Below the pieces are notes generated by a model, which was not told the DNA's origin, made no database searches, and saw only the letters and a program-made list of their open reading frames with translations. 64,000 nucleotides of DNA from Acidobacteriaceae bacterium TAA 166 (GTDB lineage Bacteria > Acidobacteriota > Terriglobia > Terriglobales > Acidobacteriaceae): the NCBI GenBank assembly GCA_000421065.1, contig ATWD01000001.1, forward strand, positions 2,286,001 through 2,350,000, read 5' to 3'. A program made the translations under genes and the position numbers. Positions within the stretch are counted from its first letter, which is position 1; each line of letters starts with the position of its first letter. Shown here in pieces: positions 1 through 64,000 of the stretch.

Positions 1-2
1 TC

Positions 3-254
3 TCGGCGATGTTCCTTGGCATTGGCCACGAGCCGAATGCGAAGGCCTTCGCGGGGATGATGGACCTGGACGCCGATGGGTACATCAAGACGACGAACAA
101 TGTCTTTACCACCAAGGACGGCGTGATTATCCCAGGCGTGTTTGCCTGCGGAGATATTCAGGACCGCCGCTATCGCCAGGCGATCACGGCAGCTGGGTCG
201 GGCTGCATGGCCGCGCTCGAGGTGGAGAAGTACCTGGAAGAGCACGGACACTGA
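3..254 (+). CDS. trxB: Thioredoxin reductase, C-terminal part (cut by window start)
   Basis: This is the C-terminal end of an FAD/NADPH disulfide reductase of the thioredoxin reductase type, which reduces thioredoxin with NADPH in the cytoplasm. The reading frame is open from the first bases of the window, so the gene begins upstream. The visible 84 residues include GIGHEPN and the FAD-binding GVFACGDIQD, followed by RQAITAAGSGCMAA; this GD...RQ..TAAG.G pattern is characteristic of the family. The CxxC active site lies outside the window. The stop codon overlaps the start of the acetyltransferase gene (TGATG), so the two are probably cotranscribed. A related pyridine nucleotide-disulfide oxidoreductase is possible but less likely. 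Confidence 0.85.
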   Translation, partial: SAMFLGIGHEPNAKAFAGMMDLDADGYIKTTNNVFTTKDGVIIPGVFACGDIQDRRYRQAITAAGSGCMAALEVEKYLEEHGH

Positions 255-805
255 TGGCTATGCGCGAGCTTGAGACACTCAGGCTCGCGCTTCGTCCTTT
301 GCAGTTGGCAGACGCGGAACAGGTGCAGATCCTGTTTCCCCGATGGGAGATCGTTCAGTACCTCAATGCACGTGTGCCGTGGCCGTTCCCCGAGAATGGG
401 GTTCGCGCCTACTATCTTGAGACTGCTTTGCCGGGGATGGCACGGGGCAAGGAGTGGCATTGGACTCTGCGCCGGAAGGCCGATCCCGACAAGATCATTG
501 GAGTCATCTCGCTGCATCAGAACCGTGATGGCAATCGCGGATTCTGGATCGCGCCGGAGTGGCGGCGTCAGGGCCTGATGACCGAGGCCGTGGCTAAGGT
601 GACACGCTTCTGGTTCGAAGATCTGGGCCAGCCTGTATTGCGGGTGAAGAAGGCCCGCGAGAATGCCGCCTCGCGAGCGATTTCGGTGCGCGAGGGGATG
701 CGTTGCGTGGGCGTGACCGAAGAGGACTATGTCTGCGGGCGGCTTCCGACGGAGCTCTGGGAGATGGATGCGGCGACCTGGCGGTCGCTACGGGCGAGCG
801 ACTGA
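254..805 (+). CDS. GNAT acetyltransferase, RimJ/RimL type
   Basis: A 183-residue protein with the layout of the Acetyltransf_3 (RimJ/RimL) branch of the GNAT fold. The start ETLRLALRPLQLADA is the usual first strand and helix. RGFWIAPEWRRQGLMTEAV (about 97-115) contains the acetyl-CoA pyrophosphate-binding R/Q-x-x-G/A region, here RRQG. The later VLRVKKARENAASRAISVREGMR matches the conserved N-x-x-S...G segment. It would transfer an acetyl group from acetyl-CoA to an amine, possibly a protein N-terminus; the substrate cannot be told. Its start overlaps the trxB stop by one base, indicating translational coupling. Confidence 0.8.
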   Translation: MAMRELETLRLALRPLQLADAEQVQILFPRWEIVQYLNARVPWPFPENGVRAYYLETALPGMARGKEWHWTLRRKADPDKIIGVISLHQNRDGNRGFWIAPEWRRQGLMTEAVAKVTRFWFEDLGQPVLRVKKARENAASRAISVREGMRCVGVTEEDYVCGRLPTELWEMDAATWRSLRASD

Positions 806-1601
806 GATAGGCTTGCGGCAGATGGGAGTGCTGACGGCTGGTCGTGCTGAAGAAAATCACATTGCTTAGGGATCGGGTGGAGGACTGGACGGCGTATCCA
901 TTCTCGGTGCCAACGATCGCGTCGCTCGCGGAGATCGGCTCGCGGGTAGTGTTCTTTGCCGGAGAGAACGGGACGGGAAAGTCGACGCTGCTGGAGGCGG
1001 TTGCGGCTCACGACGGGTTTGGGCCGGAGGGCGGGAACCGGAATTTCCGCTCGGATACGACCGGACATAATCACTCGATCCATCCTCTTGTTATGGCACT
1101 ACAGCTTTCGTTTGATCGGAGAACCGGAGAGGGTTTCTTCCTGCGAGCGGAGAGCTTCTTCAATATGGCCTCGGAGCTGGATGAACTTGGTCCAGCGGTT
1201 TTGGGGGCCTATGGCGGCCAGAGCCTGCACGCGCGATCCCATGGGGAGACGTTTTTTACGCTGCTCGAACACAAGGTTTCGGCGGAATGGTTTGTTTCTC
1301 CTGGACGAGCCGGAAGCAGCGCTCTCGCCGCAGCGTCAGCTTGCGTTTCTCGTCTTGATGCATGACACGCTGAAGCGGTACCAGGATGCGCAGTTCATCA
1401 TCTCGACGCACTCGCCGGTACTGCTGGGATATCCGGGAGCGCAGATTCTTTCGTTCGACCGGGCTCCGCTAGGATGGATCGAGTATGAGGAGACTGCTCC
1501 GCTTCAGATCGTGCGGTATTTTCTGAACAATCGTGAAGACTTTTTGAAGGAGTTGTTTTGCGGAGTCTCTTCCGCTGTTCGATCAAGAAAGTTAGGCGGC
1601 A

Positions 1602-1662
1602 AGGTGGAAGACAGCAGATCCTTCGACTTCGCTTCCTTCGATCGCTTCGCTCAGGATGACAA
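1602..1662. repeat. Interspersed intergenic repeat, TTCGACTTCGCT...TCAGGATGACA type
   Basis: A segment containing GCAGATCCTTC, repeated CTTCG/TTCGCT units and CTCAGGATGACA. A diverged copy occurs at about 37117-37160 (GCAGATCCTTC...CTTCGCTCTGCTCAGCATGACAA). From general knowledge, sequences of this kind recur between genes in acidobacterial genomes. Here the broken ATPase reads into it, and its last bases coincide with the left boundary of the mobile element. Confidence 0.55.
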
Positions 1663-1666
1663 TTAT
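1651..1666 (+). repeat. Candidate attL core
   Basis: TCAGGATGACAATTAT; it differs at one base from TCAGGATGACACTTAT at 34445-34460. It lies 139 bases before the integrase start, the usual place for an attachment site. Because TCAGGATGACA is part of an interspersed repeat, chance similarity of two repeat copies cannot be excluded. Confidence 0.45.
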
Positions 1667-1720
1667 AACGTAAATAAATATAAACAAACAAGATAAAGTT
1701 TTGATATTATCTGTACGAGT

Positions 1721-1779
1721 CCTGCACAGATACGAAGGATCAACGACTTACGAAAAAATCCTACACGGAATCTGCACAG
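1721..1779 (+). repeat. Arm-type-like repeats beside the integrase
   Basis: Three related 9-mers, CCTGCACAG (1721-1729), CCTACACGG (1760-1768) and TCTGCACAG (1771-1779), lie between the candidate attL and the integrase gene. The other end of the element has CCTGCACAG and CCTACACAG (34365-34384) in the same orientation. Tyrosine integrases often bind short arm-type repeats next to the core; that these are such sites is inference. Confidence 0.4.
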
Positions 1780-1804
1780 AACGAGTCAAACGATGGAGGC
1801 GAAT

Positions 1805-3232
1805 ATGGCCTTTGTTACCGAGAAAGAGGAGCTGAAGCCCGGACTCATCATCTTCCGGCGCGGCGACGTTGAGCACCGCATGTGGTATTGCCGCATGAAG
1901 ATGCCGAAGGCAGACCGCTACAAGACGGTTTCGCTCAAAACCTCCGATAAAGAAGCGGCGCGGGAACGCGCCTTCGATCAAGATGCGGATGTTCGATTCC
2001 GCATCAAGCATGATGTTCCCGTATTCAATCGCCCCTTCCGTGAGGTTGGCAGAGAGTATCTGCTGACTCAGGAGGCGCGGGCGCAACGTGGAGAGATCAG
2101 CAAGGCGCGTCCCAAGAAGGTTCGCGCCATCATCGAAGGCGCTTTAGACAAATATGTAGGCTCGACACAGGTTCACCTTATCGGTGATGAGCTTTGGGGC
2201 GGCTATCCGGCATGGCGGAGGGTGAACGGCGCGGGGCGCAACAAGCGCAACGGCGTTCGGGAGGTCAGCGAAGAGATGGCCCAAGCCTTCGCGGACAACG
2301 AAGCCGAGCGCCGCACCAAAGTTCAACAGACTTTAGGCATTCGGGTTTTGAAACCGATTAAGGTCAAGCCTTCCGAAGAAAGAACGGTTCCCTTTATCAG
2401 TGATTCCACCATCCGCTTTGAGATGTCCATCTTCGGCGCGGTGATGAATTACGCCATCAAGAAACGCTACGTTCCCGCAAGCCAGCGTTTCGACGAGCGC
2501 CCGAAGCTCAAGACGATGCGCCGTGACGAGTTCACGCTGGAGGAATACCGCAAGCTCCATACCGTAGGCCGCAAATGGATTGGCGAGGCGGACAAGCCTT
2601 CGAGTGTCTGGTATCGCACCGTCACCTACAACATGATTCTGATTGCCTGCAATACAGGCATGAGGCCAGCAGAGATGAAGAATCTCCGCTGGCGCGACAT
2701 CATGCCCGCAAAAGACCGCGAGGGACGAGAGATTGTTGTGCTGTTCGTGCAGGGCAAGGGCAAGTCACGCAAGCTGGTTGCTCCCAAGAGTGTGGGAGAG
2801 TATTTAGAACGCATCCGCGTCATCTCGAAAGCCACGGAACCAGAGGATCGAGTCTTTACCAATATCACCGGAAAGCCCGCAAAGACTCTCTACAATTCCC
2901 TGATTGCCGATCTGTTGAACGAAGCGAATCTGCGCGAAGGAACGCAGGGCGTTCCTCGCTCCACTTATTGCTTCCGGCATACCTATGCCACGCTTCGATT
3001 GCAGGAAGGCGTAGACGTGTATTTCCTTGCCGAACAGATGGGAACTTCCGTCCACATGATCGAGGAACACTACGGGCATGTGAACACCATCAAGCACGCC
3101 GACCGTGTATTGCAGGGCATGGCGGGATGGGAGTTGCCGCACCCGGAAGTGGACGTTACCAGGGCTAAAGCGTCGAAAGCGGCGGAGACGCACAATAAAT
3201 CCAAGCGAGGTCAGCACCGCAAGGCAGGCTGA
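1805..3232 (+). CDS. int: Tyrosine-type site-specific integrase
   Basis: A 475-residue tyrosine recombinase likely responsible for integrating and excising the element. The C-terminal catalytic domain shows NTGMRPAEM (first Arg), GKGKSRKLV (Lys), STYCFRHTYAT (second Arg box, with Cys-Phe in place of the usual S-L), AEQMGTSVHMIEEHYGH (last His/Tyr box; Tyr is the predicted nucleophile). The N-terminal 250 residues are basic and probably bind DNA arms. I place the start at ATG 1805, because GGAGG at 1795-1799 lies 5 bases before it; an upstream ATG at 1793 has no such site. It faces inward from the left end, next to the candidate attL. Confidence 0.85.
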   Translation: MAFVTEKEELKPGLIIFRRGDVEHRMWYCRMKMPKADRYKTVSLKTSDKEAARERAFDQDADVRFRIKHDVPVFNRPFREVGREYLLTQEARAQRGEISKARPKKVRAIIEGALDKYVGSTQVHLIGDELWGGYPAWRRVNGAGRNKRNGVREVSEEMAQAFADNEAERRTKVQQTLGIRVLKPIKVKPSEERTVPFISDSTIRFEMSIFGAVMNYAIKKRYVPASQRFDERPKLKTMRRDEFTLEEYRKLHTVGRKWIGEADKPSSVWYRTVTYNMILIACNTGMRPAEMKNLRWRDIMPAKDREGREIVVLFVQGKGKSRKLVAPKSVGEYLERIRVISKATEPEDRVFTNITGKPAKTLYNSLIADLLNEANLREGTQGVPRSTYCFRHTYATLRLQEGVDVYFLAEQMGTSVHMIEEHYGHVNTIKHADRVLQGMAGWELPHPEVDVTRAKASKAAETHNKSKRGQHRKAG

Positions 3233-3303
3233 CCGTAGAACCCTCCCGAAGCCGTCTTTGGCCGGAGCCGTGGCGGAGGCTGGCGCAAGGGAGTAACTGT
3301 CCC

Positions 3304-3409
3304 AATGTCCGGCCCGGACATTACTCGCTGAGATTGTTTTGATTTGCCGCAGCCCCGCTGGGGCGTTCTTAAGCGGCAAATCTTCGCGCACGAGCCGCCG
3401 CTGGCGGCT
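3304..3409. other. Three consecutive hairpins between integrase and recombinase pair
   Basis: Three perfect stems lie in a 300-base gap: AATGTCCG/CGGACATT (3304-3322, 3-base loop); a 10-bp outer stem GATTTGCCGC/GCGGCAAATC (3341-3350 with 3373-3382) enclosing an inner GCCCC-GCT-GGGGC (3352-3364); and AGCCGCC-GCT-GGCGGCT (3393-3409). No T-run follows any of them, so none is a classical terminator. They could be a folded recombination site, a leader RNA for the next gene, or palindromic repeats. The rest of 3233-3531 shows nothing else apart from the ribosome binding site of the next gene. Confidence 0.6.
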
Positions 3410-3531
3410 GTTCTCAGTGCGCTTTGTGTCATCTATGGGTGACAAGCAGACAAGGCTGTCGCATGAATGGCCCTCTATCTCTGATATTTTCAAATCAAAT
3501 GTGACCTCAGACGAAGGAGGAGTATCGACCC

Positions 3532-4776
3532 ATGATCGAAACCATACTTTATGAGGAACCAAATACTCGTTCCCGCTTCCTGGAGGCTCCTTGTCTTCAG
3601 GAGCGCGAACAATATCTATATCACCTCCAGCGGCGAGGTTATGGTCCCGGCTATCTGCGCACCACCTCTGGGCTCATGCTGCGGGTCATCCAATTTATGG
3701 GGCTCACCAGGCTTCGGATGGTGGAACTGGAAGAGATCGAAAGAGCGTCCCAAACCTGGGCCGCCTATCGCGGACCGGATCGGAGAGGAAAAGTGGGTGA
3801 AACGACGATGCGCTTCCCCCGCGTGGCGAAGAGCTGGCTTCGTTTTCATGGCCAATTGGCGGAGCCGACTGCTCCCATACACCCGTATGAAACCGAGATC
3901 ACAGCCTTTCGTGAGTTCCTTCGCCGGACCAACGGAGCCGCCCCCGGAACCATTCTTGGATACAGCACGCGAGCAAAGTTATTCCTTTCCTGGCTTGTCA
4001 CGGAAGGCGGGGAGCTTTCGCGCGTCACGCTGAATGAGGTGGACAAGTACCTCGAGGGGAGATGTAGCGAAGGATTGACTCTCTTGACAATTGCTAGTTA
4101 CTCACAGTCGCTGCGGGCCTTCTTTCTATATGCGGAGCGACATGGCTGGTGCCGGACGGGACTTGCGCGAGGAATCCGAAACCCAACTGCGCAGAAATTC
4201 GATCCCGACCCGAGGGGCCCTAAGTGGGCAGATGTCCGCCGAATGCTTCGTCATGAGAGCAAGAAGACGACAGCTCAGGGGCTGCGCGCCAATGCCATTT
4301 TGTTGCTGTGCTCCATCTATGCGCTACGCAGCAGCGAGGTGACACGGCTGCGGCTGATCGATATCGACTGGCGTGAAGAGACGTTCTGCGTCCAGCGGGC
4401 CAAGCGCGGAGGATACCAGCGCTATCCTCTGCAATACGAGGTCGGGGAGGCGATCCTGCGCTATCTGAAGGTGAGGCCGCGTTGCGACTGCCGCAATGTC
4501 TTCGTGACCTTTCAGGGACCGCATCGTCCGATGTTGAATTTTGGAATGTGGAATATTGTGAACCGTCGTTACAAGGCTCTCGGTATCGAATCCAAGAATC
4601 GTGGCCCACATTCCTTGCGCCATGCCTGCGCGACACAGCTACTCAAAAAGGGGACTTCTCTAAAAGACATCGCTGACTTCCTCGGACATCGCAACACAGA
4701 GGCGGTAAGCATTTATGCAAAATTCGATACGAGGTCGCTACGCCAGGTGGCGGCCTTCAGTCTGAAGGGCCTGTGA
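3532..4776 (+). CDS. Tyrosine recombinase, first of an overlapping pair
   Basis: A 414-residue tyrosine recombinase with a core-binding N-terminal SAM-like domain (about 100-200) and a complete catalytic set: YALRSSEVTRL (Arg), GPHSLRHACATQLL (His-x-x-Arg), IADFLGHRNTEAVSIYAKF (His and nucleophilic Tyr). AAGGAGGAG precedes the ATG. The stop overlaps the GTG start of the next recombinase (GTGA), so the two are translated together. Such pairs or trios of different recombinases are known from RIT elements and Tn554-like transposons, where all subunits are needed. Here only two are adjacent; the third candidate, the integrase at 1805, is separated by 300 bases and has a different type of sequence. 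Confidence 0.85.
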   Translation: MIETILYEEPNTRSRFLEAPCLQEREQYLYHLQRRGYGPGYLRTTSGLMLRVIQFMGLTRLRMVELEEIERASQTWAAYRGPDRRGKVGETTMRFPRVAKSWLRFHGQLAEPTAPIHPYETEITAFREFLRRTNGAAPGTILGYSTRAKLFLSWLVTEGGELSRVTLNEVDKYLEGRCSEGLTLLTIASYSQSLRAFFLYAERHGWCRTGLARGIRNPTAQKFDPDPRGPKWADVRRMLRHESKKTTAQGLRANAILLLCSIYALRSSEVTRLRLIDIDWREETFCVQRAKRGGYQRYPLQYEVGEAILRYLKVRPRCDCRNVFVTFQGPHRPMLNFGMWNIVNRRYKALGIESKNRGPHSLRHACATQLLKKGTSLKDIADFLGHRNTEAVSIYAKFDTRSLRQVAAFSLKGL

Positions 4777-5771
4777 CCCTCTTGCCCGCGATTCAAGCCT
4801 ATATCGATATGAGACAAGCTCATGGTGTCCGCTTCGATAAAGGCGCGAAAGAGTTCCGCTCGTTTGCGGGGAAAGTCGGCGATGTGCCGATCAACGAGAT
4901 CAAGCCTGTGCAGATTCTCGATTTCCTGAATGGTCCTCGCACCGGCGCTGTAACCTGGCGCAAGAAGTTTGGTCTCCTCAAACTATTCTTTGAGTACTGG
5001 ACCGCGCGAGAGCTGCTCGAGGGCTCGCCGATGCCGCCTCTTCGTCTTCCAGCCGCACTGACCGTCAAGCCTTACGTGCCCTACGTCTATACGCACAACG
5101 AGGTGCGGGTTCTCCTCCGCGGAACCTCTTTGTGGGAAAACTCATCGTGGAACAACAGAGAAACGGGCAGGATGAATGCTCGAACATTCCGCATGTTCCT
5201 CCTGACTCTTTACGCGACAGGAATGCGGACGGGCGAAGCCCTGCATCTCCTGCGAAAGGACGTGGAGGTAAAAAGGGGGACGATCACCATTCGTGACGGC
5301 CGTTCCGGTCGGGTCCGAAAGATTCCCATTGGGCCGGATCTCTGCGCCAGGCTACATCGACACAGGCGCGACCTGGCCAGTGTGCCTAATGAGAGCCCGT
5401 ACTTCTTTGTCGGCAAAGATGGCAAAGCCCTCAATGGAATTGCGGTGGGTAGAGCATTCCGCAAGCTGCGCAGCCTTACGGGAGTTCAGCGGTACGATGG
5501 GGCGATCTATCAGCCTCGTATGCACGACCTGAGAGCGACTTTTGCAGTCCATCGTCTCACCAGTTGGCTACGGCAGAAAGCCGACCTGAATCGACTGATC
5601 CCCGCGCTCTCCGCGTACATGGGCCAGATTGGGCTAGGCGCGACCGAGCGATATCTCAAGCTGACACCGGAACGTTTTCGGACTCAACTCATCAAGCTGA
5701 GTCCGCAGGACCGGAAAAGGAAGCGCTGGCGTGACGACCCGGCATTGATGAAGTTCCTGGATGGGTTGTGA
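4773..5771 (+). CDS. Tyrosine recombinase, second of an overlapping pair
   Basis: A 332-residue tyrosine recombinase starting at GTG inside the previous stop (4-base overlap). Catalytic motifs seen: ATGMRTGEALHLL (Arg), MHDLRATFAVHRL (His-Asp-Leu-Arg), and ALSAYMGQIGLGATERYLKL, with the Tyr nucleophile in ERYLKL. The last box has Gln where a His is usual (YMGQ rather than YMGH), so either the family tolerates this or the protein works only with its partner. The N-terminal domain (AIQAYIDMRQAHG...) is the short SAM-like core-binding fold. Confidence 0.8.
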   Translation: MTLLPAIQAYIDMRQAHGVRFDKGAKEFRSFAGKVGDVPINEIKPVQILDFLNGPRTGAVTWRKKFGLLKLFFEYWTARELLEGSPMPPLRLPAALTVKPYVPYVYTHNEVRVLLRGTSLWENSSWNNRETGRMNARTFRMFLLTLYATGMRTGEALHLLRKDVEVKRGTITIRDGRSGRVRKIPIGPDLCARLHRHRRDLASVPNESPYFFVGKDGKALNGIAVGRAFRKLRSLTGVQRYDGAIYQPRMHDLRATFAVHRLTSWLRQKADLNRLIPALSAYMGQIGLGATERYLKLTPERFRTQLIKLSPQDRKRKRWRDDPALMKFLDGL

Positions 5772-5922
5772 TCGGACGGACGAACGAGGCTACTCTTAGG
5801 GATTTCCGAAGTACAGCCACAGTCGCGCAATGTATTCAATAGCAGCACTCTATATCCATAGTGTTGTCTCTCAGTCGATTCTGTAAAAGACGACAAACAG
5901 CAAGCAGAGACAAGGAGGCGCT

Positions 5923-6129
5923 ATGCGCGGCTTTGTTCCACTTCGGTTCGCAAGGGTGGACGGCCCAGGAGCGGGCCTTGTGAAGTCCGTTCGGGACGAG
6001 CGCCGACTGCGCGCCAAACGAGAGTGCGTGTTTGGCACTTGCCGCGCCTGCCACTCCGGCCTCCCCACCCTCACTACCCTCGTTCTGCTCTGTCTGCCGG
6101 TGGATCGTTTTTGTCTCGCTGCGCTGTGA
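5923..6129 (+). CDS. Possible small protein or leader ORF before the methyltransferase
   Basis: A 68-codon frame beginning MRGFVPLRFARVDGPG with an excellent AAGGAGG (5912-5918) four bases before the ATG. It is Arg-rich in the middle, has three Cys (RECVFGTCRACHSG) and a hydrophobic end (LTTLVLLCLPVDRFCLAAL). No family is recognised. The stop falls inside the loop of a long inverted repeat (6092-6156), 40 bases before the methyltransferase start, so translation of this ORF could control access to that gene. It could also be a chance frame: the rest of 5772-6169 has no other gene-like content. Confidence 0.35.
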   Translation: MRGFVPLRFARVDGPGAGLVKSVRDERRLRAKRECVFGTCRACHSGLPTLTTLVLLCLPVDRFCLAAL

Positions 6130-6156
6130 GAAACAAAAAACGCCCACCGGGCAGAC
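6092..6156. repeat. Long interrupted inverted repeat upstream of the methyltransferase
   Basis: GTCTGCCGGTGG, a three-base spacer, GTTTTTGTCTC on the left pairs with GAGAAACAAAAAAC, a spacer and CCACCGGGCAGAC on the right, with small bulges. It ends 13 bases before the methyltransferase ATG. The right-arm sequence ACCGGGCAGACT (6146-6157) recurs downstream of the gene at 6934-6945. It may be an operator, for example for autoregulation, or a transcript hairpin. Confidence 0.6.
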
Positions 6157-6169
6157 TGAGGCAAAAACA

Positions 6170-6892
6170 ATGGAATATCAGAGCAACAACAACGACAACA
6201 GCAACCGCGTTTCATCACCGAAGCGGAGTCTTCCCGTCAACCGTGTTCTACATGGAGATTGCATCGAAGTTATGCGTCAGCTACCGGCAGGGAGTATCGA
6301 TTTTATCTTGACCGACCCGCCCTATTTGGTGAACTACCTTGACCGCAGCGGCCGCACCATTCAAAACGACAACAATACCGATTGGCTCAAGCCAGCTTTC
6401 AAAGAAGCCTATCGCGTGCTCAGACCGAACTCGTTTATGGTGACGTTTTACGGATGGAACAAGGTGGACCGTTTCATGGATGCGTGGCGCAATGCGGGTT
6501 TCTATGTGGTGGGGCATCTGGTATTTCGCAAGCGGTACGCATCGAAGACGCGGTTTCTTCGCTACGAACATGAGCAGGCGTATCTATTAGCGAAGGGCAG
6601 GCCCGCATTGCCGGAGAACCCTATCGCGGACGTGATTGATATGCCGTACTCAGGGAATAAAATTCATCCCACGCAGAAACCCGTAGAGGCGCTATTGCCG
6701 CTCATTGAAGCCTTTTCCAAAGAGGGCAGCTTGGTATTGGACCCGTTCTGCGGCTCCGGCTCGGCACTCGTAGCAGCGCGACAGTTGAGCCGCCGTTATC
6801 TTGGCATCGAGCTTGACCTCGGCCACCATGCCGCCGCCAGCAGACAGCTTGCGGCAACCCACGGCAGAGGCATTGCAGCCGTGGCAGCATAA
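6170..6892 (+). CDS. Orphan N6-adenine/N4-cytosine DNA methyltransferase
   Basis: A 240-residue DNA amino-methyltransferase using S-adenosylmethionine. Motif IV (catalytic) DPPY is at 49-52 and the SAM-binding motif I DPFCGSGSALVAA at 191-203. The order IV then I marks the beta-type N6-adenine/N4-cytosine class. GNKIHPTQKPVEAL (about 162-175) is the usual motif before the SAM site. The start is set at ATG 6170, with GAGG eight bases before it; a longer frame from 6032 would add a low-complexity, unlikely N-terminus. No restriction enzyme or specificity gene is nearby, so it probably protects or regulates the element. Recognition sequence unknown. Confidence 0.85.
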   Translation: MEYQSNNNDNSNRVSSPKRSLPVNRVLHGDCIEVMRQLPAGSIDFILTDPPYLVNYLDRSGRTIQNDNNTDWLKPAFKEAYRVLRPNSFMVTFYGWNKVDRFMDAWRNAGFYVVGHLVFRKRYASKTRFLRYEHEQAYLLAKGRPALPENPIADVIDMPYSGNKIHPTQKPVEALLPLIEAFSKEGSLVLDPFCGSGSALVAARQLSRRYLGIELDLGHHAAASRQLAATHGRGIAAVAA

Positions 6893-6933
6893 GGTGCCTT
6901 TACATTGATACGGAAAGAGTAAGTGGAGTCTGC

Positions 6934-6988
6934 ACCGGGCAGACTCCGCTTGTCTGTGCCCAGGCGTCGCCGGCGCTTCGCGCCGGCG
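6934..6988. other. Repeat copy and hairpin after the methyltransferase gene
   Basis: ACCGGGCAGACT (6934-6945) repeats the sequence at 6146-6157 in the same orientation, so the methyltransferase gene lies between two 12-bp direct repeats 788 bases apart. Then CGCCGGCGC-TTC-GCGCCGGCG (6968-6988) is a perfect 9-bp stem without a following T-run; it may still end transcription or be a palindromic repeat. The remainder of 6893-7266 holds the conserved promoter block and leader of the first sigma gene. Confidence 0.55.
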
Positions 6989-7034
6989 CAGGAAATGCCA
7001 CACCGACATTCCGAAGTTGATCTAGGACCAATTC

Positions 7035-7056
7035 TGTCGTATTTTTAGTCTATTGA
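7035..7056 (+). promoter_or_regulatory. Conserved block upstream of sigma gene 1 (probable promoter)
   Basis: TGTCGTATTTTTAGTCTATT plus GA, identical at 20 of 22 bases to 25655-25676 before the second sigma gene. It sits just 5' of the folded leader in both places, at the expected distance for a promoter. Neither a good sigma70 pair nor a textbook ECF pair is obvious, so recognition by the element's own ECF factors is inference. Confidence 0.5.
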
Positions 7057-7070
7057 TTGTGAGAAGGTTT

Positions 7071-7148
7071 TCGGTCTTTGAGCAGACCCTCGCGGCTGTC
7101 TTTGGCGAAGCACCGCGAGGGCCTAGAGATCGACAACCCAAAGGCCGA
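7071..7148 (+). promoter_or_regulatory. Structured leader motif, copy 1 (sigma gene 1)
   Basis: The inner stem CCCTCGCGG/CCGCGAGGG (7087-7095 with 7113-7121) encloses the loop CTGTCTTTGGCGAAGCA (7096-7112). GAGATCGA follows at 7126-7133. An outer stem TCGGTCTTTG/CAAAGGCCGA (7071-7080 with 7139-7148; one G-U pair) closes the element. The same layout occurs at four other sites. The sigma start codon is about 120 bases downstream. Confidence 0.65.
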
Positions 7149-7266
7149 CGATTAGCTCTTGAGTATAGGGTAGCTGGTCCGAGGATTCAAGGAACCGCTA
7201 CGTGTTGTTCTGCCATGAAAATCCGTCCCGCTCTCTGCTCCACCGAGTAGCAGAATACGGTACGGC

Positions 7267-7833
7267 ATGAGCGACCTTGCCAATCCCATCTATTCAACAC
7301 AGGTTGTCTTCGATACGGAAGACGGCACGCTCGACTTTGAGAGCCTGTATGCCGCGCATCGTCCAAAGCTGATTCACTCGCTTATCCGGCTTGGCGTGGA
7401 TGCCGTCGAAGCGGAAGACATTACGCAGGATGTCTTTCTTCGCACCATTGATCCGGCGAGGCATCATGCGCCAGTCCGCAATTTCTTCGGATGGCTCACG
7501 ACCTCCGCGAAGAACCTTGCAATCACACTTCACCATCGCGGACAACGCGAGGTATTGGCCGCACCTGTCTATTGGAAGCAATGGGAAGATACCTTGCCCG
7601 ATCCGGCGCAGGACGTGCTTACCTCTCTTGAAGAATGGCAGCGAAAAGACGAGATGCTACGGGCGCTCTCCAAGCTGACTTACCGTGAGCAGCAATGTAT
7701 CCTGATGCGCGGCCAGGGAAAGACCTTTCAGGAGACTGCCGACTCTCTTGGGATCACCTTACGCAAGGCGATGTACGCTAGTGAGACGGCGCTCAGGAAG
7801 TTGCAGCGTGAGTTGCAGGGTCCGGCCCTCTGA
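7267..7833 (+). CDS. ECF-type RNA polymerase sigma factor (cassette 1)
   Basis: A 188-residue sigma factor. Region 2 spans about 24-92 (SLYAAHRPKLIHSLI...AEDITQDVFLRT...FFGWLTTSAKNLAI). Region 4 spans about 128-183 (LSKLTYREQQCILMRGQGKTFQETADSLGITLRKAMYASETAL), a helix-turn-helix for the -35 element. It is followed after 5 bases by a zinc-finger anti-sigma gene and then by a TonB receptor operon. By analogy to cell-surface signalling it would switch on receptor genes when released. A close paralogue lies at 25824-26441. The ribosome binding site is weak. Confidence 0.88.
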   Translation: MSDLANPIYSTQVVFDTEDGTLDFESLYAAHRPKLIHSLIRLGVDAVEAEDITQDVFLRTIDPARHHAPVRNFFGWLTTSAKNLAITLHHRGQREVLAAPVYWKQWEDTLPDPAQDVLTSLEEWQRKDEMLRALSKLTYREQQCILMRGQGKTFQETADSLGITLRKAMYASETALRKLQRELQGPAL

Positions 7834-7838
7834 TAGCG

Positions 7839-9284
7839 ATGCGTTCGGAACATCCAGAGTTACAAGAACTGATATTGTGGCAGAGCGGCGAGCTGGCCTC
7901 GGACAAGAGCGCCATCGTCGAGGCGCATCTGGACAACTGTGAGACATGCCGAAACAAGGTCGAGAGTATGCGCTCGATCTACAGCCGAGCCGCACAGATA
8001 GATCCCGCCGCCCTCCGTCGTAAGAAGTCTCCTGGCAAAGTCTTCATGGCGGGCACATCGGCTGTGGTCATTGCCGCGCTCGTGTTTATGAGTGTGACCG
8101 AATGGGTGCCGGAAGCCCGCGCCGATTCGTTACTGGCAAAGGCAGTGCAGCAAGAGAACGCCGAGGCTCCGCATGGATTGCGTGTGCGTAGCGGAACAGA
8201 GAGCTGCCTGGTCAACCCGCAGTGGGCGGTCTATGACAGGGCCAGCAATCAGACTTTTTGCAACACCGTCTCCGCGAATCTTCGCTCGGCAGGATGGGGA
8301 TGGAATGATCTTCTCTCGGCAAAGAGCTTCGAGCACTGGAGAACATCGCTCAAGAAAAAGCATGATTCCATCCATAAGCTCGCGGATACAACTGAAGTAA
8401 GAACCGATACGGGGGAAGGCACGATCCGCGAAGCGGCAATTCGTCTGCGCTCCGCCGATTACCAACCTGTATCGGCCCGCTTTCAGTTTGCAGGGGCTAA
8501 TGGGCAGGACTCCGAGATCGAGGTCGAGGAAGGCTCTCCGTCGGACGTGCCGATGGAGACGGCCCGCTCCATTCCAGCTCCCACGAGAGCGCCGCAACCT
8601 CACACACCACAGCAGCCCGCGATTCTTGATGCTCTGGACGAGGCCGAGGCGAGAACACGGCTTGCGCTCCATCAAGCGGGCGCGGATACAAATGTGTTGC
8701 TTGCCGTCGAGAGACAGGCGGGTGCAATTAAGGTGTGGGGGGTTGTGCCGACGCAGACAACAAAATCTGTCGTGCTCGCGGCACTCGAAAACATCCCATC
8801 TATACAGCTCTCCGTGTTGACAGAGGCAGAGCAGGAACAGTCTCATGCTCCGTTGCCGTGGCAGTCGTTCCACGGCGATGCTGTGCCACTGGCGGCGAGC
8901 CAGATGCAAAGCCTGTTTCAGAATGATCCTCAAGAACATGAGCGATTTCTGAGCGGCATCGACACCACGACGCGCCGCTTAGTGGGAGAAGCCCGGACAC
9001 GAGATGCGCTCCTGCGTCTTGCGATGCGGATTGATTACTCAGAGTATGCAAAACCGCTTCAGGAAGCGGCGACCGAGATCGCAGCTCAGATGGCGGTCGA
9101 TATGACATCGCTTGCCCAACAGTTGCAGCCGTTGGTCCCGCTGACAGTGAAACGCCGCGCCTTGACCTTTCAGCAGGCGGAACAGCTCTACACGTTGACA
9201 CACGAGGTCGCGTTCATGAGCAGGAACCAGGGCGGACTCTCCCTCGATGATGCGCTCTCCCGGATCAAGGCACTTCTGGCCTGA
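7839..9284 (+). CDS. Membrane anti-sigma factor with N-terminal zinc finger (cassette 1)
   Basis: A 481-residue protein. HLDNCETC (about 30-37) is the H-x3-C-x2-C zinc-binding anti-sigma motif. One membrane segment follows (about 69-88, FMAGTSAVVIAALVFMSV), then about 390 residues predicted outside the membrane with no recognised domain. Topology fits a single-pass protein that holds the sigma factor in the cytoplasm and senses in the periplasm. The large C-terminal part is unlike FecR and is shared only with the paralogue at 26456-27964, including KVWGVVPT near the middle. It is the likely place for the signal input, perhaps the receptor. Confidence 0.75.
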   Translation: MRSEHPELQELILWQSGELASDKSAIVEAHLDNCETCRNKVESMRSIYSRAAQIDPAALRRKKSPGKVFMAGTSAVVIAALVFMSVTEWVPEARADSLLAKAVQQENAEAPHGLRVRSGTESCLVNPQWAVYDRASNQTFCNTVSANLRSAGWGWNDLLSAKSFEHWRTSLKKKHDSIHKLADTTEVRTDTGEGTIREAAIRLRSADYQPVSARFQFAGANGQDSEIEVEEGSPSDVPMETARSIPAPTRAPQPHTPQQPAILDALDEAEARTRLALHQAGADTNVLLAVERQAGAIKVWGVVPTQTTKSVVLAALENIPSIQLSVLTEAEQEQSHAPLPWQSFHGDAVPLAASQMQSLFQNDPQEHERFLSGIDTTTRRLVGEARTRDALLRLAMRIDYSEYAKPLQEAATEIAAQMAVDMTSLAQQLQPLVPLTVKRRALTFQQAEQLYTLTHEVAFMSRNQGGLSLDDALSRIKALLA

Positions 9285-9353
9285 ATCGGCCAGCTTCACC
9301 AAGAGTTATCCACAGGTTTGTAGAAACGTCGTCGCTCATTGGTCTTAACAGTA

Positions 9354-9374
9354 GAGGCGCAAAAAATGCGCCTC
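9354..9374 (+). other. Extra hairpin before leader copy 2
   Basis: GAGGCGCA-AAAAA-TGCGCCTC, a perfect 8-bp stem with an A-rich loop directly 5' of the leader motif of the first receptor gene. No T-run follows. The other leader copies lack it. Confidence 0.55.
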
Positions 9375-9375
9375 C

Positions 9376-9426
9376 GTGCATGGTGTGTCTTCTTTGGCGA
9401 AGCAGAACCCCATGTGCCGAGATCGA
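9376..9426 (+). promoter_or_regulatory. Structured leader motif, copy 2 (TonB receptor 1)
   Basis: The stem GTGCATGG/CCATGTGC (9376-9383 with about 9410-9417) pairs fully with two G-U pairs. The loop holds GTCTTCTTTGGCGAAGCA, and GAGATCGA follows at 9419-9426. AAAGGTG, the presumed ribosome binding site, begins 8 bases later, close enough for the fold to influence translation. Confidence 0.6.
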
Positions 9427-9448
9427 TGGATCGAAAGGTGATGATGAA

Positions 9449-12400
9449 ATGGACTTCCCGGATCGGAAGCGTGCGGCTGTCCCGGCACGTTTTGCAAGTC
9501 TCTACTCTCTTAGCGTTCTGTTGTTCTTCCTCATGGTCTGTGGTTCGGTTGCTAACGCGCAGAGCGCCGCGCTCGGCGGTGTCGTCATGGACCCTTCCTC
9601 CGCGATGGTTCGTGATGCCCAGGTCACAGTGACGAACCAACGGACTTCCGTCGCTCTGCATACCAAGACCAACGGCTCGGGCCTGTACAGCGTTCCGTTC
9701 ATCCAACCGGGGTTGTACACACTGGCGGTCGAAGCTCCCGGATTCAAACGCTACGAGCGCACCGGCATCACCATCGAGACCGCGCAAACCATAGCGATTG
9801 ATGTCCGGTTGCAGCTCGGGGAAACGTCTCAGTCGGTAACGGTGGATGGCAGCGGTGCTCAACTCAATATGACTGACGCTACCGTGAACACAGTTATTAA
9901 TCGGCAGTTTGTCGAGAATATGCCGCTAAGTGGACGCAGCTTCCAGCCCCTCTTGACACTGATTCCCGGTGTGAATCAGGTGCCGATTCCCCAAGGGACA
10001 GGCAACGGATACAGTGGCGAATTTACAGTCAATGGACAGCGCTCCGAGGCTAACTACTTCACAGTTGATGGGGTAGGTGTGAATACAGGAATTTATACCA
10101 GCAACTCCGTGGGTTCCGGGACGGGATTTGCGGGTACAACTCTCCAAGAAACCGCACTTGGAACTACTCAAAGTCTTATTTCGGTTGATGCTCTCGAAGA
10201 ATTCAATGCTCAAACCTCATCGTACTCGGCGGAATATGGGCGAACCCCAGGCGGACAGTTCTCGCTTAGTAGTCGCGCTGGCACCAATAGTTTCCACGGC
10301 TCCGTATACGACTACTTCCGTAATGGCGCTACCAGTGCAAATGCGTGGTTCAACAATTATTATGACCAGCCGCGCCTCGAAGAACATCAGAACGATTTCG
10401 GCGGTACATTGGGTGGTCCGATTATCGTCCCCGGACTTTACAACGGACACGACAAGAGCTTTTTCTTCTTTTCCTACGAAGGGCTTCGCCTAAGGAATCC
10501 TGTTGCTGCCGACCTCACGGCAGTCCCATCGGTCGCGCTACGAGAAGCTGCCGCACCGGGTATCAAAGCACTAATCGAAGGTTTTCCTTTGCCCTTGGCA
10601 AATGCTGCTGACCTTGGAGCAGGTATGTCTGCTTTTACTTCTGGTTACGTCTCTCCTGGAAGCCTCGACACGTTAAGTCTGCGACTCGACGAGCACTTTG
10701 GCGAACACTTGCTTCTCTTCGGACGTATGAGCTACTCACCTTCCAGTGTTCTAACGAGATCAAGCTATAACCTTGCCAACCCGAGCAATCTTTACGGCAC
10801 CGTTGGATCAGTGACGCTAGGGGCGACCGCTACATTAAGCGCTCAAGCTTCCAACGATTTGCGCTTCAACTTCACAAGAAATAAGCAAAAAAATGTTTCC
10901 TACATTGACGATTTCGGAGGGGCCACACCGTACTCCAATTCTGTGTTGCCTGGTTTGTCGAATAGTGATGGTGCCGGGTTATATCTTTTGACAACCGCAC
11001 TCGATCCTTTTACCAATACAGTTAACTCTCGATCAAGACAACGCCAAATTAATCTCGTTGATGTTTTCAGAATCATCAAGGACAAACACTCATTGAGCTT
11101 TGGATTTGACTATCGCGGTCTCTTCAACTCGCAGAGCGTATATAGCAACTGGGAATATGCGTTTGCCTTCAGCGAACAAAGCATAACAAGTGGCAGTTTG
11201 GATGGTTCGGTACTCAAGAAGTTTGGTGCCGCTCCGCATCCCGTCTATCAAAACTATTCCGCATTTGCACAAGACAACTGGAAGGCTACGTCCCGTCTGT
11301 CGATCTCTATGGGACTCCGTTGGGAAGTGAATCCTCCTCCCACCGACTCAAGGGGCAATAATCCGTATACGGTCGATCAGGTGACGAACCTTGCGACAAC
11401 ACAGCTTGCGCCTGAGGGTACGCCGCTTTGGAAGACGACGTATGGCAATTTCGCGCCGCGCCTTGGCGTGGCATGGCAAGCCCACCAACAACCAGGTCAC
11501 GAAACGATTGTTAGGGGCGGAGGTGGTGTCTTCTTCGATTTAGGAACGACGAATGGTTCAAATGGCTATGCTGGTCCGGGATTTATAAGCACGACGTCCA
11601 TTTCTTCTGGCCCTTTTCCATTTTCCGCACAGGACGTCCAGAATGCTCCCGCTCCAAATGCCAATCCACCCTACACGGCCGGAGTTACTGCCTACAATCC
11701 TCATTACCAACTGCCGTACACGTGGCAATGGAATTTGGCGGTGGAGCAAGCGCTTGGTACTCGTCAGTCCATGACTCTAACCTATATTGGATCTGCTGGA
11801 AAAAGACTTCCTGCCGCCAAGTTTCTTTACCCAGACCTCTTTAACAACCCATATTTTTCCGAGGGCTATGGCCTTCAACTAGGAACCAACGATGCGTCTT
11901 CGAGCTATTCGGCGCTCCAGGTTCAGTATCAGAGGACGCTGGCCAATGGGCTGCAAGCCTTAGTGAATTACACATGGTCACACTCGCTGGACGATACAAG
12001 CACCAATTCAATCGCCAATGAACTAGAGCACGCGAGTTCCGATTTCGATGTTCGCAATGCCTTCAATGCTGCTATCACCTATGACATTCCCTCCATCCAT
12101 AGCAACCGGATTATCGATGCTGCTGTGAACCATTGGAGCTTCGATACTCGGTTCACCGCCCGATCAGCAGTTCCGGTCGATATCGTGTCGAATCAAGGAA
12201 ATGACGTTGCAACTGGAATGGCTCTTAACTATCACCCCAACCGCGTTGCTGGTCAGCCTCTTTATATCCATGATTCATCTGTACCAGGAGGCAGGGTTAT
12301 TAATGCTGCGGCCTTCAGCACTCCGACAGACGCAAATGGAAATCCTTTGCCAATAGAAGGGGACGTAAGTCGAAACTACGCGCGCGGATTCGATGCTATC

Positions 12401-12664
12401 CAGAGTGACCTAGCTATACGAAGGGAGTTCCCGATACGCGAAGGTATGGGTGTACAGTTCCGCGCCGAAGCTTTCAATATGCTAAATCATCCGATTTTTG
12501 GAGCGATATATAACCAACTGAATGGGAGCCCAGACAGCACCAGTGGTGCAACGCTCTTCGGACAGGCATATCAGACACTTAATACGACACTCGGTGGACT
12601 GAATGCTCTCTATCAAAGCGGTGGTCCACGTTCTATGCAATTTACCGTGCGGCTTCATTTCTAA
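9449..12664 (+). CDS. TonB-dependent receptor with carboxypeptidase-regulatory-like domain (cassette 1, receptor A)
   Basis: An outer-membrane receptor of 1071 residues. I choose ATG 9449, not an earlier in-frame ATG, because AAAGGTG precedes it and it gives a proper signal peptide (MDFPDRKRAAVPARFASLYS, hydrophobic core, ANAQS). The same AAAGGTGAYGAT context precedes the paralogue at 28122. QSAALGGVVMDPSSAMVRDA starts the CarboxypepD_reg-like domain. A plug region (FTVNGQRSEANYFTVDGVGV) and a long beta-barrel ending in RSMQFTVRLHF follow. Such Oar-like receptors import large ligands with energy from TonB. Its partners, an ECF sigma pair, a PepSY protein and an Rrf2 regulator, point to iron or siderophore uptake by inference. 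Confidence 0.85.
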   Translation: MDFPDRKRAAVPARFASLYSLSVLLFFLMVCGSVANAQSAALGGVVMDPSSAMVRDAQVTVTNQRTSVALHTKTNGSGLYSVPFIQPGLYTLAVEAPGFKRYERTGITIETAQTIAIDVRLQLGETSQSVTVDGSGAQLNMTDATVNTVINRQFVENMPLSGRSFQPLLTLIPGVNQVPIPQGTGNGYSGEFTVNGQRSEANYFTVDGVGVNTGIYTSNSVGSGTGFAGTTLQETALGTTQSLISVDALEEFNAQTSSYSAEYGRTPGGQFSLSSRAGTNSFHGSVYDYFRNGATSANAWFNNYYDQPRLEEHQNDFGGTLGGPIIVPGLYNGHDKSFFFFSYEGLRLRNPVAADLTAVPSVALREAAAPGIKALIEGFPLPLANAADLGAGMSAFTSGYVSPGSLDTLSLRLDEHFGEHLLLFGRMSYSPSSVLTRSSYNLANPSNLYGTVGSVTLGATATLSAQASNDLRFNFTRNKQKNVSYIDDFGGATPYSNSVLPGLSNSDGAGLYLLTTALDPFTNTVNSRSRQRQINLVDVFRIIKDKHSLSFGFDYRGLFNSQSVYSNWEYAFAFSEQSITSGSLDGSVLKKFGAAPHPVYQNYSAFAQDNWKATSRLSISMGLRWEVNPPPTDSRGNNPYTVDQVTNLATTQLAPEGTPLWKTTYGNFAPRLGVAWQAHQQPGHETIVRGGGGVFFDLGTTNGSNGYAGPGFISTTSISSGPFPFSAQDVQNAPAPNANPPYTAGVTAYNPHYQLPYTWQWNLAVEQALGTRQSMTLTYIGSAGKRLPAAKFLYPDLFNNPYFSEGYGLQLGTNDASSSYSALQVQYQRTLANGLQALVNYTWSHSLDDTSTNSIANELEHASSDFDVRNAFNAAITYDIPSIHSNRIIDAAVNHWSFDTRFTARSAVPVDIVSNQGNDVATGMALNYHPNRVAGQPLYIHDSSVPGGRVINAAAFSTPTDANGNPLPIEGDVSRNYARGFDAIQSDLAIRREFPIREGMGVQFRAEAFNMLNHPIFGAIYNQLNGSPDSTSGATLFGQAYQTLNTTLGGLNALYQSGGPRSMQFTVRLHF

Positions 12665-12678
12665 TAGAGGGAGGTCGC

Positions 12679-13854
12679 ATGTTGAGTGCAAAGCGTGTCC
12701 GGCTCTGGTATCGCATTCATAAATGGACAAGCCTAGTCTGCACGGCATTTTTACTAATGTCGTGTATGACTGGTTTGCCCTTGATCTTTGCCAACGAAAT
12801 TGACCATCTGACAGACCATCATGTAAGGGCTGCTGCTCAGCCCGGCAGTGGCAAATCTGCAAGTCTCGATACCCTTGTAGCGATAGGACGCCGTTCTTAC
12901 CCAAACCTAAAAGTGCTCTCGATTGGATGGGATGACGATGAGCCTCGCATCTTTTTGGACATGGCCCCCAGCTTCAATCCAAAGCCGGGTGAGGATCATA
13001 CCTTGATCTTCGACGCTCATACGGGAAGGCTCCTCGAAGAACCGCATGACACGAACAGCTTTATGAGTGTTGTGACCATGCTGCATATCGAAATGTACGC
13101 CGGACTGCCCGGAGAACTCTTTCTCGGCTGCATGGCGATCCTCTTTGTTATTGCGCTTGTATCCGGTGCTGTGGTCTATGGCCCATTTATGAGAAGGCTG
13201 AACTTTGGCACCATCCGTAAGGGGAAATCTCTACGGCTGAAATGGTTTGACCTCCATAATCTTCTAGGAATCGTCACTCTCACTTGGGGGTTGGTTGTGG
13301 GGTCCACGGGCGCGATGAATACGTTGTCGGGTCCACTGTTTGATGTATGGCGCAGCCAGGAAATGCCATATCTTCTTGCTCCATATCGGAACAAGCCCGC
13401 ATTACGCCAGTTGGGATCAGTAGATGCCGCCGTAGAAAAGGCTAAGGCTGCTTTGCCAAACATGGATGCTACGTCAGTGGTGTTCCCCAATGACCTGTTT
13501 GGTAGCCCGCGTCACTACCTGATATGGACTCACGGCAAGACGTCGGTCATGTCCCGACTTTTCACTCCTGTTCTCATTGATGCTCAGACAGGACAACTTA
13601 CCGCAGCGAAAGGACTGCCTTGGTATTTGCGAACGCTGGAAGTCTCGCGCCCTCTGCATTTTGGAGATTACGGCGGAATCCCATTGAAGATCATTTGGGC
13701 GCTCTTCGATATGGCGCTAATTACGGTGCTGCTGAGTGGCGTTTATCTCTGGCTCTCTCGCCGCAAAACGCCGGTCGAAGATGAGCTGAATCGGCTGGTA
13801 AGCCTGGAGGAGTCATCGACCGAATCTCGCAGTGCAGGAGTGCTTGCGCGATGA
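12679..13854 (+). CDS. PepSY-associated transmembrane protein (PiuB-like), cassette 1
   Basis: A 391-residue inner-membrane protein of the PepSY_TM family (COG3182). Four membrane segments are visible: 19-40, about 150-172, about 195-220 and about 345-365. Conserved His positions occur at RIHKWTS, LHIEMYAG, DLHNLLG and LHFGDYGG. PepSY_TM proteins next to siderophore receptors are thought to reduce ferric iron from siderophores in the periplasm, with heme bound by such His residues; that role is inferred here. It follows the receptor by 14 bases and overlaps the next small gene (ATGA). Confidence 0.85.
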   Translation: MLSAKRVRLWYRIHKWTSLVCTAFLLMSCMTGLPLIFANEIDHLTDHHVRAAAQPGSGKSASLDTLVAIGRRSYPNLKVLSIGWDDDEPRIFLDMAPSFNPKPGEDHTLIFDAHTGRLLEEPHDTNSFMSVVTMLHIEMYAGLPGELFLGCMAILFVIALVSGAVVYGPFMRRLNFGTIRKGKSLRLKWFDLHNLLGIVTLTWGLVVGSTGAMNTLSGPLFDVWRSQEMPYLLAPYRNKPALRQLGSVDAAVEKAKAALPNMDATSVVFPNDLFGSPRHYLIWTHGKTSVMSRLFTPVLIDAQTGQLTAAKGLPWYLRTLEVSRPLHFGDYGGIPLKIIWALFDMALITVLLSGVYLWLSRRKTPVEDELNRLVSLEESSTESRSAGVLAR

Positions 13855-14066
13855 GCCATCCGTTTCCGTTCAGCAAAGTTTACGGGGCAGCGATAGTGCT
13901 TGCGGCCATCACCCTGTACGGCTTGCTTTCCGCCTTGTTCGGAGATGGTGTGTGGGACGAGATTGCATGTGTATTTCTTGCCATCCCGCTTGCGGTGATC
14001 GTGTGGAAGTACAGCCGCGCTCGCAAAACCCCATCGCATCGTGTGGAGCGGTTGAATCGCGGTTAG
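13851..14066 (+). CDS. Small two-helix membrane protein beside PepSY (cassette 1)
   Basis: A 71-residue protein with two hydrophobic segments (about 10-29, GAAIVLAAITLYGLLSALFG, and about 37-52) separated by DGVWDEI, and a basic C-terminus. It overlaps the PepSY gene by four bases, and an almost identical partner occurs after the second PepSY gene (32488-32673), so the two are probably one functional unit. Small hydrophobic proteins next to PepSY_TM reductases are common in iron-uptake operons; no specific function is known to me. Confidence 0.7.
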   Translation: MSHPFPFSKVYGAAIVLAAITLYGLLSALFGDGVWDEIACVFLAIPLAVIVWKYSRARKTPSHRVERLNRG

Positions 14067-14077
14067 CAGCATAAACA

Positions 14078-14128
14078 GGATTTCCGTTTCAGTCTGTGGC
14101 GAAGCAGAGGCGGAAATCCAGAGATCGA
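14078..14128 (+). promoter_or_regulatory. Structured leader motif, copy 3 (TonB receptor B)
   Basis: A perfect 9-bp stem GGATTTCCG/CGGAAATCC (14078-14086 with 14111-14119) encloses a loop with GTCTGTGGCGAAGCAG, in which CTG/CAG can also pair. GAGATCGA lies at 14121-14128, one base after the stem. The receptor start codon is 17 bases downstream, so the fold lies right at the translation start. Confidence 0.7.
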
Positions 14129-14145
14129 AATTTGCGGGATGGACG

Positions 14146-17034
14146 ATGAGGAAACTTGTTTATCTGCTCTGCCTATGGATGGGAGTAGCGATGGCGGTGG
14201 CACAGCAACCAACAGGAGCGATTCACGGCGCGATCTTGGATGCGACGGGCGCGGTGATCCCCGGAGCGGCGGTGACGGTGAACGGGCCGGATAACTGGAC
14301 GCGCTCAGTTGTTTCCGACGCGGAAGGCAGATACATTCTGCGCGGTCTTTCTCCCGGCGAATACTCGGTACGCTCCGACGCTACGGGATTCATGCAGCCG
14401 CATGTGGCGCATGTTCATGTTCGCAACGATGCCGTTGCTTTGAACATCACCTTGCAGGTTGAAGGGCACGAAGAGACAGTCACCGTCCAGGGCAATGACC
14501 GCATAACCGTTGGCACCGACCCCGGACAGAACGCCAGCGCAACGCATGTCACTGGTAAAGGTCTCGATTCACTTTCCAATGACCCGGATGATTTCGTGAC
14601 CGACATACAAACTCTCGCCGGACCTTCGGCTGGACTGGAGGGAGCGCAGGTTTACATCGACGGCCTCACGGCGGGCGATGCTGTTCTTCCCGACAAAGCG
14701 GCCATTCAGGAAATCCGCATCAATCAGAATCCCTTTGCGCCGGAGTTCGACTCGATGGGGTTGGGCAGAGTGGAGCTGCTGACAAAGGCAGGAACGGATG
14801 CGTACCACGCGACGGCATTTTTCAACTATGGCGATGCGGTGTTCAATTCTCGCAATCCGTATGCACCCGAAAAGCCGCCGTTCACGCTGAAGCAGTACGG
14901 AGGCAGTGTCAGCGGTCCGATCAACAAAAAGCTGTCCTTTTTCTTCGACCTCAACAAGCGCGACATCGGCAATGGCGCAGTCATCAACGCTGTTACGCTC
15001 GATTCCGGTACGCTCGCCGTTGTCGATCCCTTTACCCAAGTGTTCAGCAGTCCGTTTCGCTTCCTACGAATCAGTCCCCGCGTCGATTACAGGATCAACC
15101 CGAAACATACGCTAATGCTGCGTTACGGCTACACAAAGAATGATTATGACCACTATGGCGTAGGGAGCTTTGATCTTGTCTCGCGGGGTGCCGATGCTCA
15201 TCTTCGAGAGCACGCCGTGCAAGTAACGGAAACGGCGATCCTCTCACCGAAGATTGTTAGCGAGACGAACTTTCTGTTTCTGCATCAGTACCACACGCAT
15301 CAGGCCGACACGACCGGCCCGACGCTCGAAGTTGAAAATGCCTTCAGCGGCGGCCCCGATCCTGAGACATTCTCCAGCTATCTGCACCGTCACTATCAGG
15401 TGCAGAACATCACGACGTTCGGAGAGAATAATCACACCATCCGCATTGGGGCACGGCTCCGCGCCGTCTCGATGGTGGATACGTCCTATGAGAACTTCGG
15501 GGGGACATTTACCTTTGGTGGCGCGTTCGCTCCCATTCTCGATGCGGACAACAATCCCACCATGCTCGGAGTTGTCTGCAATCAAGACGGAACAGCGCAG
15601 AGCGGATGCACGACGATCAGCTCTATCGAGCAGTACCGGCGCACGCTGGTTTTTCAAAAGCAGGGCCTTGGTGCAAGCGCCATTCGGCAGCTCGGCGGCG
15701 GTGCAACGCAGTTCTCCCTGAATGCAGGGCAGCCCGTTACGGATGTTGGCGGAATCGACCTTGGTGTTTTCATTGGGGACGACTGGCGCGTCCGCCCCAA
15801 TCTCACCCTTAGCTATGGCCTTCGCTATGAGACACAGACCAACATCCGCGATCATTCGGACTTCGCACCGCGTCTCGGCTTCGCATGGAACCCGAAGTTT
15901 GCCGGTAAGGAATCGAAAACAGTCATCCGAGGCGGTCTCGGCCTCTTCTATGACCGCTTTTCGGAGTTGAACGTCACGACAGCGCAGCGATACAACGGCA
16001 TCGCGCAACAACAGTACCTCATCTCCAATCCCAACTTTTTTCCGAACATCCCCACGCCAGCGACTCTTGCGCCGCTTTCGCAAAGCCAGGTCATTCAAAC
16101 CATCAGCCCGTCGATGCGAGCACCATATCTGATTCAGAGTGCCATCAGCGTAGAGCGGCAGTTGCCGGGCAACACAACCCTTGCACTCAACTACGTCAAT
16201 ACACACGGCCTGCATCAGTTCCGCTCGCGCAACATCAATGCGCCATTGCCGGGAACATATAGCGGCACGACGGGCAGCGGCATATTCCCGCATCCAGGGC
16301 AGGGACCAATCTACGAGATGGAGTCCGCAGGACTCTTTAATCAGAATGAGTTCATTGCTAACGTCAACACGCGAGTAAGCAAGAACGTCTCGCTGTTCAG
16401 CTCCTATACGCTCAACTATGCCCGGAGCAACACAGATGGCTTGAGCACCTTTCCAGCGAATCAGTATGACTTCGCGGGAGAGTACGGCCCTGCCGAGAAT
16501 GACATCCGGCACCGCTTCTCCCTTGGCGGCTCTGCCTCGCCGCTGTGGAAGCTCGAATTTGCTCCGCTCATCGTGCTTCAAAGCGGAGCACCTTTCAACG
16601 TCACCACGAGCCAGGACATCTACGGAACCGGCCTGCTGAATGCGCGTCCGGGTTTCGCTTCCAGCGCCTCTGTCCCCGGTGTTATCTCCACACGGTACGG
16701 CTTGCTCAATCCCAACCCTGTTGCGGGCGAGAAGATTGTTCCACGTAACTACGGCAGAAGTCCGGGGCAATTCATCGTGAACCTGCGAGTGGCGCGAGAC
16801 TTCAACTTTGGCGAGAAGAACCCGACAGAGAAGGGATTGTTCAGGAGACAGTACACGTTGACCACTGCTGCCTCAGCCCGCAACCTCCTGAATCATGTCA
16901 ATCCGGGGCCGACCATCGGCAACATCAACTCGCCCTTGTTTGGTGAGTCGAATGAGATTGCCGTGGGGACAGGTGCTTATCAGTTCAGCGCCAACAACCG
17001 GCGCTTGGAGTTTGAGGTGAGATTGGGATTTTAG
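14146..17034 (+). CDS. TonB-dependent receptor with carboxypeptidase-regulatory-like domain (cassette 1, receptor B)
   Basis: A 962-residue receptor with signal peptide MRKLVYLLCLWMGVAMAVAQ, a CarboxypepD_reg-like domain (GAIHGAILDATGAVIPGAAV onward), a plug-like region (VYIDGLTAGDAVLPDKAAI; INQNPFAPEFDSMGLGRVEL) and a barrel ending in RLEFEVRLGF. It is clearly diverged from receptors A at 9449 and 28122 and has no counterpart in cassette 2. It has its own copy of the leader motif and runs 15 bases ahead of the Rrf2 gene. Its ligand may differ from that of receptor A. Confidence 0.85.
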   Translation: MRKLVYLLCLWMGVAMAVAQQPTGAIHGAILDATGAVIPGAAVTVNGPDNWTRSVVSDAEGRYILRGLSPGEYSVRSDATGFMQPHVAHVHVRNDAVALNITLQVEGHEETVTVQGNDRITVGTDPGQNASATHVTGKGLDSLSNDPDDFVTDIQTLAGPSAGLEGAQVYIDGLTAGDAVLPDKAAIQEIRINQNPFAPEFDSMGLGRVELLTKAGTDAYHATAFFNYGDAVFNSRNPYAPEKPPFTLKQYGGSVSGPINKKLSFFFDLNKRDIGNGAVINAVTLDSGTLAVVDPFTQVFSSPFRFLRISPRVDYRINPKHTLMLRYGYTKNDYDHYGVGSFDLVSRGADAHLREHAVQVTETAILSPKIVSETNFLFLHQYHTHQADTTGPTLEVENAFSGGPDPETFSSYLHRHYQVQNITTFGENNHTIRIGARLRAVSMVDTSYENFGGTFTFGGAFAPILDADNNPTMLGVVCNQDGTAQSGCTTISSIEQYRRTLVFQKQGLGASAIRQLGGGATQFSLNAGQPVTDVGGIDLGVFIGDDWRVRPNLTLSYGLRYETQTNIRDHSDFAPRLGFAWNPKFAGKESKTVIRGGLGLFYDRFSELNVTTAQRYNGIAQQQYLISNPNFFPNIPTPATLAPLSQSQVIQTISPSMRAPYLIQSAISVERQLPGNTTLALNYVNTHGLHQFRSRNINAPLPGTYSGTTGSGIFPHPGQGPIYEMESAGLFNQNEFIANVNTRVSKNVSLFSSYTLNYARSNTDGLSTFPANQYDFAGEYGPAENDIRHRFSLGGSASPLWKLEFAPLIVLQSGAPFNVTTSQDIYGTGLLNARPGFASSASVPGVISTRYGLLNPNPVAGEKIVPRNYGRSPGQFIVNLRVARDFNFGEKNPTEKGLFRRQYTLTTAASARNLLNHVNPGPTIGNINSPLFGESNEIAVGTGAYQFSANNRRLEFEVRLGF

Positions 17035-17049
17035 ATATAGGAGCAAACT

Positions 17050-17502
17050 ATGTTGAAACTAACCAAACGCGCTGACTACGGCATGATGGCGATGCGCTAT
17101 CTGGCCGAACACGCCAACGAAAGCAGACCACACTCCGCAAGAGACATTTCTGACGCCTACAACATCCCGTTGCCGGTTCTGGCGAAGACCTTGCAGGCGC
17201 TCGCTAAAGCAGAATTGGTTGCGTCACAACATGGAGCATTGGGCGGTTATGCACTCGCTCGACCAGCAACGACAATCAGCACGCTTGAGGTGATTGCAGC
17301 CTTCGATGGCTCTCCGGTTATTACCAGTTGCACGACCGTTCACGGCGACTGCGAGATGGCGAGTCACTGCAAGGTGAAAGAGCCATTGCAGCGGGTGAAT
17401 GACGGAATCAGAATGCTTTTGACCCGTATCAGCATAGCGGAACTGGCCGAGCCAGCGGAGAATGCCCGTCATACGGACGAACTGGTGAGGCTTACCTGCT
17501 AG
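17050..17502 (+). CDS. Rrf2-family regulator with three-Cys cluster motif (cassette 1)
   Basis: A 150-residue Rrf2-type repressor resembling the SUF-system regulator subgroup. The N-terminal winged helix is clear (LTKRADYGMMAMRYLAEH...DAYNIPLPVLAKTLQALAKA...GALGGYALARP). Cys 94, 101 and 107 (SCTTVHGDCEMASHC) match the Fe-S ligands of IscR-like proteins, so it probably senses Fe-S or iron status. The paralogue at 32680 keeps the same three Cys. Being last in both cassettes suggests it controls them; the target sites are not identified. AGGAG precedes the ATG. Confidence 0.88.
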   Translation: MLKLTKRADYGMMAMRYLAEHANESRPHSARDISDAYNIPLPVLAKTLQALAKAELVASQHGALGGYALARPATTISTLEVIAAFDGSPVITSCTTVHGDCEMASHCKVKEPLQRVNDGIRMLLTRISIAELAEPAENARHTDELVRLTC

Positions 17503-17511
17503 GAGTTGAGC

Positions 17512-17790
17512 GTGTCTGAATCCATTTCCATTGATCTGAAACGAGCGGCCATCGCCCTGGCGGAACAGTTGGATTACGTGCGGGCGGCGGAGCAGTTGGG
17601 CGTCACATCCGCCGAACTTCGGAAGCAGATTTCCTCGCTCGAAAACCTGCTCTGTCTCCGCCTCTTCAAACCTCGACAGAAAAAGGTAGAGCCGACCGAG
17701 GAAGGACGATTCTTTATCAAATTTTTCCGGGAAGCCGTGGCTTTCTATGAGCGGAAGCAAAGGGAGGGGCACACCGGCCCGGACAAGTAG
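17512..17790 (+). CDS. Stand-alone LysR-type HTH domain protein
   Basis: A 92-residue protein that is essentially only a LysR N-terminal helix-turn-helix: LDYVRAAEQLGVTSAELRKQISSLENLLCLRLFKPRQKKVEPTEEGRFFI. The effector domain of LysR regulators is absent. I choose GTG 17512, six bases after AGGAG; a TTG at 17506 would leave no space. It lies 9 bases after Rrf2 and ends 6 bases before a convergent gene. It may be a small DNA-binding protein of the element, or a truncated regulator. No equivalent follows the second Rrf2 gene. Confidence 0.7.
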   Translation: MSESISIDLKRAAIALAEQLDYVRAAEQLGVTSAELRKQISSLENLLCLRLFKPRQKKVEPTEEGRFFIKFFREAVAFYERKQREGHTGPDK

Positions 17791-17796
17791 GAGAAT

Positions 17797-18066
17797 TCAG
17801 ATAGGGCAGACGACCCGAAAACCGTTCGCGGCAAGCACCTCTTCCTCTACCTCAGCCGAGTAGATTGGACAGCCGTTGAGGAAGACGAAATCCTCCAGCT
17901 TCCGGCCAGCTTCGTGAGTGAGCAAACGGAGGCTTTCGAGCGTGGCAATCATGCTGGTACGGCAGTCGAAATGACGATCACGCACGGTCGCCTTTTCGCC
18001 TTTGCCGGAGATCACCACATCGAGGCCGTCATCTTCGCCTGGAAAGATCACCATACGCACCTGCAT
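17797..18066 (-). CDS. Small conserved-looking protein of unknown function
   Basis: An 89-residue frame beginning MQVRMVIFPGEDDGLDVVI, acidic overall, without membrane segments or a recognised domain; there are Cys residues in DCRTS, NGCPIY and VVCPI. GGAGGG precedes the ATG by about 9 bases, which supports this start over the longer frame from 18150. It faces the HTH gene and lies directly downstream of the group II intron on the same strand. Function unknown. Confidence 0.5.
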   Translation of the reverse strand: MQVRMVIFPGEDDGLDVVISGKGEKATVRDRHFDCRTSMIATLESLRLLTHEAGRKLEDFVFLNGCPIYSAEVEEEVLAANGFRVVCPI

Positions 18067-18202
18067 CTGGCGTTGCCCTCCATGTCTGTTGAGATTAGCC
18101 GCACCCGGCCAAAATCGCCAAGGAGTCCGTTGCATGAAGCCTACCAGCACCGAATTGAAGTCCCATCAGCGAGTACGCTGCTACGCAGCGGCAGTAGGAG
18201 CC

Positions 18203-20121
18203 GTCGCGGTAGGGATACGGCTTTCGCCGTACCCCCCGCACAGATCCGTACGGGCGGATTTCCCGCATACGGCTCTTACCTCAGGTGGTGACGCGCAAGC
18301 GGCGCGAAGGATAAGGACGGCAGATATGGGCCGGAGGAAGCCAGCGACGGATGAGCCGTTTCATTCGCTCCCACTTGACGCGACCATGCTGGCTTCGCCT
18401 GCACAGAGCGCGATGCCAGAGGTTCGTCACCGTGTAACGAAAGTGGGCCAGAGCATGCCGGTTGCCCGGCACTCCGAAGTATCGGATATGCCCGCCCACG
18501 ACGGACTTCAGCCACTTGCCAACTTCTGGAACAGGGTCATGCATACGCCGCCACAAGCCGATCTTTACCTCTTGCAGCTTGGCCCGCATACGCTTACGAA
18601 TCGTCTGCCGAAGCACCATGAACCGTCCCTTCTTCGTCTTTCCGCAGATGTGCGTAAAGCCGAGGAAGTCGAAGGTCTCTGGCTTACCCAGACCAGCACG
18701 CTTTCGGTTCTTTGCCGCATGGCGTCCGAACTCGATAAGCCGCGTCTTCTCCGGGTGCAGCTCCAGTTGGAACTTCTCCATTCGTTCTTTCAGTTCCGAC
18801 CAGAACCGTTCGGCCTCGTCTTTGTACTCGAATCCAACCACGATGTCGTCGGCATAACGCACCACGATCACATCGCCGTGCGCCCGCTTCTTACGCCATG
18901 CCTGAACCCAGAGATCGAAGACGTAATGGAGGTAGATATTCGCCAGCAGTGGCGATGCACTTCCGCCCTGCGGCGAGCCTGCTTCCACGAAGGTTCGCTT
19001 GCCCTTTTCCAGCACGCCCGCGTTCAGCCATTTCTGGATGAGACGCACCACGCGCCGGTCCGCTATCCGATGCTGGAGGAACCGGACCAGCCACTCGTGC
19101 GACAGCCTGTCGAAGAAGCTGCGCACGTCCAGGTCCAGCACCCAGTTCACACGTCGCTCATGGAGTCCACAGAACAAGGCGTCCAGCGCTTTATGCTGGT
19201 GTCGCTTTGGTCGGAACCCATAAGAGAAGCCGAGGAAGTCGGTTTCGTAGATGTTGTTCAGTACCTCCACCGTCGCTCTCTGGACGAGTTTGTCTTCGAG
19301 CGCCGGAACGCCGAGCGGTCGCTGCCGCCCGTCCGCCTTCGGAATGTACACCCTACGCACCGGCTTGGCCCGGTATGCTCCGCGCTTCAGTCTATGGGAG
19401 AGGTTCTGGAGGTTCGCCTCAAGAGCCTCGCCGTAGTGCCGCCATGTCTCCCCGTCCACACCGGCTGCAGCGTGCCTCTTCAACTGCAAGTAGGCGAACC
19501 GCAGAGTGTCGATCCGGTAGACATGATGCATCAGAGCAGTGAACCTTGCATCCTTGTTCGATTTTGCCGCTTGTCGTATCTGCTCCAGCTCACTTGGCGC
19601 GCTGATCCGGCTCAGAGTCCGGGGCGCGTTTTGCTGGCTCAGATTCCCCTTGGTCAGACCCCTTCCCTCCATCTCCTCCGCCACCATGACTCTGGCTTTG
19701 TTCGGAGACTTCCCCGGTACTATGGGTCTGTCCGACTTCCCGTGTTCGTTCATCATCGGCTCCAGTCCTTAAACTTCCCGATGCGTCCCGAGAACACTGG
19801 CCGCTCTCGGGTGAACCCGGGATCTCTCTATTTCCGCGCAAAGTGTGTCCCTACATGCCAGGGTCATAGACCGCGCAGGACTCCTGCCAAGCTCGCCATA
19901 CTGCTTGTCAGGATGTTGCCTTCCGCGTTGTGTCAAGGCGTCGGCGTCCTGAAGTTAGGGATATTTCGCGGCTCAATAGCCTGGCCTGTAGTTCCTCCTG
20001 TCTACGCTTCGTACATGGCCTTGCGACCATATCCGCAAGACTCGGAGCCGGTGTGGCTGGCTAGGCCCTCACCGTACGACTCTTGCATTCGCTACACCTT
20101 GCCGGTTCCGTGCTTGCGCAC
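18203..20121 (-). mobile_element. Group II intron with encoded reverse transcriptase
   Basis: On the minus strand the element starts with GTGCGC at 20121, a good 5' end (GUGYG). About 365 bases of ribozyme domains precede the reverse transcriptase ORF. Downstream of the ORF is a typical domain V: GAGCCGTATGCGGGAAATCC, then GCCCGTACGG, at about 18240-18276. Domain VI (TACGGCGAAAGCCGTATCCC) follows, ending CTACCGCGAC at 18203. Ends are set from these signatures and could be off by a few bases. The intron lies in the gap between the small gene at 17797 and the mobilisation genes and interrupts no recognised gene. Confidence 0.75.
18281..19756 (-). CDS. ltrA: Group II intron reverse transcriptase/maturase
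   Basis: A 491-residue reverse transcriptase. Seen: RT motif around AAAGVDGETW (98-105), RPLGVPALEDKLVQRA (146-161), FLGFSYGFRPKR (174-185), DLDVRSFFD (208-216), SPQGGSASPLLANIYLH (261-277) and catalytic YADD (301-304), followed by a thumb/maturase region ending KRLIRRWLPPAHICRPYPSR. No HNH endonuclease motif is seen at the C-terminus, so mobility would rely on nicked or single-stranded targets. It acts as maturase for splicing its own intron and copies intron RNA into DNA. A long frame on the opposite strand is only its shadow. Confidence 0.92.
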   Translation of the reverse strand: MMNEHGKSDRPIVPGKSPNKARVMVAEEMEGRGLTKGNLSQQNAPRTLSRISAPSELEQIRQAAKSNKDARFTALMHHVYRIDTLRFAYLQLKRHAAAGVDGETWRHYGEALEANLQNLSHRLKRGAYRAKPVRRVYIPKADGRQRPLGVPALEDKLVQRATVEVLNNIYETDFLGFSYGFRPKRHQHKALDALFCGLHERRVNWVLDLDVRSFFDRLSHEWLVRFLQHRIADRRVVRLIQKWLNAGVLEKGKRTFVEAGSPQGGSASPLLANIYLHYVFDLWVQAWRKKRAHGDVIVVRYADDIVVGFEYKDEAERFWSELKERMEKFQLELHPEKTRLIEFGRHAAKNRKRAGLGKPETFDFLGFTHICGKTKKGRFMVLRQTIRKRMRAKLQEVKIGLWRRMHDPVPEVGKWLKSVVGGHIRYFGVPGNRHALAHFRYTVTNLWHRALCRRSQHGRVKWERMKRLIRRWLPPAHICRPYPSRRLRVTT

Positions 20122-20161
20122 GGGATTGACGCAACGACACGTCATCCCCAAATGGGATGCT

Positions 20162-20310
20162 GCCGGTAAACCGGCGCTTTGGCCCGGTTCGCCAACGTGA
20201 ACGCGCTTTGAATCAGCAGCTTGCCGGTTTGCGACTTCCGCGTAGTGGTGACGTGTTTACGTGCGTAAACACGCAAAGCACTCCACAGGGGGCGGCGTGT
20301 AAACGCACTG
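20162..20310. other. Candidate origin of transfer (oriT) region
   Basis: The gap before the mobilisation genes has GCCGGT-AA-ACCGGC (20162-20175) and a perfect 10-bp inverted repeat CGTGTTTACG-TG-CGTAAACACG (20252-20273). A related half site GTGTAAACGCAC lies at 20297-20308. Inverted repeats immediately upstream of an RHH accessory gene and a MobF relaxase operon are typical of oriT. The nick site cannot be assigned from sequence alone. The remaining bases from 20122 to 20388 show no gene. Confidence 0.5.
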
Positions 20311-20388
20311 ATAGACAAGGGCTTCCAGCATCCCGGCGCTTGACGGCCAATTTGCATGGGTGCAAGCTGTTTTTGAGGCGGGTTCCCC

Positions 20389-20814
20389 ATGAGCACTCCC
20401 CGCATCCCGGCTCCGTTGCAGTCTCCGGCCTCTCCGAAGGACGAAGCGCGTTCGGTTCTTCGTGCCAAAACCATCGCCACCAGAGTAACGCCGGAAGAGC
20501 TGGCCGAGGTAGAAACCGCCGCAGAAGGCGCAGGAAAAACCGTGGCCGAATGGCTGCGCGAGCTGGCCCTGAAAGCCGCGCGGCAGCGTCCGGCAGACCC
20601 TACCGAATTGGTACTGGCCGAGATTTCGGCACTGCGATACATGCTCCTGAATCTCTTCCACGCGACGGCCCAGGCGAACGCCGAAGGCAAACATCTGCTG
20701 CCTGATTCCGTGGTGAAAATCCGTGACCAGGCGAACGTGCGGAAACTGGCCGATGCCCGCAAACTGCTGGCGGAGTTTCTGTCCCAGGAGGGACCAGACG
20801 GGGGCAAGCAGTGA
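20389..20814 (+). CDS. MobC/TraJ-like mobilisation accessory protein
   Basis: A 141-residue protein whose segment TIATRVTPEELAEVETAAEG...KTVAEWLRELALKA (about 28-67) matches ribbon-helix-helix accessory proteins of relaxosomes (MobC or TraJ type). Such proteins bind oriT and assist the relaxase in opening and nicking DNA. The C-terminal half is helical and charged. It directly follows the inverted repeats proposed as oriT and overlaps the coupling-protein gene (GTGA). Confidence 0.7.
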   Translation: MSTPRIPAPLQSPASPKDEARSVLRAKTIATRVTPEELAEVETAAEGAGKTVAEWLRELALKAARQRPADPTELVLAEISALRYMLLNLFHATAQANAEGKHLLPDSVVKIRDQANVRKLADARKLLAEFLSQEGPDGGKQ

Positions 20815-22799
20815 GCCGCCCGATGCGTTTTCCGAGCCGGACGGGGCGGCTGTTCTGGCTTATTTTCTGGCTTGCGGTCGGGCCGCTTGCGCTCATCTTT
20901 CCGGCTTCGGCATGGCTCTACTGGACACTCACGCCGTTGCAAAAGGTCTATCTCACGACCTATGCCGCCAGCTCCGTAGGGGCCAGAATGCCGCACAGCG
21001 AGACGACGATCCGATGGGTGATGAAGACCGCGCCCAGACAGAAATCCATCCCTGCTTCCGCCGAGGATGTAGTGGCAGGTACAGACCCGAAATTGCCCGT
21101 CGGCCTCTCGCCCAAAGCCATCGCGGAAGGCTGGCGCGGAGTGGCTTATAGCGTCCCGGAGAAAGTGCCCGCAGACGCGCTTGCTAAGGGGTTGCAGGAG
21201 TATGTCTACGATGGCGTGAGTGTGTGGTGGTTGTTTGGTCGTCCCGTGCTCAACAGCCTTGCCGTGCTGCTGCTGTTCTATCTGCTTTGGCTCCAGAGGA
21301 AGCAGATTTTTGGGCGACGGCGGCAGCAGGAGGAACGTCACGGACGCAGAACCAAAGGCCCGGAATTGGCATCGGCTTTGCGGTGGGGCAGCGCAAAGAC
21401 GGACGGCATACGGTTCCGTCTGCGCTTTGAGAATCGCCTTTTGTGGTGGTTGCCGTTTGGCCCAAGCTACCTCATCCCGCAGAGGTTAGAAGCCAGCCAC
21501 ATTCTGATGATGGGTGACACAGGTTCAGGCAAATCGAACGCCATCCGGCAGCTTCTTCGGCAGGTGCGGGAACGGGGAGAAAGCGCCATCGTCTACGACC
21601 CGGCGATGGACTTTGTGAGCGAGTTCTACTCGCCCGCGCGTGGTGACTTGATTCTCAATCCGCTGGACCAGCGTTGCCCGTATTGGAGTCTTGGCAAGGA
21701 GATCGACCGCGACGAAACGGCGGCGACGATTGCCGCCGCGTTCCTTCCCGAGAAGGAATACGAGAAGGAATTTTTCACGGATGGGCCGCGCCGGATACTG
21801 GCCCACTTGCTCAAGCGCCAGCCGCAGCCGAGAGACATTCTGAGCATGATGGCCGAGCCGTCGCGGATCGAGTTTGCGGTGAAAGGAACGCCGCTGGCCG
21901 CGTTGCTCGATGCAGGAGCACCGGCACAGCGAGCGGGTGTGCTGGCGAGCTTAAATATGGTGGCGGACAGCTTGGAACTGTTGCCGGAGTGGGGGCATAC
22001 GAGGCCGACCTTTGCGACAGCGGAGTGGTACACGAGCCGGAAACGATGGGTGTTTTTGACTTCCACTCCTGCCTATCGCGCAAAGATTTTGCCGCTTCAT
22101 TCGGTGTGGCTTGATTTGTTCATCCTTCGCATGATGGGCTACTGCGAAGACCACACAGCGAAGCCGGTATGGTTTGTTTTAGATGAGCTGGCAAGCCTTA
22201 ACAAGCTGCCGCAGCTTCATACCGCCGTCACCGAAAATCGCAAGTACGGAAACCCTGTTGTGGTGGGCTTTCAGGGCCGGAGCCAGCTTGAAAAACGCTA
22301 CGGACAGGATGCCGAGGCTATGCTTTCGCAGCCCGCAACCAAGCTGTTTTTCAAGACTACCGAGCCACGCGCAGCCAAGTGGATTTCCGATGCTATCGGA
22401 GAAATTGAAGTGGAACGGTTGAAGGAATCGCGCAGCATGAGGATGTTCGGCAGCAGGAAATCGTATGCGATGGAGATTGCAACCAAACCGCTTGTCATGG
22501 CTTCGGAAATCTCCGGCCTCGAACCATTGCACGGCTTCATCAAGCAGGAAAACAAGGTTGTTCCGGTTCACTTCCAGTTCGCAAAGAAACACGGCAGACA
22601 ACCGGAGTTCATCGAACGCAAGTTGCCAGTTGTGCCCAGGCCGTCACCGCCCGCGCCGCCGATAGCAGTTCCCGCAGAGCAACCCAAAACATCGGCAACA
22701 GCGCAGGCCACGCTTCCGTTCTCCGATCCACCCGCCGAAGAAGCCACCGACAAACCCAAAGAGGCGTTCGTGTGGGATGAGACGAAAGGGATTGAGTGA
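20811..22799 (+). CDS. Type IV coupling protein (TraD/TraG/VirD4 class)
   Basis: A 662-residue inner-membrane ATPase that links the relaxosome to a secretion channel. Two membrane segments (about 13-36 and 144-160) precede the motor domain. Walker A is GDTGSGKS (235-242), Walker B VWFVLDEL (453-460). EFFTDGPRRILAHLL and VVVGFQGRSQLEKRYG are typical of TraD-type proteins; the Pro-rich C-terminal tail is likely flexible. It starts at a GTG overlapping the accessory gene. Its presence without channel genes suggests the element supplies its own coupling protein but borrows a mating apparatus. Confidence 0.88.
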   Translation: MSRPMRFPSRTGRLFWLIFWLAVGPLALIFPASAWLYWTLTPLQKVYLTTYAASSVGARMPHSETTIRWVMKTAPRQKSIPASAEDVVAGTDPKLPVGLSPKAIAEGWRGVAYSVPEKVPADALAKGLQEYVYDGVSVWWLFGRPVLNSLAVLLLFYLLWLQRKQIFGRRRQQEERHGRRTKGPELASALRWGSAKTDGIRFRLRFENRLLWWLPFGPSYLIPQRLEASHILMMGDTGSGKSNAIRQLLRQVRERGESAIVYDPAMDFVSEFYSPARGDLILNPLDQRCPYWSLGKEIDRDETAATIAAAFLPEKEYEKEFFTDGPRRILAHLLKRQPQPRDILSMMAEPSRIEFAVKGTPLAALLDAGAPAQRAGVLASLNMVADSLELLPEWGHTRPTFATAEWYTSRKRWVFLTSTPAYRAKILPLHSVWLDLFILRMMGYCEDHTAKPVWFVLDELASLNKLPQLHTAVTENRKYGNPVVVGFQGRSQLEKRYGQDAEAMLSQPATKLFFKTTEPRAAKWISDAIGEIEVERLKESRSMRMFGSRKSYAMEIATKPLVMASEISGLEPLHGFIKQENKVVPVHFQFAKKHGRQPEFIERKLPVVPRPSPPAPPIAVPAEQPKTSATAQATLPFSDPPAEEATDKPKEAFVWDETKGIE

Positions 22800-22823
22800 G
22801 GCATCTAAAGGAGCAGAGCGCAC

Positions 22824-25583
22824 ATGCTGACCATCTCCAAACCGCTGTCAGCTTCGCAGGTACGGACGTACCATGAGCGGGAGTTTGCTTCGGAGCGGCA
22901 GAACTATTGGAGCCGCGACCAGCAGGGGCATAGCGAGTGGCAAGGGAAACTGGCCGAGCAGTGGGGTTTATCGGGGCCGGTTGGCAATGAGCACTTCGCG
23001 CGTCTGACCGAAGGCCAGCATCCGCACACGGAAGCGCAGCTTGTTCGCCATCAAGCCTCAAAAACCTATGAGGGAAAATTCGGCAAGGAAGTAACGAGCG
23101 TAGAACATCGCGCGGGTTGGGATGCCACATTCTCCGCGCCAAAGTCTGTTTCTCTCACCGCACTTGTCGGCGGGGATGAGCGTGTAAGAGAGGCGCATCG
23201 AGAGAGCGTCCGCGTGGCGCTCAGTGAGTTGGAGAAGTACACGCAGGCCCGCATCGGCAACGTCCACGCGCCGGAGACAACGGGCAGATTCATCGCCGCT
23301 ACCTTTGAGCACGACACTGCCCGCCCTGTGGACGGCTACGCCGCGCCACAGCTTCATACCCATGCGGTAATCTTCAACGTCACCGAGCGCGACAACGGGC
23401 AGACACGCGCTTTGCAGCCGCAGGAACTATTCGCTTCGCAACGATATGCCACCAGCATTTACCGCTCCGAGCTGTCGATGCGGTTGCAGGGGTTGGGCTA
23501 TGAACTGGAGCGCGGCAAGCACGGACAGCCGGAGATCAAGGGCTATACGAAAGAGTATCTGGAGGCCAGCAGCCCGCGCCGCGAGCAGATCAAAGACCAT
23601 CTGCGCGAGATGGGGATAGATGGAGCGGGAGCCGCGCAGGTTGCAGCCCACCGGACGCGGGACAGCAAAGAGCTGCTATCGCCGGAACAGGTATTAGAGC
23701 GGCATCGGAACCTCGCCGCGCAGTATGGGCATCAAGCCGACAAAGTTGTGGCCGAGGCGCGGGCGCATGAACAGCGCCACGTTTACGAACCCGACCGCAT
23801 CGCGCAGCAGGCCGTCACCTATGCCCGCGACCATCTGTTTGAGCGTTCCGCCGTGCTGGACCGGCGCGAGCTTCTGGAAGCGGCTCTCAATCGTGGTATG
23901 GGTGAAACGACGTATGCCCACATCCAGCAGGAGTTCGCGCAGCGGGCTGCGCGAGGTGAGTTCCGCACGGTCAATCATGCCGGAGCGGGACAGCAGTACA
24001 CCACTGCCGCGATGCTTCGCATGGAACGCGAGATCATCACACGGATGCAGGAAGGCAATCAGCGCGGGATGAGCGACCCGATGCTGGTTTCTCCGCAGAT
24101 TCGGATTGCGACGGAAGACCGCCATACGGAGCTAAATGCCTCGCAGCGCCAAGCCGTTGACCAAGTGTTCCACTCCCGCGAAAAGATGGTGGGATTAGAT
24201 GGAGTCGCGGGCGCGGGGAAGACAACGACGCTGGCCGTCATCCGTGAAGGCGCTGAGGCTCAAGGGTACAAGGTTGAAGGTTTTGCGCCCACGTCCCGCG
24301 CGGCGCAAAAGCTGGCCGACGCCGGTATGGAAACATCCACGTTGCAAAAGCATCTTGCGCGTGGAGAAAAGCCGGATACCGGCGAGCGCCGCCTGTATGT
24401 ACTCGATGAATCCTCGCTCGCGTCCACCAGACAGATGCACGAATTTGTGAATCGCCTACATCCGAACGACCGCGTTTTATTGGTGGGCGACCGAAGGCAG
24501 CATGAGGCGGTAGAGGCGGGGCGTCCCTTCGCGCAGCTTCAAGATGCGGGCATGAAGACAGTGAAGCTCGAAGAGATCGTCCGCCAGAAAAACCCGGAGC
24601 TGAGACAGGTGGTTGAGCAGCTTGCGCGGAGCGAAGTGCGAGAAGCCGTGCAAGGCTTAGAACGGCAGGGCCGCGTCCATGAGATTGTAAGCCATGAGGA
24701 ACGCATCGCAGCCATAGCGAAGGAATATGCGAAATCACCGGAGGGTACGCTGGTTGTCTCACCCGACAATCGCTCCCGCGTTGAGATCAATCTGGCGATT
24801 CGTGCCGAGATGCAGGAGCGCGGCTTAGTCAGCAAAGAAGAACATCCCATTGCGGTGCTTGTGCCGCGCCAAGACCTTACCGGGCCGGAGCGCACATGGG
24901 CCGCGCGGTACGAGTTCAATGACGTAGTGCGCTATGCCCGCGCGTCGAAAGAGACGGGCATGGAGCGCGGCGAATACGCGCGAGTCAAGAGTGTTGATGC
25001 GGAGAAGAACCTGTTAACGGTAGTGCGGGCCGATGGCTCGGAGCTGACCTACGATCCTCGCAGGCAGCAGGGCGTCTCTGTTTACCGCGAGGAACCGCGC
25101 AGCTTCGCCGTGGGCGACCGCATCCAGTTCACCGCACCAGCCAATGACTTGAAGGTTGCCAACCGCGAATTAGGAACGGTGGAAGCCGTCGGGCAAGATG
25201 GACAGATGCGCTTGAAGATGGATGGAGGCCGCGACGTGCAGCTTGATCCGCGCGAGCATCCGCATCTCGATCACGGCTATGCGGTGACGAGCCATTCCAG
25301 TCAGGGACAGACCGCCGAGCGGGTCTTGATTCACGTCGATACCGAATTGGCCGCGAAAGACCTGCTCAACAGCCGCATGGCTTACGTCGCTGTCTCGCGC
25401 GGCGCGGAGGACGCGCAACTTTACACCAATGACCGCGCAAAGCTGCCGGAGGCGTTAGGGCATGACGTGTCCCACGAAAGCGCCCACACGCCAGCGATAA
25501 AGCCGGAGCAATCCATCACGCCGAAGCAACCGGAGATTGCGCCCGTCATCGAACATGGCTTCGGTATGGGACACAGCCTCTAA
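22824..25583 (+). CDS. MobF-family conjugative relaxase-helicase (TrwC/TraI-like)
   Basis: A 919-residue relaxase. The N-terminal TrwC domain has candidate nucleophile tyrosines Y16 and Y28 and the metal-binding His triad H163, H178 and H180 (FEHDTARP...LHTHAVIFN). The helicase part has Walker A GVAGAGKTTT (460-469), Walker B YVLDESS, LVGDRRQ and the C-terminal SHSSQGQT plus YVAVSRG of superfamily 1 (RecD2-like) helicases. It nicks oriT, stays bound to the 5' end and unwinds the strand. AAAGGAG precedes the ATG. It is the last gene of the mobilisation operon. Confidence 0.92.
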   Translation: MLTISKPLSASQVRTYHEREFASERQNYWSRDQQGHSEWQGKLAEQWGLSGPVGNEHFARLTEGQHPHTEAQLVRHQASKTYEGKFGKEVTSVEHRAGWDATFSAPKSVSLTALVGGDERVREAHRESVRVALSELEKYTQARIGNVHAPETTGRFIAATFEHDTARPVDGYAAPQLHTHAVIFNVTERDNGQTRALQPQELFASQRYATSIYRSELSMRLQGLGYELERGKHGQPEIKGYTKEYLEASSPRREQIKDHLREMGIDGAGAAQVAAHRTRDSKELLSPEQVLERHRNLAAQYGHQADKVVAEARAHEQRHVYEPDRIAQQAVTYARDHLFERSAVLDRRELLEAALNRGMGETTYAHIQQEFAQRAARGEFRTVNHAGAGQQYTTAAMLRMEREIITRMQEGNQRGMSDPMLVSPQIRIATEDRHTELNASQRQAVDQVFHSREKMVGLDGVAGAGKTTTLAVIREGAEAQGYKVEGFAPTSRAAQKLADAGMETSTLQKHLARGEKPDTGERRLYVLDESSLASTRQMHEFVNRLHPNDRVLLVGDRRQHEAVEAGRPFAQLQDAGMKTVKLEEIVRQKNPELRQVVEQLARSEVREAVQGLERQGRVHEIVSHEERIAAIAKEYAKSPEGTLVVSPDNRSRVEINLAIRAEMQERGLVSKEEHPIAVLVPRQDLTGPERTWAARYEFNDVVRYARASKETGMERGEYARVKSVDAEKNLLTVVRADGSELTYDPRRQQGVSVYREEPRSFAVGDRIQFTAPANDLKVANRELGTVEAVGQDGQMRLKMDGGRDVQLDPREHPHLDHGYAVTSHSSQGQTAERVLIHVDTELAAKDLLNSRMAYVAVSRGAEDAQLYTNDRAKLPEALGHDVSHESAHTPAIKPEQSITPKQPEIAPVIEHGFGMGHSL

Positions 25584-25654
25584 TCTACTTGCGCCGGATA
25601 GTGGGAGCGTCGCCCCACATATTGTGGCGGAGAAGTTGAATATAAGACCGAAAG

Positions 25655-25676
25655 TGTCGTATTTTAAGTCTATCGA
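25655..25676 (+). promoter_or_regulatory. Conserved block upstream of sigma gene 2 (probable promoter)
   Basis: Matches 20 of 22 bases of the block before sigma gene 1 (TGTCGTATTTTAAGTCTATC plus GA). It lies 15 bases 5' of leader copy 4, the same spacing as in cassette 1. The rest of 25584-25654 shows nothing further. Confidence 0.5.
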
Positions 25677-25690
25677 CGTGAGTAGGTTTT

Positions 25691-25776
25691 TCGATCTTGG
25701 AACAGGCCCCTGCGGCTGTCTTTTGGCGAAGCACCGCAGAGGCCCGGAGATCGACAACCCAAAGGCTGACGACTGA
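25691..25776 (+). promoter_or_regulatory. Structured leader motif, copy 4 (sigma gene 2)
   Basis: The inner stem 25705-25715 with 25734-25744 pairs at 10 of 11 positions around the loop CTGTCTTTTGGCGAAGCA (25716-25733); GAGATCGA is at 25747-25754. The outer stem (TCGATCTTGG with CCAAAGGCTGA) keeps pairing with one bulge and one mismatch, although several bases differ from copy 1, including compensating changes. The sigma start is about 50 bases downstream. Confidence 0.62.
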
Positions 25777-25823
25777 GCGAGTATTGGATGCGGCAGCCAT
25801 AGTTGCAAGAAAGGCACTTCTGT

Positions 25824-26441
25824 ATGGCTGGCGGCATTCTTTCCTGGCGAACAGTGATGGGCGAATCTTCCATCGAGGATGGGTTTGCCGATTCTATCGC
25901 TGCTGAAAGAGCCATCACCCCTCCCGACACGCGCCTGCTTGAACTCGAAACTACATATATCCTGCGTCGTCCTGATGTCGTTCGCTCCTTAGTGAAATAT
26001 GGCGTGGATTTTATCGAAGCCGAAGACATCACGCAGGAGGTATTTCTCCGCACACTGGATAGACCACAGCAGCAGAATCCGCCCGACAATCTCTTTAGCT
26101 GGCTGCTCACCTGTGCTCGCAATCTCGCAGTAGACCGTTACCGGCATCGCCGTAAGGAAATCGCGGTTCCGGCTGCTGTGTGGAAGCAATGGGAGAAGGA
26201 GATGGCAGACCCTAAAGTAGATACTGAAGCGTCTGTCCTTGAAGAAGACCGCTACAACCGCATGATGAATGCCATCTCGCGGTTGAGCGAGCAGGAACAG
26301 CAGTGTCTCGCTTTGCGGAGTCAGGGTGTAAGCTTCCGTGAAATTGCTACCATTCTGGATATGTCTCTGCGGCAAGCCGCTTATATCACCGATGTTGCCG
26401 TGGATAAGCTGCGTCGAAGACTGCATTCTACTTCCCGGTAA
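25824..26441 (+). CDS. ECF-type RNA polymerase sigma factor (cassette 2)
   Basis: A 205-residue paralogue of the factor at 7267. Region 2: ETTYILRRPDVVRSLVKYGV...AEDITQEVFLRT...LFSWLLTCARNLAVDRYRHRR. Region 4: ISRLSEQEQQCLALRSQGVSFREIATILDMSLRQAAYI. I choose ATG 25824, preceded at 9 bases by AGAAAGG; a TTG at 25803 lacks a site, and ATG 25857 is also possible. It is followed after 14 bases by its anti-sigma. Region 4 differs enough from the first copy that the two may recognise overlapping but not identical promoters. Confidence 0.85.
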   Translation: MAGGILSWRTVMGESSIEDGFADSIAAERAITPPDTRLLELETTYILRRPDVVRSLVKYGVDFIEAEDITQEVFLRTLDRPQQQNPPDNLFSWLLTCARNLAVDRYRHRRKEIAVPAAVWKQWEKEMADPKVDTEASVLEEDRYNRMMNAISRLSEQEQQCLALRSQGVSFREIATILDMSLRQAAYITDVAVDKLRRRLHSTSR

Positions 26442-26455
26442 TTCATAATTTGTTT

Positions 26456-27964
26456 GTGACGAATGAGCATCCGGCACCGGAAGAATTGTTGCTGTGGCAA
26501 AGTGGCGAACTCGACACGCCAGAGGCCGAAGCGATTCAGGCCCATGTCTCACATTGCCCCCAATGCCGCAAACGATTGGAAAAGCACGCGCAGACCTATG
26601 AAGAAGTCGCATGGGTAAGTGACCGTGCCGCGCATCGCAGGATGCGAGCGGCCATGACAGCGCGAGTCCGCAGAAGATTCGCGTTGCCGCCGACAATGGC
26701 AGCGAGCGTTGCGGCTGTGTTGATCGTGGCTCTGGTATTGTTCACAATGGATCTCACACCCTCGGCACGCGCCGACACTCTACTCAATAAGGCTGCGTGG
26801 CAGCAATCAGAAGAACAGCAAGAACATACTTCTATTCTGCTTCGCTCCGAAGGGCACGCTTGCGCGGTGAGCACGAATTTCCAGCTTGTCTCATTAGGTG
26901 ATTCAGGGAACTCCTCTTGTAAGAGCATGACTGCTCAGTTGCACCGCGTCGGCTGGACAGGCAACGATGGGCTTTCTGCCAGCAGCTTCCGCGCATGGCG
27001 CAAATCGCTGCCCCACAAAACCGATTCCATCCGCAAAGTAACAGATGCGACGGAGATTCAAACTGAGACGAACGATAGCCCAATCCGCAAGGCGGTGCTG
27101 AGGCTACGCGATTCCGACGATCATCCAGTCACAGCTCGTTACGAGTTTGCAGCGGAAGGCAATGAACCCGCCGCAATTATCGAAGTAGGAGAGCAGTCCG
27201 GCCTGCCTCCTGTGCTGACTGCCCACTCTTCCGACGTGCCTGTGCCCAAGCCCGCCGAACTGCCGTCACATTCTCCCGCTGTGGCCGTCATCAATCCTCT
27301 GGACGATGCGGAGGCCCATGCCTGGCTTGCGCTCTCTCACGCCGGGCTTACCAGTGATGTTCTTGTTGCGGTGAATCGTCAGCCTGATGCCGTGAAAGTT
27401 TGGGGCGTGGTGCCGACAGAGCAGGCGAAAGCTGATTTGACCAGCGCATTGCAGAGCCAGCCGGAGATGCAGGTGGATATAACCACCGATGGAGCGCAGG
27501 AGTCGCCATCATCCTCTCTGCCCTGGACGGCATGGCGCGGAAACATCCCGCCATTGGCAGCAGATCAGTTGCAGGCACAATTTCCTAACGACCCGCAGGC
27601 CAGCCAGCAGTTTTTGAATGACATGGACATGCTGACCCGTCGCCTGGTCGCGGAAACCAGAAGCCGGGAAGCCATGCTGACACTGGCTGACCGGATGCCA
27701 GCGTCAGCGTTAGCAGCTTCTCTGCGCGATGATACTGCAAAGCTCGATACGTCGATTAGGACTGACTTGTCCAGCCTCGCCACAAGGCTAGGCCCTCTCT
27801 TGGGTTCGGGCCTGACACCGGCACATCGCCTTTCCTATGAAGAGGCCACACGGCTTTATGCGCTTGTGCATGAGCTGTTTTTCATGGGCAGGAGCCAGGA
27901 TTCTTTAGACCGGGATAGCGCGTGGGCGCAGACCCGGCGACTGCTCTCCCAACGAGCCTCATAA
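26456..27964 (+). CDS. Membrane anti-sigma factor with N-terminal zinc finger (cassette 2)
   Basis: A 502-residue paralogue of the protein at 7839. HVSHCPQC (about 29-36) is the zinc-binding H-x3-C-x2-C. One membrane segment (about 82-100, MAASVAAVLIVALVLFTMDL) separates it from a large periplasmic part that shares KVWGVVPTEQAKADL and a C-terminal helical region with the first copy. I choose GTG 26456, because it aligns exactly with the start of the paralogue (VTNEHP against MRSEHP); a TTG six bases earlier is open too. Confidence 0.73.
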   Translation: MTNEHPAPEELLLWQSGELDTPEAEAIQAHVSHCPQCRKRLEKHAQTYEEVAWVSDRAAHRRMRAAMTARVRRRFALPPTMAASVAAVLIVALVLFTMDLTPSARADTLLNKAAWQQSEEQQEHTSILLRSEGHACAVSTNFQLVSLGDSGNSSCKSMTAQLHRVGWTGNDGLSASSFRAWRKSLPHKTDSIRKVTDATEIQTETNDSPIRKAVLRLRDSDDHPVTARYEFAAEGNEPAAIIEVGEQSGLPPVLTAHSSDVPVPKPAELPSHSPAVAVINPLDDAEAHAWLALSHAGLTSDVLVAVNRQPDAVKVWGVVPTEQAKADLTSALQSQPEMQVDITTDGAQESPSSSLPWTAWRGNIPPLAADQLQAQFPNDPQASQQFLNDMDMLTRRLVAETRSREAMLTLADRMPASALAASLRDDTAKLDTSIRTDLSSLATRLGPLLGSGLTPAHRLSYEEATRLYALVHELFFMGRSQDSLDRDSAWAQTRRLLSQRAS

Positions 27965-27983
27965 TCTTCCCGAAAAAAATTAC

Positions 27984-28007
27984 GGAAAACACCAGCCGCC
28001 AGTCGTC
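27984..28007 (+). promoter_or_regulatory. Possible ECF-type promoter before receptor A2
   Basis: GGAA (27984-27987), 16 bases, CGTC (28004-28007): the generic ECF pattern of GGAAC-like -35 and CGTC -10 elements, 34 bases before the leader motif. Only this receptor has a convincing pair, so it is a weak call. Confidence 0.3.
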
Positions 28008-28040
28008 GAGACATATAGGGGAAGAATTTTTGTTTTCTTC

Positions 28041-28097
28041 CCTGGGATATGCGAAACGGGCAGTCCCGCGAAGCGGCCCGCCTTGCATCGAGATCGA
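28041..28097 (+). promoter_or_regulatory. Structured leader motif, copy 5 (TonB receptor A2)
   Basis: The most diverged copy. The stem CGGGC/GCCCG (28057-28061 with 28076-28080), extended by ATGC/GCAT across an internal loop, encloses AGTCCCGCGAAGCG, which keeps GTC and GCGAAGC. GAGATCGA is at 28090-28097. The receptor start, with CGAAAGGTGA before it, is 24 bases downstream. Confidence 0.5.
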
Positions 28098-28121
28098 CGA
28101 CAAAACGAAAGGTGACGATAG

Positions 28122-31100
28122 ATGATTTCCCAGGTTTGTGGAGCATTACGCTCCAAAGTTGGAGGCGGTCGGTACGGCCTCGCCTTCTTGTTGTCTTTGT
28201 TTTCCATCCTTTCTCTCAGCCAAACGGCGTCGGCTCAAAGTGCGGCGGTAACGGGACTGGTCATGGACCCGACCGGAGCAGTTGTGAGAAAGGCCGAGGT
28301 TACTCTCACCAATACCCAGACCAATACAGCACAGCACACAGCCACAAACTCCGATGGACTCTACAGTCTTCCCTTTGTGCAGCCGGGCAAATACGCGTTG
28401 GCGGTAGAAGCGCCAGGCTTTTCTCGGTACGAGCAAACCGACATCACCGTCTCAACGGCTCAGAATCTCGCGCTGTATGTGCGGCTAAAAATTGGCGACA
28501 CGTCCCAATCCGTCACAGTAGACGGCAGCGGAGCACAAATCAACACCACGGATGCCAGTGTGAGCACTGTGGTGGATCGGCAATTTGTGCAGAATATTCC
28601 GCTCAATGGGCGCAGCTTCCAATCGCTTATGACATCCGTTCCCGGAGTCTCCGTTGTTCCCTCAAAGGGAGAGGGATATGGAGGCGAAGTCACAGTAAAC
28701 GGCCAGAGAACAGAAGCCAACTATTTCACCGTGGATGGAGTTGCTGCCAATATCGGCGCATCTCCAAATGTCTCTCCCGGATTTGCAGGCGGCATGGCCG
28801 GAGCTACGCCGGGAGAAACGATGCTTGGCACAACGCAGAGTCTGGTGTCGATTGACGCTTTAGAAGAGTTTCGCGCAACAACATCGACATACTCTGCCGA
28901 ATACGGTCGTACTCCAGGCGGACAATTTTCCTTCACGACCCGCTCAGGAACGAACCAGTGGCACGGATCGGTATTTAATTACCTCCGCAACGATGCGATG
29001 GATGCCAACAATACATTCAACAAGCGAGTCGATCCGGTGATCGCGCGTCAGGCAGAGAGGCAAAATGACTTCGGTGGAACGTTGGGAGGACCGATTCGCA
29101 TTCCGCACTTATATGACGGCAGGGATCGGAGCTTCTTCTTCTTTTCATATGAAGGGTTGAGGCTGGATACGCCTCATGCCGCCCAGACCTATACGGTGCC
29201 GAGTTCAACCTTTCGGCAGAATGCGCCCGCATCCTTGCAGATGTTCCTGAACGCCTTTCCAGTCACAACCTCCCCAGACCTGGGCGATGGCCTTGCAAAC
29301 TATACGGCAGGCTATTCTGCTCCAAGTTCACTTGATTCGAGCAGTATCCGAATCGACCACACTGTAAACGACAAGCTGAAGCTCTTTGGCCGCTTTGCGG
29401 ATGTGCCATCCTCTTCCAGCAGCCGTTATGCCTACAACCTGTCAAATACGATAGCCACCGATGGAATCGTGAGGACTGTTACTCTCGGTGCAACCAGCAA
29501 CTTCAGCCCACGACTGAACAACGAACTGCGGTTCAATTTCTCACTTGGGGACCAGAACCTGCGTTACGCCCTTGATTCTTTTGGCGGGGCTACTCCTTTT
29601 GGGGTTACAGACGTGACCGGGCTTGGCAAGTCCAATCAGAATTGGTTTTATTTTGCAGCTCTATACGATCTCGGTGCCTACATCGAGCTTTTGCCGGAGT
29701 CAACACGTCAACGCCAGATCAATGTAACTGATGCTTTTACTGTGGCGACAGGACGGCACAACCTGAAATTTGGCATTGACTATCGCCGTCTGCAAAACTC
29801 GGAATCCCTTCCTCAGAACTACGAATACGGTATGTTTGCCACTTCTACCCAGTTGAAGGCAAATGCTGTTTCAAGCGCAGCGATCATCGGTTTCTCTTTG
29901 GCAGAAGCAAAGCCTATCTACACAAACTTTTCGGCCTACGCACAGGATGATTGGAAAGCCAACCGCCGACTGACGCTCTCTTTCGGCCTGCGGTGGGAAC
30001 TGAATCCTCCGCCTACCGATGCAGATGGGCACCAGCCTTACACCATCACGACAACCGATGCGGCGACAACAGCCGTTGCTCCCGTGGGAACACCTCTCTG
30101 GAAGACAACCTATGGCAATTTTGCTCCGCGATTGGGGATTGTATGGCAGGCGCATGACACGCCCGGATACCAGACAGTAGTTCGTGTCGGTTCAGGACTC
30201 TTCTATGATCTCGGCAACACGACAGCATCTCAGGGGTATGACGGCTTAGGCTATTCGGAACAGGCTACCTATTCAGGCGTTGCGTATCCGCTCACACAGA
30301 GTCAGATTGATTCCGTATCTTCGGTGAGCGTTGCTCCTCCATACAATGAGGCACTGTATGGATACGATCCTCATTTGAAACTTCCGTATAGCTGGCAGTG
30401 GAATGCCGCTGTTGAGCAGCAGCTTGGTGAACGTCAGACGCTGACGATCAATTACGTCGGTTCTCTAGGGCGGCGATTGCTGACAGAGCGTTTCTACTAT
30501 CCGCAGGCACTTGGCAATCTTGCATTCATTCTCAGCAACGGGCTTTATCTCATACAAAACGGAGCAAACTCGAACTACCATGCTCTCCAGGTAAAGTTCC
30601 AGAGGAATCTCTCTCACGGTTTGCAGGCTTTGGCTTCTTATACCTGGTCGCATGGGATGGATGACGAATCGACCAACTTCCTGGTTTATTCCCTGGAACG
30701 GGGAGACTCGGACAATGATATTCGCAACAACTTTCAAGCTGCGCTGACCTATGATCTTCCCAACCATTACAACAGCCGATGGACTTCAATGGTTTTTGGA
30801 AAATGGTCGGCGGATACGCGAGTTTCCGCTCGTTCCGCGCTTCCGGTTGACATCCTCGGCCCACTCGCCCTTCTTCCGTCAGGTTACGCCACCTATTTCC
30901 ATCCCAACTATGTCCCCGGCCAGCCTTTTTATGTCAGCGACTCTTCAGCACCGGGAGGGCGGCGAATCAACTACAACGCATTTATATCGGCTCCATCAGG
31001 CACAGAGGGCGACGTAGGAAGAAATGCGGGACGAGGATTCGATGCCGTTCAGGCAGACGCGGCGATCCATCGTGATTTTGGCCTTACGGAGAGGGTTGGG

Positions 31101-31295
31101 CTGCAATTCCGCGCCGAGGCATTCAACCTCTTCAATCATCCGATTTACGGCTCCATCTATAACCAGCTTTCCAACGGTTCGGCAAATTTTGGCCGAGCGT
31201 ACAACACGTTCAACACGCAACTCGGCGGCCTGAACTCGCTTTACCAGACTGGCGGGCCGCGCTCCCTTCAAGTCGCATTGCGGCTCCATTTTTGA
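28122..31295 (+). CDS. TonB-dependent receptor with carboxypeptidase-regulatory-like domain (cassette 2, receptor A2)
   Basis: A 1057-residue paralogue of receptor A (9449). The signal peptide runs to TASAQS; AVTGLVMDPTGAVVRKAEV begins the CarboxypepD_reg-like domain. The plug has VTVNGQRTEANYFTVDGVAA, and the barrel ends RSLQVALRLHF. Long stretches match receptor A (SAEYGRTPGGQFS; RSFFFFSYEGLRL; GTPLWKTTYGNFAPRLG), while several extracellular-loop regions differ, as expected for two receptors with related ligands. The stop overlaps a TTG used by the PepSY reading frame; I place the PepSY start 15 bases later. Confidence 0.85.
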   Translation: MISQVCGALRSKVGGGRYGLAFLLSLFSILSLSQTASAQSAAVTGLVMDPTGAVVRKAEVTLTNTQTNTAQHTATNSDGLYSLPFVQPGKYALAVEAPGFSRYEQTDITVSTAQNLALYVRLKIGDTSQSVTVDGSGAQINTTDASVSTVVDRQFVQNIPLNGRSFQSLMTSVPGVSVVPSKGEGYGGEVTVNGQRTEANYFTVDGVAANIGASPNVSPGFAGGMAGATPGETMLGTTQSLVSIDALEEFRATTSTYSAEYGRTPGGQFSFTTRSGTNQWHGSVFNYLRNDAMDANNTFNKRVDPVIARQAERQNDFGGTLGGPIRIPHLYDGRDRSFFFFSYEGLRLDTPHAAQTYTVPSSTFRQNAPASLQMFLNAFPVTTSPDLGDGLANYTAGYSAPSSLDSSSIRIDHTVNDKLKLFGRFADVPSSSSSRYAYNLSNTIATDGIVRTVTLGATSNFSPRLNNELRFNFSLGDQNLRYALDSFGGATPFGVTDVTGLGKSNQNWFYFAALYDLGAYIELLPESTRQRQINVTDAFTVATGRHNLKFGIDYRRLQNSESLPQNYEYGMFATSTQLKANAVSSAAIIGFSLAEAKPIYTNFSAYAQDDWKANRRLTLSFGLRWELNPPPTDADGHQPYTITTTDAATTAVAPVGTPLWKTTYGNFAPRLGIVWQAHDTPGYQTVVRVGSGLFYDLGNTTASQGYDGLGYSEQATYSGVAYPLTQSQIDSVSSVSVAPPYNEALYGYDPHLKLPYSWQWNAAVEQQLGERQTLTINYVGSLGRRLLTERFYYPQALGNLAFILSNGLYLIQNGANSNYHALQVKFQRNLSHGLQALASYTWSHGMDDESTNFLVYSLERGDSDNDIRNNFQAALTYDLPNHYNSRWTSMVFGKWSADTRVSARSALPVDILGPLALLPSGYATYFHPNYVPGQPFYVSDSSAPGGRRINYNAFISAPSGTEGDVGRNAGRGFDAVQADAAIHRDFGLTERVGLQFRAEAFNLFNHPIYGSIYNQLSNGSANFGRAYNTFNTQLGGLNSLYQTGGPRSLQVALRLHF

Positions 31296-31309
31296 AACGA
31301 GAGAATCCT

Positions 31310-32491
31310 ATGCTGACAGCCAAAAAGGTACGTCTCTGGTATCGCATCCACAAATGGACAAGCCTCATTTGCACCGTGTTTTTGCTGATGTCCTGTCTAA
31401 CGGGGCTGCCGCTGGTCTTCAGTCATGAAATCTTCGATCTGAGTCACCCTCATGTCGAAGATGACGATCCCTCCGAGAGAATGCCTGAATATGCTTCTCT
31501 CGACAGCATCGTTGCTCAGGGGAAGTTGAAGTATCCGGGGGAGAAGGTTTTCTCCCTGGGATACGACGACGATGACCGGCTGAATGTTTATCTGGGGATG
31601 ACGCCTGCATGGAACGCCCGCCCGGATGAGCGTCACACCCTGGTCTTCGCTGCTCATAGCGGCAGGTACATAGGCGAGCTTCATCTGAAGCATGACTTCC
31701 TATTTACCATGCTCAGGCTCCATGAAGAGATTTACGCCGGGTTGCCTGGGGAACTCTTCCTCGGCTGCATGGCGCTTTTATTTGTGGTTGCGCTTGTGTC
31801 AGGAGCTGTTGTCTATGGTCCCTTCATGCGAAAGCTCGATTTTGGCACAGTGCGTAAAGATCGGGTCGCACAGGTCAAGTGGTTCGATCTGCACAACCTG
31901 CTTGGTATTGTGACGCTGGCATGGGCACTTGTGGTAGGAGTTACCGGGGCAATGAACACCCTTGTATTACCATTGTTTGCTTTATGGAGCAGCCACGATC
32001 TTCCTCAGACGTTGGCAGCATACAAAAACGTACCTCTGCCGACTCATCTATCCTCTGCGGACGCCGCCATTCAAACAGCCAAAGCGGCTCTCCCAAACAT
32101 GGAAGTAGCCTCGCTTATCTTTCCTAATAACGTGTATGGCAGCCCAAGACATTATGTGATCTGGGCACACGGGAAAACTCCTGTGACCGGGCGTTTGTTT
32201 GATGCCGTACTGATTGATGCTGATACAGGGAAACTCACCATCGTAAAAGGATTGCCGTGGTATCTACGTGCTCTTGAGGTGTCGCGGCCATTGCACTTCG
32301 GAGATTATGGAGGGATGCCGTTGAAGATTATCTGGGCGCTCTTTGATTTGGTACTGATTACAGTGCTTTTCAGTGGGCTTTATCTCTGGGTTTCCCACCG
32401 CAGAGCGCCCATCGAGAATGCACTCGACAAATTCGTGGAATTGGAAGAACCATCGGCAGCAATACTGCCTTCGGGCATGGAAGCACGATGA
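31310..32491 (+). CDS. PepSY-associated transmembrane protein (PiuB-like), cassette 2
   Basis: A 393-residue paralogue of the protein at 12679 with the same four membrane segments and His-containing stretches (RIHKWTS, LHEEIYAG, DLHNLLG, LHFGDYGG). ATG 31310 is chosen because it aligns with the start of the first copy and GAGAG lies upstream. Predicted inner-membrane reductase or electron-transfer partner for ferric-siderophore use. It overlaps the next small gene by four bases (ATGA). Confidence 0.85.
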   Translation: MLTAKKVRLWYRIHKWTSLICTVFLLMSCLTGLPLVFSHEIFDLSHPHVEDDDPSERMPEYASLDSIVAQGKLKYPGEKVFSLGYDDDDRLNVYLGMTPAWNARPDERHTLVFAAHSGRYIGELHLKHDFLFTMLRLHEEIYAGLPGELFLGCMALLFVVALVSGAVVYGPFMRKLDFGTVRKDRVAQVKWFDLHNLLGIVTLAWALVVGVTGAMNTLVLPLFALWSSHDLPQTLAAYKNVPLPTHLSSADAAIQTAKAALPNMEVASLIFPNNVYGSPRHYVIWAHGKTPVTGRLFDAVLIDADTGKLTIVKGLPWYLRALEVSRPLHFGDYGGMPLKIIWALFDLVLITVLFSGLYLWVSHRRAPIENALDKFVELEEPSAAILPSGMEAR

Positions 32492-32673
32492 GCCAGCCTT
32501 TTCCTTATCGCAAAGTCTACGGAACCGCGATGATACTTGCGGCCATCACCTTGTACGGTCTGCTTTCTGCTTTGTTTGGGGATGGTGTGTGGGATGAGCT
32601 TTCCTGGGTAGCCCTGTCAGTTCCGCTTGCCGTGATCGTGTGGAAGTACAGCAGGACGAGCCGCCAGGAGTAA
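32488..32673 (+). CDS. Small two-helix membrane protein beside PepSY (cassette 2)
   Basis: A 61-residue paralogue of the protein at 13851: MSQPFPYRKVYGTAMILAAI, then LYGLLSALFGDGVWDE and a second hydrophobic segment, ending in basic residues. Its retention and tight coupling in both cassettes argue that it is a real functional partner of the PepSY protein. Confidence 0.7.
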   Translation: MSQPFPYRKVYGTAMILAAITLYGLLSALFGDGVWDELSWVALSVPLAVIVWKYSRTSRQE

Positions 32674-32679
32674 GGGAAG

Positions 32680-33138
32680 ATGCTGAAGCTAACCAAACGT
32701 GCCGACTACGGCATGATGGCGATGCGCTATCTGGCCGAGCACGCCAATAGAGGTAAGGCCTACTCCGCAAGAGACATTGCGGACGCCTACGACATTCCTC
32801 TTCCCGTATTGGCGAAGACGCTTCAAACGCTGACCAGAGCTAGGCTAGTAGTATCTCGACACGGCGCTTTGGGAGGCTACGCGCTGGCACGACCGGCAGA
32901 GAGCATCAGCACGCTGGATGTGATCAGTGCCTTCGACGGGCCTCCAGTCATCACAAGCTGTTCTACGATTCACGGGAACTGTGAGATGGCGAGCCGCTGT
33001 AAGGTCAGAGAGCCGCTGCGGAGAGTCAATGACGGTATCCGAACCCTGCTGACCAGTATCAGCATTGCCGACCTGACGGAACCAGAAGAGGGGCTTCGCA
33101 TCCACGACGCCGATAGATTAGTGCATATCCACGATTAA
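32680..33138 (+). CDS. Rrf2-family regulator with three-Cys cluster motif (cassette 2)
   Basis: A 152-residue paralogue of the regulator at 17050; most of the first 75 residues are identical, including the recognition region RADYGMMAMRYLAEHA, so both proteins probably bind the same DNA sites. Cys 94, 101 and 107 (SCSTIHGNCEMASRC) are kept. It lies 6 bases after the small membrane gene and closes cassette 2. Confidence 0.88.
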   Translation: MLKLTKRADYGMMAMRYLAEHANRGKAYSARDIADAYDIPLPVLAKTLQTLTRARLVVSRHGALGGYALARPAESISTLDVISAFDGPPVITSCSTIHGNCEMASRCKVREPLRRVNDGIRTLLTSISIADLTEPEEGLRIHDADRLVHIHD

Positions 33139-33249
33139 CGGAGAGTGGAAAAGTAAAAGGGACAGCATAGGGCACAGCCTCATAACCTATGAATAGCCCC
33201 TGTAGAATGGTGTCTCGTGTTCGAGAAATGCACAGAAATCGCGCCCCAT

Positions 33250-34260
33250 TTAGGTGGGCAGTGCAACAGGTTGGAGAAGACGAGGGTTCGAGAAGACCTC
33301 CAGTGGTGTTCTGAAGCCTAGCACGGCGCGTGGCCGGTTGTTAAGAAGTTCCTCCACTCTGAGCACTTCGTCATCGGAGATTGTGGTGAAGTCTGTGGAC
33401 TTTGGGAAGTATTGCCGGACGAGGCCGTTGGTGTGTTCGTTGATTCCGCGTTCCCATGCGTGGTATGGCTTTGCGAAGAACGTATCTGCATCCAGAGCAG
33501 CCCCGAAGATTCTGTGCCGTGCGAACTCAGCTCCGTTGTCCATAGTCAGAGTAAGTACTTTGTCGATGTCTTTGGAGAGACATGCTTCGATGACGTTTGC
33601 CACGACATCGGATTTTGCTTCCTGAACAAGAGCGAGACGAACGAACTTCGATCCGCGTTCGACCATGCTGACCAGCGCCCCCTTGCGCTGGCTACCAACG
33701 ATGGTGTCGAGTTCCCAGTCGCCGACACGCGACTTTTCTTCCACGATGACGGGCCGCTGGCCGATGTCCACGCGCCCGGAAACAGGCCCCTTTCTATTGC
33801 TTCTATTGCGTGTAAAGTCGAACCGTGAGCCGAAGCGACGATAGCGGCGACCGCCGCGCCGAAGATGCCGATAGAGGTTTCCACCATCGACCTTGTTGCG
33901 CCAGACGTGCCAGTAGATGCGTTCGTAGCTGACAGAGGCAAGCTCCGTCTGCCGATGCTTGAGCCATCCGCCGATTTGTTCCGGACTCCAGCCCAGGCGC
34001 AGTTTCTCTTCCACGAAGGCGACCACCGCAGGTGTCAGCTTCGCCGCACGCCGCCGCCGTTCTCGTTGACGCTTCTCCGCGCAGGCCTGCGCCTGGTGGT
34101 AGTAATACTTGCCATCCACTTTGTTCCGCCGCCGCTCTCGTCCAACAGTGGAACGATGAACCTGCAACTCGCGGGCGATCTCCGCATCGGAGACGCCCCG
34201 CTTCGTGAGAACTTGAATCTGTACCCGGTCATCGATGCCCAGGTGTCGGTATGCCGCCAA
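33250..34260 (-). CDS. IS30-family transposase
   Basis: A 336-residue transposase. The N-terminal helix-turn-helix (IQVLTKRGVSDAEIARELQVHRSTVGRERRRN) is typical of IS30. The catalytic domain shows the DDE set: GDWELDTIVG (D), TLTMDNGAEFA (D), WERGINEHTNGLVRQYFPK (E). I choose TTG 34260: GGAGG lies 6 bases upstream and AAYRHLGIDDRVQI is the usual IS30 N-terminus. A longer frame from 34326 would translate through a palindrome. The gene appears intact. Confidence 0.85.
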   Translation of the reverse strand: MAAYRHLGIDDRVQIQVLTKRGVSDAEIARELQVHRSTVGRERRRNKVDGKYYYHQAQACAEKRQRERRRRAAKLTPAVVAFVEEKLRLGWSPEQIGGWLKHRQTELASVSYERIYWHVWRNKVDGGNLYRHLRRGGRRYRRFGSRFDFTRNRSNRKGPVSGRVDIGQRPVIVEEKSRVGDWELDTIVGSQRKGALVSMVERGSKFVRLALVQEAKSDVVANVIEACLSKDIDKVLTLTMDNGAEFARHRIFGAALDADTFFAKPYHAWERGINEHTNGLVRQYFPKSTDFTTISDDEVLRVEELLNNRPRAVLGFRTPLEVFSNPRLLQPVALPT

Positions 34261-34299
34261 AATGCACCTCCAGTGGCTTAAGCCACTGGAGGTGCATTT
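34260..34299. repeat. Perfect 40-bp palindrome at the transposase start
   Basis: AATGCACCTCCAGTGGCTTA and its exact complement form a 20-bp-arm palindrome with no loop. On the transposase strand it contains the GGAGG ribosome binding site and ends at the start codon, so in read-through RNA the site would be locked in a hairpin. Confidence 0.85.
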
Positions 34300-34364
34300 A
34301 CCCCAATTCCTTGAGCTTTTTCTCACCTTGTTGCACTATCAACTTGAAGAGGCGCGAGAAATCG

Positions 34365-34384
34365 CCTGCACAGTTCCTACACAG
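34365..34384 (+). repeat. Arm-type-like repeats at the right end of the element
   Basis: CCTGCACAG (34365-34373) and CCTACACAG (34376-34384), matching the repeats beside the integrase at 1721-1779. TGCACAG also occurs at 33229-33235 on the left side of the IS. Confidence 0.4.
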
Positions 34385-34444
34385 CCAAAAACCTGCTACT
34401 TATCTCTCAATAAATCAGTAATTTCTTAAAATCAACTCACCCGT

Positions 34445-34460
34445 TCAGGATGACACTTAT
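34445..34460 (+). repeat. Candidate attR core
   Basis: TCAGGATGACACTTAT, 15 of 16 bases identical to the candidate attL. Chromosomal genes resume 17 bases further with the LacI regulator. Confidence 0.45.
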
Positions 34461-34476
34461 GGGGTGCATCCGCCGC

Positions 34477-35505
34477 TTAACAAGCCTCCAGGGTGAGTCT
34501 TCCGCCGGTAGAGGCTCTGGGAACCAGGGTGGGGGGGACGAGAATATTTTTAGGAGGCTGTTCGGGCTGGCTGGTGAGCTCGAGGGCAAGTTCGCCGGCA
34601 ATGCGGCCCAGCTCTGCGGTGCCATGGTCGATGGAGCTGAGCGGGATGCGGAGATAGTCGTTATAGGGCATGTTGCCGCAGCCGATGATGGCGACGTCTT
34701 CGGGTACGCGCAGACCGGCGGCGATGGTGGCCTCGATGGCACCGATAGCGGTCTGATCGTTGTAGCAGAAGACGGCGTCGGGGCGGGACTGGAGCGCGAG
34801 GAGGCGTTGCATCGCCTCGTAGCCGGTCTTGTCGCCGCTCTCTTCGGTGTGATCGCAGACGATGACGTAGTCTTCGGGGGTCGAGAGACGGTGCTCAGCC
34901 ATGACGTTGCGGTAGCCGCGGAGACGGTCGTACGCGGGGCTGCCGTTGTGGCCGGCGATGTGAGCGATGCGTTTGCGGCCGATACCGATGAGGTGCGAGG
35001 TGGCCATCTCTCCCACGCGGAGGTCGTCGGAGCCGACGAAGTGCGCGGCCAGGTGGGGAAAGTTGCGATCGAAGAGAAGGTAGGGCGTGCGCTCGTCGCC
35101 GAGCTCGTAGAAGTTGCGCAGATTGGGCTGGCAGGAGGCGATGAGGAGGACATCGATGCCGCGGCGGAGGAGGGTGCGGATCTCCTGGCGCTCGATGTCG
35201 GGATTCTCTTCGGAGGAGGCGAGCACTAGGGCGTAGCTGCTCTGGCGGAGGACCCCGGAGAGGGCTTTGGCGAAGGCAGCGAAGAAGGGATGGACGAGGT
35301 CGGGGACGACGAGACCGACGGTGTAGGTCTTGCCGCTGGCGAGGCCGCGGGCGAGCATGTTGGGCTGGTAGTTTAGCTCCTTCATGCGCTTGAGAACGCG
35401 CTTGCGGGTCTCTTCGCCGATGTCGGTGTTGCCGCGCAGCACCTTGGAGACGGTGACGACGGAGACGCCGAGGTCGCGAGCGATGTCCTTCAACCTGACT
35501 GCCAT
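34477..35505 (-). CDS. LacI-family transcriptional regulator
   Basis: A 342-residue LacI/GalR repressor. The N-terminal HTH and hinge are clear (RLKDIARDLGVSVVTVSKVLRGN...YQPNMLARGLASGKT); the sugar-binding domain follows (VGLVVPDLVHPFFAAFAKAL; DAVFCYNDQTAIGAIEATI; VAIIGCGNMPYNDYLRIPLS). It lies 92 bases downstream of the sugar permease on the same strand, so it is probably in one operon with it. An operator-like palindrome GTTACCGCTAAC precedes that operon and recurs before the myo-inositol oxygenase gene, making both likely targets. The effector is unknown, possibly a hexuronate or inositol-related sugar. Confidence 0.9.
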   Translation of the reverse strand: MAVRLKDIARDLGVSVVTVSKVLRGNTDIGEETRKRVLKRMKELNYQPNMLARGLASGKTYTVGLVVPDLVHPFFAAFAKALSGVLRQSSYALVLASSEENPDIERQEIRTLLRRGIDVLLIASCQPNLRNFYELGDERTPYLLFDRNFPHLAAHFVGSDDLRVGEMATSHLIGIGRKRIAHIAGHNGSPAYDRLRGYRNVMAEHRLSTPEDYVIVCDHTEESGDKTGYEAMQRLLALQSRPDAVFCYNDQTAIGAIEATIAAGLRVPEDVAIIGCGNMPYNDYLRIPLSSIDHGTAELGRIAGELALELTSQPEQPPKNILVPPTLVPRASTGGRLTLEAC

Positions 35506-35597
35506 ATCTGCACCATCGTACAGCGATTTTGTGTTTCAAAGCGCATGGCCTGCCGGCCGGGCCCACTGCGCGGCAGCGCCTGTCTTTCCTCTCCAGC

Positions 35598-36878
35598 CTA
35601 GCTGAAGCGGGTGCGGTGCCAGAGGCTCCATCCTGCCAGTACCAGGCTGATCAGCAGCAGGATGCCAAGTGCGGAGATCCAGCCCAGGTTCATCGCAAGT
35701 GGGGGGACAGTGGCCTCGAGGCCGAGATAAAGAAAGATTCCTGTGGCGAGGGCGACGATGAGATAGTCCCACCAGCGGCGGCTTTGGCGGCGGTCACCGA
35801 ACTCATCTCCGGCCTGGGCGGCGAGAGTGCGATTGTAGTCGAGGCCGTAGCGCTGGCATTCGCGCAGGACGGCTTCGTTAGTGGAGCTCTGCTCGCGGCC
35901 CGAGGCGACGGCGGTGCCGATGGCGAGGGCTCCCAGGATCATGATGACGGAGCCGGCGAGGACGAGGAGGCGGTGGCGGGCGTCGGCTCCGGCGAGCTCG
36001 CCGAAGACGAGGGCTCCCCAGGCAAGACCCCAGAGCTGGTTGGTGTTCGAGAGCGGGATGCCGCGGCCGATGCCGAGATACTTTGCGGCAAACTGCTGGA
36101 AGAGGTCGCCGACGACCCAGACGAAGCCGCCGAGAAAGAGCCAGAAGACGAGTCCGGGCTGATGCAGGAGTCGGAAGGCGGGAGAGTGGAGGCCGCCGTC
36201 GAGCGCCAGGGTGAGCCCAAGGACGGTGCCGAGCTCGCCGAGCGTGAAAGCGGTGACAAAGGAGAGGGGGTTCATGCCGCTGATGTAGGCCTTGCGGTAG
36301 GGGACGTACATGGTTCCCCACATGAGGCTGGCCCCGGCGGCGGCGAGGATTCCGCGCACGGCGTGGTGGCCGGCGGAGGCCTGGCCGTGGAGGGTGCTGA
36401 AGCCGAGCATGACGGCGGCGATGACGATGGAGAGCGACCCGAGGATAACCTTGCCGATGTTGGCGGCGTTGGCTCCCTTGAGCTCGTTGAAGAGTACGCG
36501 GCCCCAAAAGAGGCCGATGAGGGAGTTGGCGTTCCAGAGGGGGAAGGCGATGGCGAGGCCGACGTCGCGGATGGCGAAGACGGTGAGGGTGTTGGCGACG
36601 GCCCAGAGGGCTCCGGCGAGGAGGGCCCAGACGATGAGGTGCTTCTTTTGTCGGAGGTCGGTGAAGACGTAGCCGGTTCCCTTGAGGAGGGTGGGGAAGG
36701 TCCAGCGGGCGGTGAAGACGCCGGCGACCATGGCGAGCGAGACGGCGAAGGGGGAGAGGCCGGCGTTGACGAGCTTGGTGGGAGCCTCGGCGGCTCCCAG
36801 CCAGACCCCGGCGGCCAGGCCGCAGATGACGCCGAGCCCGTGGAGCGAGAGATCTTTTGATTTCGCCGGTTCAGCCAA
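35598..36878 (-). CDS. Sugar permease of the DMT superfamily (GRP/RhaT-like)
   Basis: A 426-residue inner-membrane protein with about ten membrane segments (LGVICGLAAGVWLGAAEAPTK; HLIVWALLAGALWAVANTLT; IVIAAVMLGFSTLHG; GLVFWLFLGGFVWVVGDLFQQ and others). The arrangement and AIAFPLWNANSLIGLFWGRVLFNE resemble glucose/ribose porters and L-rhamnose transporters of the drug/metabolite superfamily. A loop of about 50 hydrophilic residues (AVLRECQRYGLDYNRTL...) precedes the last two segments. It is preceded by a 34-residue membrane peptide and followed by a LacI regulator. Substrate inferred only from context. Confidence 0.75.
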   Translation of the reverse strand: MAEPAKSKDLSLHGLGVICGLAAGVWLGAAEAPTKLVNAGLSPFAVSLAMVAGVFTARWTFPTLLKGTGYVFTDLRQKKHLIVWALLAGALWAVANTLTVFAIRDVGLAIAFPLWNANSLIGLFWGRVLFNELKGANAANIGKVILGSLSIVIAAVMLGFSTLHGQASAGHHAVRGILAAAGASLMWGTMYVPYRKAYISGMNPLSFVTAFTLGELGTVLGLTLALDGGLHSPAFRLLHQPGLVFWLFLGGFVWVVGDLFQQFAAKYLGIGRGIPLSNTNQLWGLAWGALVFGELAGADARHRLLVLAGSVIMILGALAIGTAVASGREQSSTNEAVLRECQRYGLDYNRTLAAQAGDEFGDRRQSRRWWDYLIVALATGIFLYLGLEATVPPLAMNLGWISALGILLLISLVLAGWSLWHRTRFS

Positions 36879-36902
36879 GACGGCCCTCGGCTGCTCTCCG
36901 CA

Positions 36903-37007
36903 TCAGTGCAGCACCACCAGCAGGACGATGCCCGCCAGCAGAACGAAGAAGGGAACGAGGAAGTGGCTGTCGGTGAGGATAGCCCGGGTAGAGCGAGCGA
37001 GACTCAT
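36903..37007 (-). CDS. 34-residue membrane peptide before the permease
   Basis: A short frame encoding MSLARSTRAILTDSHFLVPF then FVLLAGIVLLVVLH: a basic start and one hydrophobic helix. It begins 24 bases after the LacI-type operator and ends 24 bases before the permease start, exactly where the operon's first gene should be. Length, composition and position fit a small single-pass subunit or leader of the transporter; no known function is assigned. Confidence 0.5.
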   Translation of the reverse strand: MSLARSTRAILTDSHFLVPFFVLLAGIVLLVVLH

Positions 37008-37030
37008 GCAGGATTTCTCTTTCTGGTTTC

Positions 37031-37042
37031 GTTACCGCTAAC
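37031..37042 (-). promoter_or_regulatory. LacI-type operator of the permease operon
   Basis: GTTACCGCTAAC, a near-palindrome with central CG as in LacI/GalR sites. On the minus strand it lies just after TTGACA (37080-37075), 17 bases, TAGGGT (37057-37052), so it would cover the transcription start region and block initiation. Confidence 0.6.
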
Positions 37043-37051
37043 GCAGAGCAA

Positions 37052-37080
37052 ACCCTATCGATTGCATTCAGGACTGTCAA
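37052..37080 (-). promoter_or_regulatory. Probable sigma70 promoter of the permease operon
   Basis: Perfect -35 TTGACA and a moderate -10 TAGGGT spaced by 17 bases, 45 bases before the small membrane peptide's start codon. The operator follows directly. Confidence 0.5.
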
Positions 37081-37116
37081 CGTGAAAAGTATCGCAGATT
37101 GTTGAGAGCTCCGGTG

Positions 37117-37160
37117 AAGAAGCAGATCCTTCCACTGCGCTTCGCTCTGCTCAGCATGAC
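37117..37160. repeat. Second copy of the interspersed intergenic repeat
   Basis: GCAGATCCTTC...CTTCGCTCTGCTCAGCATGACAA, similar to 1602-1662. It lies between the divergent permease operon and the next sigma gene. Confidence 0.45.
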
Positions 37161-37268
37161 AAGGATTTCATCTGGAGTGACCAAGCGTTTCGATCGAAGG
37201 GAAAACTTTAGATTCGTTCGAAAAATTCTTCCCTAACCGGATGGAGATTTGCTTGTCTAATGCGCTGA

Positions 37269-37841
37269 ATGAAAGTCCACGACCATGCGATCGTCCGGGA
37301 GGTCCTGGACGGGAATAAAGACGCTTACGGCACGCTGGTGGCGCGGCACAGCCAGAGTGTCTTCCGCGTGGCCTTCCGCATCACCGGCGACGAGGCCGAT
37401 GCGGATGAGGTGGTGCAGGAGGCTTTTCTGCGCGGCTATCAGAGACTGCAGAGCTTCGAGTTGCGGGCTGGGTTTGGGACCTGGATCTATCGGATTGCTG
37501 TGAACTGTGCACTCAACATGAAGAACAGACGCAAGGTCGAGGCGAAGTACAAGGTGGGAGAGGAGAACGATCCCGCTCTGCGGCAGGTGCAGGTGGCCGA
37601 TACGGCGGCGGGGCCGGAAAGGACGCTATTGAGCCGGGAAATCGAGCAGATGCAGACCGCGGCAATGGAGAGCCTAACTGCAATCGAACGTACGGCCTTC
37701 GTGCTTCGGCATATGGAGGACCGTTCGACGACGGAGATCGCCACGGCGCTCGAGATCGCTCCCGATGCGGCGAAACAGGCTGTCTTTCGCGCGGTGCAGA
37801 AGCTTCGCCGGAGCCTCGCTCCGTTGAGGGTGAATCTATGA
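37269..37841 (+). CDS. ECF-type RNA polymerase sigma factor (chromosomal)
   Basis: A 190-residue ECF sigma factor. Region 2: DGNKDAYGTLVARHSQSVFRVAFRITG...ADEVVQEAFLRGYQRL...GTWIYRIAVNCALN. Region 4: LTAIERTAFVLRHMEDRSTTEIATALEIAPDAAKQAVFRAV. It is RpoE-like and clearly different from the two factors on the mobile element. It overlaps its anti-sigma gene by four bases (ATGA), and two HEAT-repeat genes follow in the same orientation, suggesting an envelope-stress type operon. Confidence 0.88.
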   Translation: MKVHDHAIVREVLDGNKDAYGTLVARHSQSVFRVAFRITGDEADADEVVQEAFLRGYQRLQSFELRAGFGTWIYRIAVNCALNMKNRRKVEAKYKVGEENDPALRQVQVADTAAGPERTLLSREIEQMQTAAMESLTAIERTAFVLRHMEDRSTTEIATALEIAPDAAKQAVFRAVQKLRRSLAPLRVNL

Positions 37842-38620
37842 AGCATTGGAATGAAGAAGATCTGATCGAGTTTTATTACGGCGAGTCGAAGTCGTCGGCC
37901 GCGATCGGGGAACATCTGCGCGGGTGCGAGGAGTGTTCGGAGAGATATACCGCGCTGTCCTCGGATCTGTTTGCAATTCAGCCGCCGGCGACTCCGTTTC
38001 GGGATGCGGACTATGGAGCGGAGACGTGGGAGAAGATTCGCGGCTCGGTCACGGCTTATCCAACGGCCAGAAAGTCGCGCTTTGGATGGCCGCGGCTGCA
38101 GCCATGGTTTGGATTCGCCATGGCTGCAGCCTGTCTGCTGATAATCGCAGTCTCGTTCTTCGCCGGGCGCAGGTGGGAGCATCACAGCGTTTCGATGGAT
38201 ACGGCTACGGCCAAGAACGGTGCGGACCAGGGCAGGCAGCGTGTGGTGCTGGTGGTTCTGGGAGAGCATCTGGACCGCTCGGAGCGTCTGCTGGTGGAGT
38301 TGAAGCATGCACAGCCATCGAGGGAGGCTCCCCTGCGGGACGAGGCGCGCGATCTTCTCTCCGCTAACCGGCTGTATCGCGAGGATGTGAGGCAGGCCGG
38401 CGAGCCGGCGCTGACTGCGGCTCTCGATCATCTGGAGCGTGTGTTGACAGAGGTCGCGAACGAGCCTGCGGGACTCTCGCAGGCAAGGCTTGACGAGCTA
38501 CAGAAAGAGATGAACACGGATGGTCTGCTCTTCGAGGTCCGAGTTCTGCGCTCACGTGTACAGGGCGATCTTGAGAACAAGCAGAACACCACTGCAACAG
38601 TTAAAGGAGTATCCATCTGA
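37838..38620 (+). CDS. Zinc-finger anti-sigma factor
   Basis: A 260-residue protein with HLRGCEEC (about 26-33), the H-x3-C-x2-C anti-sigma motif, one membrane segment (about 90-108, WFGFAMAAACLLIIAVSFFAG) and a helical periplasmic tail with coiled-coil character (LDRSERLLVELKHAQ; LDELQKEMNTDGLLFEVRVL). It should bind and restrain the sigma factor encoded just upstream. It overlaps the next gene at 38620. Confidence 0.82.
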   Translation: MKHWNEEDLIEFYYGESKSSAAIGEHLRGCEECSERYTALSSDLFAIQPPATPFRDADYGAETWEKIRGSVTAYPTARKSRFGWPRLQPWFGFAMAAACLLIIAVSFFAGRRWEHHSVSMDTATAKNGADQGRQRVVLVVLGEHLDRSERLLVELKHAQPSREAPLRDEARDLLSANRLYREDVRQAGEPALTAALDHLERVLTEVANEPAGLSQARLDELQKEMNTDGLLFEVRVLRSRVQGDLENKQNTTATVKGVSI

Positions 38621-39867
38621 TGAAGACGAAATCGATCTTTTCCCTTGCCGTGCTTTCCTTTGTCTTTGTTCCTTCAGCGGCCTTCTGCTTGCAGCCGGCT
38701 CTCCTGCCGAGTCCGGTCAACATCGTGGCGGAAGAGCCTGAGGATGCGAAGGACTCGGCCTATGCGGAGGCTACGCGAGCGATCAATGAAAACCGGTGGA
38801 CGGATGCGGAGAGTCTCTTCGCGAAGATCGCCGCGCAGAAGGGGGATCGTGCCGACGCGGCGCTTTACTGGAAGGCCTATGCGCAGAACAAGGAGGGCCA
38901 ACTGGGGCGCGCGCTCGAGACCTGCGCGGAGTTGGGGCACAGCTATGCAAAGAGCCTATGGACTGGAGAGTGCGATGCCCTGCGCATTGAGATTCGCGGC
39001 CGCAGCGGCCAGCCGGTCTCGCCGCAATCGACCTCGGACGATGAGCTAAAGCTCCTTGCTCTGAATACAGAGATGCAGCAGAACGCCGGGCGTGCGCTGC
39101 CGACGATTCGCCAGATCCTTGACGGCAACGGATCGGAGAGGCTGAAGGAGCGCGCATTGTTTGTGCTGGCCAGCAGTGACAGCCCAGACGCACAGAAGTT
39201 GATTGGCGAGATTGCTCGCGGCCAGTCGAATCCACAACTGCAGGTTCGTGCGGTGAGAATGTATGCCGCGATCAGAGGCAAGCAGTCTGCCGATACGCTC
39301 GCGGATGTCTATCAGCACACGGCGAATGAGGCGGTGAAAAGGGCAATTTTGCAGTCCTATATGGCTACCGGAACTCCAGACAAGCTGATAGAGGCTATAC
39401 ACGGCGAGCAGAATCCGGTGCTGACGAAGACTGCAGTGCAATCCCTGGGCGCGATGTCTGCGGACGATGCGCTCTTGCAGATCTATCGCGAGTCGAAAGA
39501 TGCGCAGATCAAGTCGGCCGTGATCGGCTCCCTGGTGGCATCGGGGACGAAGGGAGCGGCGGCTCTGAGCGAGATTGCGAAGAGTGAACAGAATCCTGAG
39601 CTGCGCAGCAAGGCGATTCGCAACCTGGGGATCGCTGGGGGGAGCTCCGCGACTCCTGCCCTACTTGCCACCTATCAGAGCAACACGGATACGTCATCGA
39701 AGAATGCCGCACTGGAAGCGCTCTTTCTTGCGAACGACGCGCATAATCTGGTTGCGCTGGCACGCACGGAGAAGAATCCCGAGCTGAAACGGACGATCGT
39801 CTCGAAGCTGAGCATTATGCAGAACAAAGAGGCTACCGATTACATGATGGAGCTTCTCAACAAATAG
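38620..39867 (+). CDS. Exported HEAT-repeat protein (415 aa)
   Basis: A signal peptide (MKTKSIFSLAVLSFVFVPSA...CLQPA) is followed by a short TPR-like part (ATRAINENRWTDAESLFAKI; DAALYWKAYAQNKEGQLGRA) and then by about eight HEAT-like helical repeats of 30-34 residues (NPQLQVRAVRMYAAI; NPVLTKTAVQSLGAM; DAQIKSAVIGSLVASG; NPELRSKAIRNLGIAGG). Such solenoids are protein-binding scaffolds, here periplasmic. The preceding sigma/anti-sigma pair may control it. No enzyme motif. Confidence 0.75.
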   Translation: MKTKSIFSLAVLSFVFVPSAAFCLQPALLPSPVNIVAEEPEDAKDSAYAEATRAINENRWTDAESLFAKIAAQKGDRADAALYWKAYAQNKEGQLGRALETCAELGHSYAKSLWTGECDALRIEIRGRSGQPVSPQSTSDDELKLLALNTEMQQNAGRALPTIRQILDGNGSERLKERALFVLASSDSPDAQKLIGEIARGQSNPQLQVRAVRMYAAIRGKQSADTLADVYQHTANEAVKRAILQSYMATGTPDKLIEAIHGEQNPVLTKTAVQSLGAMSADDALLQIYRESKDAQIKSAVIGSLVASGTKGAAALSEIAKSEQNPELRSKAIRNLGIAGGSSATPALLATYQSNTDTSSKNAALEALFLANDAHNLVALARTEKNPELKRTIVSKLSIMQNKEATDYMMELLNK

Positions 39868-39891
39868 CTGGCATCTCGCAGGAGGATTATT

Positions 39892-40944
39892 ATGAACCGC
39901 CATCTGGTGATTGCACTCGTTCTCAGCGCCTCCGCTGTTGCGTTTTCGGCAGAGCAGCCGCACGTCTCGAATACGCAGTTCAACACTGAGTCCGCAGGCT
40001 CAGGACTGTCCGCGACGGTGACGCGATTTCGGCAGTCCAACAGGCCGCTGTGGATTGGATATGAGGTTCCAGCTCTTCCGCGAGACCATTCATCTTCATG
40101 TGGAGATTCGTATGGTTCGTCTGAGGATGGATGCTGCGGTGAATATCGACTCGAAGATCCGCGAGACGGTGTGACGGAAACAACACAGAAGACGGACCCG
40201 GGAAACATGTATGTTCTGCTTCGGCTGGAGGGTGGCGCGATCACCAAGATCAGGCCGATCCGTGCGGGATGCCATTTGAACGCGGGTGGCCTGGCTTTCG
40301 TCTGGCTCAAAGGAGTTCAGCCGGAGGAGAGTGTTCGCTATCTTTCGCAGTTGGCGAGTCAGGAAGGATCGGAGAATCGCGTTACAGATGGCGCGCTAGC
40401 CTCGATCGCGCGTCATTCGACGAGTACCGCGGTCGGTGCGCTATCCACGCTCGCGATGCCTCCCAACTCCGCGCGGCTGCGTGAGAAGGCCGCTTTCTGG
40501 CTGGGTGCGGAGCGCGGGCATGACGGTGTGGTTCATCTGGAAAGGCTGATGCGAACGGAGCAGGATGCGGGACTGCGCGAGAAGCTGGTGTTCGATCTTT
40601 CGATCAGCCACGATCCTGCGGGAACAAACGATCTGATCGAGATTGCGAAGGTGGATGACGATGCGAAGGTTCGGAGTCAGGCCATCTTCTGGCTGGCACA
40701 GAAGGCGGGAAAGGCTGCTGCAGGCACGATCACCAACGCGATCGAAAACGATCCGGATCAACAGGTAAAGAAGAAGGCGGTCTTTGCCTTGAGCCAGCTT
40801 CCGAAGGAGGAGAGCGTTCCTCAGCTGATTCACGTGGCTGAAACGAATAACAATCCGGCTGTCCGCAAGGATGCTTTCTTCTGGCTGGGGCAGTCGGGCG
40901 ATCCTCGCGCGCTGGCTTATCTGGAGTCGGTTTTGAAGAGATAG
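39892..40944 (+). CDS. Exported HEAT-repeat protein (350 aa)
   Basis: Signal peptide MNRHLVIALVLSASAVAFSA, an N-terminal region of unknown fold with a Cys/Ser-rich stretch (SSSCGDSYGSSEDGCCGEYR, 80-99), then about five HEAT-like repeats (NSARLREKAAFWLGAE; DAGLREKLVFDLSI; DAKVRSQAIFWLAQKA; QQVKKKAVFALSQL; NPAVRKDAFFWLGQ). It starts 24 bases after the previous HEAT gene with AGGAGG before the ATG. Probably a periplasmic partner of that protein; the Cys cluster may bind metal or form disulfides. Confidence 0.75.
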   Translation: MNRHLVIALVLSASAVAFSAEQPHVSNTQFNTESAGSGLSATVTRFRQSNRPLWIGYEVPALPRDHSSSCGDSYGSSEDGCCGEYRLEDPRDGVTETTQKTDPGNMYVLLRLEGGAITKIRPIRAGCHLNAGGLAFVWLKGVQPEESVRYLSQLASQEGSENRVTDGALASIARHSTSTAVGALSTLAMPPNSARLREKAAFWLGAERGHDGVVHLERLMRTEQDAGLREKLVFDLSISHDPAGTNDLIEIAKVDDDAKVRSQAIFWLAQKAGKAAAGTITNAIENDPDQQVKKKAVFALSQLPKEESVPQLIHVAETNNNPAVRKDAFFWLGQSGDPRALAYLESVLKR

Positions 40945-41021
40945 CAGAACTTTCACGGCATGGAGGCTGGACTCACCCTCCCCACCGGGAGGGCGAATTG
41001 CGTTAGACTCCCACTGTTGGC

Positions 41022-41031
41022 TTAGCGCTAA
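41022..41031. promoter_or_regulatory. LacI-like palindrome before the alpha-mannosidase gene
   Basis: TTAGCGCTAA, a perfect palindrome with central CG, 31 bases before the start codon. It fits the general LacI/GalR pattern but lacks the outer G/C of the exact GTTACCGCTAAC sites, so it may serve a different regulator. Confidence 0.3.
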
Positions 41032-41061
41032 ATCGAACAGTCCAACCAGGAGCCGCATACG

Positions 41062-44000
41062 TTGATTGCCTCTCTTCGCCTTTCCATGTTTCGCACCTCC
41101 ATCAAGGTGCTCTTTGCCTCGCTTCTTCTGTCCCCCTGCGTTGTTCCGGCGCAGTCGCGGGAGGAGGTTTCGAAGATATTGCATACTCTTTCTCCGGAGT
41201 CGCAGAAGACGATTGAGCGGCTTTCGAGCTTCGAGAATCTTCCGGATGCTGCCTGGCGTTATCACGTAGGCGACATTGCGCATGGTGAGGATCCGTCGCT
41301 CAACGATTCGGCGTGGCCGGAGGCGCGGCCGCACAGCAAGGCCCCCACCGATGCGGTCTGGTATCGCCGCACGATTGAGGTTCCGAAGACGCTGAACGGT
41401 TATGACCTGACAGGGGCCCGCATCTGGTTCCAGTTCAGCGCCGGTGCGAACGGACCGATTCCCGAGATTATCTACTTCAACGGTCGCCGCGTGGCCCTGG
41501 GCGATGACCTGGAGCCAATCGTGCTGTTCGATCAGGCCAAGCCGGGCGACAAGATCGTGGTCGCCGTCAAGCTGCTGCAGACGGTCGACACCAAGAATTT
41601 CAACTCGGTCTCGACGCGCATTGAGTTTGCCAAGGGACGGCCGAATCCATCGGATCTGCGTCTGGAGTTTCTGTCGACCGCAGTTCTGCTCCCTTCGCTC
41701 TCAAAAGATCCGAAGCAGGATATGGCTACGCTCGAGCAGTCGATTGCAGCGATCGATCTTTCAGCGCTCGATGCGAATAACCAGCCGAAGTTTGACGCAT
41801 CGCTGGGGTCTGCCTCGCAGAAGCTCGCCACACTTCGTCCGATGCTGCAGCAGGCGACGATACATCTGACCGGCAACTCCCACATCGATGCAGCGTGGCT
41901 TTGGCCGGTTACTGAGACGGTGGATGCGGTCAAGCGCACCTTCTCGACCGCGCTGCAGCTGATGAACGAGTATCCCGACTACACGTATACGCAGTCGGCG
42001 GCGGCTTATAACGATTGGATGGCGGAGAAGTATCCGGCGATCAACGACGAGATCAAGAAGCGCATCAAAGAGGGCCGTTGGGAGATCGTGGGCGGCATGT
42101 GGGTGGAGCCGGACCTGAATATGCCGGACGGCGAGAGCCAGGTTCGCTCGCTGCTGGTGGGCAAGCGATGGTTCCAGAAGGAGTATGGCGTCGATGTGCG
42201 GATCGGATGGAATCCGGATTCGTTCGGGTATAACTGGCAGCTTCCGCAGATCTACAAGCGCTCTGGGGTGGACTACTTCGTCACGCAGAAGATGACGTGG
42301 AACGACACCAACCATCTCCCGTTCAAGCTGTTCTGGTGGGAGTCGCCGGACGGCAGCAAGGTGCTCACCTACTTCCCGCATGACTATGCGAACCGCAATC
42401 TGAATCCCGTGCGGCTTACGGCCGATCTTGCGACGGCGCGTCAGCAGGCTCCCGGCATGGAGCGAATGTTGGACCTGTACGGCGTGGGCGATCACGGCGG
42501 CGGACCGACGCGCGCGATGCTGGACGAGGGCAATCACTGGGCGAAGGACGGTCTGACTGTTCCGAAGATGGAGTTCGGGACGGCGCAGAACTACTTCAAC
42601 GATGTGGAACAGAAGCTCTCGGCGAATTCGCAGACGTGGGACTACAACTCGATTGCGAAGGGATATAAGGCTCCTGAGATAGAAGCAGGAAAGATTGGCG
42701 TGCCCACGTGGAACGACGAGATGTATCTCGAGTATCACCGCGGCGTATTCACTACGCAGGCGCAGCACAAGCGCAATATGCGCGAGAGCGAAGAGCAGAC
42801 GATCAACGCCGAGAAGTACGCTTCCCTTGCCTGGCTGCGGGGCGACACGTACCCCAACGACGAGCTGACCGATGCATGGAAGAAGATCGCGTTCAACGGG
42901 TTCCATGATCTGGCTGCAGGATCGGGCATCGCCGTTATCTATAAAGATGCCCAGGCGGAGTTCGATCATGTTCGCCTGGAGACGAACGAGATCTCGATGA
43001 AGTCGTTGCACACGCTGGCGTCAGAGATCAACACCAAGGCCGCAGGAGAGGTTCCGGTGCTGGTCTTCAATCCTCTAGGGTGGGCGCACACGGGAGTGAC
43101 CTCCGTGGACGTGCAGATGCCGAACGCCGGAGGCAATGGCATCTCCCTGCTGGATGAGAAGAATAGGGTGGTTCCGACGAAGGTTCTTTCGAGCGACGAA
43201 AAGACCGGGAGCTACAAGCTGCTGGTCGAGGCGCAGGATGTTCCTTCGCTCGGCTACAAGGTGCTGCATGTGGTTGCGGGGGAGAAGACGTTCGCGTCCG
43301 ATCTGAAGGCAAGCGGCACGGCGATGGAGAACGAGTTTCTGCGCGTCGAGGTCAATCCCAAGACCGGCTGCATTACCAGCCTTTACGACAAGAAGACGAA
43401 GTTCGAGTCGTTGGTCAAGGGCGGATGCGGCAACCAGCTGCAGACGTTCAAGGATCTGCCGAAGGACTACGATGCCTGGAATGTCGATCCGGGAACGTAC
43501 GATCACATGACCCCGATCGACACCGCAGCCACGGTCGAGCTGGTGGAGAAGGGGCCTCTGCGCGCGGTGATCCGCGTGAGCCGGAACTGGCAGAGCTCGA
43601 AGTTCGTTCAGGACATTCGGCTCGATGCGGGCTCGGACATGGTTGATGTGGTCAACGATATCGACTGGCACGAGACGCATGTTCTGCTGAAGGCTGCGTT
43701 CCCGCTAGCGGCCTCCGGTCCGATGGCATCGTACGAGATTCCCTATGGCTCGATTGAGCGTCCCACGACGCGCAACAACACCTGGGAGCAGGCGAGGTTC
43801 GAGGTTCCGGCGCTTCGCTGGGCCGATCTTGGCGACGACAAGCATGGCTTCAGCCTGTTAAATGAGGCGAAGTACGGCTATGATGCGGTCGGCAACACGC
43901 TGCGGCTTACGCTGCTGCGCTCGTCGACGTGGCCTGACCCCGATGCCGACCGCGGGCGCGAGCACTTCAGCTATGCACTGTATCCGCATGCCGGAGGATG

Positions 44001-44373
44001 GAAGCAGGCCCTGACGGAGCGGCATGGTTATGAGTACAACTATGCGCTGCGCGCGGAGCAGGTCGCTGCGCACGCCGGATCGCTTCCGCTTGAGCACTCG
44101 TATGCTTCGGTCACGCCGGAGAATGTGGTGCTGACCGCGGTCAAAAAGGCCGAGGACTCCAACAGCCTGATCTTCCGCGTGGTGGAGTGGGCCGGCAAGC
44201 AGAGCGACGTCACCTTTACGGTGCCGGCGGGAGCGACGGCGGCCACGGAGACCAACCTGATGGAGAAGCCTGCCGGTTCTCCGCTTGCGCTTTCGGGCGA
44301 CCAGGTGACCGCGCATATCAGCCCGTACGAGATTCTTACGGTGCGGGTGGATTACGCGCATTCCACGAAGTAG
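41062..44373 (+). CDS. Alpha-mannosidase, glycoside hydrolase family 38
   Basis: A 1103-residue exported enzyme. Signal peptide about 1-32 (…LLLSPCVVPAQS). The GH38 catalytic domain holds GNSHIDAAWLWP (zinc-binding His/Asp near 272), AYNDWMAEKYP, GGMWVEPDLNMPDGES and WNPDSFGYNWQLPQI, whose Asp is the family nucleophile near 387. A middle helical domain and the C-terminal beta domain follow (GCITSLYDKKTKFESL; GREHFSYALYPHAGGW). It removes alpha-mannose from glycans outside the cytoplasm. TTG 41062 is chosen because AGGAG lies 9 bases upstream; ATG 41086 also gives a signal peptide. Confidence 0.9.
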   Translation: MIASLRLSMFRTSIKVLFASLLLSPCVVPAQSREEVSKILHTLSPESQKTIERLSSFENLPDAAWRYHVGDIAHGEDPSLNDSAWPEARPHSKAPTDAVWYRRTIEVPKTLNGYDLTGARIWFQFSAGANGPIPEIIYFNGRRVALGDDLEPIVLFDQAKPGDKIVVAVKLLQTVDTKNFNSVSTRIEFAKGRPNPSDLRLEFLSTAVLLPSLSKDPKQDMATLEQSIAAIDLSALDANNQPKFDASLGSASQKLATLRPMLQQATIHLTGNSHIDAAWLWPVTETVDAVKRTFSTALQLMNEYPDYTYTQSAAAYNDWMAEKYPAINDEIKKRIKEGRWEIVGGMWVEPDLNMPDGESQVRSLLVGKRWFQKEYGVDVRIGWNPDSFGYNWQLPQIYKRSGVDYFVTQKMTWNDTNHLPFKLFWWESPDGSKVLTYFPHDYANRNLNPVRLTADLATARQQAPGMERMLDLYGVGDHGGGPTRAMLDEGNHWAKDGLTVPKMEFGTAQNYFNDVEQKLSANSQTWDYNSIAKGYKAPEIEAGKIGVPTWNDEMYLEYHRGVFTTQAQHKRNMRESEEQTINAEKYASLAWLRGDTYPNDELTDAWKKIAFNGFHDLAAGSGIAVIYKDAQAEFDHVRLETNEISMKSLHTLASEINTKAAGEVPVLVFNPLGWAHTGVTSVDVQMPNAGGNGISLLDEKNRVVPTKVLSSDEKTGSYKLLVEAQDVPSLGYKVLHVVAGEKTFASDLKASGTAMENEFLRVEVNPKTGCITSLYDKKTKFESLVKGGCGNQLQTFKDLPKDYDAWNVDPGTYDHMTPIDTAATVELVEKGPLRAVIRVSRNWQSSKFVQDIRLDAGSDMVDVVNDIDWHETHVLLKAAFPLAASGPMASYEIPYGSIERPTTRNNTWEQARFEVPALRWADLGDDKHGFSLLNEAKYGYDAVGNTLRLTLLRSSTWPDPDADRGREHFSYALYPHAGGWKQALTERHGYEYNYALRAEQVAAHAGSLPLEHSYASVTPENVVLTAVKKAEDSNSLIFRVVEWAGKQSDVTFTVPAGATAATETNLMEKPAGSPLALSGDQVTAHISPYEILTVRVDYAHSTK

Positions 44374-44385
44374 TGCGATGAATTG

Positions 44386-44424
44386 AAGAGCCCAGGTCTC
44401 TCCTCGAGGCCTGGGCTCTTTCAC
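44386..44424 (+). terminator. Rho-independent terminator after the mannosidase
   Basis: AAGAGCCCAGG (44386-44396) pairs perfectly with CCTGGGCTCTT (44410-44420) and is followed by a short T-rich run. It lies 13 bases after the mannosidase stop. Confidence 0.65.
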
Positions 44425-44444
44425 TTAACCTGGAGAAGAGCTGC

Positions 44445-44780
44445 ATGAATCTGGTGCGTAATGAAGAACCAACGTCCTTTACTCCTGAGCCGGGAATGCT
44501 TCGGCAGATCCTAGCCCATACCGATCAGCTGATGCTGGTGCGTCACTTCTTTGAAGCTGGATGGGTGGGCGCAAGGCACAGCCATCCACATCATCAACTT
44601 GTCTACGTGGTGCGAGGCGCGCTTCGCGTCGATGTGGGCGGCAGGGTCTTTGAGGCTCGCACGGGAGATAGTTTTATCGTCGATGGAGATGTGGAGCACC
44701 AGGCCTCGGCGCTTGAGGCCTCCGAGGTGCTGGATGTTTTTACTCCGGTGCGTGAGGACTATCGCGAGCTGCTTAAGTAG
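44445..44780 (+). CDS. Small cupin-domain protein
   Basis: A 111-residue single-domain cupin. Motif 1 is GWVGARHSHPHHQLVYVVRG (about 39-58), with metal-binding His residues but Val/Gln near the usual Glu; motif 2 is GDSFIVDGDVEHQASA (about 73-88). Such proteins bind a metal and a small molecule, often as sensors or isomerases. It follows a terminator, so it is its own unit; it is convergent with the permease gene 7 bases downstream. Substrate unknown. Confidence 0.75.
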   Translation: MNLVRNEEPTSFTPEPGMLRQILAHTDQLMLVRHFFEAGWVGARHSHPHHQLVYVVRGALRVDVGGRVFEARTGDSFIVDGDVEHQASALEASEVLDVFTPVREDYRELLK

Positions 44781-44787
44781 GAACGCG

Positions 44788-46251
44788 CTACTCCGCAGGC
44801 ATGGGATTGGGATGGCTGCGGGAGCGAATGGCGAAGAGGATCAGGCCGATCAGAAGGATGACACCGGCTGTTCTGATCTCGCGCAGGAAGTTTGGCCGCG
44901 AGATCAGGATGAAGAGAAAGCCTGCGAGCGCGAGCAGGGCGGGGATGGGATAGAGCGGCATCCGGTAGCCCCGCTCTCTTCGCTCGCGACGATGCTTCGG
45001 CAAGAGCACCGCGATTCCCTGCAGCAGGAACTGAAACAAGATACGGATGACGACGAGCGCGGTAATGACCTCCTGCAGGCGGAATACGCAGCAGATCATG
45101 GTCATCGCTCCCAGGGTGAGTAGCGCATGATGGGGTATGCGGAGGCGTGGATGCACGGCTCCGAACCAGCCGGGAAAGTTGCCGTCGCGAGCGGCAGCGA
45201 ATGGAATTCGCGATTGCCCAAGCAGGAGAGCGAAGACGGAGCAGAGCGCGGCGATAGCGATGAGGATCACGATCACCGCCGCGGCTGTATGTCCGTAGAG
45301 CTTTTCCATGAAGACGGCCATGATGAACATGCGGGCGTGGCTTCCGTTCTCACGCATCATCTCCTGCCAGGGTAGGACGCCAAGGACGCTGACGTTCATC
45401 ATCAGATAAAGCGCGCCCACGATGACGACGGAACCGAGTGCCGCGCGAGGAATGGTCTTTTGCGGGTCGCGGACCTCGGCTCCCATAAAACACACGCTGT
45501 AGTAGCCGCCGTAGTCATAGATGGCGACGAGGAGGCCGGCTCCGAGTCCTGTCAGGAAGGCGGTATCGACGTGGAAGGCGTTTGGAGGAAAGTCGAAGGC
45601 GATCTTCGGATCGAAGTGAGTGAAGCCGGCGAAGATGATGAAGACCAGAGTGAAAACGACGGCCAGACCGAGCCAACGGACGATCTTATCGATGGCGACG
45701 ATGCTGCGGTAGAGGAGGGAGAGGGCGAGAGCGCAAGCTCCCATCGCGATCAGGGTTTGTCCGCTGAAGACGATGGGGACTCCCAAAAGGTGTGTAGAGA
45801 AGATCGGCTGGACAGATCGCGGAAAGAAGAAGGAGATGTACTGAGAGAATCCGATACAACCGGATGCGATGGAGAGGGGCGAACTGAAGAGAATCTGCCA
45901 GGCGTAGAGGAAGGAGAGGACGCGGCCCAGGCTTCGCTCGCCGTAGAGGTGCTTGAGGTAGGCATACGAGCCTCCGGCCTCGGGATAGGTGGTGCCGAGC
46001 TCACTCCAGACCATGCCATCGCAAAGCGAGAGGGTTGCGCCGAGCGCCCAGCCCAGCATCGCCTGGGGGCCTCCCATCGCCACTACGATCAACGGCAGGG
46101 TTACAAAAGGACCGACACCGACCATGCCGATGACGTTCAGGCCCAGCGCCGAGAAGGTGGAGAGACCACGTTCGAGCTCCGCGGGCTTGTGGTCTTCAGA
46201 TGCTGCGGGAGGATTGCGGCTATCGTCCATCGGGTTTCGTCTATCTTCCAT
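44788..46251 (-). CDS. Amino acid permease (APC superfamily)
   Basis: A 487-residue inner-membrane protein with about twelve membrane segments. The first (STFSALGLNVIGMVGVGPFV, about 29-48) has the G-rich APC signature; WSELGTTYPEAGGSYAYLKH (about 89-108) is the conserved second-loop region. It should import an amino acid or related amine. Its start overlaps the end of the lyase gene by 11 bases, so transporter and enzyme are translated together, which suggests that the lyase acts on the imported compound or makes one for export. Confidence 0.85.
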   Translation of the reverse strand: MEDRRNPMDDSRNPPAASEDHKPAELERGLSTFSALGLNVIGMVGVGPFVTLPLIVVAMGGPQAMLGWALGATLSLCDGMVWSELGTTYPEAGGSYAYLKHLYGERSLGRVLSFLYAWQILFSSPLSIASGCIGFSQYISFFFPRSVQPIFSTHLLGVPIVFSGQTLIAMGACALALSLLYRSIVAIDKIVRWLGLAVVFTLVFIIFAGFTHFDPKIAFDFPPNAFHVDTAFLTGLGAGLLVAIYDYGGYYSVCFMGAEVRDPQKTIPRAALGSVVIVGALYLMMNVSVLGVLPWQEMMRENGSHARMFIMAVFMEKLYGHTAAAVIVILIAIAALCSVFALLLGQSRIPFAAARDGNFPGWFGAVHPRLRIPHHALLTLGAMTMICCVFRLQEVITALVVIRILFQFLLQGIAVLLPKHRRERRERGYRMPLYPIPALLALAGFLFILISRPNFLREIRTAGVILLIGLILFAIRSRSHPNPMPAE

Positions 46252-47737
46252 CGACCTGATCGATCAGATCGTCCCATGCGGATCGTATGGTTCGATGTGA
46301 TGTGGCGAGCCCCTGCCGGCGCTGCTCCAGCCAGAGCTCATCGGAGGAGATCTGTGCGTATGCGCGCTGAATCTCCGGCTCCAGCGCCTCTGCGGCGGGG
46401 CCTCCCAGAATTTTTCGCACGGCGACGAAGTTCGCTGCACTGAGAGCCGTGCGAATCGTTTCGAGCGGTATGTTGTATTGGCTGTCCAGCGCCTGTTCGA
46501 CGAGATCTGCCATCTTATCGGCATCATAGACGCCATTGAGATCGCGGACCACCTTACTCACGATTCCATGCGCGGAGTGAAAGCTCATGCCGGTGGAGCG
46601 AACGAGCGTATCGGCGAGCTCGGTTACAGGCAGGAAGTTTTCATTGGCGGCTGAGGCCATCTTTGCAGTATTAAATTCCGCCTCGTCGAGAGCCCCGCGA
46701 AGCAGACGGAGACTGCGGCCTGCATCCTCAAAGGCAGTGTAGACTAGCGGCTGTAGATCGTCCTCAGCATCGTTCATGTCGGCAAAGGGGGTGTTGTGCA
46801 GACTGCCCAGGATCGACTGTGCTTCAAAGAGGGCGCGGCTGGCCAGGACGCGAACATGCTCGAGGGGGACGGGATTTCGCTTCTGCGGCATGATGCTCGA
46901 GGTTTGCACGTAGGCATCGCTCAGACGGATGTAACCGAACTCAACCGTGCTCCACAACAGGAGATCCTGCGCGAATCGGCCCAAACTCAGCATTGCCGTG
47001 GAGAGCGCAGCGCAGCTCTCGACAAGATAGTCCACAGCGGCGATCGCACCGTAGGAGTTTACCTGCAGACCTTCAAAGCCGAGAAGAAGCTCGGTGTAGT
47101 GGCGATCGATGGGGAAGCCGGTGGTGGTGATGGCGCAGGCACCGAGAGGATTGCGATTGACGCGGGCATAGCTTTGGCACAGGCGCTCCGCGTCGCGTTC
47201 GAGCACCTCGATATAAGCCATCAGGTAATGGCCGAGCGTCGTGGGCTGCGCGGGCTGAGTGTGGGTATAGGCGGGCATCAGCGATGCCCGATGCTGCCAG
47301 GCAAGATCGATCAGCAGATGGCGCAGCGCGAGGGATGATTCGAAGATCTCGAGCAGTCTTCCGCGAAGGACCATGCGATACATCGTCAGGTCGATGTCGT
47401 TGCGGCTGCGGGCGGTGTGCATCTTGCCCGCCACCTCTTCCCCGCACGCGGCGGCAAGCTTCTTTTCCAGAAAGAAGAAGAGATCCTCGAAGCTTCCGTC
47501 GTACTGCGCCTTTCGGATCTCTTCGCGATCCAGTTGATCGAGTGCGCGGAGACATGCCACCGCTTCCTTCGCAGGCATGATTCTCTGACGGGCGAGCATG
47601 AGCGTGTGCACATATTCGATCTCGAGCAGGGGATCCAGAAAGTATCGTTTCGCGTCGGCGAAGACAGGGGTCAAAACGGTTTCGCTATAGACCGGCGCCG
47701 GGAATGCTGGTCTATCTTGGTTCACTGAATTCTTCAT
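46241..47737 (-). CDS. argH: Argininosuccinate lyase-like enzyme (fumarase/aspartase superfamily)
   Basis: A 498-residue lyase. Seen: HTARSRNDIDLTMYRM, AYTHTQPAQPTTLGHYLM, and the signature TSSIMPQKRNPVPLEHVRV (GSSxMPxKxNP-like loop with the catalytic Ser). These match argininosuccinate lyase, which splits argininosuccinate to arginine and fumarate. The start is set at ATG 47737, 20 bases after the receptor stop. Sitting between a TonB receptor and an amino acid permease, not with arginine biosynthesis genes, it may be a catabolic paralogue for a related C-N lyase reaction. Gene name by family only. Confidence 0.75.
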   Translation of the reverse strand: MKNSVNQDRPAFPAPVYSETVLTPVFADAKRYFLDPLLEIEYVHTLMLARQRIMPAKEAVACLRALDQLDREEIRKAQYDGSFEDLFFFLEKKLAAACGEEVAGKMHTARSRNDIDLTMYRMVLRGRLLEIFESSLALRHLLIDLAWQHRASLMPAYTHTQPAQPTTLGHYLMAYIEVLERDAERLCQSYARVNRNPLGACAITTTGFPIDRHYTELLLGFEGLQVNSYGAIAAVDYLVESCAALSTAMLSLGRFAQDLLLWSTVEFGYIRLSDAYVQTSSIMPQKRNPVPLEHVRVLASRALFEAQSILGSLHNTPFADMNDAEDDLQPLVYTAFEDAGRSLRLLRGALDEAEFNTAKMASAANENFLPVTELADTLVRSTGMSFHSAHGIVSKVVRDLNGVYDADKMADLVEQALDSQYNIPLETIRTALSAANFVAVRKILGGPAAEALEPEIQRAYAQISSDELWLEQRRQGLATSHRTIRSAWDDLIDQVDGR

Positions 47738-47756
47738 CGTCTCTTTCAGTATCCGT

Positions 47757-50732
47757 CTAAAACTGAACGCGAAGACCAAACTGAAGAATTCTGGCCTCGA
47801 GCACGGAGCTGGTGGGAGCGAGTGTGGGCGGCGTCAGGATGGCTCCAACAGGGCCCTGCGCAACGTTGGTCGAGACGGTGGCCGTGGTGTTGATCGTCGT
47901 GACGTTGGAGTGATTGAAGACGTTGTTGGCTTCAACCAGGAGCTGCGGCTCGATCCGCTCGAGGTAGGTTCCAAAGCTGCGGGTGTAACGCAGATCGTAT
48001 TGGTAGATATTGGGGGTTCGCAGGGTATTGCGCCCCACGAAGAGTGGCCTGCTGGTCGCGGTAGAGTCGCCGTTGAGCGCCTGGCTGACGGTGATGGACT
48101 GCTGGTCGCCGGTCGAGAGGTTTGCTAGGACTGCAAGATTGTTTCCGTTGGCGAGAGCGGTCGCGATGCGGTTGTCGAAGTGTACCGTCGGCGCATAGAC
48201 GACACTGCCCGTGAAGGAGTTGGGACGATTGATGCTGCTGTTGCCGCGGTCGCGCTTCGGGTTGGTGGGGTCTTCAATTGGGGTCGAAAACTCATAGGTG
48301 TTTCCTTCCGGCGTGTCGTTGATCGAGTGAGACCAGCTGTAGTTGCCGCTCACGGTGAGACCTCCCGTCATGCGATGTTCGTAGCTGACGGTCATCGCGT
48401 TGTAGGAGGAGTTCGAACCGATGTCGATCAAGGTGATGTTGTTGAGCAGAACTCCGTTGGGCAATTCGTTGTATACGCGAGTGGCGGGACCTGCAGCGCC
48501 AAAGATCGGGCGGCCGTCGGCGAGCGACTGCGTCGAACCCGTTAGGTTCATATTGCGAAGGAACTGCATATTGCGACCACTGGTCATGACGTAGCCCAAG
48601 GTGAGAGAGTCTCCTTTGGAGAGTTGCTGCTGCACCTGCAGGTTGGCGTTCCAGACATATCCATTCTTGAAGTTAGGCGTCAAGGCATAGATATCCTGGC
48701 GGGGCAGGCAGCTTACGGGGACCTGCTGAGGAGTGTTGGGAAACTGCGGCGAGCAGCTTGAATTTCCGGCGACAGTCGCGATGAACGATCCACTGCCGAC
48801 GGCTCCGTTGTTGTAGAGCGGCTGGTACCAGCTGTTGGTCGGTGTCGCTTCGTAGATAAGAGCAGCATTGAGGCGAATGACCGTCGTGTCGTGCGGTTGA
48901 TAGCTTATGCCGAAGCGGGGCGCGAAGTTTCCCAACGGCGTGCGAAACTTCTGCGTGTAGAGAAAGGGCTGCCCTGCGGGCGGCGTGGGAGCGCGGTACT
49001 GGTCATAACGGACTCCGTAGGAGAGAAGAATGTTCTTGCGGAACTGCCACGTGTCCTGCGCGAAGAGATCGAAGAAGATGGAGTGATAGGCGGCGCCCGG
49101 CAGACCGATGGAAGACTTCACGGTCGAGTAGTTGATCCCGGCGTTCGGCGCGGAGGGTCCGCCATTCGCACCAACGACAGCGGCATGCCAGTTGTCGATC
49201 GAGGCGAAGGTGTACTGGGTGTAGATGTCTGCAAGCTGCGTATCGAGGTTCTTCTGGAAGCCGACGCCGAACTTGAAGCTGTGCGGTCCGCGGATGAGAG
49301 TGACGTTGTCGCTGAAGGAAGGAATCTTTTCCTGGAACTTGTCTCCTGCGCCGTTGGTTCCACCGAAGTTTGCGATCCCGGAGATGGTGATCATAGGCCC
49401 GGCACCGGTCTGCGGACCGGCGATGTGGTGCTGATTGCGATACGGCCAGGATCCACGAAATTCGTTGATCAGGTTTGGCGTAAAAGTCGTGATCAGCTGC
49501 GCGCCGAGGATGTGGGCACGATCAAGGAAGTCCGAGGCGGCATCGAGGGCATACAAGCCACCTACATTGGTGTTGAAAGGATAGTTATTGCGGAAGTAGT
49601 TGTAACGAACGAATGCCTGGTTCTTGGTGTTGATATTCCAGTCGCCGCGCACGTTCACCCACTGCGCGCGCTGCACGCTGGGCGCGGGCAGGAAGATCGA
49701 CGGATCGATTCCGTATCCGATGAGGGTCTGCTGATTGGCAGGCGTGATGGTGACGGCCATGGGATTGGCGCGCTTCAGCTTCTCATAGGCTCCGAAGAAG
49801 AAGAGCTTGTCACGCTTGATGGGGCCTCCGATGCGGCCGACGTAATCGTCGACGTGCAGGTCGGGCTTGGGGGCGTATCCTCCTGTTCCAGCGATGCAGT
49901 TCTGCAGAATGGGGCAGGCGCTCGCGACTTTGGGACGCCAGATGTACTGCACCGAGCCGTGATAGGCATTGGTTCCACGCGGCGTGGTGACATTGAAGGT
50001 GACGCCGGCCGTGTTGCCGAACTCTGCCGGAGGACTGTTGGAGATGACCTGCACGTCATCGGCGTAGGAGTCGGAGATGGCGAACAGACGCAGGCCGTAA
50101 CGATCGGTCTCGGTATCGACCATGCCGTCGAGCTGGTAGTTGATGCGATCAACCAGGCCGTTGGTATTCACGGTGCGCGGAATGCCGTTCTCTGGATTAG
50201 GATGTCCGCTGACGCCGGGCTGGAAGAGGACAAAGTTATATGGATTGCGAGAGGTCAGAGGAAGGCTCTGCGTCTCGACGGCAGTAATCGTACGGCCCAG
50301 TACAAACTTTGCCGGCTCGATGATCGGCGCATCCGAAGTCACGTCGACCTGAGTTGCGACAGAGCCGGCCTTCAGCTGCTCGTCGATCACGAGATCGCTT
50401 CCGGCAGACAGCCGGATGCCGCTCTGGGTTAGAGGGGCGAATCCCTGCCCTTCGGCCGTCACCGAATACGATCCTGTAGGAAGATTAGGAGCGACGTAGA
50501 GACCCTGATTGTCGGTTGCCACCTGGCGGCTGAAGCCGGTATCCAGGTCTTTGACCGTCACCGACGCGGCTGGAATCGGCGCGCCTGTGGTGTCGGTCAC
50601 GGAGCCGCGGATGGTTCCGTTGATCGACTGCGACTGTCCCCGGACAGGATGAGGAACCACGATCGATGCTGAAAGCGCCGTAAGGAGCGTGGCACCAAAG
50701 AGAGAACTGCGAACACTGTGAAGGATCGACAA
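47757..50732 (-). CDS. TonB-dependent receptor with carboxypeptidase-regulatory-like domain (lyase/permease operon)
   Basis: A 991-residue outer-membrane receptor. It starts at TTG 50732 with a perfect AGGAGG six bases before it. Signal peptide to VRGQS, then INGTIRGSVTDTTGAPIPAA (CarboxypepD_reg-like), a plug with NTNGLVDRINYQLDGMVDTE, and a barrel ending EARILQFGLRVQF. The lyase and permease genes follow within 20 bases and by overlap, so the three form an operon: uptake across the outer membrane, uptake across the inner membrane, and cleavage. The ligand may be an amino-acid-derived compound. Confidence 0.85.
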   Translation of the reverse strand: MSILHSVRSSLFGATLLTALSASIVVPHPVRGQSQSINGTIRGSVTDTTGAPIPAASVTVKDLDTGFSRQVATDNQGLYVAPNLPTGSYSVTAEGQGFAPLTQSGIRLSAGSDLVIDEQLKAGSVATQVDVTSDAPIIEPAKFVLGRTITAVETQSLPLTSRNPYNFVLFQPGVSGHPNPENGIPRTVNTNGLVDRINYQLDGMVDTETDRYGLRLFAISDSYADDVQVISNSPPAEFGNTAGVTFNVTTPRGTNAYHGSVQYIWRPKVASACPILQNCIAGTGGYAPKPDLHVDDYVGRIGGPIKRDKLFFFGAYEKLKRANPMAVTITPANQQTLIGYGIDPSIFLPAPSVQRAQWVNVRGDWNINTKNQAFVRYNYFRNNYPFNTNVGGLYALDAASDFLDRAHILGAQLITTFTPNLINEFRGSWPYRNQHHIAGPQTGAGPMITISGIANFGGTNGAGDKFQEKIPSFSDNVTLIRGPHSFKFGVGFQKNLDTQLADIYTQYTFASIDNWHAAVVGANGGPSAPNAGINYSTVKSSIGLPGAAYHSIFFDLFAQDTWQFRKNILLSYGVRYDQYRAPTPPAGQPFLYTQKFRTPLGNFAPRFGISYQPHDTTVIRLNAALIYEATPTNSWYQPLYNNGAVGSGSFIATVAGNSSCSPQFPNTPQQVPVSCLPRQDIYALTPNFKNGYVWNANLQVQQQLSKGDSLTLGYVMTSGRNMQFLRNMNLTGSTQSLADGRPIFGAAGPATRVYNELPNGVLLNNITLIDIGSNSSYNAMTVSYEHRMTGGLTVSGNYSWSHSINDTPEGNTYEFSTPIEDPTNPKRDRGNSSINRPNSFTGSVVYAPTVHFDNRIATALANGNNLAVLANLSTGDQQSITVSQALNGDSTATSRPLFVGRNTLRTPNIYQYDLRYTRSFGTYLERIEPQLLVEANNVFNHSNVTTINTTATVSTNVAQGPVGAILTPPTLAPTSSVLEARILQFGLRVQF

Positions 50733-50907
50733 GGTGTGCCTCCTGGGTTGCCAATGTGGATCGCCAATCGGAGCGTCAGACAGGGACGCGCGGGATGAGA
50801 ATGGCCTCAGTCTCTCGGGGAGAGACCTTGCATTGAACCGCTCGCGAATTGAAGAGCCTACGGGCGCAACTTAGTAAAGCCTATTTAGGAAGTAGCGAGG
50901 TGCCCTT

Positions 50908-50936
50908 ACAGTAGGCAAAGGTAAATAGTTTGTCAA
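50908..50936 (-). promoter_or_regulatory. Possible promoter of the receptor/lyase/permease operon
   Basis: TTGACA (50936-50931) followed after 17 bases by TACTGT. The -35 is perfect and the -10 weak. The flanking GTAAATAG and AGTAAAGCC resemble half sites of the ROK palindrome at 52254-52270, so the ROK protein might act here as well. The rest of 50733-50972 shows nothing distinct. Confidence 0.35.
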
Positions 50937-50972
50937 TATTTTTCTGACTGCACTCGCAAAGCCCGGGCAGAA

Positions 50973-52211
50973 CTAGGTTAAGAGTCGCGCTTCTGTGGCC
51001 GCGAGGCTGAGGGAGATCGCACCGTTAAGCTGCGCCTGGGTTCCCAATGAGCTTGCCCGCACCTGGGGTTTGGCGAATTCGTTCCGCACCAGGAGCTTTT
51101 CGGTGATTCTACAGAGTTCGGGGTGAGAGCCGACACCACCCCCGAGGATGATGACCTCGGGATCGAGCGTAAGGGACATCTCGACGATACAACCGGCGAG
51201 AATCTGTGCGGCGTACTCGACGACCTGCGCGGCGAGGCGGTCGCCATCGACGGCGAGATCGAAGATCTCGGTGGCGCGCAGCCTGGCGAGGCCGCCGGAA
51301 CTGGAGCGACGCTCCCGCGAGAGCAATTTCTGCCACTCCCCTTCAATGCCGAGCCCACCGATCGACTGCTCCAACTGACCGGTCGAGCTAAAGCTGAGAG
51401 CCTGCCGGGAGCGTCCACTTATCGCCGTGTATCCGATCTCTCCGGCGCTCCAGTTCGCTCCATGATGGAGTTGGCCGCGCAGGAAGATACCGGCGCCCAC
51501 ACCTGTTCCGAGCGCGATGAAGATAAAGTCCTTGGCGCCGGCCGCCGATCCGCGCCAGTGTTCGCCCACCGCGGCGAGGTTGGTGTCATTTTCAATGATG
51601 GCCGCCAGACCGATCTCCTGCTCGACCATGGCACGGAGGGGAACACTGTTCCAGTCGCGAAGATTCGGCGCGGAGAGCACGATACCGGAGTCCACATTGG
51701 TCACTCCCGGCGCTCCGACGGTGATGTGCAACACCTTCTTTGTGGAGGTCGAGACATCCTGACACATCTTCCTCAGGCCATCACGCATCAGCGTACAGAC
51801 GGCCTTCGGGGTACGTTGGCGGTCGGTAAACTGAGTCGCCCACTGCGTCATGATACGACCGTTCAGATCGGCGAGCACCATCCGCAGCCGTGTCCCACCG
51901 ATATCGACGCCGGCCACGTATCCATGACCTGCATTGAATCGCAGCATCTCCGGGGGCCTTCCTCCACTCGACTCCCCCTCGCCGAGCTTTTCGATCAGGT
52001 TCAACGACTCCAGGTAAGCGACCGCGCTCGAGACCGTGGGCGCGCTCAGTCCCGAAAGCCGCACCAGATCCGCCTTGGAGCAGGGGCTGTGTTCGCGCAG
52101 AAGACGGAGCAACCCGCGCGCGTTTGCCTGACGAAGATGCGAGGGTCGAGTTGGGGGCGCCTCGACGGGAGGTTCGGGTGGAACGGAGGAGGTGGAAGAG
52201 GAGAGTCGCAT
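50973..52211 (-). CDS. ROK-family regulator (NagC/XylR type)
   Basis: A 412-residue protein: an N-terminal winged helix (ANARGLLRLLREHSPCSKADLVRLSGLSAPTVSSAVAYLESL, about 29-70) and a ROK sugar-binding domain (VAGVDIGGTRLRMVLADLNG; HITVGAPGVTNVDSGIV; AAIIENDTNLAAVGEHW; FIALGTGVGAGIFLRGQLHHGANWSAGEIG). The DIGGT phosphate loop is present; the usual zinc-binding Cys cluster is not evident. It diverges from the deacetylase gene, and a palindrome in the shared gap is its likely operator. Regulator rather than kinase because of the HTH. Confidence 0.88.
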   Translation of the reverse strand: MRLSSSTSSVPPEPPVEAPPTRPSHLRQANARGLLRLLREHSPCSKADLVRLSGLSAPTVSSAVAYLESLNLIEKLGEGESSGGRPPEMLRFNAGHGYVAGVDIGGTRLRMVLADLNGRIMTQWATQFTDRQRTPKAVCTLMRDGLRKMCQDVSTSTKKVLHITVGAPGVTNVDSGIVLSAPNLRDWNSVPLRAMVEQEIGLAAIIENDTNLAAVGEHWRGSAAGAKDFIFIALGTGVGAGIFLRGQLHHGANWSAGEIGYTAISGRSRQALSFSSTGQLEQSIGGLGIEGEWQKLLSRERRSSSGGLARLRATEIFDLAVDGDRLAAQVVEYAAQILAGCIVEMSLTLDPEVIILGGGVGSHPELCRITEKLLVRNEFAKPQVRASSLGTQAQLNGAISLSLAATEARLLT

Positions 52212-52253
52212 GTCGATTGTTGTGGAGACATCTTACCCTAAATTTGTTAATAA

Positions 52254-52270
52254 CCTTTACAAAGTAAAGG
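52254..52270. promoter_or_regulatory. ROK-type operator palindrome
   Basis: CCTTTAC-AAA-GTAAAGG, a perfect 17-bp palindrome, 43 bases before the ROK start and 139 bases before the deacetylase start. AT-rich palindromes of this form are typical of NagC/XylR-like sites, consistent with autoregulation and control of the divergent operon. Confidence 0.6.
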
Positions 52271-52408
52271 GCATTTGATATCCATTACCAGCAAAGAGAA
52301 GAAGGCGATTCAGGCGGACACTAATAGTAAATCAGTTGCATTTGGATAGATGAAGCAATTGCAGCAGGATAAAGTTAAACGACATTCTTCAGGGGGCTGC
52401 CTTCGTCC

Positions 52409-55264
52409 ATGAGATTCGACCTTCGCCACGGAACCGTTACCGCTCTCGCGCTTTCGCTCGCCCTCCATGCAGCCTCCGTCGTTGCTCAACAGCCTACGCT
52501 GCCGCAATCCACCTCCGCTTATGCGCGACCCCTGGCGATCGATCGAGGATCGGCCGGATTATCTCAGACTCTTATGAAGCTGCACACGCGGGCTTCACTG
52601 GCCATGGTCACGGCCCATCCTGACGATGAAGACGGTGGAATGCTGACCTACGAGAGCCGCGGCCTGGGCGTCGACACGACTCTGCTCACACTGAATCGCG
52701 GTGAAGGCGGACAGAATGTGATGACCTCCGATTATTGGGATCAGCTCGGCACTTTGCGCACTCAGGAGCTGCTGGCGGCGGACGATGAGTATGGTGTTCA
52801 CCAGTACTGGACCCGTGTGGCTGACTTTGGCTTTTCGAAAACGATCGAGGAATCTCTCAAAACCTGGGGAGAAGAACGCGTTCTCTACGACGCGATCCGC
52901 GCCATCCGCATCCAGCGTCCTCTGGTGGTCACGAGCGTCTTTGCCGGCAACGTCTCCGATGGGCATGGCCATCATCAGGTGGCGGGTTATACCGCGCAGC
53001 GCATCTATGTAATGGCAGGCGACCCCAAGGTCTTTCCCGACCAGATCAAGGCGGGCCTGTTGCCGTGGACTCCGCTGAAGGTCTACGCCCGCGTGCCCTT
53101 TGCCCGCGTAACCGACAAGGGCATCTACGACTATGCCACCGGCCACTGGGAGCCGGTACGGTTCCGCAACTATGTGGACAATACCTGGATCGAGGGGGTT
53201 CCCTCCACGACCCTTGAGATTCCCAGCGGAGATTACAACCCGATGCTCGGCTCCTCGTATGTTCAGATCTCACGCGAAGGACTCGACAATCAGAAAACAC
53301 AGAACGGCGGCATCGCGGTCCCGCTTCCCCGGCCAATGTCCGCTCCCTATCATCGCTATGCCTCGCGTGTGAACTCGCCGGATCACGAGAAGACCTTTTT
53401 TGACGGCATCGACGTCACACTGACCGGCATCGCCACCTATGCTCCGAAGGAAGAACAAGCTGCGTGGCGCGAAAAGCTCGGTGCGCTGAACGCCACGGTG
53501 GAAGAGGCGATTGCAGGGTACAACGCGATCAATCCTGCAGGCATTGCTCCCACGTTGGCCCGGGGACTTTCCCAGACAAATGCGCTGATCGGAGAGGTTG
53601 CCAAGAGCAAGCTGCCCTCCGAGGCGCGTTACAACATGACGCATGAGCTTACAGTCAAGCAGCAGCAGTTCAATCTCGCGCTCGAGCAGGCGCTCGGTCT
53701 GGCCCTGATGGCAAACCTGACCGAGGGGGGCGTCGCTGGGAGGATCTCTCCCTTCGGCGATACCACGACTCAGACTTCCACATCGCAGGTGGTCACACCG
53801 GGGGAGAAAGTCGCGGTGTCGGTTCATGTGGCCAACCAGGGGACGGAGCCTGTGGCGCTCACGAACGTCGATGTGGTATCCGAGGCGGGCACAGGATTCG
53901 CCATCGCTCCGATGGGTTCGGCGACCGGACAACTCGGTGCGGGAGCAGCCAGGGATGGGGCCTTCGATGTCACCATTCCGCGGACGGCAGAGCTGACAAA
54001 GCCTTATTTCAGCCGCCCCAGCCTCGAGCAGTCCTACTACGACATCAATGATGCTCGTTATCTCAATCTTCCTGCTCGGCCTTACCCGCTTCTTGGAATC
54101 GCAACAGTTACTTATCATGATGTTGAGATCAAGCTTAAAGGAGTTGTCCAGACGGTCCATCGCGTGAACGGGGAAGGCCCAGTGCTGGAGCCTCTTCTGA
54201 TGGCGCCGGCCATCTCGCTCGATGTGACTCCTTACGCGGGCGTGGTTGCTCTCAACAGCTCGGCGTTTGAGCTGCACGTGGGGTTGCACAGCAGCGTGAA
54301 GGGGCCAGCGCGTGGAACGGTACGTCTCGATTTGCCTCAGGGATGGAAGTCGACCCCTGAGGTCGCGGACTTCGCCACGATGCGCGAGGGAGAAGATCAG
54401 AATCTTGTCTTCCGGGTTCAGCCCGAGCATGTGCAGACCCAGCCGTACACCATTACCGCAGTGGCGGAGTTCAATGGAGACAAGTTCACCCAGGGCTTTC
54501 AGACGGTCGGCTATCCCGGACTGCGGCCTTACCCGCATTACCGTCCTGCCACCTACAAGACCACAGGAGTGGATGTAAAGACCGCTCCGGACCTGCGGAT
54601 TGGATACGTGATGGGAACCGGGGATGACGTTGCTACGTCGCTTGAGGATATCGGCATTCACCCCACCCTGCTCTCGGCAGGCGAGGTTGCTTCGGCGGAT
54701 CTTTCCCGCTACGACGCCATCGTGCTTGGAATTCGCGCCTATGCCGCCCGGCCGGAGCTGAAGACCTTCAATCATCGGCTGCTCGAATATGTACACAACG
54801 GCGGAACGGTCGTGGTGCAGTATCAGACGCAGGAGTATGACCACAGCTATGGACCTTACCCGCTGACTCTCTCGGGCGATCCCGAGAAAGTCGTCGAGGA
54901 AGACTGCAAGGTTCAGATTCTTGCGCCCAACGATCCGGTCCTGAGCTGGCCTAACAAGATCACCACGGCTGATTTCGATCATTGGGTCGAGGAACGAGGA
55001 CATGGCTTTATGCACGATTGGGACCCCCACTATGTCGCCCTCACCGAGATGCACGACGTCGGTCAGGATCCGCAGAAGGGCGGCCTGCTCTATGCCCGTT
55101 ACGGCAAGGGGGCATACGTTTATCTCTCGTATGCTTTCTTCCGCCAGATGCCGGATGGTGTTCCCGGATCCTTTAGGATCATGGCCAACCTACTGAGCAT
55201 GAGCAAGAATCCAGGCCTCGCCTTGGGCAAGGACGCGGCTCCGGCGACGACGGGAACACGATAA
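52409..55264 (+). CDS. Exported PIG-L/LmbE deacetylase with C-terminal glutamine-amidotransferase-like domain
   Basis: A 951-residue protein with signal peptide (LALHAASVVAQQ). The PIG-L domain (about 50-330) has the zinc motif MVTAHPDDEDGGML near 66 and SDGHGHHQVAG near 186 with the second His pair, so hydrolysis of an N-acetyl sugar is likely. A beta-rich middle part (VVTPGEKVAVSVHVANQGTE) resembles NEW3-type Ig domains. The C-terminus (IGYVMGTGDDVATSLEDIGI; YDAIVLGIRAYAARPEL; NGGTVVVQYQTQEY) resembles a class I amidotransferase-like fold. Similar multidomain deacetylases occur in acidobacteria. It is controlled probably by the divergent ROK protein. Confidence 0.8.
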   Translation: MRFDLRHGTVTALALSLALHAASVVAQQPTLPQSTSAYARPLAIDRGSAGLSQTLMKLHTRASLAMVTAHPDDEDGGMLTYESRGLGVDTTLLTLNRGEGGQNVMTSDYWDQLGTLRTQELLAADDEYGVHQYWTRVADFGFSKTIEESLKTWGEERVLYDAIRAIRIQRPLVVTSVFAGNVSDGHGHHQVAGYTAQRIYVMAGDPKVFPDQIKAGLLPWTPLKVYARVPFARVTDKGIYDYATGHWEPVRFRNYVDNTWIEGVPSTTLEIPSGDYNPMLGSSYVQISREGLDNQKTQNGGIAVPLPRPMSAPYHRYASRVNSPDHEKTFFDGIDVTLTGIATYAPKEEQAAWREKLGALNATVEEAIAGYNAINPAGIAPTLARGLSQTNALIGEVAKSKLPSEARYNMTHELTVKQQQFNLALEQALGLALMANLTEGGVAGRISPFGDTTTQTSTSQVVTPGEKVAVSVHVANQGTEPVALTNVDVVSEAGTGFAIAPMGSATGQLGAGAARDGAFDVTIPRTAELTKPYFSRPSLEQSYYDINDARYLNLPARPYPLLGIATVTYHDVEIKLKGVVQTVHRVNGEGPVLEPLLMAPAISLDVTPYAGVVALNSSAFELHVGLHSSVKGPARGTVRLDLPQGWKSTPEVADFATMREGEDQNLVFRVQPEHVQTQPYTITAVAEFNGDKFTQGFQTVGYPGLRPYPHYRPATYKTTGVDVKTAPDLRIGYVMGTGDDVATSLEDIGIHPTLLSAGEVASADLSRYDAIVLGIRAYAARPELKTFNHRLLEYVHNGGTVVVQYQTQEYDHSYGPYPLTLSGDPEKVVEEDCKVQILAPNDPVLSWPNKITTADFDHWVEERGHGFMHDWDPHYVALTEMHDVGQDPQKGGLLYARYGKGAYVYLSYAFFRQMPDGVPGSFRIMANLLSMSKNPGLALGKDAAPATTGTR

Positions 55265-55413
55265 AGTTCTTCATGGCCACGAGTGGAGATTCTGCTGCTC
55301 CGCGTCTCTTATTTTTATCTGGGGAATGTTCTCCAACGATATTCTTGATCCAGAAAGAGATCGGCGTGAAGAGCTGTCTACTGACTAAACTGATTGAGAG
55401 GTAGAGACACGGA

Positions 55414-56538
55414 ATGGATACGTCCCGCAACTTCCCCCACGCCATGCTGCGTGAGATCTTTGAACAACCGCATGCGATCGCCGAGACTCTCGCGGCATAC
55501 GCCGACGGCGCCTCTTTGCGTGAAGATGTCCTTCTTGCCGCGCGCCAGGCGCTGGTTGGGCGCGAGAGCATCCTGATTGCCGCCTCCGGTTCCAGCCGTC
55601 ACGCTGGGCTCGCCGGCGAGATCCTGTTTGAAGACCTGGCCGGGATCGCGGTCGACGTCGAGTACGCCAGCGAATACATCTATCGCTCGACTCAGACGCT
55701 GAAGAATCCCTGTTTCGTCGTGATCTCGCAGTCGGGCGAGACCGCCGATACCTCCGAGGCGTTGCGCGAGGCGATCGCTCGCGGGAGCTCGACAATTGCG
55801 ATCACCAACAAGCCTGAGTCTTCGATGGCCAAGCTCGCCGGCTGCTCGCTGCCCACGCATGCGGGCATTGAACGTGCGGTTCCCGCCACCAAAAGCTTCA
55901 CCACGCAGCTGGTCGTCCTTTCGCTGCTCTCGCTTTATGCGGCTCGGGTTCGCGGCCGCATGACGCGCGCGGTTGTGGAGTCTCATCTGGGCCATCTCTT
56001 CGCAGTTCCGGCGGCGCTCGAGATTGCGCTTCCACGCTGGGAGAAGCAGGTTGCCGAGATCACTCGCGCTCTCGATACGGCGGAGACCTTCCTCTTCCTT
56101 GGACGCGGTGTTCACTATCCCATCGCTCGCGAGGGCGCGCTCAAGCTCAAAGAGTCGGCCTATATTCAGGCCGAAGGTTATCCAACCGGCGAGCTCAAAC
56201 ATGGCCCCAATGCCCTGGTGAATCGCAGCAATCCTCTGGTGGTGTTGGCTACCTGCGATCCCTCGGCGCCGGATGCGGTGTTGCGGTATGAGAAGACGGT
56301 CAACCTGATCCGCGACATGCACAAGCAGGGGGCGCAGATTCTCTCCATTGTCAGCGAGGGGGATACGCGCATTGCCGAGTTGAGCGACCACACCATCGAG
56401 GTCCCTCAGACCGCGGAGTACATCGCGCCGCTCTACGAGGTCGTGCCGCTGCAGATGCTTGCGTACTTCATGGCGACGGGCCGAGGCATCGATGTGGACA
56501 ATCCGCGCAATCTCGTCAAGGCAGTCGTACAGGAGTAG
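55414..56538 (+). CDS. SIS-domain sugar isomerase/deaminase (GlmS isomerase half, NagB-II/AgaS-like)
   Basis: A 374-residue cytoplasmic protein with two SIS domains: IAASGSSRHAGLAGEILFED and VISQSGETADTSEALREAI in the first; FLGRGVHYPIAREGALKLKE and AEGYPTGELKHGPNALV in the second. It matches the isomerase half of glucosamine-6-phosphate synthase without the glutaminase half; such proteins often act as glucosamine-6-phosphate deaminases. Next to a deacetylase and a ROK regulator, this suggests conversion of an amino sugar phosphate to a hexose phosphate. The exact substrate is inference. Confidence 0.8.
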   Translation: MDTSRNFPHAMLREIFEQPHAIAETLAAYADGASLREDVLLAARQALVGRESILIAASGSSRHAGLAGEILFEDLAGIAVDVEYASEYIYRSTQTLKNPCFVVISQSGETADTSEALREAIARGSSTIAITNKPESSMAKLAGCSLPTHAGIERAVPATKSFTTQLVVLSLLSLYAARVRGRMTRAVVESHLGHLFAVPAALEIALPRWEKQVAEITRALDTAETFLFLGRGVHYPIAREGALKLKESAYIQAEGYPTGELKHGPNALVNRSNPLVVLATCDPSAPDAVLRYEKTVNLIRDMHKQGAQILSIVSEGDTRIAELSDHTIEVPQTAEYIAPLYEVVPLQMLAYFMATGRGIDVDNPRNLVKAVVQE

Positions 56539-56701
56539 CTCTACTCCATCCCTAGCCCGCGAATCGCAGCCACCGTAAGTATGGCTCCGATTGCGGGCCC
56601 CCGTACGGGGATCCAGACATAGCCCGAGCCCGAGCATCCCTTCTCAGCGATTGGGAGCAGGGCGTGGGAGATGCGGGGGCACAGGTCGCGCGCCTTGACC
56701 C

Positions 56702-56750
56702 GAAGGGGGTATACACGTCACGAAGTGACCGCCCCACGCATAGTGGGGCC
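56702..56750. other. Paired hairpins in a gene-free gap
   Basis: In the 318-base gap 56539-56856, GTCAC-GAA-GTGAC (about 56717-56729) is followed by CCCCAC-GCATA-GTGGGG (about 56732-56748). The flanking bases are GC-rich with no convincing ORF. This may be a palindromic repeat or a small RNA; no T-run follows. Confidence 0.45.
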
Positions 56751-56856
56751 GCGCGGCAGCGTCATCGCCTTGAATTGGTCGATATAGCCTAGAGAATTAA
56801 CCAGCAAGGTTGGAACCTTTTCAAGTATTCTTCCCCTGCATTCGAGAGACGAGGAC

Positions 56857-58149
56857 ATGAAACTGATGAATCCCCGCAACATCTTCGCTACTGCCGTGCT
56901 GCTGCTGACGGTCGCTCTGCCTGTCACTGCGAAGACCTGCGATGCGCGTACGTACGGCGCGAAGCCAGACGGCATGACCAGGAGCACGAATGCTATTCAA
57001 GCAGCGATCGATGCCTGTTCCGCCGCCGGGGGCGGCACGGTGAAGCTCGTGGGTGGGACCTTTGTCTCTGGTCCGATCGTACTGCGCAGCAAAGTGACTC
57101 TCGATCTGGAGAAGGGGACGACTCTGCTGGGATCGCCAGACCATGCGGATTATCCATCGAAGATGGAGTTTCGCGCCGAGGGCACGCAAGCGCTGGTGAG
57201 CGCCACCAACGCGGAGAATCTCTCCATCACCGGCGCGGGCACCATCGACGGCAATGGAGAGAGCTGGTGGGCCGAGGCCCGAGCCACCCATAACTCCGGC
57301 GTGGTGGGGGCGGTCAAGTTTCGTCCACGCCTGGTGGTCTTCGATCACTGCAGGCACGTCAAGATCGAAGGCGTCACCATCCAGAATTCGCCCAGCTGGC
57401 AGGTGGTTCCCTACTACACGGACGACATGACGATCCGGAACGTACGCATTCTGGCTCCCGCGCACTCGCCCAACACCGATGCGATCGATCCCTTCAGCTC
57501 GTCAAATATAATCATCGATCACGTCTACGCCGATGTGGGAGGCGACAATATCGCGATCAAGAGCGGCATCATCGACTCGCCGGGACCGGATGAGCCGAGC
57601 AGAAATATCACCATCACCGACTGCGAGTTTCTGCATGGTCATGGCCTGTCGATCGGCTCGGAGATCGCTGGCGGCGCCAGTCATATTCATGCCGAGCGAA
57701 TCCACTTCAAGGGCACGGATCAGGGCATCCGGATCAAGGCCAACCGCGACCGCGGCAACCAGGTCTTCGACATTTCGTTCAAGGACATCACGATGGAGGA
57801 CGTCAAGACCTCCATCCTCATCAGCGAATACTACCCCAAGGTTCTTCCCGAAGGCGATGTCGCTCCGGCTCCCATCACTCGGCTTACACCCTTCTTCCAC
57901 GACATCACCATCGAGAATGTGAAGTCGGTTAAGAGCGGGGTTGCCGGTGTGATCGTTGGGCTTCCAGAGTCTCCGGTCAAGAATGTCGTGCTCAAGAACA
58001 TCAACATCGCCGCAGACAAGGGCATGACCATAGCCTTCGCCACGGTGACAGGAGCAGATGTTCATGTCGTTGCGGCGAGCGGGCAGGCGATGACGATCGC
58101 TCCCAGCGCGCGGGTCGACATCAAGGATTCAGGCATCGCGGGTAAGTGA
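56857..58149 (+). CDS. Glycoside hydrolase family 28 (polygalacturonase-like)
   Basis: A 430-residue exported right-handed beta-helix protein (signal peptide to VTAK). GH28 signatures are present: SPNTDAIDPFSS (NTD), VYADVGGDNIAIKSG, FLHGHGLSIGSEIAGG (GHG) and DQGIRIKANRDRG (RIK). It should cut alpha-galacturonide bonds of pectin outside the cytoplasm. In the second motif the first Asp of the usual GDDN is Gly (GGDN), which corresponds to the general acid in fungal enzymes, so activity is uncertain. It ends overlapping the convergent DUF167 gene by 21 bases. Confidence 0.85.
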   Translation: MKLMNPRNIFATAVLLLTVALPVTAKTCDARTYGAKPDGMTRSTNAIQAAIDACSAAGGGTVKLVGGTFVSGPIVLRSKVTLDLEKGTTLLGSPDHADYPSKMEFRAEGTQALVSATNAENLSITGAGTIDGNGESWWAEARATHNSGVVGAVKFRPRLVVFDHCRHVKIEGVTIQNSPSWQVVPYYTDDMTIRNVRILAPAHSPNTDAIDPFSSSNIIIDHVYADVGGDNIAIKSGIIDSPGPDEPSRNITITDCEFLHGHGLSIGSEIAGGASHIHAERIHFKGTDQGIRIKANRDRGNQVFDISFKDITMEDVKTSILISEYYPKVLPEGDVAPAPITRLTPFFHDITIENVKSVKSGVAGVIVGLPESPVKNVVLKNINIAADKGMTIAFATVTGADVHVVAASGQAMTIAPSARVDIKDSGIAGK

Positions 58150-58440
58150 GAGCGCGGCTTGAACCTCGGCTGCACTCTTCCCGGTCACCCGGATCACCTT
58201 GCTTCGACTGGAGGCGCCTGCGATCAGTTCCAGGCGAAAACGCGGCAGGTCAAGCTGCTCGGCGAGAAACGCAACGAGAGCGTCGTTGGCCCGGCCATCG
58301 ACCGGAGGCGCGGTCAGCGCAACCTTGATCGCTCCTGCGTGAAGACCGAGGACCGCGTCTCGTTTTGCGCCCGGCTGCACGCGAACACTGACGGTACAAC
58401 CGTCAGCAACATCGCGCGCGAACTCGCACCCTGGATTCAT
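58129..58440 (-). CDS. DUF167/YggU-family protein
   Basis: A 103-residue protein of the UPF0235 family: VSVRVQPGAKRDAVLGLHAGAIKVALTAPPVDGRANDALVAFLAE, followed by IAGASSRSKVIRV. The function of the family is unknown. It overlaps the YggS gene by four bases; the two also sit together in many other bacteria. The convergent polygalacturonase gene overlaps its last 21 bases. Confidence 0.85.
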   Translation of the reverse strand: MNPGCEFARDVADGCTVSVRVQPGAKRDAVLGLHAGAIKVALTAPPVDGRANDALVAFLAEQLDLPRFRLELIAGASSRSKVIRVTGKSAAEVQAALSLTRDA

Positions 58441-59153
58441 TCCGCCGCCGGATAGATGCGTCTTCCAAAGATGGCCGTGCCCACGCGAACGCAGGTGCTG
58501 CCCTCCTCAATGGCGACGCGAAAGTCGTTCGACATGCCCATGGAGAGCTGCGTGAGCTTGGGGTGAGTCCTGACCGCTTCGTCCCGTAGCCGGCGAAGCT
58601 CGCGAAAGTAAGGCCGGGCAGCTTCTGCATCTTCGGACCAGGGAGGAACCGTCATCAGTCCCACAACGTCCACCGCGGCCAAATCGTTGATCGCATCGAG
58701 CAACGCTCCAAGCTCGGCGGGAGCGATGCCGTGTTTGGACTCCTCATGGCTCAACTTCACCTCGATCAGCAGGGGCAGCCGCTTGTTCCGTTCTTTGGCT
58801 GCCGCATCCAGCCGTTGCGCGATCTTCAGAGCGTCGACGGCGTCGATGGCGTCGAACAGCTCAGCCGTCTTGTTGGTCTTGTTGGACTGAAGGGGCCCGA
58901 TCAGATGGAACATCGCGCCTTCAAGCGCGGCGACGTGGGGTGACTTTTGCTCGAACTCCTGCACGCGATTCTCCCCAAAGAGCCTTTGGCCGGTCTCGTA
59001 GGCCTCAAGAATGGCTTCAAAAGGGTGCATCTTGCTGACCGCCATCAGGGCGATCTCATCTTCATTACGCCCGGCACGTTTTGCGGCAGAGGCGATCTCA
59101 TCTCTCAGGCGCGCAATATTCTCCGCAATACTCATCTCTCGAACGTTCTCCAC
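58437..59153 (-). CDS. PLP-homeostasis protein, YggS/PROSC family
   Basis: A 238-residue cytoplasmic protein binding pyridoxal phosphate. MAVSKMHPFEAILEAYETGQRLFGENRVQEFEQK contains the PLP-binding Lys (VSK, near 40). HLIGPLQSNKTNK, GLMTVPPW and SMGMSNDFRVAIEEGSTCVRVGTAIFG are family motifs. It buffers PLP and influences amino acid balance and has no known enzyme activity. First gene of a two-gene unit with YggU. Confidence 0.9.
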   Translation of the reverse strand: MENVREMSIAENIARLRDEIASAAKRAGRNEDEIALMAVSKMHPFEAILEAYETGQRLFGENRVQEFEQKSPHVAALEGAMFHLIGPLQSNKTNKTAELFDAIDAVDALKIAQRLDAAAKERNKRLPLLIEVKLSHEESKHGIAPAELGALLDAINDLAAVDVVGLMTVPPWSEDAEAARPYFRELRRLRDEAVRTHPKLTQLSMGMSNDFRVAIEEGSTCVRVGTAIFGRRIYPAAE

Positions 59154-59220
59154 GATACCTGTCTTAGAAGCATCTTACTTGCTTGCGTGAAACGAAAAAC
59201 TCTGGAGACGCCTTTCGCCT

Positions 59221-59550
59221 ATGTGGACGATTCTTTTGCTCATCGGTTCGAATATCTTTATGACCTTCGCCTGGTACGGCCACCTGAAGTTCCGCGAGGT
59301 TCCGCTGTGGAAGGTGATTCTGGTCAGCTGGTCCATCGCTCTGTTTGAATACTGCCTGCAGGTTCCGGCCAACCGCATCGGCTCACGCACCTTTTCGCCC
59401 GACCAGCTCAAGGTGATCCAAGAAGTCATCACCCTCACCGTCTTCGGGGTCTTTTCAACCTTCTACTTCGGAGACAAGCTCCACTGGAACCATGCCGTCG
59501 CCTTCTGCTGCCTGGTCGCCGGAGCATTCTTCATGTTCCATAAGTTCTGA
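59221..59550 (+). CDS. DUF486 small membrane protein (DMT-like)
   Basis: A 109-residue protein with four hydrophobic segments (MWTILLLIGSNIFMTFAWYG; VILVSWSIALFEYCLQVPAN; VITLTVFGVFSTFYFG; AVAFCCLVAGAFFMFHKF). The order and PANRIGSRTFSPDQLKVIQE match the DUF486 family (COG3169). Transport is likely from the fold, but no substrate is known. Confidence 0.85.
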   Translation: MWTILLLIGSNIFMTFAWYGHLKFREVPLWKVILVSWSIALFEYCLQVPANRIGSRTFSPDQLKVIQEVITLTVFGVFSTFYFGDKLHWNHAVAFCCLVAGAFFMFHKF

Positions 59551-59656
59551 TAGGACGATGTGCGGCTCAGCCCTCAAACTTCCGGTATCGCAGGAGACAA
59601 TACCGATCGTTCAACTTCCACAGAAGATTCCTGACGAACGGTGTCATGCTTTGGGC

Positions 59657-60532
59657 ATGAGCTCCCGCCGATCCTCTTCCTGCATCCTTCGTCTGATGCT
59701 CATCCTGATGGCTCTGGCAGGGGTTCGCGTCGCCGCCCTGAATCCGGATTGGACCACTCCTTTCCCTGCCCATCGAATTGCGGGCAATCTCTACTATGTC
59801 GGCAGCCGGGATCTGGCGGCGTTTCTGGTTGTGACCCCCGCGGGCAACATCCTGATTAATAGCAACCTTGAGAGCTCGGTTCCGCAGATCCGGTCCAGCA
59901 TCGAATCGCTGGGATTCAAGTTCAGCGATACGAAGATCCTGCTTATCAGCCACGCTCACTTGGACCACGATGCGGGGAGCGCTGCCATCAAGCGTCTTAT
60001 CGGAGCGAAGTACATGGTGATGGACGACGATGTTCCTGTGGTCGAAGACGGCGGCTGGACCGACTTCGCCTACGGTCACAAAAAATCGGAGAGCTATCCC
60101 AAGGCCAAAGTTGACCGTGTCCTCCATGACGGAGACGAGGTCAGGCTGGGCGGAGCCGTGCTGGTCGCCCATAAGACTCCGGGCCACACCAGGGGCTGCA
60201 CCACCTGGACTATGAAGGTCTCCGACCATGGCAAGAGCTACGATGCGGTGATCATCGGCAGCCCCAATGTGAACCCCGGCTATCGGCTGGCCGGCAGACC
60301 GAGCTATCCCGGGATCGCCGAGGACTATGAACATACCTTTCAGACCTTGAAGGCCCTGCACTGCGATCTCTTTCTGGGAGCGCATGGCGCCTACTACGGC
60401 ATGGTCGGTAAATATGCCAGGCTGCAAAATGGCGATCAGAACGCCTTCGTCGATCCTTCCGGGTACGCTGCCTATGTCGCCGAACGCGAGGCGGTCTTCC
60501 GCAAGGAACTGAAAAAACAGCAATCTCAGTGA
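59657..60532 (+). CDS. Subclass B3-like metallo-beta-lactamase
   Basis: A 291-residue exported hydrolase. The start at ATG 59657 gives the signal peptide MSSRRSSSCILRLMLILMAL; a longer frame to 59492 runs over the DUF486 gene. All zinc ligands of B3 enzymes are present: SHAHLDHDAG (three His and one Asp), GHTRGCTTW (His) and GAHGAYYGM (His). GSPNVNPGYRL and KYARL also match the B3 group. It would hydrolyse beta-lactam antibiotics in the periplasm, including probably carbapenems. Related environmental B3-like proteins with weak activity are common, so resistance is not certain. Confidence 0.75.
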   Translation: MSSRRSSSCILRLMLILMALAGVRVAALNPDWTTPFPAHRIAGNLYYVGSRDLAAFLVVTPAGNILINSNLESSVPQIRSSIESLGFKFSDTKILLISHAHLDHDAGSAAIKRLIGAKYMVMDDDVPVVEDGGWTDFAYGHKKSESYPKAKVDRVLHDGDEVRLGGAVLVAHKTPGHTRGCTTWTMKVSDHGKSYDAVIIGSPNVNPGYRLAGRPSYPGIAEDYEHTFQTLKALHCDLFLGAHGAYYGMVGKYARLQNGDQNAFVDPSGYAAYVAEREAVFRKELKKQQSQ

Positions 60533-60548
60533 GGGAATGAATTTCTTC

Positions 60549-60578
60549 TTGCCATGGAGAACTGTCTCGCTCTATAGT
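60549..60578 (+). promoter_or_regulatory. Probable sigma70 promoter of the myo-inositol oxygenase gene
   Basis: TTGCCA (60549-60554), 18 bases, TATAGT (60573-60578). The -10 overlaps the operator that follows. Confidence 0.45.
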
Positions 60579-60588
60579 TACCGCTAAC
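60577..60588 (+). promoter_or_regulatory. LacI-type operator of the myo-inositol oxygenase gene
   Basis: GTTACCGCTAAC, all 12 bases identical to the site before the permease/LacI operon at 37031-37042, placed right after the -10 element and 28 bases before the start codon. The same local LacI protein probably controls both. Confidence 0.6.
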
Positions 60589-60616
60589 TAAAAGCAGCGC
60601 TCTGGAGGGCGCCAGG

Positions 60617-61477
60617 ATGGCCACAACAACGATCACGGTAGATGCTCCGCTGAAGGACATGGAGGAGTGGGATGACTTCCTCACGGGACGGTATAAGGAA
60701 GGCAAGACCGAGGCCGAGTTCCGTCAGTACGATGCTGAGGCGAATCCGGGCGTGGCGGAGTTTTATCGTTTGAACCATCAGTTCCAGAGCTTCGACTACG
60801 TGATGGCGAAGGAGAAGGAGTACTTCGGCCTAAATAAAGGGGAGAAGACGATCTGGGAGGCGGCGGAGTTCCTCAATACGCTCGTCGATGACAGCGATCC
60901 CGACACGGATCTGACCCAGATTGAGCACCTTCTGCAGACCTCGGAGGCGATCCGACGAGATGGCCACCCCCGCTGGTTCGTGCTGACGGGATTTGTCCAC
61001 GACCTCGGCAAGGTTCTCTGCCTCTATGGCGAGCCACAATGGGGAGTGGTCGGCGACACCTTTCCGGTGGGTTGCGCCTACTCCGACCAGATCGTCTTCC
61101 CGGAGTACTTCAAGGCCAACCCCGACTGGAATCATCCCGTATATAGCACAAAATATGGCATCTACGAGCCGAACTGCGGCCTGGACAAGGTGCATATGTC
61201 GTTCGGTCACGACGGCTACATCTACGAGGTGATGAAGAAGTACCTGCCGGAGAGGGCTCTGTACATGCTTCGTTATCACTCCTTCTATGCCGCGCACAAG
61301 CACGGGGCCTATCGGCACCTGATGAACGATCATGACGTCGAGATGTTCGAGTGGGTCAACAAGTTCAACCCTTACGACCTCTACTCCAAGGGACATACCA
61401 AGCCTGACGTGAAGGCTTTAAAGCCCTACTATGACGATCTCTTCGCCGAGTTTTTGCCTGAAAAGATCGCCTGGTAG
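60617..61477 (+). CDS. Myo-inositol oxygenase
   Basis: A 286-residue di-iron oxygenase converting myo-inositol to D-glucuronate with oxygen. Family motifs: [45 protein letters not shown] (HD pair, iron ligands), [38 protein letters not shown] and [21 protein letters not shown]. All expected His/Asp ligands are visible, and length is normal. This enzyme is common in eukaryotes and rarer in bacteria. The product could feed hexuronate catabolism; the linked operator suggests co-control with a sugar permease. Confidence 0.92.
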
Positions 61478-61514
61478 CAATACAGACAGCTTCAAAACTT
61501 TTGGATCGCCCATA

Positions 61515-61548
61515 AGCCCTGCACCCCTCTCCGGTTGCGGGGCTTTTT
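61515..61548 (+). terminator. Rho-independent terminator after myo-inositol oxygenase
   Basis: AGCCCTGC (61515-61522) pairs with GCGGGGCT (61537-61544; one G-U) and is followed by TTTT (61545-61548). Confidence 0.75.
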
Positions 61549-61578
61549 GTTGTCTCAAGATGGGACCTTGCGGTCAAA

Positions 61579-61590
61579 GTTACCGCTTAT
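61579..61590 (+). promoter_or_regulatory. Weaker LacI-type operator-like site
   Basis: GTTACCGCTTAT matches 10 of 12 bases of the two exact sites. It lies in the 443-base gap before the last TonB receptor, 330 bases from its start. ACCGCT here pairs with AGCGGT 11 bases later. No convincing promoter was located; the rest of 61591-61919 shows nothing clear. Confidence 0.3.
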
Positions 61591-61919
61591 TTACCAGCGG
61601 TTTACAAAGAGTCGGCAAGATGGTTTCTATACGATTCCATCTCCTTGTGCTGAATCTGTGCGAGGAGGGGTGCGTATTCGCTAAATCAGACGCGTTGTTC
61701 AACCTAAACCACGTTTTTCTGCTACTTGAGTTTTTTACAACACGATCTGAAAGGAATCGGTTTCATTCAAAGACTTCCATGGACCAGCAAGACCCGCTTC
61801 ACAAGCGTTTTGCCTGCCGGATAGAGGGAAAGTCACGGATCGAGACAGATATCAAAACGACCTCCCGGCAGAAACAAAAATTCACGGGAACTAACAGGCG
61901 ATTGCAAGAGAGGCATTTC

Positions 61920-64000
61920 ATGAAAACATTTTCAACGTTTGGATCCGCGCTCCAGGACGAGCGCCGATTCTCTCCCATGGACTCTGAATCCAGGACCGCA
62001 TTCCGGTGGAAGGGATGGCTGTCCCTGATGACCGCCGTCGTCTTCACGGTCCTCATGTTCGCCGGCATCCCCGCAAAGGCGCAGTTTGAATCGGCCTCCG
62101 TGCTCGGCTATGTGCACGATGCCTCCGGCGCAGCGGTGGCGGGCAGCAACGTGACCCTTACGAACACGGCCACCGGAATCTCGCAGACGAAGACGACTGA
62201 CTCCGAGGGCAAGTACGAGTTTGCCAGCGTACAGATCGGAAGCTATCAGATCGTCGCCGAAGCCCAGGGCTTCGACCGTGCCCGCACGGAGACCTTCTCG
62301 GTGCTCACCAATGCGCGTCAGCGTGTGGACGTCGTGCTGAAGGCAGGTTCCATCTCGACCGAGGTCACGGTCACCTCGGCGGCGCAGCTGCTCGACACCG
62401 AGACCAGCTCGCACTCGACCGTCATCGGCACCCGCCAGGTCGAGGATCTTCCTCTGAACGGCCGCTCCTATGCCGACCTGGTTCTGCTCGTCCCCGGCGC
62501 CCGCAAGTCGCTGCTCGAGAACACCACGACCTCCAGCCGCGAGGGAGCGTTCAACATCAACGGACAGCGCTCGGCGTTCAACAACTATCTTCTCGACGGT
62601 TTGGACAACAACAACTACGGCACCTCGAACCAGGGCTTCGCCAACGAGAACATCCCTCCCTCGCCTGACGCCGTCAGCGAGTTTCGCGTGGAGACCAACA
62701 ACTATTCCGCCGAATACGGCCGCTCCACCGGTGCTGTGATCAACGCCACCGTCCGCCGCGGCACCAACCAGTTTCACGGCCGCGCCTGGGACTACAACCG
62801 CAACACCGCCTTCAATGCCATCGGACCCTTTCTTGCGCCCGGCGCGACCAACTCGAAGTTCATCCGCAACCAGTTTGGCGGAACCTTCGGTGGTCCCATC
62901 TGGAAGGATCACACCTTCGTCTTTGCCGATTATGAAGGCATGCGTCAGATCTTCAACAACCCCAGCGCCAGCTCGACGCTTCCGACCGCGGCGCAGCGCG
63001 CCGGAAACTTCGGCATTGCGCTTCGTAATCCCATCACCGGCGAGAACTATCCCACCGGCCAGATTCCTGCCAGCGCCATCACCCCGTTCGCGAGCGATGT
63101 GCTCGGCCTTCTACCACTTCCGAACGGGCCGGGAATCTCGAAGAACTTCTCCATCACGCCGCGCGGCACCATCAACGACGATAAGGGCGACATCCGCGTC
63201 GATCACACCTTCAGCCAGAATGTAAGCATCTTCGGCCGCTACAGCGAGCATCGCGGGTCGATCTTCGATCCTCCCAGCATTCCCGGACCCGCGGGTGGAA
63301 ACTCCAACGGCAACGTCAATATCCAGAACCGGAATATCGCGGGCGGCGTAACCTGGGCCATCACCGCCAACAAGCTGCTGGACATCCGCTTCGGATGGTC
63401 ACGCAACCTGGGTGGCAAGTTCCCGATCGGTCAGGGTCAGCCCTCGCTGCTGGTGCAGAACGGCATCACCGACGGTCTTCCGACCGATCCTCTGGTCGTG
63501 CGCACGCTGAATCAGCAGTCGGTGACCGGCTTCGATCAGTTCGGAGCGCAGTCCTCGAATCCGCAGTTCCAAAACCCCACCATCTACAACCCGAAGGCGA
63601 ACTTCACCTGGATCAAGAGCAAGCACTCGATGAAGTTCGGCTACGAGTGGCAGGCGGTCAACACGGAGCTGAATGATTTCAATCCCAGCTACGGCGCAGA
63701 TATCTATGCCGGCCAGTTTTCGCGGCCTCTGGACCCGACGACGGGCCAGCCCGTGGCGACCTCCAACGACGCCGCTACCCAGCAGGCCTACAACCTCGCA
63801 GATTTCCTGATGGGCAACCGCTCCGAGTACCAGCTGACCACGTACGCCATCGTGCATCTGCGTCAGCGCTACAACTTCATTTACTTCCAGGACGACATCA
63901 AGCTCTCGCCCAAGCTGACGATCAACGCCGGCCTGCGGTACGAGATCGTCACCCCGCAGTACGAGAAAGACAACCACCTCTCGAACTTCGACCCCTCCAC
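61920..64000 (+). CDS. TonB-dependent receptor, N-terminal part (cut by window end)
   Basis: An open frame from ATG 61920 to the window end (693 codons seen). GAGAGG lies 6 bases upstream; ATG 61977 is an alternative. Hydrophobic signal segment LSLMTAVVFTVLMFAGIPAKAQ (35-56), then ESASVLGYVHDASGAAVAGS (CarboxypepD_reg-like domain), a plug with FNINGQRSAFNNYLLDGLDN and TNNYSAEYGRSTGAVINATV, and barrel strands. It follows the myo-inositol oxygenase unit after a terminator and may serve the same nutrient; its ligand is unknown. Confidence 0.88.
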   Translation, partial: MKTFSTFGSALQDERRFSPMDSESRTAFRWKGWLSLMTAVVFTVLMFAGIPAKAQFESASVLGYVHDASGAAVAGSNVTLTNTATGISQTKTTDSEGKYEFASVQIGSYQIVAEAQGFDRARTETFSVLTNARQRVDVVLKAGSISTEVTVTSAAQLLDTETSSHSTVIGTRQVEDLPLNGRSYADLVLLVPGARKSLLENTTTSSREGAFNINGQRSAFNNYLLDGLDNNNYGTSNQGFANENIPPSPDAVSEFRVETNNYSAEYGRSTGAVINATVRRGTNQFHGRAWDYNRNTAFNAIGPFLAPGATNSKFIRNQFGGTFGGPIWKDHTFVFADYEGMRQIFNNPSASSTLPTAAQRAGNFGIALRNPITGENYPTGQIPASAITPFASDVLGLLPLPNGPGISKNFSITPRGTINDDKGDIRVDHTFSQNVSIFGRYSEHRGSIFDPPSIPGPAGGNSNGNVNIQNRNIAGGVTWAITANKLLDIRFGWSRNLGGKFPIGQGQPSLLVQNGITDGLPTDPLVVRTLNQQSVTGFDQFGAQSSNPQFQNPTIYNPKANFTWIKSKHSMKFGYEWQAVNTELNDFNPSYGADIYAGQFSRPLDPTTGQPVATSNDAATQQAYNLADFLMGNRSEYQLTTYAIVHLRQRYNFIYFQDDIKLSPKLTINAGLRYEIVTPQYEKDNHLSNFDPS

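Follow-up and report, generated by a model that had tools for sequence, protein, structure and literature searches.

A covarying leader RNA upstream of iron-uptake genes in Acidobacteriota may add a translational layer to the iron-starvation regulon

The window analyzed here is a stretch of 64,000 nucleotides from Acidobacteriaceae bacterium TAA 166 (contig ATWD01000001.1, positions 2,286,001 to 2,350,000). It contains ECF sigma factor, TonB receptor and PepSY_TM genes together with five copies of a structured leader motif (Table 1). The mobile element in the window also encodes its own Rrf2-family regulator, which among the named NCBIfam families is matched best by the SUF regulator suf_reg_Xantho (1.2e-28, below its cut-off). 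The leader motif occurs in two forms. The copies that precede the sigma factor genes (copies 1 and 4) are of the full form, and those that precede the receptor genes (copies 2, 3 and 5) are of the short form.

Table 1. Leader copies, operator-like palindromes and neighboring genes in the 64-kb window
Feature	Positions	Strand	Evidence and remarks
Operator-like palindrome GAC-N7-GTC, upstream of copy 1	7026..7038	+	Regex scan
Copy 1, full form	7081..7197	+	P1/P2 at 7081-7133, GAGATCGA, CAACCCAAAGGCCGACGA tail, P3; R2 E=2.7e-16; R3 (full-length) E=6.0e-21; followed by ECF sigma gene
ECF sigma factor	7267..7833	+	Pfam Sigma70_r2/r4; NCBIfam sigma70-ECF
481-aa ORF in anti-sigma position	7839..9284	+	No Pfam or NCBIfam match
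Copy 2, short form (P1/P2 and GAGATCGA)	9372..9426	+	R2 E=8.1e-5; TonB receptor ATG (~9449) 22 nt on
TonB-dependent receptor	9380..12664 (ORF; likely start ~9449)	+	Pfam OMP_b-brl_4, CarboxypepD_reg, Plug
PepSY_TM protein	12679..13854	+	Pfam E=1.1e-58
Copy 3, short form	14075..14128	+	R2 E=5.6e-10; second receptor start (14146) 17 nt on
TonB-type receptor	14146..17034	+	Pfam OMP_b-brl_4, CarboxypepD_reg
Rrf2-family regulator	17050..17502	+	Pfam Rrf2 3.8e-30; NCBIfam rrf2_super above cut-off
Operator-like palindrome GAC-N7-GTC, upstream of copy 4	25646..25658	+	Regex scan
Copy 4, full form	25701..25813	+	R2 E=2.9e-17; R3 E=1.1e-24; heads ECF sigma gene with start ATGGCTGGC (~25824)
ECF sigma factor	25803..26441 (ORF; likely start ~25824)	+	Pfam
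zf-HC2 anti-sigma-like protein	26450..27964	+	Pfam
Copy 5, short form, diverged loop GUCCCGCGAAGC	28046..28097	+	R2 E=2.0e-4; receptor start (28122) 24 nt on
TonB-dependent receptor	28122..31295	+	Pfam
PepSY_TM protein	31292..32491	+	Pfam

A refined covariance model (R2) retrieves the five copies with E-values between 2.9e-17 and 2.0e-4 and finds no sixth, the next match in the window having an E-value of 0.66. The training alignment of R2 held three of the window copies; copy 2 (9372) and copy 5 (28046) lay outside it and are independent. Copy 5, whose loop has diverged, was missed by the first covariance model at E<=1. The window has four occurrences of the exact pattern GGCGAAGC-N8-20-GAGATCGA, and 100 shuffles yield none. 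An initial annotation of this DNA had listed five copies, each heading a sigma factor or TonB receptor gene, with 17-25 bases to the receptor start codon and with none before the chromosomal receptors. Direct reading and the R2 search recover all five copies in these gene contexts, the receptor distances fall within that range, and the chromosomal receptor at 47757-50732 has no copy. The annotation had also described compensating changes in an outer stem of the two sigma copies, where direct reading finds only a one-sided change from A-U to G.U. This stem (GAUCUU/GAGAUC), assessed by eye, is missing from most of the other copies listed and was rejected as a general feature, being confined to a subgroup of the sigma copies.

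The full form is ordered as an outer stem (P1), a mini-helix (P2), a tail, a hairpin (P3), the ribosome-binding site and the start codon. P1 is a stem of approximately 8-12 pairs that is free in sequence. It encloses the conserved GUCUUUUGGCGAAGC, which is closed by P2 (CUU/AAG; some families have CUC/GAG instead, or a helix of greater length). P2 hardly varies, with two both-side cells in the 119-sequence alignment, and is thus weakly tested as a helix. P1 is followed by (GAG)AUCGR, and the full form runs on through the near-invariant tail AUCGACAACCCGAAGGCUGRCGA into P3. P3 shows both-side changes in all seven pairs, with 72.6% of cells paired among 119 matches to the full-length model. Among full-form copies, only 33% show a stable fold after the tail (z<-1.5); the figure is 39% for short-form copies and 7% for control segments. 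The short forms of the window (copies 2, 3 and 5) have neither the conserved tail nor a second hairpin (z of +0.3 to +1.0). Pairing of the loop with the tail as a pseudoknot (UCUU/GAGA or UUGGCG/CGACAA) was considered and is kept as a lead only, given that the coupling between loop and tail is confounded by clade and that strict conservation leaves little variation. A possible compensatory change for this pseudoknot is seen in G610 only.

The stems of different copies had been described as differing in sequence while keeping their pairing, and two analyses of P1 bear this out. P1 arms pair with their own partners at a mean of -16.6 kcal/mol versus -9.4 +/- 0.34 kcal/mol with permuted partners (74 copies, 2000 permutations), with the own partner being the single best in only 22 of the 74 rows; this set retains the right arms of L103, L107, L109 and L131, which were cut early by the tail regex, and the mis-split L141-. 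Furthermore, 89.9% of P1 cells pair in a 68-sequence alignment, and all 11 pairs change on both sides. The covariation score of this alignment, which was fitted to the structure in a way that favors the score and in which related copies are not independent, is 0.750 versus 0.201 after shuffling and at most 0.089 for slid partners. Covariation thus holds up in an alignment larger than that of the window copies.

The leader RNA extends well beyond the mobile element in which it was noticed. The first covariance model, built from eight copies of the own genome, yields 25 matches at E<0.1 among the 33 listed to E=10, corresponding to about 25 copies in the genome. The exact pattern has 30 matches there, seven of which lack a matching stem by eye, are not recovered by the covariance model and are treated as chance matches. 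The motif had initially been assigned to one mobile element; this view is too narrow in light of the matches across the genome and the class-wide spread, and the motif is not element-specific. A second covariance model (68 copies) matches 18 of the 62 genus genomes at E<1e-4 and 63 of the 399 class genomes at E<=0.01, a threshold at which about four false genomes are expected; the class matches fall into families f1, f5, f6 and f7. In the phylum, the full-length model R3 has matches at E<=1e-3 in 32 of 347 genomes, nine of which belong to a single genus (g196, f60). Only G610 and G562 are counted as members outside the class, with G591 and G583 left out of the count; the weak matches L386 and L391 (g196), L385, L400 and L401 resemble protein-coding sequence by eye and were rejected. 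The copy in G610 (L378) precedes a TonB receptor gene with an AUGACUGGC start.

These searches provide 164 distinct copies. The first round contributes 74: it began with 77 model matches at E<=1, copy 5 was included manually, and four that were judged false by eye were removed. A later round contributes 90 distinct copies from 100 matches. L352 is doubtful, and the GGCGGAG variants L126, L127, L132 and L355 were retained though divergent. The regex assignment of 87 copies to the full form and 77 to the short form is approximate.

The genes downstream of the leader point to iron uptake. When the longest downstream ORFs are clustered by BLAST, 127 of the 164 copies precede genes in TonB receptor (77), S4 (22), PepSY (16), sigma factor (10) or flavodoxin (2) clusters. 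The remaining cases include four genes in an unknown cluster and 29 unclassified elements (21 singletons and eight without an ORF), and a few of the ORFs are in the wrong frame. Pfam agrees with the clusters for the tested receptors, sigma factors, PepSY and S4 proteins and for both flavodoxins. Judged from this downstream context, the copies do not lie in large numbers inside unrelated genes, an outcome that would have spoken against the initial proposal. Some full-form copies (L104, L107, L109 and L112) have no convincing downstream gene.

The combination of PepSY proteins, flavodoxin and siderophore receptors indicates iron starvation. Two of six receptor-cluster proteins tested (L298 and L113) pass the NCBIfam TonB-siderophore cut-off and L127 lies just below it; L316 gives mixed B12, heme and siderophore matches, L335 gives weak matches only, and L301 gives no match. 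The iron context comes mainly from family f1, to which the window belongs, and targets elsewhere include large OMP_b-brl_4 receptors (L320, L322 and L335), for which the signal may be other than iron. The genome encodes 65 further large receptors, namely those scored among 138 candidates, and even the nearest of them on the same strand is separated from the copy upstream of it by 7.8 kb. Therefore, the leader RNA marks a subset of the receptors.

In addition to the leader RNA, a second candidate control element is found in the DNA upstream of many copies. A regex scan for a GAC-N7-GTC core, with spacers of N6-N8 allowed, finds a palindrome in the 100 nt before 87 of 163 copies versus 42 of 1595 control windows; its consensus, derived by eye, is ATATAGGACYRAANTWGTCNTATATT. 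It is absent from this 100-nt region in the other 76 of the 163 copies, including the window receptor copies 2, 3 and 5. The accessible part of a report on RisR of Myxococcus xanthus describes an Rrf2-family [4Fe-4S] repressor that acts on isc/suf operons at a Tt/gGAC-N7-GTCCt/a operator with A/T flanks and whose subgroup includes Acidobacteria (PMC9973013). The palindromes observed here share the GAC-N7-GTC core and the A/T flanks with that operator; they differ in being accompanied by a leader RNA, none being mentioned for isc/suf in the same part of the report, and in that the identity of the regulator is inferred (PMC9973013). The operator similarity suggests that the genes are probably under separate transcription control by an Rrf2-type iron-sulfur repressor at GAC-N7-GTC. 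The candidate operator is kept at all ten S4 loci examined that have no leader hairpin, and therefore transcription control and the RNA are separable layers.

The start is clear in 32 full-form copies, which have a recognized tail and an in-frame ATG/GTG preceded by a ribosome-binding-site-like stretch; here the start codon is found 60-81 nt past the tail. An ATG[AGC]C[TC]GG start, common to sigma factor, receptor and other genes, is found in 15 of the 164 copies, always 65-73 nt past the tail, and anywhere in only 7 of 640 control windows. Complementarity links the 3' strand of P3 to the opening codons of the gene behind it. Over the 32 copies, own pairing stands at -11.3 versus -9.5 +/- 0.43 for permuted partners (z=-4.1, p=0.0002), and it beats the row median in only 21 of them. 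When AUGGCUGG-type starts are left out, p is 0.023 (n=19). The lowest-energy fold joins the start region to the P3 3' strand in 10 of 14 folded examples, and copy 4 folds in the same manner. P3 wins in the folds of L301, L316, L337 and L351, and the start region becomes paired when the P3 5' strand is blocked. The 32-copy test outweighs the 14 folded examples because the latter were picked by their start motif. L299 carries a different complementary pair, GUUCGCAA/UUGCGAAC. These pairings suggest that competition between P3 and a start-codon sequestor could operate as an anti-sequestor/sequestor translational switch in the full form. The short forms of the window, which lack the conserved tail and a second hairpin, cannot operate as the full switch.

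Thus, we propose, with a probability of roughly 0.7, that the motif is a leader RNA acting in cis, through which the iron-starvation regulon of Acidobacteriota gains a translational layer. The variable P1 would present a near-invariant apical unit, consisting of the P2-closed GUCUUUUGGCGAAGC, beside the conserved tail. Where the full form is present, a single 3' strand would be contested by P3 and a hairpin at the start codon (P4), so that the ribosome-binding site and AUG would be open when P3 is formed and closed when P4 is formed. An iron-status signal bound at the P1/P2-tail unit would decide between P3 and P4. The short form would retain mainly the recognition hairpin, usually within approximately 75 nt of the start. 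The stem and its covariation, P3, the complementarity of P3 and P4, the gene context and the operator enrichment are computational results; we infer that translation is the controlled step, in the direction given here, and that iron is the signal.

As to what binds the P1/P2-tail unit, we lean slightly towards a directly bound ligand, such as Fe2+ or an iron-bearing cofactor (e.g. heme), at somewhat short of even odds; an RNA-binding protein as the binder is a strong contender that also stays below an even chance. A protein or small RNA is favored by the short forms because they lose most of the conserved nucleotides, which is unusual for a metabolite riboswitch. In the most far-reaching version, the RNA would be a new class of riboswitch that senses iron status directly (Fe2+ or an iron-bearing cofactor) and sets the translation of the whole iron-starvation regulon, including the alternative S4, across Acidobacteriota; this version is doubtful at present.

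The alternative that survives best is a site for another RNA-binding protein, such as an iron-sulfur or iron-status protein, that acts on translation or mRNA stability; we regard this reading as tentative, at about one chance in three. The unit common to both forms, an apical loop and AUCGR, is small and typical of a protein site. The loop GUC co-occurs with the tail GAG (106/20 versus 6/27 among 159 of 164 copies parsed, Fisher p=1.7e-12), an association that largely follows clades, so that the p-value overstates the number of independent events. However, the full form has a long near-invariant tail and a switch layout, which argue against this reading.

It is improbable that the element is instead a small-RNA target or itself a small RNA, with the gene-less full-form copies being trans-acting RNAs or sponges. 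Some full-form copies do run into convergent genes, such as the 3' end of an aconitase gene (L104 and L112), but most classified copies lie shortly before start codons and the covariation is contained within the element.

Could the S4 paralog encoded downstream of many copies be the regulator? S4 is an RNA-binding protein with classical autoregulation. The paralog is cysteine-free in the sequences examined at full length, whereas the four main S4 proteins examined have four cysteines in the N-terminal region. Binding of this paralog to the hairpin, both on its own transcript and on those for iron uptake, as a protein-binding leader, would fit the co-occurrence within the genus, where the paralog is present in 16 of 62 genomes. 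Of these 16, 15 carry the motif at E<1e-4, and of the 18 genomes with the motif, 15 encode the paralog; the sixteenth paralog genome (G011) has a degenerate leader directly before S4 (E=0.0189). A copy also lies upstream of 22 of 32 S4 loci, including one of another family (G134/L370). On the other hand, three genomes of the genus, G080 (one contig, 99% complete), G067 and G010, carry the motif without a paralog at E<=1e-60. Of the 26 genomes in the class sample of 399 that encode the paralog, 21 carry the motif; of the 63 that carry the motif, 42 have no paralog, among them all those of f5 and f7 and all those of f6 except G134. Moreover, no such hairpin is found at ten S4 loci (seven of genus g24, L371, L201 and L202) that have the candidate operator. 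Given these clear exceptions, the paralog was demoted from general regulator to a rival that we consider rather unlikely; S4 often belongs to the regulon without being an obligatory partner. A dispersed repeat, mobile-element passenger or DNA-level site without regulatory RNA function would agree with several copies in one mobile element and the patchy distribution (18 of 62 genomes in the genus) but is very improbable in view of arms that vary yet keep pairing, the gene association, the spread over four families of the class and to members beyond it, and zero matches in a viral-contig scan with one exact pattern.

The proposed leader RNA matches no described family in the searches made. Rfam 15 returns only group II intron models for the window at the gathering threshold. 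For eight loci of the own genome at E<=5, it returns one tRNA and three sub-threshold matches, none of which is named as a leader or riboswitch, and for six class and phylum loci at E<=2, it returns one sub-threshold RT-3 match, located inside the L335 receptor ORF. The expectation of no known family is thus upheld for the window and these 14 loci. In addition, no description of this leader RNA was found in the open-access literature, and it may be described elsewhere. Judged by the Rfam 15 scans and the open-access literature, the leader RNA appears to represent an undescribed family. Its covariation, class-wide spread, position before start codons and lack of an Rfam match give good support to the initial suggestion of a shared, unrecognized cis-acting RNA; the role as a metabolite or metal sensor or a protein-binding leader that was also proposed is a conjecture going beyond the gene context and the translational switch layout.

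Translational riboswitches that use an anti-sequestor/sequestor platform are exemplified by the cobalamin riboswitches located ahead of BtuB-type receptor genes. Similar to translational riboswitches, the RNA analyzed here is a conserved, structured leader with several copies per genome before TonB receptors and an apparent two-helix competition for the start. It differs in that it has no Rfam match where scanned, its sequestor takes in codons 2-3 and it has a short form without the platform. S4-binding operon leaders, such as the alpha-operon ribosome-binding site, are also known. The present leader shares with them its location near the start codon of an S4 gene; unlike them, it has no Rfam match in the scans, is common to many iron-uptake genes and is present without an S4 paralog. 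According to the accessible parts of two reports, zinc-responsive alternative ribosomal proteins belong to Zur regulons (PMC5912738, PMC9825181). The system here resembles these alternatives in that a cysteine-free ribosomal protein paralog is co-regulated with metal-uptake genes, and it differs from the Zur systems, as presented there, in its S4 protein, Rrf2-type operator, iron-type partners and additional leader RNA (PMC5912738, PMC9825181).

The competition between P3 and the start-codon sequestor is a testable model, and candidates for probing are at hand. Iron itself as the signal would make this RNA one of a rare kind of sensor; a protein as the reader of the signal would be a new RNA-binding iron regulator. 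A single leader RNA over receptors, sigma factors, PepSY proteins, flavodoxin and the alternative S4 would constitute a post-transcriptional iron regulon in Acidobacteriota, a large phylum of little-studied soil bacteria.

In Acidobacteriaceae, an Rrf2-type operator precedes a ribosomal protein S4 paralog that is free of cysteines, and the main S4 protein, which is of the Cys4 type, is also present. The cysteine-free S4 paralog is a candidate iron-linked alternative ribosomal protein; to our knowledge, the described cases of alternative ribosomal proteins are zinc-linked. The operator is retained upstream of S4 paralog genes that lack the leader RNA (loci L363-L369, L371, L201 and L202). For two of these genes (L365 and L367), the leader is predicted to form a different hairpin, and the ribosome-binding site is part of it.

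In genome G021, the leader copies of L122 and L146 pair a loop GAC with the tail GAGAACGA, replacing GUC with GAGAUCGA. Both copies of L111 in the same genome retain the usual combination of loop GUC and tail GAGAUCGA.

The short-form leader and the operator also precede a protein of 71-75 aa with several cysteines (MSDINVVLAER...RLCGCDCVHLS), whose L140 member has no Pfam match. Full-form copies lie upstream of genes for a cluster of 300-370 aa proteins, for which no NCBIfam match was obtained among the four members and no Pfam match in the two tested (L328 and L337). The conjugative element of the window contains a group II intron, located close to genes for a T4SS coupling protein and a TrwC relaxase.

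Coordinates of S4 paralogs, associated leader copies, downstream proteins and the intron
Feature	Locus	Position	Strand	Rfam
S4 paralog, cysteine-free	L130	1786-2409		
Further S4 paralog loci	L102, L104, L107, L109, L112, L123, L129, L146, L148, L358-L371			
Full-form copy behind S4 paralog	L104	2039-2149	-	
Full-form copy behind S4 paralog	L112	2869-3006	+	
71-75 aa protein	L140	1432-1647		
71-75 aa protein	L141		-	
71-75 aa protein	L342	near 1605		
300-370 aa cluster protein	L328	1618-2520		
300-370 aa cluster protein	L337	3345-4448	-	
300-370 aa cluster protein	L307	1635-2636		
300-370 aa cluster protein	L349	1625-2596		
Group II intron	window	18203-20083	-	RF02005, RF00029

Behind the S4 paralogs of L104 and L112, the full-form copies point towards a gene in convergent orientation, which Pfam assigns to aconitase, and approach it from its 3' end. 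If transcription reads through at these two loci, the transcript would be antisense to aconitase, an iron-sulfur enzyme.
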